DNA of 64,000 nucleotides from Loxodes magnus (taxonomy: Eukaryota; Ciliophora; Karyorelictea; Loxodida; Loxodidae): positions 124,001 to 188,000 of the forward strand of contig CAMPDV010000368.1 in the NCBI GenBank assembly GCA_946699065.1. Direction: 5' to 3'. Shown here one piece after another: positions 1 through 64,000 of this stretch. The stretch's first letter is position 1. Each line of letters begins with the position of its first letter. The position numbers were made by a program, and so were the translations under genes. The notes under the pieces were generated by a model. That model was given only the letters and a program-made list of their open reading frames with translations, had not been told where the DNA came from and did not search any database.

Positions 1-1537
1 GTCACAATAAAAGTAATTAATAACTTATAGCAATATAGGAATAAGACTTAAGAGTAAAAGCATCTGATTAATATCTCTTATAAGATTGAGAAAAGAGAAG
101 TTATTAAATCTATTCTTTTATAAATTTTCAGTGACAATTAAATAATTTTTCTTATATAATCGTTGTAAATGATAATATCAAACTAGAGCAATTTATATTA
201 AAATTAGGTTATTTCTAAAATACTTATATCTCATTAAAATTTGAATAAGTCTTATTTAAATTTTCTTAGATTATACTTTGAATCAATTTTATAGACCTGA
301 AAGGCAGCTTTGAAGTGTTTTTATTAATAATTCCATAATTTTGTGAAATCCTTTTAAAAAGTATGTATCATTAAAAATATTTAAGAATTTAGCATAGCAC
401 AAATTTTGTTATGTTATATGCTATATGAATCAAAGCAAATACTTATTAGTAGAAGAATAAGTTATAGATGAATCAAGTTTTAATTACAGTTTATGCTTGA
501 AGAAAAAAATGGAAAGAAATTTTGAATGATGAGAGACTAAAACTGACTAATTTTAAATTTATTAGTAAAATGAAAAAAGAAATTAAAATTAATAATAAAA
601 ATGGGGAGTCGTTAGCATTACTCTTAAAAGGAATTACTTTTGTATAACCATGTAAAAATCAAACATGTGCTAAATGTGATACTTTGCAAAGAAATTTATA
701 TTATAGATTAAAGGTTGAATACTATTTGTAAAAAATTAAAAAATCAATCACTTTTTATTTAGGTTTTAATAAAAGATAAGGTGCTTTTCAATAAAATTTT
801 TAAATTACAAGATTAACAAATAAAAACTTTCTTTTAAATTAATGAGAGTTAAACAAAAGAAATCTTAGAAAAAGTATTATAGTCAATAAATTTCATTAAA
901 AAAATTTCTTTAAAGAATGTCTACAGATATCGATCTTCAATTTATCTTGTTATATAAAATGCTATAAAATAAAAACCTTATAAGTTTGAAAATGTTATTA
1001 AAATTAATTTTAATTAATTTATAAGACTATGAAATAAAGAATTATTTATTTAAATAAATAGTATAATCTAAATATAATTGAAAGAGCGATAGTATAAATA
1101 GTTCTTTACGCTTCATAATAAAGCATTCTGATTAGGTATAATAAGAGCTTGGTAATTTTAAATTTTAAACTAAACAAAGAAAAATAATTTTTTCCTATTA
1201 TTGCTTTAATTGAAGTTTCTATTTTCTTTATATTTAATATGCTAAACGTAATGACTGCATTAAAAGAGGATTTTTTTCAACTTAATTTTATAATAAAAAA
1301 CTTTATTTTTCTGATTTAATAGTTATTCAATATTTGAACCAAATTAAATTCTTCATATAAAATTAAATCTACAGTTTTAGAAAAATTCAAGAATTGCGAT
1401 ATTTTGAAATTATTTTCTTTTTGAAAATTTTGTATGTAGATTTCATCTATTTGCAGAAATTACCTTCGTTAATAAATGAATTAAAATAATGATGATTTTC
1501 ACGCTGAAAATTCTTTTATTTTTTAAGATAAAGTTAA

Positions 1538-2405
1538 AAGTTAAAGTTAAAAAGCTTTGTTAAAGCCTTAGTAGTCAGCCATCTGACCTATTCTATCAGC
1601 TTGTCTCCATTAGTTTGTCTTGAATTTCTACTAGGCTTAGTTAGGCGGTGTAGCACTTCATTAGCGCACCATCCTTTAATATTCTGAATAGTCTTCATCT
1701 TGCACTTAGCGTTCCTAATTATTTCTCCAAGGATTAAGATTTGAATTAAAGAATTTTGTTCTATAAATTTTTCCGCTTTATGTTGGATATATCCTAAATA
1801 GTTTTCTAAAAATATCTTATTTATTCTTTCTTTAAATTTCGCTTAGTTAGTAGCAGTATTTTCATTGGTGTTATTTATTGTACACGTAGCATTTTATTCT
1901 TCTTTTAAACTATTATTCCTGTAACACTTATTTAATTTAAATTTATTACTTATTTTAAATAAACGTTTACTGTTTATTTTAATTTGAGGCTTCATTTTCT
2001 ATTTCCATAGGATCTGATTAATTCTGTTAAATCGAAAATGGCGTAACCTGAATTTATTATTAAATTTAAAGAATTCTTTGTTCCAGTTTGTCTTCTATTT
2101 TTTATGATGATTAATATTGTTTCTCAAGTAAAGACGTTATTAGTTTTTCTAATTTTTCTACTTTATTAGTGAGGTATCTATTTTTAAACATAAACTCTTT
2201 TAATGACTTAGATAATATTTCTATTTGAGTTTGTGTCGGAAGTTTTTTTAGTTCTGGATTTCCAAGTGGTTAATGTTCGTCATATCAATCATATTTCTCA
2301 CTTTCACTCATTGTAATTATTTCGCTTTTTTATTTTTTAGAGAATTTTCCTGTTTAAATGTTTTGTTCAAAGTTCTATTATTTCTTAGAAGCCATTTTAT
2401 TATAT
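1538..2405 (-). pseudogene. Decayed inverted copy of the Gag-like unit
   Basis: Reverse complement of the unit at 43601-44472, with start codon at 2395 on the minus strand. Identity is high along the whole length. The zinc-knuckle region is damaged: the second Cys is Tyr (TAC for TGC). The frame itself stays open under the reassigned code. It interrupts the larger repeat of 1-5300: the sister repeat at 48620-52850 lacks it, with uninterrupted sequence near 50405-50440. It is therefore a later insertion. The unit starts only a few bases before the ATG and ends in a TTTAAC-type microsatellite. Confidence 0.7.
1647..1670 (-). other. Hairpin motif inside decayed Gag-like unit
   Basis: Same GGTG/CACC stem as at 44332-44355, with two loop differences. 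Confidence 0.4.
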
Positions 2406-5400
2406 TATATAATAAATCAAAAATATTACAAGCCATTCCAAAGCAAAAGACAAGAAACGGATGTTTAATTAATTAACATTTTTATTTAACAAAAAATAAC
2501 TTTTAAACCCAAAATAGTATGATTTTGAAAATTGCAAGTAGCATGATAGTTCTGATAAAATGATATAGATTTAATCTGATATTTTTTAAAATAATTTTAA
2601 AATTCCATATCAATGAAATATTCAGATAGTGCTTAAAGCTTAATTAAACTATATTTAATAACTATTTCTAAATTTTTTTGTAATTCCATATTTTTCACTT
2701 TTTTATTATAGTATTATTTATAAATTCAAGCTAAATTTATTTTTACTATCTATTTTTTAAACAATTTTATTAATTTATTCGTGTAATCATATTATAGGGT
2801 ACTAAAATAGATACTTTGGAATCACCAAGTCAAATATTATATAACCTTTGCACAATCCTTTGTTTTCAGATTCTTATTATTAAAATTAATTTTATTCATA
2901 GCTTTCAATTTGAAAATATTCCGTTTTATGCTTTAACCAACATTTTCAAGAAAATCTTAGTTTTTTTGTCAGTTAAAACACCTTTCTTGTGTCAACTTCT
3001 TAGTTACTATATCATCTAAATTCTGTTAATTTAAAATTATTTAAGATGCTTAAGTTTTCACTATAAAAATAAGAGAATAACTTAGAATACTAACTTGCAT
3101 AGTTTTAGATTGATATTAATATTTAAGCCTAAGTTTTGCTAGTTCAATAATAAAAACTATTATTTTATAGAATAGCAAAAAGTGTTGATTACCAATTGAT
3201 AATCCTTATTTTTAGTCATAAAATAACATTTGGCTTTTTATAATAACTATTTATGAATTACTCTAGATTGCAAATCTTTCTACTAAGAGACTATTGAAAA
3301 GTGCAAAGGTTAAAATAAAATAGGTAGCAATTTTAAAGCTTTTAAGTTATCAAACCTGTAATAATTCCACTTAAAGGATAAAGAAATATCTCTTTAATAT
3401 TATAAATTCAATTTTATACTTTTTATGATAAAAAAGTTGGCAAACTCTAAACAGCAAAAACACTCTAAACTTAGTTAAAAGCTTTTTTAATCTAAACTCA
3501 GTTTATAGTAAAAATCGACTTAGCTCTTTAGTTGAATATAGAAACAGTTAATAGGAATTTAAAAGATCTATCACAGAAGTTGAGTTTTATAAGTAGAGAT
3601 TGCTTAAAATTTTTATATTTACCAAATCATTTGCAAAGAATATTAAAATAATAAAAATGAATTAATCAGGAAAATAATTAAATCCAAATTTAAGTCTTCA
3701 AAGATGAACCTTAAAAGGAAATTGATTAAGCAATTTTTAATAAGAAAATATCTACCAATTAAGAAAAAACTAAACAGCTTCAAAAAAGAGATAAAAAGAA
3801 TAAAAAGAGTTTATTTTGACTAAGAGCAGATTTTAAAGATATATTAGATTATAATATACTTAAAAAAGGGTTAAAAAAGCAAATTATTTGAAAAAGGGTA
3901 GCATAACGTCTAATCTTTTAACTCTAACTTTATTTTAAATAAATCAAATTAATTCCTAATCATTTAATTAAAGATCTCATTAAATTTTAATTATTTGTAA
4001 TTTAACTTTTTTAATTAATTTTTTAGTTTCTAAGAAATTTAAATATATTCTCTTATGAAAAAAGCAAAACTTATAAAATATGTATTTTAATAGTTTGGTA
4101 TGCATTTTAAAATGCTATATCTTTTTCTTTAATTAATAAAGCATCGATAATATTCCTTATATTAAAATTATAATTATAGATTACTAAGAAAAATCATCTG
4201 ATAGAGTTATCTTACTATCGTTTTTAAGATATGATAGATACCTAAATTCATTCCTTATAATAACTTCAGCTAAATTTTACTAAATTATTTTATTATTGAC
4301 TATTTGCTTTCAATGGTATTGCAATTCCTATATGCAAATATTTAGAAGATCAGATTGCTTTTAGTTGTGAAATTAAAATAGTTAAAATGAGTAGAATTAT
4401 AGAGTGATATATTATTTGAATCAAAATAGCTTTAGTTATTTAGATCTTCGAATTAATTTACATTTTAGTAGACTAATTCGCTTAGAAAATAAGAAGGTTC
4501 ACAGTTAAATCTTGGTCTAGAAAAAAGATTAAGAATTCTAGAATGAATTTAATCATGCTTCTCCTAAATTTTGAATACTAAAAGAAGGATATTTTAAAGA
4601 TAATAGCCACAAGCTTATAACTATAGAATTACATATTTCAAATAAGATAGGAAAGTCTATTATAATGCTAATACTATTTTCTTTGATATAAAAACAATTA
4701 GTCTGAAGATAAACATTTAAGTTCTTTTACTTATTAAAATCCCTCTACTTGCATATTCTCATAGCTGATTAAATAAAAAGTGAAGTATCAAAGATTGGGT
4801 GCTTGGATTACTTATAATTTAAGCTCTTATAAATCTAATCTAATTTATTATTAATTATGCAACTCTAGATTTTATCTTTACTATTATTTAATATCTTTGC
4901 TGTGAAATATAAAGTTTCTTGTACTGATTACTTTATTTATTATAAGTTGCTATTTTGAATCTTTTAATCTAAATGTTAGAAAGAGTCTTAAAGCAAAAAG
5001 AAGATTAGATGCTATTTTAAAATATTTAAGGAGAAAAACAACCTCGAATGTGATGTTCAGTAAAAAGAAGTCTTTCTTTCATTAGTTTTATTGCTCATTA
5101 AGAGTAAATGTACTATTTATGCAAATCTCAAGACTAGTCCAATTTAAAATAATCTATGTATCGAGTAATTTTCATATTACTAGATTAATGAAAGATCACT
5201 TGAAGCTTTGTAACGAATTTACATAAATATGTCTTAATATAAAGAAGGAAAAAGAAGCTTTTCATTAAGAAATAGTTTGAATACTAAAGTATATCAGAAA
5301 GTTAATGCTAATAAATTCATATAAAATGAACTATTTGGAACTTATTCGATTGGAAAATTAAAAGATAATTGTCATAAAGATTTTGATTTTTCTAAAAAGA

Positions 5401-6004
5401 TCAGAAGAACCAAATAATCATGATATTTGAACAAGAAAAAAAAATTAATATCAAATTAACAAAAAAATCGAGTAGACAAGATAAAAAGGCAAAGAGAAAA
5501 TAAAATATAGCTAATATAAGAGACTAAAACCATCACATAGCATTCCTTTTAACCTAAATATATCTATCTAGTTACTTAAAAATCTAAATTAGGTGATTAA
5601 AGATCTTTAAAGAATTTTCTGTAAACATGAATTGAGTTAAACTCATAATACTTGTTGATTTTTTAACACTATTATTTATATAGCAAGATACTTTTTCTCA
5701 TTAAGCATTGAAAAAGCATCTTCATTAATATTTTAAACTATTTCCAATTTCATTAATTAACATTTAATAATTCATTGCTAAGATTATTTCTTGCGATAAT
5801 ATCTTCATTTCATAAGGCTACAAATAAATATTTGAATTTTTTCTCTAATTTAAAAATAATTAAAAGATAATATATCTTAATTAAAATATAATTAGGCGGG
5901 ATTCTATAAGCAAAAGTATTTATTCTTAAAGTTTAGTCAGTTTAACTTCTACTAGATATACATAGTTAATTAATATTGTTTTAAACAAGAAAATACAAAA
6001 ATAA

Positions 6005-6200
6005 ATATTTGGCGTTCTTGGAGGTATTTCAACCTCATTCACGACAAAATCTAGATTACTCTAGAGGCTAGATATAAAAATTTGAAAGCTACTATAACTC
6101 TTCTCATTTCTATATATGGACTTTGAGGTATTTTTTGCATAGAAAATGCTTAGTATCTTTTCTTGTGCATTTTTTGAATTTATTCTAATTAATTAATATT
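6005..6200 (-). repeat. Family E 3'-end remnant
   Basis: Minus-strand sequence matches the last part of the 25985-26880 copy: CTCTAGAGTAATCTAG, a TTTGAAAG/CTTTCAAA word, and a terminal frame ending LQERQIF beside FQERQTL in the 26-kb copy. No similarity to the 5' part was seen upstream, so it is a 5'-truncated fragment. The same terminal word occurs near 26040-26065 and, inverted, near 29220-29240. Confidence 0.5.
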
Positions 6201-7564
6201 CCTTTAAGAATTAAACTTCTATTCTTCTTGAAATAGCTTTCAGATTACAGTTACATGTAGTACTTTTAATTTATTCCAAGCTTAATTTCCTTGTAAAAAC
6301 ATTCTTTTAAACTTGATTAATAATTAGAAGCTTAAAAGAAACCAAGACTAATAAATACTCAACTAGAACAAAAGATTTAAAATAGAGAAGTATTTTATAA
6401 AGCTATTAAATAATTAGTCAAATTTTCCTTTGAAATAATTTCTTTTATATAGATCCAATTTTAATATGAAAATCATATTCTAACCATCGCTTTTGAAATA
6501 CTTAGCTTATTCAAATTTAAGAATTAAATGTTATAAAATTTTGATATATCTGAAATTAGTGAAAAAATAGCCAATTTGTCTAAAATCTGAAAAAATTTAA
6601 ATTAAAAATTTAATAGATTATAATTCTTTAATGTCTATAGTATACTAAGTTTAAGCTTAATTTAAAGTACAAGTATCTAATATTAATTAAGAAGCTTATA
6701 TTATAAAAGATGCTAAACTTCTATCTAACTTTATAGCTGATTTTAGAAATACATTTAGATCTCTTCATTTTTAATAATTTGCGTTATCTATATTTTTAAT
6801 TTATTTCATTTTCATTCTTTTTTATCTGTACCATGCTACTATCTTTTCAATTTTTCTTTTTTAATAACTTTTACTTCTTAATTATCAATTTATTTTCTAT
6901 CAACATCACACTTTAAATTTTGCTGATATGATTTATCAAGATAAGTTATTTATAAATTAGATAATAAAGATGCAAAGAAATATAATATATAAAATAAAGA
7001 TGAAAAAAATGAAAGATATTCTAAAGCAGAATTATGAGAAAGAAAATAAATAACTTTTAATGTATATGGAGATATTTATGTAGGATAATATATAAAAACA
7101 TAATAAATGGATCAGCTATGCTTATGAAATAATCGACTATTCTGCTGCAAATTTACTTCTAATTTTTGTAAATAATTCGAATTTTTGCTTTTAACTATCT
7201 TCTTCTCAGTAATAGATTTTATTATTTATTTAATAAATTAAGCTAATTTCGAAGTTAGAATCTTCATTCTTCTTCATCAAAATAATCTATTATAATAAAG
7301 TCAATTTTTTCATTATTTTATATCTTAAAATTTTTTTTTTAATTTCCAAAAATAAAATAATCTAATTAAAGACTTATAGTTCCACTTATTTTTATGTAAA
7401 TTGATTATCTAATATTAAACAAGAAAAACATGTCTTATAAAAGCAAATCTTGGATTATTTTTACTTTAAATTGACCCCTTATCCTGCTAAAAACTCAATA
7501 TAAAAATATGAATTACTTATACTTTGAATACTTGCTAATAAAATTTCATTATTAGTTTTTATAA

Positions 7565-7597
7565 TTATCTTCATTTATCTTCATTTATCTTCATTTT
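7565..7597 (+). repeat. Short tandem repeat (TTATCTTCAT-type, 3 units)
   Basis: ATCTTCATTT is repeated three times head to tail with a 10-bp period. Confidence 0.8.
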
Positions 7598-7708
7598 AAG
7601 AATAAAATAAAAATTTTAATCTCTTTAGTTAAGAAAATAAATTATCTTGAATAATTAATACTTTTTTACTAAAAGTTAAGATAAGATTTATTAAAAAGTT
7701 TCATTCTT

Positions 7709-8681
7709 TCATTAAAAAATCATCAGTATCAGAGCGAAAAGAGAACTAATAGAAAGAATAAAGTTATTTCCACACACTTTTTCAACTAATTTGCCTATAA
7801 AATTATTAAAATTTAACTTGCTAATTTCCTTTAAATATACAGTTACTAATAATTATTTCCCTTTAGTTTATTTGGTTTTTTTAGGCATAAATTCTAATTA
7901 ACATGTGTTATTTCTTTCATTGCATGATTTATCTAGTGATTCTTATGTACATTCAAGTGAAGATACATCCATTGTATCATTCCAAGCAAAATCGTGAATA
8001 ATATATTGATTAACTTCGCTTTCAATATTAAAATTATTAATTTAATTATTTCCTAAATAATTAACTAAGTTACAACCTTAAATGCTGATAATTATAGTGG
8101 AATTAACAATGATATTATTAGAAAAATCAATCTAACAATTTACGCCAATGTTAGGATAATTTTCTTTTTTTTCTTTTTTTTCTTCTTCTAAATTGGTACT
8201 TAAAGTAGTTACTTTAATATTATCAAAAAAACATCTCTTGGTTAACCAGAATTATCTTCTATCATCAGGAAAATTGTTGCTATAGGTAAATCTTGTAAAG
8301 GTATATCATAATGTATCCAGCTCCCTGTATCATTTAAACATTATGACAAGTAACACTTCCACATTTTATAGTACTTTTTCAATTACAATATGTACTTGCT
8401 TCTCATGCCGCCGTTTTTTCAATATAATCTTAACAAGAATAATTTGTCGTTTTAGCCCAACCTATAAAATTACCTGAACCTTTTACTTTATCCTATGAAA
8501 TATATCCAAGATAATCAAATGATAAGCTAAAATATCCTCTTCCTGTGGTATCTGTAATGCCTGCTTTTGTGAATATATCTCTTCTGTTAGCATTCTTAGA
8601 AAATGTAAGTACTTTGTTCTAGTTATTTTTTGGATTTGCTACGATAACTCCATTATGTGTTCCTCTTTTTTTCCTACTCAT
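7709..8681 (-). pseudogene. Jelly-roll/lectin-like extracellular protein with C-terminal membrane segment, two 1-nt frameshifts
   Basis: Starts at the minus-strand ATG at 8681 (MSRKKRGTHNGVIVANPKNN). The product has alternating polar and hydrophobic strands (FSLSFDYLGYISQDK, GSGNFIGW), paired Cys (STYCNW, KCGSVTC), then GSWIHYDIPLQDLPIA and RDVFFDNIKVTT. That last pattern is typical of beta-sandwich carbohydrate-binding folds. A hydrophobic run near the end (FILSISSLFALILMIF) looks like a membrane anchor. The N-terminus has no signal peptide. The frame slips by one missing base near 8335 and again in an A7 run at 8225-8231 (T7 on the coding strand). Adding one base at each restores a single 324-codon frame ending at TGA 7709-7711. 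Both slips lie in A/T runs, so assembly error is as likely as decay. Trp uses TGA and TGG. Confidence 0.5.
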
Positions 8682-8699
8682 TAAGATAAATCTCCTTCA

Positions 8700-11450
8700 A
8701 AATTCTCTTAAAAAAGGATTTTTGAGAATAAGATAGGATATATTTAAAAAAGAAGCAGAACTATTATCATTTTAATTATAATTTGAGACTCTAGAGTTAA
8801 ATTTATATGCAAAAATTTCTAAGATAAATTTTAATTAGTATAAATAAATTTATAAAACTAATTAGCATTTCATTTCTGTATTGATGAAGGAAGCAATTCT
8901 TTTAAACAAAAATATTACAAATCACTTCTCGTTTAAAATTTATTAAATTCCAAAATAATTAATCTTTATAAGGTTTTTAGATGATTAATTATGATCTATT
9001 TATTCTTATTTGTATTTTATATATTCATTTTGTTACAAAAATCAACAAGTATAACTTTTCTGACTTGACTTTATGATAATTGTAAAATATTTTGATTTTT
9101 AAAGAGTAAATAAAAAAAATTTCCTGACAATATTTAAATGATAGCTTGCTTTTATTTGATTCAAATCTATTAGTTATTCACAAAAATATTTTATAACTTT
9201 TATAATTTTTGTTGAGAATTATTTTAGATATTTTCTATTAAATTAGTTTACTTGGTTATCAGAAAATTATTTATAATATAAAATTTAAATGTATTAAATA
9301 TTAAACATTTCTGTAAGATTATTCAACTGATAAAAACTTTCCTTTTATGAACTAAAAATTATTTAATTTGTTAAAATTATATTAAATTCTATTAAACTCT
9401 TCTTTTAGTTAAAATAAATGCGAAATGTGAGCAATAAAGGCTTCTCTTTATAGTCCAAATGTATTTTTGGTCTCTTTTAAAATCACAATCTTTTGAACTT
9501 TAAATTTATTCATATATATTGGATTCAAGATTTGATTTAAATAACACTAAATTCAAGAAATATATCAGAAAATCTTTAAAATTTTCTTTAATTTTAAATA
9601 TTTTTCAAGTTATGACGAAAGAGAACAATTTAAATTTATCTCAATAGAACTTAGGCGAGAAGAAAATTCAGTTAAGCGTATCATTTGATTAGAAAACAAA
9701 AAAAAGGTAAATTTTTTACAGTGACTTTAATTAAAATATTTTTATAAACTTTTATTATATTATTATCGCTTAATCAAGTAAACTCAATTATTTTTGAATT
9801 AATTATAATTAAAAATTATGATGACAACTTAAAATATTGACTTATTTAATTTTTAAGGTCATTTTCTTATATTTTAGTAAAATTATTAAAAATTTAATAA
9901 ATTAGATTTTTATTTATCTAATCTAATAATTTACCCTAGAAGATAGGTTTTTCTTTAAAATATTTATTTTTTTATTTAAATTAGAACATTTTATAATTAA
10001 GATAAATTTAATACCTTTTTAGTTATTATATCTCTATTTACTCAGATTAAAATTTTTCGCTCTTCTGCTTTTAATAGTTTCATATAATTTAATCTGCCAT
10101 TAGTAGATTTTCTATTTTTTTCTTTTAACTCAAACTTATTAAACAGATTCTGATTTACCTTTATTAATGTTTTATTATAGATTTATAATGAATGAGTAAA
10201 GCTCTTATAGGATTATATACATTTTTATGGAATTGCTTTTTATAGAACATTGTCTGTGTGATATTTATTATTTAGAAAATATCATTTGTTCTATGTCTTT
10301 GAGCATTTCTTAGAAATAAAATTCGTTATTTTAGCTAAATCTTTAACATTAAAAAAATGTTTAATTCCGTATTTTATGAGCAAATAATATCAGTCGTTTT
10401 TCTCTTGAATTACATATTTCAGACTACAAAATAAACAGTTAAATAAGAGATTAAAGTATCTTTCGTTCCCCAAATAATAGTGAAAGATTTAAGATACTAA
10501 CTCTTTTTAAAATGCTTTTTTGAATAAATTAAATGAGAGATATTAACTTTTTATTTTATCTCTTTTTTAAATTAACGACTGCTTTATACTTTTACTCTTT
10601 CATAATTATTTTTGTATAATAACTTCCTCTTTTAAAATAAACTTCATCTAGTTCTTATGATACAGAAAAGCACTTTACCTTAAGGGTTCTTTAGGGTTTT
10701 CTTGATAACGTATTAAAAAAGTCGCATATTGTAGTTTATAATTTAATAGATGCATAAAAATAAAAATTGGATATTTTAGATTTAATCTAGGCTAATATTC
10801 AATTTTATTAATATTCATTATAAGAATTTTGCATTTCTATAGGATATTAGTTTCATTCCTAACTCTCTTAGGATTTATCAATATTTCACTATTTCTACAC
10901 AATTTACATTTTAATGAGTAATTTTCTGCCTTCAATCTCATTTAAAAGTGGAAACAGTTAAATTATTATAGAGTTTATTACTATTAAATTCTTAAAAAAG
11001 GATTACTACTATACCCCTTTATGTTAATAAGTTATTTAAGAAACAAGCATGAAATTAGAAATAAATGCTAACTTTAAAACTTATACCCAAATCTCAAAAG
11101 TCCAACCAAAATTTTAAAACCTTTTAGATATATTAAGATTAATTTATTACTATCCTTTAGTTTATTATTTTAACTAGTAGTTTAAATATTAATCTATATG
11201 ATCTACTGATAATAATTAAAGTCTGATTTGAAACTAAATCAAAATATGATATTTGATAAATAAGCAATACAAATAGCTTTAAAAGCATTGCTTTTCAACT
11301 GATATTTATCAAATATTTACATAATAAAGTAAAAAACTCAAATACTTATAGTTTTTTGACTATTTTACATGATAGAGATAATCTTCGATATTGGCTTTAA
11401 TTATTTATCAGAGTTTCTACAATAAATTCTTATAAGATAACACTTTTTAC
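8700..11450. other. AT-rich stretch, nothing recognised
   Basis: No motif, paralogue or strong strand bias was seen. A short plus-strand frame near 9614-9740 (MTKENNLNLSQQNLGEKK) is readable, but its neighbour frame is equally so. Confidence 0.4.
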
Positions 11451-11479
11451 CAAAATAATTAAACAGGTACATGCTCGAA

Positions 11480-11945
11480 CTCAAGAATACAAGTTTTTAG
11501 AAGGAAGATAATTAAAGAAGTTGTAAACCTTTAAATCAAAGATTTATTCAATTAATTTCCAATATTCATCAATCTAAAAAATAGATGGCATATTTTAACA
11601 AGCTTGTAGTGCTTGTAATTTTAATGTAATAAAAAGTTGGCAGAATTTTTTGAAGAGCAGAAAATTCAAGAAGAGAGAAAATAAGAATTATTAAGAATAG
11701 ATTGCTTGATGTATGAATTTTAAACTAAATGTACTTTCTTCTTTGAAATTTGAAGAAAAAATGTTCTTTAATAATTCAAAAATAATAAATTTAATTTTTT
11801 AAAGATGATCAAATCACACTAAAAAAGTCATAATAACTTAGCTGATTTTTATAAAAAATTTAACGATATGATTTTTCCAAAAATATTTCTACACGAGAAA
11901 TAACAAGAAATAGAGAAAATATATTTGAAATGGAAACTTTGAATT
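11480..11945 (+). CDS. Possible coding fragment, unrecognised
   Basis: A purine-rich stretch whose best frame reads KLAEFFEEQKIQEERKQELL, then RIDCLMYEFQTKCTF and HNNLADFYKKFNDM. It uses TAA/TAG as Gln and TGA as Trp. There is no start codon of note, no paralogue and no motif. Confidence 0.22.
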
Positions 11946-13319
11946 TTAATCTTTTTAATTTTTTCTGAATAATAAAAATAAAAAAGAATCAAAAATATTA
12001 GCATATAAAACTTTACTTATTTGCAAACCAAAAAAAGAAACGATACTTTAATTTTAAATTTTTACATACCAAGCCATTTTAGAGTTAATAACTTATTAGA
12101 CTGATAAATTTGTTGAGTCAAATAGCAATTAATAGTTAAGTTATTTTTGCTAAGTTTTAAAATGGTTTTTTAACTACATTAAATTACAAATTGACTATAG
12201 AAATGATGATATATAGTAATAGAACAAAAAACGTTTTCAAATAATCAAATGATAATAAAATTATTGATAATCTTTTATCAGCAGAGATCAAATCTTTAAA
12301 TGAAAAATTCAAAGCAATTCAAATCTTATACTTATTAATCAATCTTGCTTAGCTTAATGATAATTATTTTCTTAAAGTAGAAATAAAGCAATCAATCTTA
12401 AAGTTTTTGATAAAAATTGAAAGAGTAGCAAAATAAAAGTTAAAAAGCTAAAGCCAAATTAATTAAATAATTGGAAAAATAAAATAACGCTCTATAGTCG
12501 AAATTATACAGAAGATAGAAAACTTCTAGCTATTCTTATAAGTTAAAATATGTAGAAAATACTATTGAATATTTATCTTAACCTAGTAATTTACTAAATA
12601 AAAGAGTTCAAAGAATATATTCTAACCTATTTACTCCAACCTTAAGTTTATAGTAAAGTAAGATATCCTAATATCGATATTAAATAGCAGAAGTGTTAAA
12701 TTCAAAATATTTAAAATTTAAAATTATTCTACATAAAATTAGAAAGAAGAATCAGAAAATCAAAGTTTTAAACTTATAATTTTTAATTAAAAATAAACAA
12801 ATAAATAAATGTTAACTATATAATTGAAGATCATTACTACCTTAGAGAACTTTGAAGTCTAGGAGTTGATATTTTTATATCCTTTATTTTAGAAAAATTA
12901 AAAAGATGTTTTTTATTTCTCCTAATTTTAATTAATATATCTAGTATATTTAAATTTTCACTTTCAAATAATCAGAAGAGGAACAAATGATTGCATTTAT
13001 GTTTTATAAGTTTTTGATGTTAATTTTTAAGTTTGGTAGTTATTTGTGACGAGCATTTGATATTTTAGTATCTTTTATATTTTGAAGTTTAAAGAACAAG
13101 TTGGCACTTGACAAAGTATTCTTCTCTTAGTTATCCTTTAAAGAGACATGGATCATAATTTATCTTCCTTTACGCTCTGAATTTGAAAGCTTTTCAACAT
13201 AAATAAAGATCTAAAATTAACTTTATTATGACGAAAAAAAATTGGCTGCAATAAATTCTAAATTCTTTTTCATTTCATGTAACTTTCTATAAGCAAATTT
13301 AATAAAACAGATGAATTAA

Positions 13320-15600
13320 TTATTTTGTAGTTCCTCTATGAATGCATAAACTTATGATCATTCTTTATTATTTTATTTAAAAAAGTACTCTGAAATCTTT
13401 TGAATCGAGTAAAGAAAGTTTTGCCCTTCTGGAATATTTATGGTTTGTTATTATAATATTATATTTAATTTAAAAAAGCTGCCTTTCGATTTAATAGCAT
13501 TATTAGTTACTTAAATAAAGTTATTAATGATACTATTAATTTATTTAGTACCTGATTGTTAAAATTGCTTATACTTGCATATAGTTTAAATTATTAAGAA
13601 ACTTTATTAGTTAAATATTAATAGCATTGATTATATATTAACCCTAAAAGCTTATAATAGTTATGCTAAATAAACAGGAAAAAGGAGAATTATTAAGATA
13701 TTCTAAATAGAAATATATCTTTCTAGTTTACTTCTTATTAGCTATATTAGCTTTATCTATACTTTTAATAGCTAGTATCTATAATTGCTAAAGTATGGTC
13801 TTTATCTTATTTCTTTCATACAATTTTTGGTAAAGGTTAATTTAAGACTATTAGATTAAACTAATCTAGCTTAATAAATCTTAAGCTTATTATTAAATTG
13901 AACTTTATAATTAAATCAGATTACTTCTAATATGCTTAATACCTTAGTTACATATAGGCTAGATATAACTTTTAGAATGTTCTTGGTTATTATTATTTTA
14001 TGTGTCTTAACTTTAATTTGATTAATTATAAGTATAAGTACAAAAATAGTACCTTTTATACAAACTATTATAAAGAAACCTTAGAATCAAAGAGAAATTA
14101 TCAAAGATAAGTAAATCAAAATATGACTGATAAATGTAATGCTTATGTAGCTTAAGCAATACAAAATTGAAATCCAGCATTTGAACTACTAAAAATTGGA
14201 AATAGTAATAAAGCTCTTAGAAAAGTAATCGAAATTAGAAAATTAAAAGCTATCTACAAAAAGATGCTTAAAATTACAATGATATGAGTAGTTCAAAGCT
14301 GCTCCGGAAAGAAGATTGAAACTTAGCTAGATTTTACTAAAGTTAATTTAAAAATAAAATCAATAACTAAGCAAGGCAAAGGGAAAGTTACTTATTTAAT
14401 ATTAATGAGCTAGATTTAAAAAATAGTAGAAGCTTAATAAAATTGTTGTCTCTCTTTGTAGTTATTGATAGAAAATTAAACAAACAGGTATTATTAGTAA
14501 ATTTTTATTAAGAGATTAATAATCTAAATCTTAGAAATCAAAATAACTTATAAAATCTGAAATTTATTTTAGAATCTTACAGGCTTGATAAAGTTCTGAA
14601 AAATAAGAGTGTTGAAATGCAGGTTCGAGCATGAATAGGAGTTTTTATCGCTCAAATTTAAAGATCAAACTTAGTCGGAGATTTAAAAATTTAAAGTGCT
14701 ATGACTTTAGGATGTAAAGTAATTTGTGAAGAAAAATTTCAGTTGAAGTTGAGAGGAATTTATTTTAGAGAAGGCAAAATTATATCTGGCTAAGGAATAT
14801 ATTATTTTGGGGCTAAAATTTAAACGCATGTTGTACTGAATTAGCATTAAAATAGATAAAAGAAATTGGCAATTTATTAGTAGAGAAGCCAAAAAGGTAA
14901 GAAAACGGAAAAAGAAAAACGAACATCAAAATATAGCAAAAATTAAGAAAAATATTCTTAAAAAAATAAAGCTGAGATAAAGTGCTCAAAGCTAAAAGAA
15001 ATTAAAACTTATCTTAAAGCAAAGGGATTAGAACTTATTAAATCCAGGAAAAAAGCCTTTAAAAATTTTAAAAAGAACTATAAAAGTAAAGTATAAGATA
15101 AGAAAAAAGGCTCTTAAAATAAAATAAACTAAGCTTTATAAGGATAATAGAAATTGAAGAAAAAAGTTTAGCATTTTTCACAATCAACTTAAGCGAAGAG
15201 AAAATAATAATAATTATCCAATAAAAATAAGGTTGCAACTACAGGGAACTTAGTCAGATCGAAATTATTAAAAAAATTATTGCTAAAGTAGAAATATAAT
15301 CCAACTCTAGATAAAAGGATAGAATAATTATAATTTATAATATTCTATAGAAAGTTTGTTACATTAGTAGTAAATGAATAAAATGCAGATTATCTGAGAA
15401 TAAAGAAAGAGTGCTAGATGAAAGATATGAAAGAAATAAAATAAAAGAAAACTAACTTTTGATACTTAATTTATTTTTATATTCTGGGGAGTATAGAAAA
15501 GCAAATAAAGTTCGCAGTCAAAAGAAAAGCGAATGCAACTATGTTTCAAGTAAAGCAAACAATTACGATTTAACTTAATTTTTTCTTATTGCTATTTTCA
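13320..15600 (+). mobile_element. Family T repeat, copy 1 (most complete)
   Basis: From about 13404 to 15342 this is nearly identical to 52855-54804. Similarity to the inverted, more diverged copy at 30820-33235 extends it from about 13320 to at least 15560. Three copies in two orientations within one window mark a dispersed element. I found no terminal repeats, target duplication or recognised transposition enzyme, so its class is unknown. Confidence 0.65.
13663..15560 (+). CDS. Family T protein: N-terminal membrane segment, unknown function
   Basis: The frame from the ATG at 13663 begins MLNKQEKGELLRYSKQKY and then has a strongly hydrophobic stretch (about residues 19-40, YFLLAILALSILLIAS) with a second hydrophobic run after it, so a membrane anchor is likely. 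The same hydrophobic segment is in the same frame in the diverged copy at 30820-33235. Further on, the blocks GCKVICEEK, YFREGKIISGQGIYYF, GNLVRSKLLKKLLLK and FWYLIYFYILGS also match that copy, where the Trp is again TGA. These blocks survive over a strong DNA divergence, which supports coding. No known family is recognised. The middle is rich in Lys and Gln. The stop cannot be placed, and homology fades after about 15560. Confidence 0.5.
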
Positions 15601-18580
15601 AAGATATACTAACTTATTTAGAAATCACAAGCAACTCTAAATCACAAAATATAGAAGGTAATTTTAAAATTTTAAACTATTTAGAAAAACAAAGCTTATT
15701 ATTAAAAAGGAACTTAGCAAAGTATTATATTAAAACAGCTTTTATTTCTATAACTAGATAATATATTTTTCATTAATGATTATTATTAGTTCAACAAGCT
15801 TTAATTATTTATTGATAATCTTAAAGTTAAAATCTTTAATTACCTATATAATTAGCTATTATTAAAGCAAGTTTCATTTATTATTATTTCCTGTATCTTC
15901 ATTTGAAGAATTTTTTATAGATTTAGATATAGAATATTGAAGATTTCAATTCAACTACTAAAAAGCATTTTTTTATTAAATTGAGCAAATTTTATTTTAG
16001 TATTAAAGAAGCGAATAAAGCGCTATTTCTCAAGTAATCCAAAATGAAATCTATAAAGGTAGAATTAATGAAGGTACCTTTAGAAAGAAGTGTAAAAATA
16101 TAAGATATAAAGAAAGATATTCTAGAGTTAATACACTTATAAATCACTTTTTAATTCGTTTAGTTGAGACATAATATATAAATATATTCGTTCTATTTGA
16201 AAGTTTAGATAGCAACTTATTAACTTTTTAGTAGTTATTATTTTGATTTATCTCTTAAAAACTAAATTATAATAATAGCTTTGTAATCAGATAAGTAATG
16301 TTAATCAATTGCTATTAAATTAATTTTAATTTATAAATATTAAAAATTATTAGATTCATTTAAGATATTAAAGATATCAATAATGATTTTATTGTTATTA
16401 AATATCTTCAAACTATTTGTATATACAACCTTATATTATTAAAGCTTCTGCTAAATGTAATAGATTATTCTCAATTAACAAATCTTTATATTATTATTGC
16501 TAAGCGTTTATTAAAAGTGCACTAATGTCTTTATTTTTAATTATAGAGATCTTTAACTTATAAAAATTTAACTTTTTTAAGTATCTTTCTATAGATATTT
16601 TATTAATAATCTACCTAAGAAATTTAATCTTAGTACTTATAGATATATAGCTTTTCCTTTAAATTAATATTAATTAAACTTCCTAATCATATTTTAAGAT
16701 TTTAGGATTAAAGCAATAAAGGTTGAATAATAGTTAAATGCGTTTATTTATTCAAATTGTCTCTAGCAAACCTTAAATAAGATGATTCTATATGCTTAGA
16801 TAGATTATCATATTTTAACTTTATATTTCTCCAGCTTTTTCAGTTATAATTCTTATTACCTTCTATTAATTTATCTAAAACTAAGATAATTAAATAGTTT
16901 CTTTAGTTTGTCTTAAAGCTTTTAATTTATTAAAACTATTTAATCAATATAAAGAACTAGCTGTACTAATGAGTTAGTTATAGATTATATAATACAATTA
17001 ATTTAATTTATATATGCCTAATAGCTTTATATATCTATTAAAGTTTAGTTTAATAATACATTAACTTCATTAGAGAAACTAGAGAAATATTAGTCTTTTC
17101 TTTAATAATTAAAGATTTCTATAAAAATTAATAAATTTAAATTTTTCTAATTTTCATTCCATTTTATCAGTACTCTAATACAGGCAAACTATTAATAATT
17201 ATAAGAGTTTTCTATTAATAATGACATAGTTATGACTCCTGTGTTTGTTAGCGATTTTTATGTTTTTACACAATGTGTGAAATATAAAAATTAAGGGTAT
17301 GTTTATAATTATTCCTAAAATTTGGGTTTATTAGGATATATAGAAAATTAAGATTTTCAAGTAGTATTTAAATTTTAGCTTATAATAAGGTTTTTTAAAT
17401 AATAGTTCATGCTTTCTTCCTTCATATATTCCTATATTTTTCAAATAAAACTTTTAATAAATTTAACTTGAAAAGAGTAAGTCTAGTAGATGATGGTTTA
17501 ACTTAAGTGTATTTAATAAAACCTTTCTAAATAATATTAGACTATCGATAGAAATTCCTTAAAACTTGCTAATTCATAATTTAAATTTAAAAACTTAACT
17601 AAAATAGATATGATAGTACTAGTCTGCTTTTAACTTAATCTGTTATCTTCATTCATTACTAAAAACTTTGAACTTTAGTTATTTATATTTTAGTTTTTAA
17701 AGCTTTTCTTTAGTATTTAAAAAAATATTATTTTTATAAGATAATTTTTTATTCATAAGTCAAAGTAATTAATAAAAGCTTATTTCTTTTTATTTAAAGG
17801 TAAATGTAATATGATTATTCATGATTTATTTTCTCAAAATTTTCATATTTAATTTTATCTTTTATCTTAATATCTATTTCTTCTCCATGCTTAATTTTCT
17901 TTTTTTTTTAAGAATTTTAATTTATTTAAAAGATTCTTTAGTAAAATAAATTGAAATTATATTGAAATAAAAAATTCATCTTTCTTAAAAGCTTGGATTA
18001 AAAGTTTATAAGATGCTTCTACCTCACCAGAAAGTATTGAATATAAGAGATATTTTAAATTAGATTCTTTATAGAATATTCAAAAAACTAAATCTTTGCT
18101 CTTAAATTAATTTATTATTTATTTATATTATATTATATAGAAGCTTCTAAACTTATTATATTTTTTAATTTTAATTACATTCTATCTTTTTAAAATTAAA
18201 TTAGAAGTTTATCTTTGATTGTATAATAAAGATTTATCAAGTAATTATTATAACGAGGAATTGCTTAATTTAATTAAGATTTCTTTAATTCTATAATTTA
18301 TTTTTATTATTTTGACTTTGTAAAGATAGATTTCTTTATACTGATATATTAGAGAAGCTATCAAAGTGAAATTTATTTTAACTGTATCTTACGAAATATT
18401 TTAATTTTATCCATTAAATATCTCTTTTTAGTTATTAAAACTGTCAGATCATCAAATATTTAAAATAAAATTTTAAACCATTTTTTAAAAACAAATATTA
18501 ATTTTATCTTGCTATATATTAAAAATAAATTATTAATTGATTTTTTTCAAGTATTCATCATTTCTATTAAATTTTAATAT
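15600..18580. other. AT-rich stretch, nothing recognised
   Basis: Lies between family T copy 1 and the GTPase-SecA gene. The first 700 bp remain open in the family T frame but have no match in the third copy. The rest shows no supported feature apart from the hairpins that follow at 18582. Confidence 0.4.
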
Positions 18581-18581
18581 C

Positions 18582-18664
18582 GTCGTTTAGGGAAGTTTAT
18601 GATAAATTAAACGACATAAATTTTAATATCGTCGTTTAGGGAAGTTTATGATAAATTAAACGAC
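18582..18664 (+). promoter_or_regulatory. Tandem pair of GTCGTTTA/TAAACGAC hairpins upstream of GTPase-SecA gene 1
   Basis: Two copies of a 34-nt inverted repeat, at 18582-18615 and 18631-18664, sit in a 49-bp tandem duplication ending 42 bp before the ATG. The 8-bp stems GTCGTTTA and TAAACGAC are perfect in both. A related single hairpin lies before the paralogous gene at 60117. Position and conservation suggest a promoter element, 5'-UTR structure or binding site for a dimeric protein; which of these is unknown. Confidence 0.6.
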
Positions 18665-18706
18665 ATAAATTTTAATAAATTCTTGAAATTTAAATTTATT
18701 AAAATA

Positions 18707-21700
18707 ATGAATACCTAAGCTTCTTAGTATTGGGTTAGCGGAGGTATTTCCAACTAAATCTTGATAAACTCATTTTTTAGATTGTTAAGAAAATCGAGCT
18801 AAAATACTTTGAGTCTATCTAAAAGAGAAGAAGACCATAAGAAGGAAATTATCCAAGGAAAGAATTTGGAAGTGAATGATTAAGCTATATAAAAATCCCA
18901 AAATTTAAGATTATAAGATTTTGTTAGCTTGATAGAAAAAAAGGATTACAATATAAATGAAAGTCATATGGCAGCAATAATGTAGAATAATTTCTAAAGC
19001 AAAGTTGCACGAATACGTTTTCATAGGATTTAATCTCAATAAAATTCATTTAATATACTCTAAAGTTTATAAATTGACAAAAAACTTACTCAAGACAATG
19101 GTCATTAAAATGCTAAAACAGAAATAAATAATCGAAAAAGTAAAATCATTTACAATTTAGTTAACAAGAAGCTTTTAGGAGGAGGAGGAAATTCTGCATC
19201 TAAATAAGAAGAAGCAAAAATAATAGATTTATAAATGGAGGAAAATAAGCAAGAAAAGTAAAAAGTTTAAAAAAATTAGTTTGAAAAATGAATAAGCTAA
19301 TTAACATAAAATACAAAAATTGAGTTAGCTACTCAAATTAAAATTCTAAGGCCATCACCTTTTTTAATTTCTTAACTATTTTGAAATTATTTTAGTGAAA
19401 CCGATTTAAGTTAAATAACAGAAAAATAAACTGAATAAATTTCCTTTTCTTATATAAGCGATAAATTTCTAAAAAATGTAGATATATAATAAGAATAAGA
19501 TACAGATTAATAAGACCTTTTAGATTTTATTAGATAAGATGATATTTTAGATTTTTATATTGATGCAATTAAAGAAAATTTTCCAGGAAATGGCTTAGAA
19601 ATAAGAGCAATTGAAGAAATTTATAAATGCACCATTATAATAAAAACTAGATGAAATTTATTTTTGGATAGTCGTGGAGATGATTACGATCTTAATATAT
19701 AAAATGTAATTAAAATAAAATAAGTAAAGCCTGGGTACTTCGATGTTTGTACTGAAGAAAAATAAGAAAAATAAGAAAATTAAAATGAGTAATAAAATAA
19801 ATCAGTCTTCAGTGTAATTTAGAAATAAGCTTAATAGATAGAATAGTTTAAATTAACTTAATTAGCTTTATTCTCTGAATCTGATATCAGACATGAAATA
19901 GCAAACTTTATAAAAAAATAAAGCAATCAAGAAATTTAACTTTAGCTTTATTTCTGATGAATTTTATACTCTGACTTGATTCCTCAAACTATGAAGGAAG
20001 AATTCAAAAAATTCAAAGAAAATAAGCATTAAATCTAAAGCGAACAAAAGAAAATTGATGAATTTGAGAAAATTACAGAATTAGATATTAATAAGCTTAA
20101 AGAATACATAGATTAGGGAAGGTAAATTGCTTAAAAAGCAATATAATAAGATTTAGTAGTATTTTTAGGAATTACTGGAACCGGTAAAAGTACTTTTATT
20201 AATTATCTCCATGGATGTACTTTTGAAAAAGTAAAGAAAAATAATTAAAATGTTGCTGAAATATCTTCTACAGGAAAAAAAGCGATTGTAGAGCTTGGTC
20301 ATGGAAACATTTCAAAAACATTATTTCCTGAAGTGGTAATTGACGAAAATTTTATATATTGCGATTGTCCAGGATTTTATGATAATAGAGGCATTCATAT
20401 TGATGTTGCTAATTCTGTAAACATAGTATAAACTTTTAGATTAGCTAAAAGCATTCGAATAATTTTATTAATTGACTATTTCAGTCTTTGTTCAAATCGT
20501 TAAAATTGAATAAGTGAATTTATTAAGCAAATTGACTTTTTATTTGGTTCAGCTTTAATTGCAAGCGATTATTAATCCTAAATTCTATTAGGAATTTCTT
20601 AAGTTCCTTCATACTCTTCAAATTTGCCAATTGATCCTAACATAGATTCAATAAAAGAAGTTTTACGTAATTCTGCATAATAAACAGAAAATGATATTCT
20701 TGAGGGTTTTATAGACTCTCTTTTTATCTTTAATGTATTTGGAGAAAGTCTGCAAGGAGGACTTTGTAGAAACGAATTGATTGAAAGAATAAAAAGATTA
20801 AAAGCAATTTAAAATCCTTAAAGTGTATTTAAACCTCCTATAAATGATAAAGGACAAAAATTTATTTTAAAAATAGTGAATTTGTTTAGAGATCGTATAG
20901 ATAGATGACTTAAAAAGCAGAAATATAATTAATTAAAATAGGATTTATGTTTATTAGATTCTCTTCATATCATTGAAATGGAAGAAATTAAATAATTACA
21001 TTAAAAAAAGATTTAAGAAATAAAATAAAATTTAGAAGAGAGTTCAATAAATATCTCTAAATATCTTGTACAAAAGTAGTATTTTAAAGTTAAAAATTGT
21101 TTCTATATTCTCAAAGAACTATTAGAAACATAAATACCCTAATTAGAATATTTCATTAGTTTATAATAGACTTAATTGAAAACTTAATTAAATGAAAATT
21201 TGTATGAATAATAAATTAAAATAGAAAAATAAATTAAAAATAATGAGATTATGGATGCTATTTATTCTGCTTAAGATCTTAAATATTTTGAGTAATCTTT
21301 TTCTTAATTCTTAAGTGATATAAAATTAAAAATAGAGAAAATTATTAATAATGCAAAATAATAATAAGAAAATATAATAAAGTAATGAATGAGATAAAAA
21401 GATCCAAAATAAGTTGAAATGAATTTGATTAATCTCCAGAAAATTGAAAAATATGACTTTCTATAGCTTTGTAATGTAGCAAATAAAGCAATGTAATCAA
21501 TTGTTAATTATATTGAAAGTGATCCAAATATTCTTATTGTAGCGAGTATGTTAAAAATTGGAAATAATAATGATATAATAGAGCGCTTTTTCAGAATTTC
21601 TGTTCCAATAGATTATTGAAAAAATTATGAAATAGGATATATAGTATTTAAATTCAACAAAATCGTCGACTAAAAATTGGAAGATATAAATGAAGCATAT

Positions 21701-24700
21701 AATTAAGAAGAATTTGAGAAAGCAGATAAATTAATTTTATCATGCTAGACCATGCTATAATATTATGACTAAGAAAATTATTTAAAAGATAAATTAGTAG
21801 ATATGGAAGGGTTAAAAAAATCTTGCATAAAGAGGTAAAAATTGCAATGGTAATAGAATACAAAATGCATATAAGAAACTATAAAGCTTATTTCATAAAA
21901 ATAATAGAATAGTTAAGAAAATATTTTTTAATAATTATAAGATTAACTTGAAGTGTGGATAAAATAAAAGGAAAAAGATTGACTGGAGGTAAACGCTAAA
22001 TTTTTGTATTTCTTCTAATAAGTACTAAATAGCACTTTTGATTTTTGTAATGAAGCCTGCTAATAGTAAGATTTTGAAACAGTATTATAAATAAATTAAA
22101 TATCAAGTTTAATAATGTTTTAAGATTGATTTGTTAAAAAAACTGACATTTAAAAAAAATGGCAAAAAGTGTAAGATTAAATGATTAAACAGCATACGCT
22201 ATTTCACTTAGATTTATAAAATTATTTTATAAGATGCAAGCGATAAATAGAAGAAGAAAGCTTTTCATAAGCTTATATCTCATTCGAACTTATAGAAAAT
22301 AAATGAAAACATTAAGAAGGCGAAATTAAATAAGAAGTCAAGCAATTATTATAATAAATTTATTAACTTATAACAGAAAAACTTATATATTTCTAAAAAA
22401 TATTATAAAAAGATCTAAATGAAAAAAAGTATAATTAAAATAATTGAATAGAAAGTTTAGAGCCATATAGCAAATTTAAATCTGCCATTTAAGCCTTTTA
22501 GACCTAAAATTAAAACTTAGAAAATTTTCCCTAAATTTAAGTTACGGTTGAAAATGATTTCGATTAAATAAGATAAGGAATTTTAAAAAGATAAAATTAT
22601 TTGCATTTTTAGATTTTAGAGTTTTTAAATATTTTAAAAAAGGATGAAATGCTTCCTGAAGATAAATTTTTAGATGCTTCTTAATTAATATCATAATTAA
22701 ATGTTTATAAAAAAAATTTAGACAAAATTTAGCCATGAATTCCTTAAATTAGTATAATTGAAGAAATATTGCAGAATATATTATAATAAATTAACTAAAT
22801 AATTTAGAAAATTAGCTTTAGATTAGTAGCAGAAATAGAAGCAAAAAACTTTAAATTAATAAAATAACTATATGATCAAATATAATATTCTTAAAATTAT
22901 TTTGGTATTCATGGAATAAATACTCAAATTAATTAATTTAAAAATTAAATTAATTTAAAACTAAAATAAATTGTAGAAGAAGCAGAAAAGGAAATAAAGA
23001 ACTTTTTATTTGAAGAAAAGCAAAAAAAAATTTTTAAGTTCGAAGAAAATTTAAATTCTCTAATTTTATTACGTTAAGCTAATAGTCTAGATTATATTAT
23101 AGATTTGAAATTAATAACTTCTAGTTTTGAACATGTATTTTAATAATTATTTAAAAATTATATGAGCAGCTTTTAATAGCCAAATATGATTTAATAATCG
23201 AAGATGCGCGAGAGTTGTGTAACTAGAATAATAAAGATTAAAATTTTATTATTCTATATGTCATCTTACTAAAGTTTTCAATAATATTCTGAACGTTAGA
23301 TTATTTAAGAGCTTTTAGATTATCATTGTTCTGAATGATAGAAAACAGCTGATTAATCTCAAAAGAACGATATGAAAAATTCGTTTTATTTTACCCTGGG
23401 AAATTAATTATCCGAGATTTAAAAAAGTCAAGAAAACATTAGTAATTATATTAGTTAACTTATAGCTGACTTTCCAGAATTTAAAGAAAAAGCAAATCAA
23501 ATTTTTGAAGAAAAAACTAAAAATAAATTTAATTATTAAGATTCATTAAAAGCCATTTAAAATTTTAAATAAATTGATGAAGTTTCGTTAGATGAATAAG
23601 CTTTGAAAGAAGCTGTAGATGAATATTGGAAAGAGTATTAAGAAAATCTATAAAAAGCTATTAATGAAGATTTAGAAGTATATATGGCTAAATAAAGAAT
23701 TTTAAAAAGAGCAAAATATTTAAAATAATAGATTCATGAGATTTTTCCTCTTGAGAGAATTTAAGAATCCAAAATTGTAGTAGCTTAAATATTAGGATGT
23801 ATTTTTTCTTTATTTTCTATATTGAATACTGGATGATAAAATATTCCGAAACAAAAATATGCTTTTACATAACCTCAAATTATTTAAGTTTTAACAATTT
23901 TTAAGTTACTTGGATTTGATACAAAAGATGAAATATAAAACCATTTGATATAAGTTGGAACAGGAGAAGGAAAATCATTGATTCTTGGTGGCTTAGCAAC
24001 TTTACTGATTTTTCTTGGCTATGAAGTTAAAGTTGCATGTTATAATTCTTATTTAAGCGAAAGAGATTTAGACTTATTTAGATCTCTATTCTACAGTGTA
24101 AATGATTATAGTATTGTATATCAAAGTTTTTCTGGCTTATCTAATTCACTTATGGAAGATTACGTAGGAAATCTAAGAGATTACACTATAAAGCTTATAA
24201 AAATATAAAAAGTTAATAATAAAACGAAATAATTAGATAAAGAAAAGTCTATTTTATTAATAGATGAAGTAGATGTTTTTTTTGGATAAAATTTCTATGG
24301 AAATACTTATGGAGCTTTAGTACATATTTGTGATGAAAAAATTTTTAATTTTTAATAACTTATTTGGGAATAACTAAAATAATATAAGAATGAAGAATAG
24401 GTCTAACGTATTTCAGCTGGAGATTAAAAAAATGTTTTAAATTACGTTTAAAAATCAGATATATTTTAATCTTTAACTAATTAATTTAATTTAAGAAATG
24501 TTTTAGAAAAGATTACGATTAAGATGATCAATCATGCTTCTTAAATATTAAATAAATAGCATACTTATATATGAAGCAATTAATAAAAGAAAGTTGGGTA
24601 TTTATAAAACGATGGAACTATAAATTATCATAGTTTTAGTGGATATTGTACTAATTTTGCATATTTTTTTGAGTATGATAAATATAATTATGATATAAAA

Positions 24701-25636
24701 GACCTATAAAATGAACTAGGAATTATATTTAATTGCGGATAATTTTCTTATGCTGAGGTTCCTAATTATTTTTCTTATATTTTTGGAGTAAGTGGAACAT
24801 TGGAAACTTTAAATGAAACTGAAAAAAAAATCGTATAAAAATATAAATTTAACAGATAATCTATAGCACCTTCTATGTTTGAGAAGAAAAATATAATTAT
24901 TAATCCCTTGAAAGTTTTTGATTCTTCTGAATTGTAACTTGAAGAAATAAAAGAATAAACTATAAATTCTATTTTTAAATAAAGAGCTGTTATAATAGTT
25001 TTTGAATCTTATGAAAAATATAAGGCATTTACAAATAATGAAAATATAATGAAGGATTTAAAGGAGATTTGTCCTGTTATAAACTCAATTAAAGAAAAAA
25101 CTAGTTCAAAGGTTAGGTAAACTTTAATAAGACAAGCGGCAGTAAGTTAGTAAATTACTTTAATCACTCGTGCTTTTGGAAGAGGTTCTGATTTTATTTG
25201 TCACGACCGTGTTCTCAAAGATGTTGGAGGAGTTCACATAATATAAACTTTTTATTGTGAGAGTGAAGCAGAAGAAGTTTAAATAAAAGGAAGAACGGGG
25301 AGATAAGATGACCCAGGAGAATACAGTCAAATTCTTTGATGGTAAGATTTATAAAATATATAAATTTATAATAAACCTGTTTAAAACGACTATTTATAAT
25401 TAGGAATAAAAAACTCAAGTATAAAAGATTTTTTGGATAAAAAGCGAAAACTAAACTGTTAAGATACTTTAGAATAGAGATTAAAAAATGTCGAAATATC
25501 TAAATAAAAGCATGATAAAACAGTAGAATTAGCAAATGCAGCTATAGAATAATCCGAAACTTCTAAACAGAAAGCAATGGAAATTTTATTTTCATTCCAA
25601 AATTTTAACTATTAACATTTAAATTTATTAATTTGA
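18707..25636 (+). CDS. Giant GTPase-like / SecA-like motor fusion protein (copy 1, complete)
   Basis: Read with TAA/TAG = Gln and TGA = Trp, one uninterrupted frame of about 2300 codons starts at the ATG at 18707. Residues 1 to about 480 are unrecognised, with a GGGG stretch and a Gln/Glu/Lys-rich linker. A P-loop GITGTGKST (about 488-496) is followed by DCPGF (about 553), the G1 and G3 pattern of a small-GTPase-type domain; a clear NKxD is missing. About 1000 residues of charged helical sequence follow. The C-terminus is a SecA-like motor: Walker A GTGEGKS (about 1751), Walker B DEVD (about 1853), TRAFGRGSDF (about 2154) and GRTGRQDDPG (about 2195), the last two matching SecA helicase motif types. 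No signal peptide or membrane segment is visible, so a cytosolic nucleotide-driven machine is inferred. I counted about 17 TGA and 7 TGG Trp codons. The end is uncertain: TAA at 25613 or TGA at 25634 could be the stop. Confidence 0.9.
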
Positions 25637-25984
25637 TTTACTTTAAGTAGTTTATATTTAAATGAAATAGATAAAAAAATTTATAAACTAAAAAATTTTT
25701 AGTTTTAATGTTTATTTGTCAATCTATCACTTAACGAAGAAAATTATTTAGATCTAAGGCTTAAATTAAGATATTGAATGGATAATTATTAACTTTATAA
25801 ATGAATCACATTTTTAAACTTTCATCATTATTGATATTTTTATTCATTAAATTCTAAGTAAAAATCATAGAAATTTCTAAAAAATTACATTTTAAATGAT
25901 TTTTATAGTTCGTATCTCTTAGAAAAAGTCAAATAAAATAATCCATAAAAACGTTTAAAAAATAATTTATTATAGATAGTTAAC

Positions 25985-26880
25985 TTCAAATACAAAATTC
26001 AATGTTTGACGCTCTTGAAATTTTTTATTCTCTTTTCCGCTAGCCTCTAGATTACTCTAGAGGTAATTTTAAAAGTTTGAAAGTCTCTGCATCTCTTCTC
26101 CTTAATATGCTTATGGTTCTAAATGTAAATTTTCGCCTAGATTATCTTTTATCTTGTATATTTTCCTAATTAATTGTAATATAATTTTTCGTTTTTTTAT
26201 TATATCTGAAATTGTATCTTCTTTTTGCTCTCAAACTTCTTCTAGTAGTTTTAATGCTATTTTTTCAAATCGTAAAATTTCTAACATCTTTTCCATAGAT
26301 GATTTTGAGAGATACAATAATAGTATTTTTTCATTTTTATTTATGTTTAATTTATAGCTTTCTACTCCTTAGATTATCATTGGATTATTTCCTTATTCTC
26401 TTAGTTCCATTTAACTCTGAAATTTTTGATAATAATTTTCCATTTTTCTATCTTTTTATCCAACACTTTCTGCTTCTATAAATAATTTTATGATTGGCTG
26501 CCCTGGTTTAAATGTTTCAGAAGGTGTTAAGATTCCTTAGATCATGAGTATTTATTCTATTTGCTCTGCATCTTCTAGTTTTTCCATCAGTATACCATTA
26601 TTTTTCTTCAACCTTTTTACTTTTTTGGAGATTAAGCACCATTTTATTATCTAACCATAGCTTAATTACTTTTTTGTGATTTTATTTGAGATTTCCGAGT
26701 GTATTATATTTTTCGCCTTTTACCTAGGCTTCTTTTCAGAGGTGGGAGATTCGATTTGGAGGGGAACTTTTTGATGCTCTTTTCCTGGTCCTAGCCTCTC
26801 TAGAATATTGTTAGCTTTTACTTTTTTGGAGTCACGAAAAATTCTGATTTGAATCCTTATATTTTTTCAATTTAGATAGT
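25985..26880 (-). CDS. Family E coiled-coil protein (intact copy), unknown function
   Basis: One minus-strand frame runs from about 26880 to about 25985; checked codon positions at 26833, 26587 and 26011 are in register. Blocks include KNIR, RIFRDSKK, NNILERL, then YGQIIKWC, ILMEKLEDAEQIEQ, QMELREQGNNPM and, near the end, KFQERQTLNF. From about residue 95 the sequence is mostly Leu/Glu/Lys/Gln helices fit for a coiled coil. Trp occurs as both TGA and TGG. A decayed homologue at 28040-29280 has IFRGNKK, NNILEKL, ILMEKLE and QMELREQENVPM, confirming the frame. No initiation ATG is evident near the 5' end, so the start may lie upstream or the copy may be 5'-truncated. It resembles a retroelement ORF1 in build only, and that is a guess. 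It begins about 350 bp beyond the SecA-like gene's end and is convergent with it. Confidence 0.5.
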
Positions 26881-26989
26881 TAACTAAATAAGTAAATTAA
26901 ACCTGTAAAAATACTATATTTTAATATTGATATGTAGATGTAGCTGTAGATAAAAAGTTAAGATTAAAAATTGAGAAAACGACAATAGA

Positions 26990-27400
26990 TAAGTTACTAT
27001 CTGCATTCAATAAATTGCTGCTGCTCTTCTATAATAGCAACAACAACAAAAATATTGCTAATAATAAAAGAATAAAAAAGTGTTACAGCAAACAGAATCT
27101 TAATAGAGCGATTAGCTTTTTTAAGTTATTTAATTAAATCAAAATTTGGTTAATTAAAAGCTTTCTATTATTAGAGCTAATTATGAACATACTGATTATG
27201 AATTCATAAATGTAGATTGCTTGAAGTCCAATTTTAGTAATTTTTAATGGTTAAAAATTTAATTCAATCCTTAAAATCTGACTATCAAACATATAAGCTT
27301 ATCCAAATATTGAGTAAGGCTATTGACTATTACTCAAATAAAAAAATTCAATTTAAATAAAATAGCCAACTTAAATTGATAAAAAAACCGCCTAAAAGCA
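26990..27400 (+). pseudogene. Broken inverted copy of the LRR-like gene
   Basis: Matches the first 400 bp of the minus-strand gene at 55900-56960. NLNRAISFFKLFNQIKIWL is in one frame, but a missing base near 27192 (ATACTGATTATG against ATGCTGGATTATG) moves YEFINVDCLKSNFSNFQ to another. A CAA/CAACAA-type Gln-rich stretch at about 27020-27060 precedes it. Similarity is lost after about 27330. It lies between the two family E copies. Confidence 0.4.
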
Positions 27401-28039
27401 ACTATTCTTTAACTTTTAGTGACAATTATAAAAAGTGAGCTAAACTAAGAGTAAAGTAATTACATAATCCTTTTCTATAATTTAATTAATGTTTCCTATA
27501 TCTAAGAAAGCAAGATTTGAGGTAATCTTAATGAGGTTCTTCGACTTAACATAACACAAGATATATAAATCGTATCGTGTTCATATATCGCCTTCTTAAT
27601 GTTTTTAAATATATTATTTATATTATTCAATTTAAGTTCTAAGAAAACAATTTGGAGTTTAACTGAACATCTTTATCCTAGTAGCAATAAATCCTCTTCC
27701 ATCATAATTAAATTATTTTACTTCTTCATTAAAATTTCTGATTTCAAAGCCAATCTTTAGCCTGCTTTAAATGATTTACCTTGATAAAATTCTTTTCTAG
27801 CCTTACTAATGACAAGGAAATTACAAGAAATAAAATGAATCTAATAATTTATTAAACTTTGAAGAAGGCGATAGTATGAAAAGAAAGGTACCTACAATAA
27901 TATAATATACAAATTTTTAGCTTTTAAATAAATTAACTAAGTCATAATTTGTAAACTAAAGACTTCTAACAGTAAATATACATAAGATTTAAATTTTTAT
28001 TAATAGCTACTAAAATAATTCTATTTATAGAACAAAAAG

Positions 28040-29280
28040 ACGAGAAAAAATATCAGGGTTTATGCAAAGATTTTTCGCGGCAATAAGAAAACAAGAGTTA
28101 ACAATATCTTAGAGAAGCTATTTCCAGAAAAAGGGTATCAAAGGGAGTTTCTCACTTCTGAAGAAAAGTATGGGAAATAGGCAAAAAATTATGTACTCTG
28201 AAGTCTCGAATCAAACCACAGAAAAGTAAATAAGCTATAATTAGCTGATAAAAGTGGTGTTGAACCTCCAGGAAGATGTCAGGAAGCTAAAGAAATATAA
28301 TAAGATACTGATGGAAAAACTTGAAATTGCAGAGGTAATAGAATCAAGACTCATTACCTCAGAAAGAGACCTTAAAGCATTTTGAAACATTTCACAAGAC
28401 CAGTATAGCCAATCATAGAGCCAGATCTAAAAATAGAAAGAGATGAACGAAAGAATAATAAAAATATAATAAAATTTACAAAATTTGTAGCATTAGATGG
28501 AACTAAGAGAATAAGAGAATGTACCTATGACAATTGAAAGAGAAAAAAACAAGATTTAAGCCTAAACAAGAAGCAAAGAAATACTAATACTGCAACTCTC
28601 AAGCACATCTGTGGAAAGATTAGAAATTTCTCGTATTAAATCTTCTAGAAGAAATATAAGAATAAAAGAAGAGACAATGACAATGACAATTAAAATGAGA
28701 ATAATTAATTTCAGAAATTCAGAAAAATATGCAAGAAAAAAATTTATTATTAAATATTATATAATTTAAATAGGGTGGAAAACCCTCTCCTTTGGATACT
28801 GCTTGGAGGCCCAGCAAGGCAACAAAAAAATGAGCGCGGACGGAGGATAAATCGGAAGAAAAGAAACCAATAACAAGAGAAGGAAGATGCTACAAGCTGG
28901 ATTACTCTGAATGCCAGAAGGAAAATTTCTTCATCATAGGTCGGGGAAATGTACCCGTAATCGCATATTGCATCCTATGGAAGGAAAAATTAAACGGACG
29001 TACCACAGGAAGAGAAAGCAAGATAGAGAAAAAAAAAATATTTTTTCGACATTAAATAAAATTAATTTAAAGAGCTGTGCACCTAAGAGAGTGCTACGCG
29101 CTTTATAATCGAATTTATTTATTTATTATTATTTAATTATTTTAAAGAATAAATCATATACTAATACATAACAAGGAAGAAATTTATTGAAACTTACAAT
29201 TTTTTATTATTATCCTTTGGAGTAATCTAGATATTATTCGGAAAAGAATCCTTCGAGAACGCCAATCATTTAATTTTTAT
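28040..29280 (+). pseudogene. Family E, decayed copy with GC-rich 3' part
   Basis: Homologous to 25985-26880 in opposite orientation, forming a loose inverted pair about 1.2 kb apart. Conserved blocks are spread over two frames. KNIR, IFRGNKK, NNILEKL and TSEEKYGKQAKNY are in one; EVSNQTTEKQISYNQLIK, ILMEKLE and QMELREQENVPM are in another. At least one frameshift therefore lies near 28190. Between about 28770 and 29050 a GC-richer insert with no counterpart in the 26-kb copy appears; the shared 3' end (GGAAAAGAATCC, then AACGCC) resumes at about 29220-29275. Confidence 0.5.
29076..29100 (+). other. Hairpin motif, copy in GC-rich 3' part of family E relic
   Basis: TGTG and CGCG can pair around a loop that ends GTGCTA. 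The related hairpins at 40933-40956, 44332-44355 and 1647-1670 pair with different bases. This copy has one extra loop base. Confidence 0.4.
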
Positions 29281-29499
29281 CTAATCTTTTTTATTTGGAA
29301 AATAAAGAATAATTCCTGCGATTGCTATTTTATATAAGAGGATACTAGTATGAAATGTAACTTATTTTTATTTACTATTATTTGATATAAAAAATAATTA
29401 TATAAGTCATTTAATTGACATTATTTATAGTAAAAGAAAATAGCTAATTGTTCTTTGCATCCAATTTTTTAATTCATGTTTAGCTACTTTATTTACTTT

Positions 29500-29960
29500 T
29501 TTAGTCATGTGAATTTGTGTTGTGATTTTTATTAAAAAATACTTTTAAAAGTTAAGTAGTTTTACTATATTGGAAGCTCTTTTTACGTTCATACCCAATT
29601 TGGACAACTTTTTTAAAAGTTTTTAATCCGTTTCCGATAGTCTGGATATTCCTAAATGATGTTTAAGCTTCATTTCTGAGATGATATCCATCCCATCTTA
29701 CTCTAGTTTAAGCGCTTCCTGTATATCTCACAGAAGGGTAGCAGAAGAGTATCTAACTTGAATAAAATTTCTAGTTTTGTTTCTTCTTTTTCTATCTTTC
29801 AGGACGTACCTCAGTAGGGCATTACTTTTTTACTGGCTTTAGGAATGTTAGCTTAGCTACTAGGAAGAGCATTCTTATTCCAACTCCATAGGTATCTCAG
29901 GTAAGTTGGCTGGAGGATCTTAAATGAATCTAAAAATTTAAAATTTTTTATTTCATTAAA
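29500..29960 (-). other. GC-richer patch, possible coding remnant
   Basis: Higher G+C than flanks. On the minus strand one frame reads KVMPYWGTSWKIEKEETKLE and LLLPFCEIYRKRLNQSKMGW, using TGA for Trp. There is no second copy to test the frame and no recognised family. It faces the decayed family E copy at 28040-29280. Confidence 0.25.
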
Positions 29961-30819
29961 TTCAATTAAATTCAATGTACTTGATCAAGAATACTTATCT
30001 GATTACAAAAATATAAATTCAATTTATTTCTTAAGAGATAAATCGGAATAATAACGCTTAAAAAATAACAAATTGATATCTAAAATTCCAAATAGAATGG
30101 AATATATTTTTATTTATTATATCTCAACCAAACGAAATTAAAAAAGTGTTTCATAAGTGCTTTAATGATAGATTTTTATAATCTTTTTATCTTATATTTT
30201 TTATTTATTTCTTAAAAGTATTTTTGTTAATTCTAATTTGTTAGACTTTTATTTGCTTACTGAAGAAATTTGGCTTATATAAGATTCTTTACGGTAGAGC
30301 AAAAATTATTTAATTTAGTGAATAAAATAAAATAAATTTTTTAGTATTTGACTTTAAACTTTTAAAATCTTATGTTTAAATCTATAAAAAGATTGTTTAA
30401 ATACAAACGCAAAATAAACTATAAAGATTTTATTTAAAAGGAAAAATAGTAAATATAATAAGCTTACTTTAATAATAGCTAATAAATATAGTAGCTAAGG
30501 CTATTGATTTAAATATTATACAACTAGTAATTAAAATAGTTGAACCATTAATATATAGCATCTAAATATAGAAACTAAAAACTATTTTTAATAACAAGAT
30601 CTTTTGGTAGGTTCCTTTTTAATAATAACTAAGTTTTGATTTTCTAAATAGTTTCAAATTTAAAAATATTTATCTATTTATAAGAGATTTAGGACTTTCT
30701 GATTTCTTAATTATTTATTATAATTGTGAGGATTGCAATAAAGGAAAAATTGTTGCTAAAACGAAATAGTTATTTTTTTGAAAAATAACAGAAATCGATT
30801 ATCTATTTACTAAGAATTC

Positions 30820-33235
30820 TATTTAGATTATTTAACTTCTTAGAATATAGAAATAAATTAAGCATCAAGAGTTATTGTAATTTTTCCTCTTTTCGAATCC
30901 TTCATCTAATATTATTTTATTTTCTCTCGAATAATATAAATTTACCCATTTACTACGATAATATTCTACCTCCCCTTTATAATATTTTTAATTATCATCA
31001 ATTTTTCCTTTATCTGGATTTCGAAATATAGTTTATCCTTTAAGAGCAACCCTTTTAATAGTTTTGATCTAACTAAGTTTCCTCTAGTTGCAGTCTTATT
31101 GCTATATTAATTTTTTTCTTCAGATATGTTTTATGTGAAAAAATTGAGGCATTTTTTCTTGAATTACATTACTCTTACAAGAGCAAAACTTATTTAATTT
31201 TGAGATAATTTTTCTTATCTTTCTTGGACAAATAATTTTAATTTTAACTTAACTAATTTTTATAAGGACTATTTTCTTCATGGTTTAAATTAAGTTCTTA
31301 TTCCTTGGCTTAAGGATAAAATATAATTGGTTTAATTATGAGTATTTATCTCAATTAGTTTATTTATCTACTTTCCTCATTATTTCTGCTATTTATTTTA
31401 AGTCAATTTTCATTCTCTTTCCTTTTAATCATCTATCCTAATTAATTGGCAGCCTCTTTTATCTAATTTTCAACTTTTTCTGCGTACTATTTAAAGAGAT
31501 TCTATCTTAATTATAATATCTTCCTTATCTAGATGTAGATTTGCCATCTTTCAAATAGATTTCACTCAAGACTTTCATTTATGTTTTTTCTTCACTAATG
31601 AATTTGCATCCTACAGTCATAACACTTTTAATTTTTGTAATTTTCAACAGAGTTTAACCTTTAAAGTTATATAATTAAGCTTAAATACGAATTTGATTCT
31701 TCCTGGGACTTCCATTTCAGAATACTTAGCTTTTTTCCAGACTTTATTAAGTCGTTAAGATAATAATAATTTCTAGATTTGTAGTAATTGTTTTTTTGAT
31801 TCCTATATTTTAAATTATGTGAAATTAATACAAAAATATATTAATCATACCTGTTTGCTTATCTTTCTGTTATTTACTATAAAATGAGTCTATTATTTTT
31901 TAAGTATCTATTAAATGTTAAATCCTGAGCTTATTAAATTTACTCGTCCTAGTTTATATATGATAGTTTTCCTTTTTTTGCTTATTTATTAATTTTATTT
32001 TTAAATTAATAATAGGAAAATCAGCTAAGCCTTTATATCCTTTCTAGAGCTTTTTTAATTACTCATTTAATTATTTTTAAACTTTTTTTGCAAATCTCTT
32101 TCTTTTTTCTAGTTTCGATTCTTATTTTTAAAGTTTATACTGCTATCAAATTTTTAATTACTAAGGAACTAAAATTATTTATCTTAATCCTTTTTAATGT
32201 TTAAGCTATATAACTTTACATTAGTCCTGCTTTCTTTTTAATTATTAAACTTTGCTAGTCCCTCTTTGGCTCTTTCGTTAAGAATTTCTTTATAGCTGTT
32301 CAATAAAAAAGGAATATTTTCTGCTTATAATTAAATTAAATTTAAAGGCACATTAAACATAAAAACACTAAGAAATTTCTCAAATTTAAGCAAATATATG
32401 AAAGAGATTAAACATATTAGAAGTAATCTGATTTGGTTAATAAGCGAAATACACATAATATAGCTATTTTAATTAACAACTTCTATTTAATAATAAGCTT
32501 AAGATTTATATTTATTAAGCTAGTATAGTTATACTTTAATAGATAAAGCTAGCCTAAAGAAAAAATAGAAGGATAGAAAATAAGATAAAGAATAGTGTTT
32601 AGTAGTTATTATATATACTAACTATTAAAAGTACAGATAAGCTAAGTATAGTTAATAATAATAAGAGACTAGAAAGATAATAGTCTGTTTATTAATTGGT
32701 ATTTAGATTGTTATATATTTCTCCTTTTTCCTAGATATTTTTACTTAATTTATATAAGCTCTTTCTCACTCTTAAATATAATGTATAAAGAGAGTTAATA
32801 ATGCTACTTATACAATTTAAAATAATTAAAATTTCTATGTAGGTTAATAAAATTTGAACAATGAGATATAAAGCAAATGAATCAATTGTATCCTAAATAT
32901 AATCTAAGTAACTAAAAATCCTGTGAAATCAAAAGAATGCTATTTTGCATAAATATTTTTTAATAATAATCGATAAATGTTTGGAAAGCTTTCTTTATTT
33001 GGTTCGATAAATTTGAGTGACTTTTAGAAGAAATTTTAGTTTTTATGATAGATAATGTAAATCAAACAAATGCTTATTAAATAAATAAGGCAGATTGTGC
33101 TTATGGATTCATTTTCTTGTCTTGAATAAAAATTTAGAGATATGAATAAAGTTAAAGCCTTCTTTTATTATTTTAATATTATAAATTATAAAGACTGTTC
33201 CTAAGTTACTAGTTTCATAGAGGAACACCACCAAA
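30820..33235 (-). mobile_element. Family T repeat, copy 3 (diverged, inverted)
   Basis: On the minus strand this matches 13320-15560 in the same order. Upstream non-coding words come first (near 33200 and 33000), then the hydrophobic segment ILSLSVLLIVSIYN (about 32650), then MTVGCKFISEEK and IYLKDGK (about 31600), then GNLVRSKLLKGLLLK, and finally SWCLIYFYILRS (about 30850) with TGA for Trp. The GNLVRSKLL block is in a different frame from the blocks before and after it, so this copy carries at least two indels and is likely inactive. It is the oldest of the three and the most useful for showing which residues were conserved. Confidence 0.6.
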
Positions 33236-33239
33236 AAAT

Positions 33240-35935
33240 TAAATAATTTTATCGAAGTTGCTTAAAGAAAGCCATACTAAATTTAAAAAAATTAGTCTTT
33301 ATGACACAAAATATCGTTTTAACTGATGGTAAAAATTTACCTAATCTCTTATTTAATTTGCAAGTTTTTAAAATTAGAGTGTAGAAAAAGGTAAACTATA
33401 AACCAAGTTTAGATTAGGGAAAAAAGTGTTTAACAGTATGTCAAATATTATTTTGCTCTTAAATATTCATAAATAATAGAGACAAAAATATCATAAATTT
33501 ATTTACAAAACACAATCACACTTAAAATTATCATTCATTGCATCGAAATTTTATGAATTAAAAGCATGCTTATTAGTTCTTCTTCAGATTGTTGGAAAAG
33601 TATAAGTTTAAATATTAGATATAAAAATTAGGCAAATTTAGATAATCAAATAAATATCTTTTAAATTTTTCTTTAATAAAAGTGAACAAGATTATAGGAT
33701 CTGAAACTTCAAATTTACTAAAATATTAATAATACTTAAAATAAGGTTTGTGACAAATGCTTTAAGCTTATTAAATTGCTTATTCTGAATTGAAACTTTA
33801 AGTTCAGAATATCGATTTTTTGGCTATTTTTTCCAATTATTTTATAATAATAACTTTACATTTATTTAAAAATCTAATACTTCTATTATTTAAGATAGAG
33901 ATCTCAAACTTAGGATACCTTTAATATCTTTAAAAGTTTAAATAAAGTAATTAGCTATTTTTTTAATTCAATTTTTATCTTTTTGAAAAGTGAACATTTT
34001 TTTATTCAACAACCATCTTCCTGCAGAAGATTTTGATTTAATACATAAATCTGGAAGATTTAAGTTTACTATGAACTAAAGATTGGAGTAAAAAAATTTA
34101 AAAATACTTATTCAAACTTATATTCTCTAAATTACCAGGTTAAGATACTAATTTTAATGTATTACCCATATAACTCAACTTATAGGAAATTTCCATCTTC
34201 TGTATTGACACTCAACTATAGAACATAACCTACCTTTTTGAGGATTCAATTTAATTTGGTTTTAGCTTATAAATTTTTTTGCTGATTTTTGAAGTTTCAG
34301 CCAATTTATAGATCTCAACAAAGAAATTTTTGATCAATTGTTTTATTCCAACTTTAATAAGATGTTTATTGCGAAGTTAAATTAAAAAGGCTAGTAAATC
34401 TGAGATTTAAATGACTCCGAATTTAAGCATTTAAAGGATTTATCAATAATCTCATTTAATTATTTTGTTAAGCTTGAACTATTTTTTGTTCTATTACTAT
34501 ATATAATCACTTTCTGTAGTCTTTTTGCAATTTTTATAGCTAAATAATTTATTTTAATTTTGCAAAATTATTTAAACTGAGTAATATTAAAATCCTTTTT
34601 TATTAGTCTAATAGGTATTAAATAGAGATTGAATTGAAAAGTTAAAGATTTGGATAAATTTTCTTATTCATATCTTTTAGCATGTAAAGTTTTATGAGTT
34701 ATCATTTGAGAGTTTTTATAAGAAATTTTTATTATTCTAGAATATTTAAAAAATTTAGAGTTAAAAGTTTCTGTTCCAAATATAATTTTTCAATTTCACA
34801 TGTTAAAATGCTTTTGCAAAATTATATTAATATAAAGTTTTTAATTAAAATCTGCACAGCTATTACTATCTTTTTACTAAGATTAGGACACTTTCATATA
34901 ATATATTTATTTAATTGATTTATTAAAGAATATTTTTCTCTAAGTTTTACAAAAATAAATAAATTACTGTTTTAAATCAATACATCTAGCAAACTCTCTT
35001 CTTACTAGTTCTTATGGTTTCTTTTTTGTAAGATTTTCGCTTTTCGCCAAGCTTTGTCTAACTTTATACTTAATTAGTAATTGCAAGTATTACATCTGAA
35101 TATTATTAATATCTAGTTTTTAACTTCTTAGTGTACAGAAGGAATTAATTACCTAGTTCTTTTATTACAAATTTCTTTTTTTATTGCTAAACTTTTTCTT
35201 ATTTTAAAGTATGAAAATCTTGCAGTAGGTAAATCAGATATTTTAAGGTAATTTAAATTAAAATTTTTAAATGAGTGAAAAAAGTTGTTAGTGTAAAAAC
35301 TACAATAGTAGAATATAGGGTTTTTAAAATAGATTCTTACTTCTATAACTTTATAAAGATACTATCTAATTATATAATAATTCTAGCTTCAGCTATAATT
35401 AAATTAATATTAGGTATGCAGACAGAGATATATTCCACTTCTAAAAGAAGTTTATTTTTTCGGTATTCTCTATAAGATTATTTGTATTTGTCTTTTCTTT
35501 CTAGATATGAATAAATTAGTTTTAATAAGAGATGCTTATTAAAGATTTTCTTATTGAGCAAAAATAAATCTTGTTTGTCGTAAATTTTTGATTTAAATAA
35601 CAATTTTTGATAAAAAAATCCACTTTTGGTAAGCTTTAAGCTAAATCAAAGCTTAAATAAGCAAAATTGATAAGTTGATTTAAGCCGAACTTTTTGCAAA
35701 TGAAAGTAAAAGAGAGTTAGCGTAAGCTTTGGCTTAGTAATAAAGATTAGATTAACTCAGTTATAGAAATAGCATTTACTTAAATTAGCAAATAGTTGAG
35801 ATTCGGCTAAGTTGATATTGAGTATTGCTTAGATATATAAACTGAGTCTTTTTAAAAGCTTTATCAATTAATTCTCTATATATGGATTGTTCTAGTTAAG
35901 TATATAAAGTCTTAGCTAATATTAGCTTCTAACTT
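33240..35935. other. AT-rich stretch, nothing recognised
   Basis: Several short open frames (e.g. 34694-34918 and 35275-35475) have composition expected of random T/A-rich DNA and no paralogue in the window. Confidence 0.4.
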
Positions 35936-35939
35936 ACCA

Positions 35940-36300
35940 CAGTGAAAATTATAAAGAAGGAATTTGCAAGGGAATTAAGTTTGGAATGAAGAAAATGGTG
36001 GGGATACAATCTGAAAGGTTTTCCAAAAAGAAATTAAACTCTTAAAGCGGAATTAATTAACTATATATAGTACGTAGAAGTTAGACTAATAAAATTCTAA
36101 GAATAAATACTGAGTCTTTAAGAATGCCGCCTAAATATTGTTTAATTAAGATATTTTAAATTTAAAAGCATTTTAAGAATTATATTAAGAAATAAAATAA
36201 TCACATTTTGGGATCTTAAAGATGATATTATCAGCTGGAAATAATCTTATGATTGAACTATAAAAAGTTAATTAATTAATTTAGGAATAGTTGAAAATAT
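35940..36300 (+). CDS. Possible coding fragment, unrecognised
   Basis: A short G-richer stretch reading KKEFARELSLEWRKWWGYN, LKGFPKRNQTLKAELINYIQ in one frame, compatible with a helical DNA-binding head, but no motif is diagnostic. The next 1 kb remains open in this frame but is Phe/Ile/Leu-rich and unconvincing. Confidence 0.22.
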
Positions 36301-39300
36301 CAACGTAGATTTGAGATAAATTGCATTGATATTGTAATAATAATCTAAGAATATTAAAATCAGTCATGATTTGAATCAAGTGATTCTTAAAAGGGCTTGT
36401 CGAATTATCTTAGTTTAAATCAAATCAATTTCAACTTGCTATTAAACTTACTTCTTAGACTTTGATTTCGTATTCATTTCATTATGGATAACTTCTTGAT
36501 CCAAATTTCATTCAAGTAAATTCAATTTATTTTAGAGTTAAATTCTCATAGATTTCTAAACTTTATAAGTTTAACTACAATAGTAAGAAATATGTTTCAG
36601 AGCAAGGCTCAAATTTCCAATACTCGAATCTAGTGTAATAGCTAAAGTATGAGTCTTTTATATTACAAACTGCTGCTGGAGCACATCACGAAGTTGTTCT
36701 TTTAAAAGTTACCTTTTATCTATAGAAATTCATCATTTCTTTCTTCATCGTATTCAATATAGGCAAAATTTAAAAGGCTGAGTTCTAGAAACAAATTGCT
36801 TTATTATTTTTGTTAATCCAAAGTTCAAGCAAAATTCTTATTTGCTAACGATAATTACATTTATTGGAACTATTAATTATCACATTCTAGATTATTTTTT
36901 TTACAGCTTTAAACCATCAAGATTTACCAGTGATATCGTATTTTACATCAAATTTAAAGCTTGTAAAATCTTAACTTTTATTACTTTAATTCGTAATCTT
37001 GTCCCTATCTATGAAGTACTTAATTGATCAAATATCAGTGCCCATAAAATTGAATAAAGCATATTAATATTCTTTTACAAAATCTTAATATTTTTCTGTT
37101 AGTCAGGAATTATTAAAGTAGATCTGCTTATTAATAGGACACCTTGTATAAGCTTATTTTTAATAAAAATGGAAATAGTCAGTTAAATTTTAAATTGGGA
37201 TGTCTACACAAACTGTTATAAGTAGCAAGTTATTATCTACTTTAAAAACTCTTATTTACTTTTTTGGTATTCTAATTATTAGCTCTTAAACTGAGTTTTT
37301 TGCTTCATAATAAAACTTTAGATTTGCAAGCTTTTTATTTACTTAAATCAAAGTTATCGATGCATGATAAAACTTTTTATTAGAGTCAAATCTAAAACTT
37401 CTTTAATTCTTTTCAGTAAAAACTAAAAATTAATGCAAATCTGATTCAAAGCAATCAAACTTACTAGTCTAATTTTATCTTCTTATTCTTGAAAGGAGAA
37501 ATTGCATTAAATTACTTTTCCTTAAACTTCTTCTTTCTTAAATCTGCCATCCTATTTATAATGATTTATTCCACTTTCTTTCCTTTACCAAGATAAATTT
37601 TCCTTCATTTATATTTCCATAAGCATGCTATTTAGACCCTAACAACTATATGGTTTAATTACAAATCAAAATCCATCTAAATAAAATATCCTTTTTATTA
37701 TTCTCTTGTTGTATAACAATTCCCTAATATTTATCACATAATAATAGTTATATATTCTTTTCATCGCTCATCATCATTTTATATCTCTCCATATCTATTA
37801 CTATTGCAATATTGTAATATCCATACTAAATTTTTTAACATTTGCTTTTAACTGCCAAATTTATTTCTTTCCCTAAAACTATTGATATTTGAAAGTCTTT
37901 ACAAAAGCTACCTCAGAACTTTATCAGTAGTATAGTAACTATTTAAAAAATTTAAGGTTTTTAGATATATTAGATCCTTTAAAAATTAGTCAAGTATTAT
38001 AGTTTATCCTTTATTAATATAAATAGGTTATTAAAATACTAAAGTAATTTCAGCAAACCTTAAGTTAGTGTAAAAGAATACCTACTAGTATTAATTGATC
38101 AAGCCTTGGATTAAATAAAATCTTATTATTTACATTTCCCTACTTTTATATCCTCTATCTAAGTGTAACCTACTTATATTGCAGATTTAGTATTAAGTTA
38201 CTAAATTAAGAACTTTAAATCTGAAATCAATTTCATAGTTCTATTTCTTCTTAAAATACCTTTTATTATTTTTCAATTTAGTAGAATAGTAAGAAATAGT
38301 AAAGTAAATCAGAGTTTAATTTCAAGCTTAATTGCTACTATAAACATTCGAGATAACTTAGATGAAAGAAATGCTAGAAGAATTTAACTTATATTTGCTC
38401 TAAAATACGAAGGTGAAATAATTAAGATAGTTATATGGGATATTTGTTATAATGGATATGATAAATTACCATATAATAAGATGCTATTATAAGTACATTT
38501 AATTTATAAGAATTATCTAAGTAAATGCTTAGTGCTAATATAAGTATATTAAAACTTAGTCTCATTTATACTTACACAGTGCCTATTTAAAATAAATAAG
38601 CTTAAATAATTATATTTGCTATTCTTTATTATCTTTCTATTAAAGCATTTTTCAAAGTTTGAAATCAAAGTTCTTATAGATTTTTTATTTAATATTGTTA
38701 AAGTTGCTTCAAGATAGAAATCTAAAGAAGAAAGTCTAAGAGAGTTAAATTATATTCAGGGTTGTTTATTAGTTAGAGACTAATCGATTTATTCATAATT
38801 TCTACAAAATTTTGGATACATTTTTAGGAAAAAGTATCGTAAAGAATAAAAGTTCAGAATTCATCTTATGGTTTTCTCCTCTTTTATATGAAAGAAAAAT
38901 ATATCAATCATTAGATCACTTGAGGACTTGCATTTATTTATTAAAAGCTTTCCTTTAATATAAAAGTTCAGAATTTTAAACCTAAAGAATTTAATTATAA
39001 AGATATAGAAAATTAGCCTAAAACAATTTTAATTATAATACATTTTGATGACTTTGATTCTATAGCGACTTAAATAAATTGTATTTTTTAGCTTTATTGT
39101 AAACTTTTTACTAAATTATACTTAATTATATATAAGAAAAGCTAATTCTGTAATTAATCTCTGTAGTTATTAATTTATGTTTAGATATAGAAAAAATTTC
39201 CTTGTTAAAACACTTTATTACCTTAGTTCAGATTTTGCTGAGTAAAGAAAAAGTTTCTGATATTTGGTTTTTTTATGCTTGACTCTTAAGCTTACATTTT

Positions 39301-39890
39301 TATTTAGCTATATCTAAATTCATTTATTTTAGAACTGCTATATCTAATTTTCTTTTTCATCTAAATATTCTACTACAATGATATCTTGTATCTTCCACCT
39401 TATTAGATAATATATTTTTGGGATATGTTAACTATGTCTAAAATCGTTGGCTTCATGGCTTTTAGCCTATAATTATACAAAAAGATAATTATCTTTTTTT
39501 AATTATTATTATCAATTATATTTATAAATTATATTTTCATAGATAGCAGTAATAGTAATAAATTAATTAATGTAGCTCTACAATTATAAAGTTAACTACG
39601 AAAAAAGATGCTTTTACTTTTGCAAATCTTTTAATTAAGCATAATAACCAAGAAATTTTTTCGCTCTTTCTATAAATTGTTCTGGCTTGCTAGTTCACGT
39701 CTTCTGTCTTGTTAGTTTTTACTTGATGCTGGATTCCCATAAAATTTACAAAATTATAGAAAAATTTTGCTAATTACGGGCTTTTAAAATTCCCAACTAT
39801 GATGAAGCTTACTTTTTTCTTTCAGCCTTTTCAAAGATTTCTAACATTATCTCGAAACACTTTCATGATTTTTTCCAAGTAATCCGAGAA
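36300..39890. other. AT-rich stretch, nothing recognised
   Basis: Mostly T-rich on the plus strand, without a convincing frame on either strand. An open frame at 36842-37027 is Phe/Ile/Leu-rich and likely accidental. Confidence 0.4.
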
Positions 39891-39900
39891 TGTCAGCATG

Positions 39901-39924
39901 AAGAAAGAAAGAAAGAAAGAAAGA
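39901..39924 (+). repeat. GAAA microsatellite
   Basis: Six consecutive GAAA/AAAG units. Confidence 0.85.
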
Positions 39925-40180
39925 TTGATACCTTTACAAAGAGCTTCTTAATATTATTATTTTTATATATAATAAAACTGTTTATTAGCATATTATATTC
40001 AATTGAAATTCTTCTTCTAAGTAGCTTTTAGTGAAACATTTAAATTCTAAAATTGATTTCTTTTAACTATTTTTAGTTGTGAAAATTAAGACTAAGATAG
40101 GTCTAAATTTACGTTTTGTATTCTAGAATTACATAGCTGGAAAATAACAGGAGTTCTGTTGTCCTACTGCTACCTAAATT

Positions 40181-40640
40181 TCAATTTGTTCCGCGAACGT
40201 GAGCTCCACCACAAAGAACGCTCTTTCTCTCTTGATCGAGGCCATAGTATCTCAAAGAGAATTTTTCTTTCCAGTCTGGCCAAGTCGAAGCTCTTACCGC
40301 TGTTGGGCTTACTATTTGTAGAGCTCCGTCCAAGAATTCAGTTGAAATTCGCCCTTCACCAGACCTAAAGACAACCGACAAGAACTTCCACATTCTTTGT
40401 AGCTCAGTCTCTTAACCTATGATATGGACTTTTTCAAGACTTGATTCAATATGGGGTTACTATATAGGAGGAAGTATCAACTCATTATTTTTCTATATAT
40501 CCTTCAGCTTCTCTCCAAATGTTGATTGGAGGACTATTTTACTCGAAAGGTTTAGAAATCCTTTATCTGAGCTTTAGTTAGATCTGAAACTCCTTCTAAT
40601 TCCAGTTGTGGATACCTTGCAAAGTCTTGAACAAAATAAT
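40181..40640 (-). CDS. GC-richer island, possible protein gene, unrecognised
   Basis: The minus-strand frame is free of all three classic stops from the ATG at 40393 (MWKFLSVVFRSGEGRIST) to a TGA at 40181, and upstream codons back to about 40640 stay protein-like. The composition is unlike its neighbours. The product contains STWPDWKEKFSLRYYGLDQE and a Gly/His/Arg end. About 290 bp of AT-rich DNA separate it from the island at 40930-41330, so the two could be parts of one minus-strand unit. No family is recognised. An opposing plus-strand open frame at 40159-40368 is probably its shadow. Confidence 0.3.
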
Positions 40641-40929
40641 GTCTCTTTTTATAATAGGATTCAAAAAGTTAGAATCTCAATTATTAGCAATATACATATG
40701 AAATAAATATTTAATCAATATTCACAGTTCATTGGTTGGTTGATATCTGATACAGCTTTTAACATCTCAATTATATCACTTTAAAATGACCATAAAATAA
40801 AAAAAACCTAGTGTATTTAAAACAATAATCAAATTTTTTTAAACTAACAGATACACTACATTCACTTGTATTAGCATTTTAAAATGAATTTATGTTTTTT
40901 ATGATAATAAATAAATAAAAATGATTATA

Positions 40930-41330
40930 GAGCGCGTAGCACCTCATTGGCGCGCAGCTCTTTCAATATTAATTTTTTTTTTAAATGTTCTCATGTTTCT
41001 TGTTAAATTCTAGAAGCCCGATGAATCATGTCAGCTTCTCCAAATGGGGAATCTTCTTATTAAAAATTATTCTAAAATCTTGAGTCAAATGCTTCAGTCT
41101 TCTTGAATAAGGTCCAAATAAGAGATAGTTATTAAGTCGGTAATTAGAAGGCCCGTCAGTCAAACTTTCATGCTGCTAGAGAGAACCCTCGGGGTAAGTT
41201 AGGTACGTCTCAACAGAGCTTATCCACCCTTCCCCGTGGCGGCATCTAGTGCGAGATTACTCGCAATGCAGTATACATTGCACCAGATTACCTACTAGTT
41301 TGGCTGACTCGGCCGACATCTATTTTATAA
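40930..41330 (-). CDS. GC-richer island, possible small protein gene, unrecognised
   Basis: A patch with far more G and C than its surroundings. On the minus strand the ATG near 41321 opens MSAESAKLVGNLVQCILHCE and continues through HGEGWISSVETYLTYPEGS and LLFGPYSRRLKHLT to the hairpin motif at about 40950. All three minus frames are open if stops are reassigned and another frame also looks protein-like, so the reading frame is uncertain. It ends in the same A-rich run and hairpin word as the island at 28770-29110. No family is recognised. Confidence 0.3.
40933..40956 (-). other. Hairpin motif, copy at end of GC-rich island
   Basis: Minus-strand TGCG pairs with CGCG (one G-T pair) around the loop CGCCAATGAGGTGCTA. 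It follows an A-rich run, as in the copy at 29076-29100. Confidence 0.4.
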
Positions 41331-42204
41331 ATATATAATAAAATTATATTATATTATCATAAATTTCATTCTTAATTTACAAAAAATAATTCAAAATTAT
41401 ATAGAGGATTAATATTAATTATCATACAATTTATTAACTATAGAGATGAAGAAAAGTTATTCTCTTTTAAGTAATTTTGAAGATTTAAGTTTATTTCATA
41501 TATGTTAAATTTTTTCTATTTATTTATTCCTTTTGACTTTTTTCATTTTTTAGAAATTCAGGATTTTATCAAAAATTGAGATAAAATATTGATTACTTAT
41601 TATTATTATTCTTCAATAATTTCCTTACATTTATATTGCTTTTTGATACCTTCTAAAGTTAAGCATTCCAATTCTTTGTTAATTGTTGCACAACTCTCTT
41701 AATATCACTTTCATATAAAGAAATCTTTGGTTATCTATCTAATAAAATTCAAAGTTTGAGAAATATAGATTGAAATAACTTATTAAATAATCAAATTTTA
41801 TAAACTATTTTTATGGATTAATCTTTTATTCTTAACATTTCGTAGTCCTTTTGAAGATTATATTGTTTACAAAAACTTTAAAATAATTATCAAGTTAGAT
41901 AAAATCTGATTAACTTTGCTAATTTTGAAATATAACTTAGATCAAATAAACATTTTCCAATTTTAATTCGATTAAAGTAGTTCTTTTTATTCTTCTTTAT
42001 ATTTTTAGATTTTATCAATGTTTAAAATATAGTTAAATTACAATTGATAATATCCCTAATATATCTTTGTAAAATGGCAATTCAGAATATCTGATTAAGA
42101 AGATTGGATATTTAAATATATTCTAGCTAGCTAATATTAAAATTTAAAGAATCTTAATCAATTAATTCTGTTAAAAAGATTCTAGTCATTTATAAATTAG
42201 TAAT

Positions 42205-42715
42205 TTAAGCTAAAGTTTTATTAAATTTTGTAAAGAGAGAAATAAAAAATAACTATATCATAGAAAAGGTTGGCATGTTTTGTGACTTCTAATCTTTATT
42301 TACGAATTCTAAGCATAAAAAGTTATATAATATCACTAGAATAGCTTAATCTTTTCATTTAGTATTTTAAATATATAGCAGAGAAACAAGATTGAATAAT
42401 AGAATAATAAGCTGTAAATTTTATCCAAGACTAATAATTTTAAAATAAGAGATATTCTATCTAAAAACTTAATATGATATCATTAATTTTATACAAAGCA
42501 GAGACTAAGTCATTATAAAAGCAGCACCATTATATTATTATAAAATCTTAAGAGTATATGTCTAGAATATTCTCCTTTGACGAATTAAAGTAAAAAAGAT
42601 AAAAAGATAAAATTAATTTATTGCTATTAATCATATACATTCTTTATAAATCCTATGATAGTGGAGTTATATTGCTATTATTTCTTTTATTTATAAATAT
42701 ATAATATAAAACATA
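42205..42715 (+). repeat. 0.5-kb direct repeat, unit 1
   Basis: Clearly similar to 56970-57478, with shared words such as ATAGAAAAGGTTGGCATG (GTATG in the other), GACTTCTAATCTTT, AGCAGCACCATTATATTA and GATAGTGGAGTTATATTGC. Only short indels separate them. No coding or terminal structure was recognised. Confidence 0.75.
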
Positions 42716-43606
42716 AGGCCTAGTTATAAAATTTACTTTCCCCAATTATATCAATTTTGCTTGAATAAGAAACTTAATAGATATATATCGGATAAATATA
42801 TTTTATTCTTAATAGCTGTTATAATCAAACTTTTTACCATTATTTATAAAGACTTAATGCTTTATAATATGATAAAATGCTTTTATAACATTATATCATA
42901 TTTACATTTTAGACTTATTCCCTTTTCATTTTAAGTTTTAATATTTTTATATATCATATAAAAGCTCTTTTACCATAGTTTTAAATCTTATCATCTCTGT
43001 ATACTGTATAGTAAAATATAATTTAAGATTTATAAATATAAGCCATATCTATTTTATTTAACCATCGTATAAACTTTATCTTCATATTAAGGGCTCCAAA
43101 CTTTTTTTTCATCCCAGCAATTATTTTAAATTAATTTTCTTATTTTTATTTTTAGCCAGTTTAGCTTCATATTTTTCTACAAGCACCATATTTACATCTT
43201 TATAGCTCCATTTCTATATTCTCTACCATTGCTTTCACATATAAATTTCTTAATTTATATAAGTTATTACCATCGCTTCATTGCGGATAAAGTTCTTTTA
43301 TCAGCATTTTAGATTTTATCTATTTAATGGATAGCAAAATAAAGTTAATTTTAGTATTAAAGCATTTTGTTTCTTAATGAGACTAAACTCTCTTATATGT
43401 AATGCTATTTAACCTGAGTAAATATTTTAATTTCTCTTATTTCTAAAATATAGTGAATTATGAAACATTTGTTTAAAATTATAAAGATTGTGACTAAGTT
43501 TAAAATAAATATTTCTAGTATATTTAAAATACCTTCAGGACACACTATTACTCTGATTATAAGCTATTTATATAAGCTTTTAGTATATTATTATGATATA
43601 TATAAA

Positions 43607-44472
43607 ATGGCTTCTAAGAAATAACAGAACTTTGAGCAAAACATTTAAGCAGGAAAATTCTCTAAAAAATAAAAAAGCGAAATAATTACAATGAGTGAAA
43701 GTGAGAAATATGATTGATATGACGAACATTAACCACTTGGAAATCCAGAATTAAAATAACTTCCGACATAAACTCAAATAGAAATATTATCTAAGTCATT
43801 AAAAGAGTTTATGTTTAAAAATAGATACCTCACTGATAAAGTAGAAAAATTAGAAAAATTAATAACGTCTTTACTTGAGAAACAATATTAATCATCATAA
43901 GAAATAGAAAACAAACTGGAACAAAGAATTCTTTAAATTTAATAATAAATTCAGGTAACGCCATTTTCGATTTAACAGAATTAATCAGATCCTATGGAAA
44001 TAGAAAATGAAGTCTCAAATTAAAATAAACAGTAAACATTTATTTAAAATAAGTAGTAAATTTAAATTAAATAAGTGTTACAGGAATAATAGGTTAAAAG
44101 AAGAATAAAATGCTACATGTGCAATAAATAACACCAATGAAAATACTGCTACTAACTAAGCGAAATTTAAAGAAAGAATAAATAAGATATTTTTAGAAAA
44201 CTATTTAGGATATATCCAACATAAAGCGGAAAAATTTATAGAAAAAAATTCTTTAATTCAAATCTTAATCCTTGGATAAATAATTTGGAACGTTAAGTGA
44301 AAGACCAAAACTATTCCGAATATTAAAGGATGGTGCACTAATGAAATGCTACACCGCCTAACTAAGCCTAGTAGAAATTCAAGACAAACTAATAGAGACA
44401 AGCTGATATAATAGGTCAGATGGCTGACTACTAAGGCTTTAACAAAGCTTTTTAACTTTAACTTTAACTTTA
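43607..44472 (+). CDS. Gag-like protein with coiled coil and CCHC-type knuckle
   Basis: The frame from the ATG at 43607 runs without a break under the reassigned code; a second ATG at 43691 (MSESEKYDWYDE) is also possible. Residues about 75-95 form a Leu/Glu/Lys coiled coil. Residues about 170-182 read CYMCNKQHQWKYC, a CX2CX3HX4C pattern close to the retroelement zinc knuckle but one residue short between Cys2 and His. An inverted copy lies at 1538-2405. Between copies many changes are silent in this frame, including TAG/CAG, TAA/CAA and TAA/TAG pairs that are silent only if TAA and TAG are Gln. No reverse transcriptase follows. The homologous unit ends in a TTTAAC repeat at about 44472, and the true stop is unclear. 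An ORF1/Gag role in RNA binding is inferred. Confidence 0.6.
44332..44355 (+). other. Hairpin motif inside Gag-like unit
   Basis: GGTG pairs with CACC around the loop CACTAATGAAATGCTA. It lies in the 3' quarter of the unit and overlaps the coding frame (MVHQWNATPP). The inverted Gag copy has the same stem at 1647-1670. Confidence 0.4.
44448..44472 (+). repeat. TTTAAC microsatellite at the end of the Gag-like unit
   Basis: Three or more TTTAAC/CTTTAA units close the homology shared with the inverted copy, where the matching AGTTAA-type run lies at about 1538-1556. Some non-LTR retrotransposons end in such short tandem repeats, so this may mark the 3' terminus. Confidence 0.55.
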
Positions 44473-44479
44473 TGTAGCG

Positions 44480-45890
44480 TTTCTTAGTTAAATGGTAAAG
44501 ATATAATTCCAAAAGGAAGCATTTGATTTGCTTATCTACTTACTTTAATAAGTATATTAACTAATGCTTTAAAATATTAAGATAGTGATAGAATTATAAT
44601 GCATTTAATTAAGAGGGAATGTTAATTAGTTTAATTTATTAATAATAATATACTTGCTTTATATATAAAGAGAGAGAAATCCATATAAGGAGATACTGAT
44701 TATTTAAATATATCAGAATTTAGATAAACATATCAAATTAGAAAATAGAAGGAAAAAGCTTTGGTATAATAGAAAAAATTCCAGCTAAAGGAATTGCTAT
44801 GCATTTTAATTATCAAGAGTATCATTCCATTTGTTCAACATCATAGGTATTAGTTTTTTGTATAAATATCCTCAGTAAAGGATGGATTTAAAAATAAGAA
44901 AAATGTGATTTAACAAGGGGACTGTCTACTAAAATCCCTTAATAGCTAAAAAGAGCATTCTTGAAAATTCAGTTTTAATAAAATTATTCATCACTTAACA
45001 TTATTTTAGCAAGAACAGTGAAGAATCTTTCATTTGAAGCAGGTGGTAAAATTTTTATCAAACAGAAAGAGAAAAATGGTCTAAATGAAGCAAGAGCTAT
45101 CGTATAAAAGCGTAATATTGAGACATTAACTTGAAGATATTTATTATATCTTTTTTTCATAACTCTTATGAAAAATTTGAATAACTTTAAAGTTCAAATG
45201 CTTATTTATCCTATAAGTGTCTTTAAAATGTGCATCTATTATAAGTGGTAAAATTAAATGCAAATTAATAAGTAAATTTAAGTGTTATAATGTGCTATCC
45301 ATTATTGTACTTTATTGGATATACATTAATTAATGAAGCTAAGTTTAAGAATTTATATTTATCTTTAAAAGAAGTTAATTTAAATTTTATCTATGGAAAT
45401 CTATTTGAAATACTTTCACCAGCTTGTACTAAAATAACTTTAAATTTAAAACGAAGAAAGTACTTCAATTCCTTTGATTACTTATCAAGCTTTAATTTGC
45501 TGCTTTTCTTCTCTTGTGGATATGATTTACACGATTATATAAGGGATTTTTATATCTTTTTGTATATTATCTTAGTAAGAACAAAATGCTATATATAACC
45601 AACTTCTATAAGCAAGTTGTTGCTACTTTAAAGTTATTTTATTTGCATATGCAAATTTGAAAATTAACTGTAATATAATGAACCTTTTATTTAAAAAAAA
45701 GTGGTTAAGTGTTTATTATTTCTTCTTCAACTTCACTTTGAGTGTTGATACTAGAATTAGTAGATAATATAAAAAGATAAGCTTAAGCTAAAAAGCATTC
45801 CTTTACTCAATTACCCTTGCTTATTTTTATAATGATTAGATTCATACGATACCATTGTGCATTGAAGTTTCTTTTTTTATCCTTCCTATG
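44480..45890. other. Region with competing coding-like frames
   Basis: Plus-strand text near 44990-45120 reads well in two frames: one contains FEAGGKIFIKQKEKNGLNEA, the other a Trp-rich frame. Further on, 45290-45598 is open for 102 codons even without reassignment (starting MCYPLLYFIGYTLI) and has vaguely LRR-like spacing. Without a second copy I cannot choose, so no gene is called. Confidence 0.25.
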
Positions 45891-45897
45891 CTAATAA

Positions 45898-47240
45898 GTT
45901 ATACAAAGGCAGAGGTGCTTAAGTATTTGAATAAGATCAAAATTTTTAAATACGAACGAAAGAAGGTGAAGCTGGAGCTTGAAAAGAGGTACTATGATTC
46001 CTAGAAAAGATAAATCTATTTAATTGAATATTATAGCATTTCTTCTTATTTAGGTTAATTGATTCTTCTATAAGGATATGCCTATTACTATATCTCTTAG
46101 TTTACTAAATAATAGTTATTATATAATAATTGATATGATCAATTTAGATTAAGTGAGGTATAGACTAAGTGTAAGAGTAAAAATGATATTAAATTTCCTT
46201 TTTTATCGAATATTTAAATATAATAATTTGATGTTTGTAATTATGTTCAAAATAAAATACAGAAATACCTTATACTAGCTAATAATGATTATAATTGAGA
46301 ATCAAGTGAAATAAATATTCAAAATTTTAATAATGAAGATAAAATGCTTAATAGCCAGGTCATATTTAATATCAATTCTAAGCTTTTACCTAAATATTTT
46401 GTTTTTAATGAAGGTATTAATGCCTTCGCCGTGATATCAGCTTTTTTTTAGCTTAAAGTGTATTAAAAAGATATGAAAGTCTCTATGAATACTCGAGTTA
46501 TGTTTTTTATAATTAATTAAAGAATTAAAATTATACTTTGTGAATTGTATTCTTCCTATCTGTTCTACACTTAGAATCTTTAGAGAAATTCTTAATTTTA
46601 GCTTGACACTTAGTAGAATCAACTTTTCCTTATTATTGAATACTTTATGACCTTTCTTAATCTTACAGTATTATTTGGTTCTTAAATATCAGCTTTACCG
46701 TGAGACTTTATTATTTATCTTCTACATAAATTTAGTTTTCTTTACAAAGGAAAAGCTAATTCTTCTTTTTTAGCCTAAGTTTTTACTTATTTGAAGCTTA
46801 CCAATCTAAGCATTTAACCAAAAAAATCAATTTTTTAAATTAAGTTTTGCTCATTTAGAACTCCAATTAGCACAGCAAACTTCTTTGATGATTCCAATTT
46901 ATATTATTTAAGTCCAATATTTTAAGCAAGATTATATCATCATCTTTCAAATCTTAGCATATGTAAATAGTTTTAGATTCTACTTTATGAGTTCCATTCA
47001 TATTATAGCAAAATCTAAATTAGCCTAAAAAATTTAGCTGGATCCTTTATCTTTTCTTTTAAAACTATCCTGCAAATCATTAATTCTAACCTTTTCCTAG
47101 ATTTTTATTATACCACAAAAAAGAAGTTTACAACCTAACCAAAAGTTAAATATTCTTAGCAAGATCACTTATAAATTCTTAAACTCTCAAGCTATTTTAT
47201 CCTCTTTTAGCTAAACTAAATTCTCCTATTTTTGTTTTTA
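45898..47240 (+). CDS. Possible protein gene, unrecognised
   Basis: From the ATG at 45898 the frame begins with a G-rich, helix-like stretch (EVLKYLNKIKIFKYERKK, VKLELEKRYYDSQKR). It then stays open for several hundred codons with few TGA (NNWYDQF, YNWESS, PWDF). The later part is rich in Phe, Leu, Tyr and Asn with possible membrane stretches. There is no second copy to test the frame and no family match by eye. The start region is the most convincing part; the end is arbitrary. Confidence 0.28.
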
Positions 47241-47649
47241 TAAATAAATTAATAAAACAAGCTTAAAAAAGTGACTTAGTATTTAGCTTTAATCTAATTA
47301 AAAAAGGTACTAAAAATATATAATTTTAATAATGGTCTAATTATTTAATGTTCAATCATTATTTGTTTTAAATATCAACTCAGTAAAGAAAATAGTTAGC
47401 ATTTCTTAGGGTAAGAGTAATAAGTTAATAAAGCATACTAAGTGTATTCTATAAATCATTTCACTAAATGAAGGTAATATTAACTTACCTCATATAGCAT
47501 CATTCATAAATCCTTATAGGTACCTTTAAGTTAATTTAATAATTAGAATCATCAAAAGATTGGGAATTTGAATTAAAGTTAAAAAATTTAAATTTTATTA
47601 AAAATTGTAGCATTAAAGTATAGTGTGGACTGTTGATGAGTAAAAGAAT

Positions 47650-48615
47650 CTAATCTATTTGTAAGGCTAAAATCTTTTTTAGGAAATACTACTGTTTGAA
47701 GTGGAAAAATGCTTTCGATCTTAATATTCCCAAAAAAAGTGAAGAAAGTAATAGGATATTTTTATTTAAAGGATGACCTATATGTTGCAAATCAGTAATA
47801 TGAAACAAAACCTTGATTTTCGATTTAAGTTTAAGAAAATCTAATTGATATTAAGTAAATAAGCAGCAGGGAAATAAAAAGTTCTTAATAGTATATTAGG
47901 ATTTCTGGAATATGATAAGAGATTAATAGAAGAAAAGCACAAGATAAAGTAAAACCTGCATAAGTATATTTAGTTCAGCTTGACACTATTAGTTGCATAA
48001 TACATAGAGTTAGATTTTCTCTGAAGGACAGCTAAATGAAAATTACCAAACACTATCAATTTAATTAATGTCTATAGTAAAATTTCTTATAATTAGTACA
48101 TTCAATTAAAGCCCAGATAGAATATTAGAGATATGATTAAGCTATAAAAATTCCGTTCTAAGAATGAATAAGACTTTCAATATTTCAGCACTATATAGCT
48201 AAGCAATTTTTTAAGTACAAAATAGGAATTGATTCAGACCCATGAATGAGATGAAATCAAAAATACAAAATTATTTAATACTAAGTGCAGTCTATTTCAT
48301 AGTTAAAGGAAAAACGTTACCAAGCCAGTGTAAGGAACTCTAAAATAATTAAAATTTAAAATGTGGCTCTAAGCAAATTGAAGATACATAAAATGAACAA
48401 CATTTAAAATTTAATTCTAACGTGATAAAGCGGGAAATAAAATAATTATATCTCACTGATTACAAATGTGAAGGGATAAGAAAGTTAGCTTATATAAAAA
48501 TTATAATCAGCTTAAAAAGAAATAACTAGCTAGTTATGAATTTAAGAAGTAATCATTTGAAAATTTAACGTAAATAGTTAGCTAAGCTTTATAAAGCTTT
48601 ACATTTAGCCAGCAT
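47650..48615. other. AT-rich stretch, nothing recognised
   Basis: Separates the possible gene at 45898 from repeat unit B. No supported feature was seen. Confidence 0.35.
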
Positions 48616-48619
48616 TTTA

Positions 48620-51600
48620 CATTAAGCTTTTGAATTGTGAATAAGACTGAAAGTAAAAACATCTGTAAATATTCTAATAAGATTTTTAAGAAAAGAAAAG
48701 AGAAGTTTTTGAGTTTGTTACAATATAAGTAGTGGCAATTAAATAATTCTTCTTAGCTACTCAAAGTAAATGATAATATCAATTTGGAGTAATTAATGTT
48801 AAAACTAGGTTTTACAAAAATACTTATGATTTATAAAAATTTGAATTAGCTTTATACAAATTAGCTAAATAATTATTTAGAATTACTTTTATAGATCTGA
48901 AGAGCATCCTTAAGTGTTTTTAAGAAGCATTAATAACTCTATAATTTCGTGAAGTCGTTTAAAAAAGTATGAATTATTTACAATATTTACGGACTTTAGC
49001 ATAGTACAAATTGCTATATAGCTTATGTTGAAGAAAAGCTGAAAAGGAATTTTGAATGAAGAGAGATTAATACCAAGATCTAATGAAATGAAAAGGTTTA
49101 CCTTTTGTATGATTATTTAAGACAAAGCAAACATGTGCTAAATGTGTGATTTTGCTAAAAAATTGAAATTATAGATTAAATGTTGAGCATTATCAGTATA
49201 AATTGACCTAACCAAGTTGATTAAAGAAATTTTTTTAACCTATTTCTGAAAGCAACTTTGTGAGTTAAAGATCGGATTTTCGATAAACATGATTAATCAT
49301 TTAAATATTAATTGTTCCTTTTTTAATGATTTGAGTAATCAACCCCATATATCGGTGAGACTCTCTATTGATAAGCATTCATCTATTATATCTCTTTATA
49401 TAACTTTATTAAAAGCCTAGGAAATAATTAAAATAGCTAAATTGTAAGATTAGTAAAAAGTATTTTATTAGAGAGTTGATAAGAGTCAAACTAAAATAGA
49501 TCTATAAAAAACATTATAATCCTTTTAAATGTTTCCAGTAATATCAACCTTAAATTTATCTTCTTCTATATAATATCCTATTAAATTCTACTTTATTAAT
49601 TTATTAGAGCTAAATTAAATTAGTTATAATGAATTAAAGAGACTACGAGCTAATTATTATTTAATTAATACAATAATGTAATCTAAATCTATTAAAGAAC
49701 AATTATATGAAGAAATATTTAAGTTTCAGTAATAAAGTATAAACCAAAAGTATAATTAGATCTTAGGTATTCTAAAACCTTAAATTTTTCAGTTACACGT
49801 TTATACTATTTTTATCTCACCACTGACTATTATTTAAATTGGTGCTTCTATTTCTTAATATTTTATATTAGCTAACATTGTTAGCATATTAAAAAGGAAC
49901 TATATATTTTTAAAAACTGCAAGAATTTTACTATTCTTATTATCGACCAAATTATATAAACTTTTGGCTATCTAAACCAAGACGTTTATGTTTTATCTTG
50001 TTACTATAATGTTAAAGCAATTTCTTAAATAGATCTTTTTATCTCTAAACTTAGAGAATTAATTTTAATAGTTATAAAACACTTTTTTATTTCAACTTTT
50101 ATCAATTTCAGATCTGTTTAGCATCTTTTAATAGACTCAAATTTTTATGGCTTTATTAGAAGAGGATTCACTACAATTTAAACTATTATAGCAAGTTTTC
50201 TTTTTCCTTTTTTAATTTAATAGATATAAAATATTTGCTTCGAATCAAATTTTTCATGTAAAAGTAAAACTCATAGCTTTAGAAAAACGCTATGATTGCG
50301 ACACCTTAAAATTATTTTCTTTTTATGAAAATTCTTCATGCTAAAATTCATCTATTTTCTCAAAGTTCACTTGGTGCTTATGATTGAACTTTAAAATAAC
50401 GAGGATTTTTAAGATAAAAATGATATTATTTTTAAAATAATTGAATAACTTGTTAACTAGCAATTCCAAATCAAAATGCAAGTATCAGATTTTAAACTTA
50501 TAAAGCTTCTAGATTTACTATAAAGATAATTTTTAGATGTAAAGCATTATCCTTTAAAAATAATGACATTTTTGATAAATTTATATAGATTTTATCTGGT
50601 TTATTTTAAAGAATATCTTTTAGTACCATATAAATGAATTAAAGACAATGATTAAACTTATTAAAGCTATATTACAGGCTCTTTTTAAATCTTCTATCAT
50701 CCTAAATTTCCAACCTTTTATTGACTTTATTATTTATAAGTTCAGCTAAATTTATTATAGCTATCTAGCTTTTTTATAGATAAGCTTATTTCTTTCTTTG
50801 TGCTATCATATTTTAAGTTCCTTTTTTCACATTCACTAACTAAAATTTAGCCTTTGTATAATCCTATAGTTTTTAGATTCTTTAATATTAAAATTAAATT
50901 TATAAATAATTTAAGATTTAAAAATATCCAAGCTGATGTTATATCTTAGCTTACTACATCACTTTAAAATCTTAAATTTTAAAAGCGTTTAGGATTAATA
51001 CATTAGCGCTATTAAAAGTAAGAGAAGAAGGTACAGTATTAATATAAGAGTTTCCTAAAGCTTGCTAAAGAACTAAGCTTGTAAATTATCATTCATAGTA
51101 GTTTCACTTAAAGGAAAAATATCCATTTGATATTATAGATTTAGATTTAGCATTCTTAGGATAAAATAGTAAACAATTTCTAAAACTGCAAGATTGCTCA
51201 AAAGTTATTTAAAAGCTTAATTAATCTCATCGAAGATATTTAATATGCTTCTTTAGTAGAGTATAATACAGCTAATGGAAAATTAATAGTCCTTTCGCTG
51301 AAATCAAGTTTTATAGTTAAAATTTATTTATATTTAGTATCTTAATAATTACATTGCAAAGAATAATTGAATGGATAATAAATAAATATGCTATAGTAAA
51401 CTTATTAAAAGGTAAATTTAAGAATTCTAATTTGATATATAAAATAAAAGCTTATTAAACGATTTTTAATAAGAAAATATGCATTAACTAAGTAAAAACT
51501 AAAAAGAGTGGTAATAATATACAAAAGAGCTATTTATAATTTTGAAAAGATATTAAAGATATCTTAGATTTTGAAATAGTATAAAAAAGGGTTAAATAAA

Positions 51601-52850
51601 AAATATTACTATATAAGTTAATCTCTTATAAATCATTTGGAGTTAATAGCATGAAATCTAATCTAAGCATCTCAAATTTTTATTTTAATAATTGGGGTAT
51701 ATTTTAAGTGCTATACCTTTGATTTAGCTATTATAAGCATTAATATTGCTTACTAATATTAAAAGTTTAATTATAGCTTCCTAGGAAAATTAAGTGATAA
51801 TGATAGAGTTTATCTGATTATCATTCATTTTTTAGGATATGATTGTCAATGGATTTGGATTTCCTGTATATAAATATTTAGAAGAAAGGACCGTTATTCG
51901 CTATGGAAATATATCAGCTAAGCTGAGTATAATTGTAGAATGAAATACAGGTTGAACTAAAGCAGTTTTGCTAAATAGAATTTAAAGCTAATTTTGTGTT
52001 TTAGTAGATGAATTGACTAAGAAACCTTTTAGCCTTTTTTTAAATCTTAGTCTAGAAATAATTGATAAAGAATCTTGGAATAAACCGTGCTTTTTTGTTC
52101 ATAAAATTAGATTACTAAAAGAAGGATATTTTAAAGAAAATAACCCTTAAGCTTTAACTAACTAATAAGAATAATAACTTCAAATAAGAAGGGAAAGTCA
52201 AAATTATTAATATTTCTAATCTAGTTTATATACCAAAAAAATAAATTGCAGAGAAGAAATTAAGTTATCTGAGAAATTGCTGACTAGCTTTACATTCTAT
52301 TAAATAAAAACTAACTTACTACATTAATTGTTACTGTTATCCAAACCCTCTACTTGTATATTCTCCTAGCTGATTAAATCAAGAATGATATATTGAAGAA
52401 TAGTTATTAAGATTACTTATGTTTTATATTCTAATAATTATAATTCTATTTATTATTAATTATGCAAGATTAGATCATATCTTTATTAATATTTCATATC
52501 TTTGTTATGAGGTATCAAGTTTCTTATGCTAGATAGATTTATTAATTAAATTAAAATAATTAATGCTTTGAATTTAAAATTTAAAAGGAATCTTAAAATA
52601 AAGAAGAAAATTAGATGCTAGCTTAACAAATGAATAAGAAGAAAGCAATCTTAAATGTGATATTCAGTAAAAAACAACTTTTTTTTCTTTAGTTTTACTG
52701 CTCGTAGGGGGAGGAAATATATGATATATGCAAGTCGCAAGATATTAGTCAAATTTAAATTAATCTATTATCGAGTGATTGCTTATAAGGAACTATTATT
52801 ACAAGGATAATAAAAGATCGTATAAAGATTTAGTAGTAAACTTACTCAGA
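48620..52850 (+). repeat. Old large direct repeat, unit B
   Basis: Counterpart of 1-5300 without the Gag-like insertion, which explains most of its shorter length. It ends where family T copy 2 begins at about 52855, while unit A continues in its own way, so the junction is an insertion or truncation point. Only eroded coding remnants are seen, e.g. near 51540-51600. Confidence 0.6.
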
Positions 52851-52854
52851 TAAA

Positions 52855-54804
52855 TCGAGTAAAGAAAGCTTTGCACTTCAGGAATATTTATGGTTTGTTA
52901 TTATAATATTATATTTAATTTAAAAAAGCTGCCTTTTGATTTAATAGCATTATCAGTTACTTAAATAAAATTATTAATGATACTATTAATTTATCTAGTA
53001 CCTCATTGCTAAAATTGCTTATACTTGCATATAGTTTAAATTATTAAGAAATTTCATTAGTTAAATATTAATAGCATTGATTATATATTAACCCTAAAAG
53101 CTTATAATAGTTATGCTAAATAAACAGGAAAAAGGAGAATTATTAGAATATTCTAAATAGAAATATATCTTTCTAGTTTACTTCTTATTAGCTATATTAG
53201 CTTTATCTATACTTTTAATAGCTAGTGTCTATAGGTACTAAAGTATGGTCTTTATCTTATTTCTTTCATACAATTTTTGGTAAAGGTTAATTTAAGACTA
53301 TTAGATTAAACTAATCTAGCTTAATAAATCTTAAGCTTATTATTAAATTGAAGTTTATAATTAAATCAGATTACTTCTAATATGCTTAATACCTTAGTTA
53401 CATATAGGCTAGATATAACTTTTAGAATGTTCTTGGTTATTATTATTTTATGTGTCTTAACTTTAATTTGATTAATTATAAGTATAAGTACAAAAATAGT
53501 ACCTTTTATGCAAACTATTATAAAGAAACCTTAGAATCAAAGAGAAATTATCAAAGATAAGTAAATCAAAATATGACTGATAAATGTAATGCTTATGTAG
53601 CTTAAGCAATACAAAATTGAAATCCAGCATTTGAACTACTAAAAATTGGAAATAGTAATAAAGCTCTTGGAAAAGGAAGCGAAATTAGAAAATTAAAAGC
53701 TATCTACAAATAGATGTTTAAAATTACAATGATATGAGTAGTTCAAAGCTGCTCTGGAAAGAAGATTGAAACTTAGCTAGATTTTACTAAAGTTAATTTA
53801 AAAATAAAATCAATAACTAAGCAAGGCAAAGGGAAAGTTACTTATTTAATATTAATGAGCTAGATTTAAAAAATAGTAGAAGCTTAATAAAATTGTTGTC
53901 TCTCTTTGTAGTTATTGATAGAAAATTAAGCAAACAGGTATTATTAGTAAATTTTTATTAAGAGATTAATAATCTAAATCTTAGAAATCAAAATAACTTA
54001 TAAAATCTGAAATTTATTTTAGAATCTTACAGGCTTGATAAAGTTCTGAAAAATAAGAATATTGAAATGGAATTTTGAGCTTTAATAGAAGTTGAGCCCA
54101 GTTTTTATCGCTCAAATTTAAAGATCAAATTTATTCGGAAATTTAAAAATTTAAAGTGCTATGAATGTAGGATGTAAAGTAATTCGTGAAAAAAAACTTC
54201 ATTTGTGAAGAATTATTTTAGAGAAGGCAAAATTATATCTGGTTAAGGAATATATTATTTTGGGGCTAAAATTTAAACGCATGTTGTACTGAGTTAGCAT
54301 TAAACTAGATAAAAGAAATTGGCAATTCATTAGTAGAGAAGCCAAAAAGGTAAGAGAACGGAAAAAGAAAGCAAACATCAAAATATAGCAAAAATTAAGT
54401 AAAATATTCTTAAGAAAATAAAGCTGAGATAAAGTGCTCATAGCTAAAAGAAATTAAAACTTATCTTAAAGCAAAGGGATTAGAACTTATTAACTTCAGG
54501 AATAAAAAAAACCTTATAAAATTTTAAAAAGAACTATAAAATTAAAGTATAAGAAAAGAAAAAAGGTTCTTAAAATAAAATAAAATGGACAAGCTTTTAT
54601 AAGGATAATAGAAATTGAAGAAAAAAGTTTAGCATTTTTCACAATCAACTTAAGTGAAGAGAAAATAATTATTATTATCCAATAAAAAATAAGGCTCCAA
54701 CAAAGGAAACTTAGTCAGATCAAAATTATTAAAAAAATTATTGCTAAAGTAGAAATATATTCCAACTTCTAGATAAAAGGATATAATAATTATAATTTAT
54801 AATA
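52855..54804 (+). mobile_element. Family T repeat, copy 2 (3'-truncated)
   Basis: Near-identical direct copy of about 13404-15342. It abuts the end of the 48620-52850 repeat, so it appears to cut that repeat short. Its match to copy 1 stops at about 54804, before the conserved FWYLIYFYILGS block, so it is truncated at its 3' side. A short stretch around 54060-54110 differs by insertion and substitution. Confidence 0.7.
53113..54804 (+). pseudogene. Family T protein gene, frameshifted and truncated
   Basis: Starts at the ATG at 53113, matching the start at 13663, and keeps the hydrophobic N-terminus. Small insertions and deletions near 54060-54110 and 54195-54210 shift the frame relative to copy 1. 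The block GKIISGQGIYYFGAK is intact again afterwards. The C-terminal part is missing. It is probably a dead copy. Confidence 0.5.
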
Positions 54805-55899
54805 AGATAAAGACTAACTTTCTGATTCTATTTAACTAACTGTTTAAATAGTCAGTACATCACTCTCTAAAGGTATCTTCCTAACTCACCTAAACTAAGA
54901 ACTAGAAAAGTTATATACTGTCTAGTAAACATCCTAGGAATTATAATACTTTGGATTAACTTGAAGATAGTGGCTTTTCTAATAGATATAATTAAATTTT
55001 AATTCTTTAATTTTGAAAGCATAATAGTAGTTTAGTATAACTAAACTGTTTATAAAAGGATAGCTTTCTAAGCAGCTTATTTATCTTAAGTAGCTTTTTA
55101 TTAATCATTTCGGATCATTAAATTCATTCTTATATCAATAAGTTTGATACTAAAGATCTATTTCTTATCTTATAAAGAGAAAAATTAATAGATTATGAAT
55201 ATTTTGCTTCTAATTACTTAGTGGCTTAGAAGAATAATAAACTAAAAATAAAGCAGGAAAAAGAGGTAAATTTATTTAGTTTGCTAGAGTAGAAATAAAA
55301 TTTAAGCTAGAATACTTTTAAGAAATACATAGATTTTAATTTTCCTCTATATTTAGTACCAAAGATATTTAAACTAAAAATGATTAATTATAAAAGATAA
55401 CTCTAATAATTATTGTCTTAGACTATTAGCATTAAATAATAAACTTAAGAAAAATAATAAGGTGTTTTAATACAATTATGATGAGTATGAATTAAAATAA
55501 ACCTAAAAGTCAATTTAAAAATATCTAATAAATTAAGAAAGCAAAAGAAGAAATAGTGTGATTAAAGTAATCAAAATAAGAAGATATAAGTCTACTAGAA
55601 ATGAGAGATGAATCGTGTAGCCTTAAATTGTTAAAAGTAATTATACTGAAAAACTTCTAATTTAATAGCTGATTATGCAAATGTTGACAACTCTCTAATA
55701 ATCAATTTTTTTAATATTTATCTTAAATAAAAAGTTACAAAAATTGATAATAACTAAGAGATTATTGAGAAAATAGCTAAGCTTATGAAGCTTATTTTTC
55801 TATTCTCTTAAGTTATCCAATGCTTATTGCTTCTCCTAGTTTTTTAAACTAGTTTTTCTTTCTGATTCAAATACAAAGTTTATTTTTTATTCTTTGTTT

Positions 55900-56960
55900 G
55901 ATCTTATAAAAACTCCCCTTCTAAGTATAATTTTTATTTATATTTCACACTATGAAATGTTCTATAATTAGCAATCTTCTTCTGACTTTATTAAATTTGC
56001 ACTTCGTATTGATTTAAAAAATTAAGTTCTGTTCTTGCAAAACAAATTTTTCTTCTAATTAAGAATATTTTTTATTTTATTTTGTCTTAAGATTTCTGTT
56101 TGTACCCTTTCATCTCATAGGCTATTTTATGGATTGTTGTATTAGAACTTCTGATTAATATATCAAAGTAATTTCTTAGTTAACATTTAGTATCTGCAAT
56201 CAGAATCCTTAGTTATCAAGCAGCAAACTTAGTTTATATAATTTTTCTTTTACTTTCCTTAGATTTAGCTTCTCTTTCATCTTCTTTAGTCATCTATCTA
56301 TTATATAACTCTCTTCTTAATTCTTAAGAGTTCTTAGTAATCTCAAGATAATAAATCTTAACAATCCAAATAATTACTTAATGCCTCTAACTATGGTATT
56401 CATTTCTAACGAGGTTAGACTTTAAAGAGTTTACTATTCCAAATATATCCAAAGCTTGGTCTTAAGGCTTAAGTGAATAATACTCTTATTATATTAAACT
56501 GTAAGGCTAATAGTAGAGTAATCAGTCTAGCAAGATTGCTTGTTTTAAGTAAGCTAATTAGAATTTAGTAGTCTGAAAATTAGTCTATTAGATACCTCAG
56601 AATTTTGCTTGCTATATATCAATTTAGGTATTGGATTAACTTAAGATAAGATAACTCAATACTTTGGATAAGCCTATCTGCTTGATAGTTAGTTTTTAAG
56701 GATTGAGATAAATTTCTAAGTATTAAAAATTACTAAAATTGGATTTCAAACAATCTACATTTATGAATTCATAATCCAGCATGTTCATAATTAGCTCTAA
56801 TAATAGAAAACTTTTAATTAACCAAAACTTGATTTAATTAAATAACTTTAAAAAGCTAATTGCGCTATTAAGATTCCATTTTATGTGACCATTTATTATT
56901 CCTTCATTATTAGCAATATTTTTTCTGTTACTATTATAGAAGAGCAGCAAATCATTGAAT
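55900..56960 (-). CDS. LRR-like helical protein, unknown function
   Basis: A minus-strand frame is in register at 56857, 56755 and 56269. It begins with a hydrophobic stretch (ISFLKLFNQIKFWLIKSF), then FINVDCLKSNFSNFQYLEIY, NPQKLTIKQIGLSK: the spacing of Asn and Leu resembles ciliate-type leucine-rich repeats. Later parts are charged and helical (TKEDEREAKSKESKRK) with FDILIRSSNTTIHKIAYEMK. The inverted partner at 26990-27400 differs in this frame partly at silent positions (TGC/TGT, AAG/AAA, CTG/CTA, AAA/AAG), which supports coding. Start and stop are not fixed. The gene lies directly beside the 56970-57478 direct repeat. Confidence 0.4.
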
Positions 56961-56969
56961 GCAGATAGT

Positions 56970-57478
56970 AATTAAAGCTAAGTATTACTAAATTCTGTAA
57001 AGATAGAAATAAAAAAAAACAATATCATAGAAAAGGTTGGTATGTTCTGTGACTTCTAATCTTTGTCACATATTCTAAGCATAAAAATGTATTTAATATC
57101 GCTAGAATAACTTAATCTTTTACTTTAGTATTTTAAATATATAATAGAGAAACAAGATTGAACAATAGAATAATAAGCTGTAAATTTTGTCCAAGACTAA
57201 TAACTTTAAAATAAGAGATATTCTATCTAAGAACTTAATATGTCTTCATTGATTTTATACAAAGCAGAGACTAAGTCACTATAAAAGCAGCACCATTATA
57301 TTATTATAAAATCTTAAGAGTATATGTCTAAAATATTCTTCTTTGACAATTAAAGTAAAAAAGATAAAAAGATAAATTAATTTATTGATATTAATCATAT
57401 ATATTCTTTATAAATCCTATGATAGTGGAGTTATATTGCTATTACTTCTTTTATTTATAAATATATAATATAAAGCAT
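56970..57478 (+). repeat. 0.5-kb direct repeat, unit 2
   Basis: Second unit of the repeat at 42205-42715, in the same orientation. It begins right next to the 5' side of the LRR-like minus-strand gene. The two units end within a few bases of each other, at TATAATATAAAACATAAG / TATAATATAAAGCATAAG. Confidence 0.75.
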
Positions 57479-57479
57479 A

Positions 57480-58800
57480 AGACTAAGCTTAAGAATTTAA
57501 TGAGCTATTGAGTTTAAATTTTAATCTCTAAAATTAAACTAAAAATACTAAATAAGATTGCTATTAATACTTCCTTCTTAATTTGATGTAAATATTACAA
57601 GCATAGAGTATTAAATTAATTTACCTTAAAATTAAAAGCTGGATACGTAATTATGTATCTATAGCCTATTACTATCAAATTTATCAATATAAGGTAAATT
57701 GTGACTATTTGAATCTTATTGACATCTATAATATGAACTATATGCCTATTTGTACTTCTATGTAATCTACTTGGTGGAGGTAATTTATACAAGTAACAGT
57801 AAATTTATCATTTTTTAAGGCTAGAAAGATATAAAATTGCTAATGTTAAGTTTGTCATTTCCAGCTACATCAACTATATTACCACTAAAGTGGTGAAGCA
57901 TAGTTAAGTAAAAAGTATATTTCCTTAGAAGATAAATTAGATAGGGATAACTTAGTACTTCTAACATCTTGCTGACCCTTATAACTGGTACCTCACGAAA
58001 CGATATAAAAGAGTAAATGATGAAGTTATATGATTTTAACTGAGTATTGTGCATATAATAATATAAGAATTACTCCCATATGAAAGAGGCTTAAGAAGCT
58101 ATTCTAATATTAAAGCTTGCTTAAAGTCTGTTTATCTAAAAGATATATAACAGTATGGGTAGTGTGAACTTAAAAGCTAACTTAGAGCTGAAACAATTTT
58201 TACCAACAATTATTATCAATAAAGCTTTAAAATATAAAGCTGAGTTAAATTATAAGCTAAGGAAGTAAAGCAACATTCTGGAGCTCAATAATATAAATTT
58301 ATTATTAAAAGGTAAAGATAAAATAGCAATTGAAATAAAGTTTTCGTATTTACTCTAAAATTTGTAGAAATTTTAACTAAATTGATATTAAGCATATCTA
58401 ATCTGATTAATTAAATACTCTAAATTTTAGTGTAGGTCTATAAACTATTAATATTAATAGACCATTATTTTAAAGGCTATTTACTTTAATTAGTTCTTAA
58501 AAATAGAGTATTTTACTTTTTAATGGCTTAATCTTTTACCCTGATGAATACTTTTATTAACATTATATTTTTATAGTAAAGACCCTTTAATGGTGATACG
58601 TTAATTAATTATTATTATTATTTTGAATTATTTTAAGATAAAAATAAAAGAAGTCTATGTATTAAAATTAAACAGCAATAGATATTAAAAAATAACAGAC
58701 AGATTCAACAAAGGTATTTTTCTACTAAAAGCAAGAGAAAAAGCAATAACCGTCAAGTTTTAGCCACACTTATTCTTTTAATTAGCCTTCTTATTAATAG
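57480..58800. other. AT-rich stretch, nothing recognised
   Basis: A minus-strand frame at 57821-58054 is open even with ordinary stops, but it has no paralogue, motif or neighbour that would support it. Confidence 0.35.
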
Positions 58801-58891
58801 ACTTAAATGAAGCAGAAAAACCAATTGATACAGAAACAAACAACTTAATACAAAATTTTTTGGAAAACCTAGGATAAAATTGAAATCTGCT

Positions 58892-59590
58892 ATGCAAAAA
58901 ATAGTGCGTGCGTTCAATTTTGGAAAAGAGCAAGTAAACCTTCTTAAATTAGCAGTGATGGTTTCTAATATCCAAGGTGATTTATAGAAATCGAAAAATA
59001 TTAATGTAAACTCAAAAAAGATTGGAAAAAAGGAAAGGAACTGGAAAGAACGAATTATAATTAAGATCGGAAGATAAGAGTTATTAGGAATAACAAATTA
59101 AATAAAATTAGTAGCCAATTCGAAAGAATCTGAAATCAAAAAAACAAAAGCAAAATAAACTGACCCAGTAGTGAAAATGGATATCGAAATACAAAAGTAA
59201 AATGAAACTAAGACTCAGAAAAAAAAGTTTAAAAGCTTTCCTTTTATAAAAAAATCATAGACGTAAATATCAAAGCAGATTTAAAAATTATGGTAAAAGA
59301 TACTGAAATTTGTACTTGGTAAATAGCCTCAATATTTTAATGAATAACGAAGGGAGTCATTCACAAGATGGAAAGGAATAGCATAGATTCACTACTAATA
59401 TCAAGAAGATTAGTGAAGAAATAGGAAGAATCTGAGTTTTGAAACTGTAAAATAATGGAAGTCCCAAATTTTTACTAAGAAATAGGGAGCATGATAAAAT
59501 ATCTTTCATAAAAGAGATAAATTCTTAAAAGGAAATCATTCTTAAAATAATATCATAATATCAGAATTATATATCACTTAAAATGAAAGA
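58892..59590 (+). CDS. Possible Lys/Gln-rich basic protein, unrecognised
   Basis: The frame from the ATG at 58892 reads MQKIVRAFNFGKEQVNLLKL, then LAVMVSNIQGDLQKSKN, KERNWKERIIIKIGRQELLG and a long Lys/Gln/Thr-rich stretch (KMDIEIQKQNETKTQKKK). In-frame codons upstream (FFGKPRIKLKSA) suggest the start may be earlier. Purine-rich composition on this strand favours coding, but a second frame also looks plausible and there is no paralogue. It precedes the second giant gene, in the same orientation. Confidence 0.3.
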
Positions 59591-60050
59591 TTGAATATTC
59601 AAATTTTTATGAGATTAAGAAAATTTATGCTCTTCATTTTGTTGAAGCTATAAATCGAAGTTATTGGTAATATTTTGCTAACATTTATATTAGACAAAAT
59701 AAATTTTATTTAGTTAAGAGACAATTATTTAAATTATTAATTTAAATGGTTAAAGAAAATAGTTTATGACTAAATTTTACGTAAAGACTAAATTAGAAGT
59801 ATTTATGACTGAAGACAAACAAAGGAGAAAGGTAATTGGAATTAAATAAATTATGTTTAAATAATTTAAAATTTATTTTAGTTTGATGCATTAAATATTA
59901 TTTTATATTTCCTTAATTTTCTATTTTTATTTATTTTTCATATATAACTGAAAATAAATTATGAAATAAGCTTATTATAATAGCTTTAATTTTCAATAGA
60001 TGATAAATATAAGCATTTCTTCTGGAATTTTTTTTCTTTTAAAGTTTATT

Positions 60051-60073
60051 GTCGTTTAATGAAGTTTAACGAC
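60051..60073 (+). promoter_or_regulatory. GTCGTT/AACGAC hairpin upstream of GTPase-SecA gene 2
   Basis: A single 23-nt inverted repeat with a stem of six to seven base pairs, 43 bp before the ATG. It shares the GTCGTTTA half and the spacer word GAAGTTTA with the doubled element before gene 1, while most of the surrounding DNA differs. Conservation next to two diverged paralogues supports a regulatory role. Confidence 0.5.
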
Positions 60074-60116
60074 TAGAATTTCTTTTAAATTTTTGAAGAT
60101 AAAACTAATTCAAATA

Positions 60117-63100
60117 ATGTCTACCTAAGCTCCTCGGCTTTGGATTAACGGTAATATTACTCAAATACATTTGGCGAACTCAATTTCATGATCGTTCAAC
60201 AATTCAAGTTAATTCACTTTTCATTAATCTCATGAAAAAGAAACTCTTATAAAGGAAGTTGGGTTAGAAAAGAACTTACCAATGAGTGGTTAAACTTTGA
60301 ATGAATTACTAATTTAAAACTTGCAGGGCTTAGTGACTCCTTTGGACAAAAGATAAAATGGTATAAATGAAACTTATAAATCAAATACCGTTCAATGTAA
60401 TTCCAATTGATTCACAACTTTATTAAACTTACCATAAACTAAGGCTAAAATCATAAAGGTTAAACAATCCCAGAATAATATTCAAATTATTTAAATTACA
60501 GGCATTTAAACTGATACTATTAAAAATAAAATTCAATACAAGTAAAAAATTTTAACCTTAATGAAATAAAAAATATTAGGAGGAGGAGGGTAACAAGCCA
60601 AATAGAATGAGAATGATAAAACTAGTTATAAAAACATATAAAGATAAAAACTATAAATATAAAATATTTAATAAGACAAACAAAAACAAAATGATTAACA
60701 AGAAAAACAAAAACAAAATGATTAAAAAGAAAAAGAAATACAAAATGATTAACAAGAAAAACAAAAACAAAATGATTAAAAAGAAAAAGAAATAAAAAAT
60801 GATTAAAAAGAAAAAAAAATACAAAATGATTAAAAAGAAAAAGAAATACAAAATGATTAAAAAGAAAAAGAAATACAAAATGATTAAAAAGAAAAAGAAG
60901 TACAAAATGATTAACAAGAATTATTATAAAAGTGGTCTGCTTAAACCTAAATTAATAAGGTAACTGAATTAGCTATTCATACTAAAATATTAAAGCCTAT
61001 ACCCTTTATAATCTCTTAGATATTTTAAAATTACTTTAGTGAAAGCATCTTAAATTAGATGAAAGATAATGATTCAATGACTCTCTCCTCTTTTCGTGCT
61101 TATATGATAAACCATCTTCTTAAAAATGTAGATATAGCAGAAGAATAAAATACTGATTAGTAAGAATTATTAGAATTTTTGATTTCTGAAGACATAGAAA
61201 GTTTTTATATCGATGCAATTCAAGAAAACTTTCCAGGAAATTATTTAGAAATAAGAGCTATTGAAGATGTTTATAAATGTACCATTATAATAAAAACAGT
61301 GTGAGACAAATGAATCGACAGTCAAGGAGATGATAGCGATTTTAATACATAAGATATAATTAAGATACAAGAAATAAAACCTGGATATTTCGATATCTTG
61401 ACTGAAGAAATTTTAGAAAAGTAAAAAGATTAGAAGAATATTTCAGTATTTAGTGTAGTTTAAAAAGCAGTTCAAAATATGGAATAATTTAAATTAACTA
61501 AATTAGCTTTACTCTCAGAATCTGATATCAGATATGAAATAGCAAACTATATAAAAAAATAAAGCCAAAAAGAAATTTAGCTTTAATTGTATTTCTATTG
61601 AACTTAATACCCTAATTTATTTCCAACAACCATAAAAGATTAATTCAATTAATTTAAATAAAGCAAAATCAAATCTTTAAGCTAACAAGAATAATAAAAT
61701 GATACTTAGAGTTATACAGAAGAAGATATTAATAAACTTAAAGAATATATAGATTAGGGAAAGTTTAATGCTTAAAAAGCTAGTTAAAAAGATTTAGTTG
61801 TGCTGTTAGGAAATACTGGAGCAGGTAAAAGTACTTTTATTAACTATCTTCATGGATGTAAGTTTGAATAAAAGAAGATAAATTAGAAAAAAGTAGTTGA
61901 AATATCTTAAAAGGGAAAAGAATAAATTGCAGATGTGGGTCATGGAAGTGATTCAAAAACACTACTTCCTGAAGTGATAGAAAGCGAAAATTTTACTTTT
62001 TGTGATTGTCCAGGGTTTTTCGATACTAGAAGTGTACACATTGATATTGCCAATTCAGTAAATATAGTTTAAACTTTAATGAAAGCTAAAAGTGTTCGAA
62101 TAATTCTACTCATTAACTATTTCAGTCTTTTTACAGACCGTTAAAAAAGCATAAAGGAATTTACTGATTAAATAAAATCTTTATTTGGTTCAGCTGAGGC
62201 TGTAAAGCGATTTAAATCTTTAATTCTACTTGGTATTTCTTAAGTACCTTCTGGGTAAACAGAACTACCAATTGATAACAATTTAGAATCAATAAAAGAA
62301 GCTTTAAGAGAAACTGCTTTCCAATCAGGTAATGCTATACTTTAAGATCTCTTAAACTCCCTTTTTATTTTTAACATTTTTGATGAGAGTCTTCAAGGAG
62401 GACTTAGTAGAAATGAATTGATTGAAAAAATTTTAAATACGCAAAATATTCGGAATCACTAAAACATATTTATACCTCCTCTAAGCAGCGAAAGCTAGAA
62501 TTTTCTTCTACAAATAGCTAACTTATTTAGAGATAGAATAGATAAATGAATTAAAAAGTAAAAGTACAGTTTATTAAAAAAAGACTTAAGCTTACTAGAA
62601 TCTCTCCATGTCATTGGAATGAAAGAAATAAAAAAGTTATGGAAATAAAAGATTTAAGAAATTGAGGATAAAATAGAAGAAACTACAGATATGTTCTATG
62701 AATTTATTGAAAATAAATAATACTATAAAGCTAAGAGTTTTTGGCATTTTCTCAATGAACTATAAGAAGTATAAGTGCCTTCATTAAAGGAATTAATTAG
62801 TTAAAAATAGAAATAATTGAATACTTAATTGGATGAAGATTTATAAAATCAAATACTTAAAATCGAAAAGTAAGTTTAATGCGATGAGTTTGAAGATGCT
62901 GCTATTTCTATTTAAGCTCTTAAATATTTCGAATCAATTTTCTCAGAAATCTCTTTTGAAATAAAATAGAAAGTAGAGGAATTTTTAATTGAAGCAAAGT
63001 GCAAACAAGAAAAAGAAATAGTCTAATGAGATAATGAAAAAGATCCAGCAAAGATAGCTACTAATCTGATTAATCTTTAGATAATTGAAAAATGCAATTT

Positions 63101-64000
63101 TCTATAACTTTAATGTTTAGCAGGAGAATAAATGCAATCAATCGTTAATAAAAATGAAGAAAATCCAATTCTTCTGTCTACAGCAAGAATTCTAATAAAT
63201 CAAAATCAAAACTCTTTAGTTGAACGCTTTTTCTGCATTTCCATTCCTATAGATTATTGATAAGATTTCTAAATTAGTAGTATACTAAATAAATTTGGAG
63301 AAATTGTGGAGAAGAAACTGAAAGAAATTAATGAATCATATTAATAAGAGCAATTCGAGAAAGCAGATAAATTACTTTAATCAAGTAGAAACGTTCAAAA
63401 ATTCTTATATTAGGATATGTTCTTAGAAAATAAATTGATTGAACTTGATTAACTAAGAAAGTCTCTTATAGAGTAGTAAGAAGAAAAATGAGTAAATAGT
63501 GCGAAAAACATAAAAAAAATACTAAAGGATATTAAATAGCAATCAGAAAGTAATTAAGAAAGCTATTTTAATCAGTTATAATAATAAGTTGAAATGTGAG
63601 CAAAACAAAAAGAAATAAATTGATTAGTTTAAAATACTTAATTTAGTTAATAATTAGAATATTCACTAAATTGTATTTTTAACTTTTGTAATAAATTTTG
63701 CTAAGAGTAGAGCTTTAAACTCTTAGAATAATTAATTTAACTATTAAATTAGGTTCATTTTGAAGAATAATTAGCTTAAAAACTTTAATTTTAAGACAAA
63801 TTATAAAAAATTATAGATGAAATGATTAACCAATATTAAAAAATGTATTTAGATTTAGAAAAATAAGGACAGATAATCGAAAAATTAATAGCATAAGAAA
63901 AATTTCCTTAAGTTTTAGCAAATTTACAAATTATAGAAAAAAAATGAAAGTAGCATGAAGGTTAGGCAAAGTAATAAACTTGACAATGTTTATAAAAGAT
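60117..64000 (+). CDS. Giant GTPase-like / SecA-like protein (copy 2, cut by window end)
   Basis: Paralogue of the gene at 18707, in the same orientation. The frame runs from the ATG at 60117 to the window edge, so only about 1294 codons are seen and the SecA-like motor, if present, lies outside. The N-terminus begins MSTQAP, matching MNTQAS of copy 1. The GGGG stretch is present, followed by a 27-bp tandem repeat coding for a nine-residue unit. The P-loop GNTGAGKST (about 565-573) and DCPGF are conserved, and similarity continues through the helical region. Trp is TGA about 13 times and TGG about 4 times, many at positions that are also Trp in copy 1. Divergence is high at the protein level yet the frame is intact throughout, which argues for a working gene and not a recent duplicate. 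Upstream lies a hairpin like that of copy 1. Confidence 0.88.
60679..60915 (+). repeat. 27-bp in-frame tandem repeat, about 9 units
   Basis: ATGATT recurs exactly every 27 bp, at 60691, 60718, 60745, 60772, 60799, 60826, 60853, 60880 and 60907. In the gene frame each unit codes for nine residues, roughly NDQKEKEIQ, so length changes keep the frame. Copy 1 has only a short Glu/Lys/Gln linker at this place. It is a probable flexible or coiled-coil spacer between the N-terminal part and the GTPase-like domain. On the other strand it produces a spurious Phe/Ile/Leu-rich open frame. Confidence 0.85.

Follow-up and report, generated by a model that had tools for sequence, protein, structure and literature searches.

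How are TAA, TAG and TGA read when all three recur in frame throughout long genes, and what then ends translation? Both questions are raised by a 64,000-nucleotide stretch of the ciliate Loxodes magnus (the window hereafter; C368:124001-188000, in an assembly of 705,730,643 bases in 7843 contigs), where an initial annotation had read TAA and TAG as Gln and TGA as Trp in two paralogous genes. We find that UAA and UAG encode Gln and that UGA encodes Trp inside genes, in several gene families. This decoding is not new: codes of this kind are known in karyorelicteans and Condylostoma, as the annotation stated, and this one has been published for L. magnus itself (PMC11441545). The reading as a whole, to which we assign a probability of about 95%, is that the window is L. 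magnus nuclear DNA in which all three codons are sense inside genes, with termination depending on how close a codon lies to the 3′ end of the mRNA, functional-looking genes A and B, and TGA as an ordinary Trp codon. Raw sequence confirms in this way a genome with all 64 codons sense inside genes. The two genes are the following.

18707..25615, plus strand: gene A, encoding a GTPase and SecA-like protein and running for 2302 codons up to the proposed terminal TAA
60117..64000, plus strand: gene B, paralogous to A and truncated where the window stops, its frame continuing to 67,256 (window-equivalent coordinates, contig C368)

Under this Gln/Trp reading, 18707-25636 comprises 2310 codons and 60117-64000 comprises 1294; the following 8 kb of the contig supplied the rest of gene B. 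The products of A and B are identical at 592 of 1214 aligned residues in the window, and at 1281 of 2298 once B is completed. Their homology stays in one frame, which bears out the claim that two diverged paralogues are open under the recoding. A P-loop GTPase is followed by a SecA-like region, and the only Pfam match above its curated cut-off is MMR_HSR1 in B. Upstream of the window, a third paralogue (copy C) starts at C368:112692, and across A, B and C the homology keeps one frame for some 2300 codons. The three copies lie in the same orientation within C368:112,692-191,300, spaced by about 30-40 kb, and more copies are present on contigs C40 and C17. Searching the genome with A returned 13 matches, the seven longest of which carry 5-23 in-frame TGA codons. 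In our view A and B look functional and belong to a small SecA-like/GTPase family.

Eukaryotic SecA-like/GTPase proteins (Tetrahymena, rotifers, Hydra, Hexamita) likewise have the SecA-like region after a P-loop GTPase, and the named SecA-like relatives among the matches listed are about 30-36% identical over the SecA part. The nearest relative of A among the matches listed is a metagenome protein, P0012 (JGI record, 2168 aa), with 43% identity. It can be aligned to A over nearly the whole length and is closer than any Tetrahymena copy among those matches; gene transfer is possible. No relatives were found in viral contigs, bacterial genomes or archaeal genomes.

Several features accompany these genes. 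The motif GTCGTTTANNGAAGTTTA occurs shortly before the start codons of A (18568-18677), B (60051-60073) and C (C368:112,512-112,691); before A it is found in two identical 49-bp copies, each with the inverted repeat GTCGTTTA...TAAACGAC. It may possibly serve as a promoter or regulatory element of the SecA/GTPase family. Gene B contains an in-frame 27-bp tandem array (60655-60920, 9.9 copies of a Gln/Lys/Glu-rich unit), of a kind that the repeat scan did not report in A. Outside the two genes the window holds diverged repeats, among them the inverted pair 1537-2400 and 43602-44465 (97%) and the pair 13403-15306 and 52853-54767. Just past B, on the minus strand of C368:191,646-195,668, lie coding-like stretches that by eye resemble reverse transcriptase. 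Rfam returned nothing on the window.

Gene A contains 18 internal TGA, 7 TGG, 199 TAA and 28 TAG codons; for B the figures are 13 TGA and 4 TGG up to the window end, rising to 19 and 9 at full length. The annotation had counted about 17 and 13 TGA; the count for B was exact, and that for A comes to 19 when the TGA at 25634 is added to the internal ones. Aligned TGA and TGG sites include the following.

19652..19654, plus strand: TGA of A facing TGA at 61302 in B (A/B alignment)
19958..19960, plus strand: TGA of A facing TGA at 61599 in B (A/B alignment)
20906..20908, plus strand: TGA of A facing TGA at 62547 in B (A/B alignment)
21386..21388, plus strand: TGA of A facing TGA at 63027 in B (A/B alignment)
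21617..21619, plus strand: TGA of A facing TGA at 63258 in B, and Trp in P0012 (alignments)
21980..21982, plus strand: TGA of A facing TGA at 63621 in B, and Trp in P0012 (alignments)
22304..22306, plus strand: TGA of A facing TGA at 63945 in B (A/B alignment)
19289..19291, plus strand: TGA of A facing TGG at 60933 in B (A/B alignment)
21848..21850, plus strand: TGG of A facing TGA at 63489 in B (A/B alignment)
21956..21958, plus strand: TGG of A facing TGA at 63597 in B, and Trp in P0012 (alignments)
61302..61313, plus strand: two TGA of B (61302 and 61311), each facing Trp in P0012

Seven shared sites in the window agree with the earlier figure of at least seven, and ten are found over the 2298 codons aligned with B completed. 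Exchange between TGA and TGG had been described at two sites (19289/60933 and 21956/63597); both stand, and a third, 21848/63489, had been missed. TAA codons face TAG, CAA and CAG in the A/B alignment, so the described swapping at Gln positions is real. In the alignment with copy C, 34 columns carry at least one TGA: ten have it in all three copies, six mix it with TGG, and the remaining 18 contain no TGG and, in one copy or more, a different residue. Over a 1020-codon core, 17 of 23 residues encoded by TGA, taken as Trp, are conserved, a level second only to Pro (30/34) among the classes counted. TGA makes up 0.78% of the in-frame codons of A and 1.00% of those of B, values that are not in themselves unusual, since the five other frames span 0.65%-4.56%. 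Nor is the preference for TGA peculiar to this codon pair: TGA outnumbers TGG 31:11 (31 of 42 Trp codons in A and the window part of B), and the A-ending share of other two-codon boxes is similar (GAA:GAG 254:37, AAA:AAG 300:80).

For an outside view, P0012 was aligned with A and B after masking every stop codon in them as X. P0012 has no more than 10 Trp among its 2168 residues, yet Trp lies opposite 8 of the 24 TGA and 3 of the 8 TGG; the eight TGA cases correspond to six distinct Trp of P0012, because A and B share columns. The summed BLOSUM62 score of TGA against P0012 is 55 for Trp, the next residue being Tyr with -1. For both TAA and TAG, Gln is the best matrix residue, narrowly over Glu (TAA: Gln 176, Glu 160).

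Genes outside this family decode in the same way. A kinase search of the genome gave 136 matches, nearly all carrying in-frame TAA, TAG or TGA, and the first 40 of them in list order were aligned. One column, which we take to be the DxW site, consists of 27 TGG, 10 TGA and 3 Tyr. Trp is the commonest other residue in the columns of 20 of the 29 kinase TGA codons, and its enrichment is 81-fold in columns with TGA and 85-fold in those with TGG; the most enriched residue for TAA and TAG is Gln (5.0- and 5.8-fold). Three stretches, presumably MORN-like, were chosen by eye from 18 coding-like segments of the contig. Their aromatic position, after Y/F-x-G-x (n=23), is encoded by TGA seven times and by TGG four times, the others being Phe (5), Tyr (3) and other residues (4). 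The assignment of TAA and TAG to Gln and TGA to Trp is upheld, then, in A and B through the P0012 alignment, in copy C, in the 40 kinases and in the three MORN-like stretches.

If all three codons are sense inside genes, the end of gene A has to be looked for by other means. L. magnus is assigned NCBI table 27, with UGA as the only stop (PMC11441545), and two codons compete at this end.

25613..25615, plus strand: in-frame TAA at the end of homology, the proposed stop of A (3′-end comparison)
25634..25636, plus strand: in-frame TGA, seven codons after the TAA, the stop by the published UGA-only code (3′-end comparison)

The annotation had carried A through to 25636; the TGA at 25634 is probably not the stop, and the in-frame TAA at 25613 fits better. 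More generally, UAA as well as UGA may terminate near the mRNA 3′ end in L. magnus, making its code closer to the Condylostoma type than to table 27, an alternative to which we lean slightly. It is a rival to the published UGA-only rule; with our main reading it is compatible, UAA being a second, context-dependent stop. Eight genome matches extend at least to query residue 2281, and the 3′ ends of six were compared: A, B, C, C17a, C17b and C40. Five of the six (A, B, C, C17a, C17b) share a conserved ...FQ[ND]F[ND](Y) followed by TAA, which is the first stop-like codon past the conserved FQ, 3-4 codons on. Across this TAA, GC drops in all five copies from 0.24-0.29 to 0.07-0.12 in the next 20 codons, and the coding log-odds per codon from 0.09-0.16 to between -0.08 and 0.03; the next in-frame TGA comes 7 (A), 21 (B), 17 (C), 147 (C17a) and 63 (C17b) codons later. 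The 20 codons leading up to the TAA (100 in the five copies together) include 14 Gln codons, of which none is TAA, five are TAG and nine are CAA or CAG, and they include no TGA; TAA accounts for 561 of the 806 Gln codons across the bodies of A, B and C. Ahead of the later TGA, TAA is at its usual level, with 9 in 100 codons (the proposed stops make up two of these) compared with 8.1% in the gene bodies.

The published account offers a parallel, as UAA and UGA, unlike UAG, are depleted over roughly the last 20 codons ahead of L. magnus stops (PMC11441545). The same depletion is seen here before UAA, and a shortage of UAA but not of UAG is what UAA stops would cause. The chances are, by a small margin over even, that the karyorelict code has wrongly been given UGA as its only stop and that the UAA depletion near L. 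magnus gene ends would be a trace of UAA stops. Against termination at UAA, the evidence comes from one gene family of related copies, with the 14 Gln codons falling in few columns. In a control that keeps this relatedness, 148 of the 2274 columns aligned across A, B and C are preceded in every copy by a 20-codon lead just as empty, so that such a lead alone arises by chance in about 6.5% of cases; among the 46 columns with TAA in all three copies, the lead is empty at two, one of which is the proposed stop. The C40 copy has TGA directly after FQ, with TAA TAA four codons further, and the published account itself has UGA as the only stop (PMC11441545). In the CDPK-like kinases L001, L003 and L006 a TGA occupies one common position, and where GC was measured, in two of them, it drops afterwards, which by position suggests UGA stops at the ends of this gene group (3/3 read). 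Left out of this stop comparison were kinases L004 and L007, where the alignment overran any plausible gene end, and the ends of L002, L005, L007 and L008. Overall, the gene ends read in L. magnus present UAA and UGA as candidate stops and UAG at none.

We considered whether a short intron at the 3′ end might take the frame beyond the TAA and rejected this by eye: A lacks a GT between its TAA and its TGA, and in C17a the first GT past the TAA has no AG within 25 bases. Titles and abstract openings on termination in Loxodes and karyorelicts contained no claim of UAA stops, a scope that does not extend to the 2022 Peer Community Journal paper on the karyorelict code. Were UAA stops real, karyorelict translation tables and gene models would need correction, and karyorelicts and Condylostoma would follow one principle, in which position decides, rather than two codes.

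The remaining alternatives concern the decoding itself, for which we retain Gln at TAA and TAG and Trp at TGA. TGA might encode an amino acid other than Trp, such as Cys or Tyr. P0012 has Cys opposite 3 of 24 TGA, and in eight more distant relatives Trp is found opposite none of 40 TGA. The same eight have Trp opposite 8 of 24 TGG, seven of the eight cases being at one site; as judges of the meaning of TGA, distant relatives are uninformative to unfavourable. Within the A/B alignment, TGA does not always lie opposite Trp: 7 of the 24 aligned TGA in the window (12 in A and 12 in B, the seven shared sites being counted from both sides) have Gln (2), Tyr, Ser, Arg, Phe or Lys opposite them, which is unsurprising at the roughly 50% identity of the two genes. 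The kinase Trp column, the MORN-like position, the exchange with TGG and the best matrix score all point to Trp, and we consider another residue highly improbable.

We attach equally little weight to the idea that a ciliate with TGA as a stop carries A and B as decaying pseudogenes, their TGA having been derived from TGG by mutation. TGG to TGA is a common transition, and the surroundings are repeat-rich and lack Pfam matches in the stretches scanned (E≤0.01, all stops read through, nine 5-kb stretches around A and B in six frames; the scan left out 10.0-12.4, 17.4-18.7, 30.7-34.6, 54.6-54.9 and 59.9-60.1 kb). Decay is nevertheless at odds with a single frame kept over some 2300 codons in three copies and with TGA at ten columns common to all of them. 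Differences between A and B at codon positions 1, 2 and 3 are 0.325, 0.228 and 0.354 and dN/dS is 0.49 (1020 aligned codons), and the kinases and MORN-like stretches decode the same way. Even less credible is repeat-induced C-to-T mutation of duplicated genes (CAA to TAA, TGG to TGA), which would be expected to yield TAA at Gln and TGA at Trp in duplicated genes lying in AT-rich, repeat-rich DNA, but is contradicted by 505 transversions against 421 transitions, by (CpA+TpG)/(ApC+GpT) ratios of 1.31 and 1.19 in A and B that are not lowered relative to the flanks (1.12-1.13), and by kinases outside the duplicated pair that share the decoding. Constraint, substitution spectrum and other genes led us to reject both processes.

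Whether a codon is stop or sense would be decided by its nearness to the mRNA 3′ end, and UGA would be read by a tRNA-Trp(CCA) with a 4-bp anticodon stem, as published work implies. A tRNA of this type is reported from Loxodes (PMC13092985). ARAGORN found no tRNA genes in the window or in 266,659 bases of the contig. The L. magnus macronuclear (MAC) and micronuclear (MIC) assemblies measure 706 and 848 Mbp and are repeat-rich (PMC11441545). The GC content of A and B (22-24%) counts against our main reading, as published L. magnus CDS have 33.5% (PMC11441545).

Among known systems, the code in the window coincides with that described for L. magnus under table 27 in having UAA and UAG as Gln and internal UGA as Trp, and differs where that table has UGA as the only stop (PMC11441545) and the ends of the A/B family look like UAA.

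The code of the heterotrich Condylostoma magnum is NCBI table 28. As here, all three codons are sense inside its genes, and UAA is reported as one of its stops; its UGA usage is 0.042% (PMC4967479), compared with 0.78% in A and 29 of 10179 codons in the 40 kinases. In Amoebophrya sp. ex Karlodinium veneficum, UAA and UAG are likewise proposed to encode Gln and UGA Trp, and a 4-bp anticodon-stem tRNA-Trp(CCA) was found; unlike L. magnus, this organism is a dinoflagellate parasite, and its assembly measures 127 Mb (PMC12005148). The trypanosomatid Blastocrithidia nonstop also reads UGA as Trp and uses UAA both as sense and as stop, but its UAR codons encode Glu, in place of the Gln encoded in L. 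magnus (PMC12153298).
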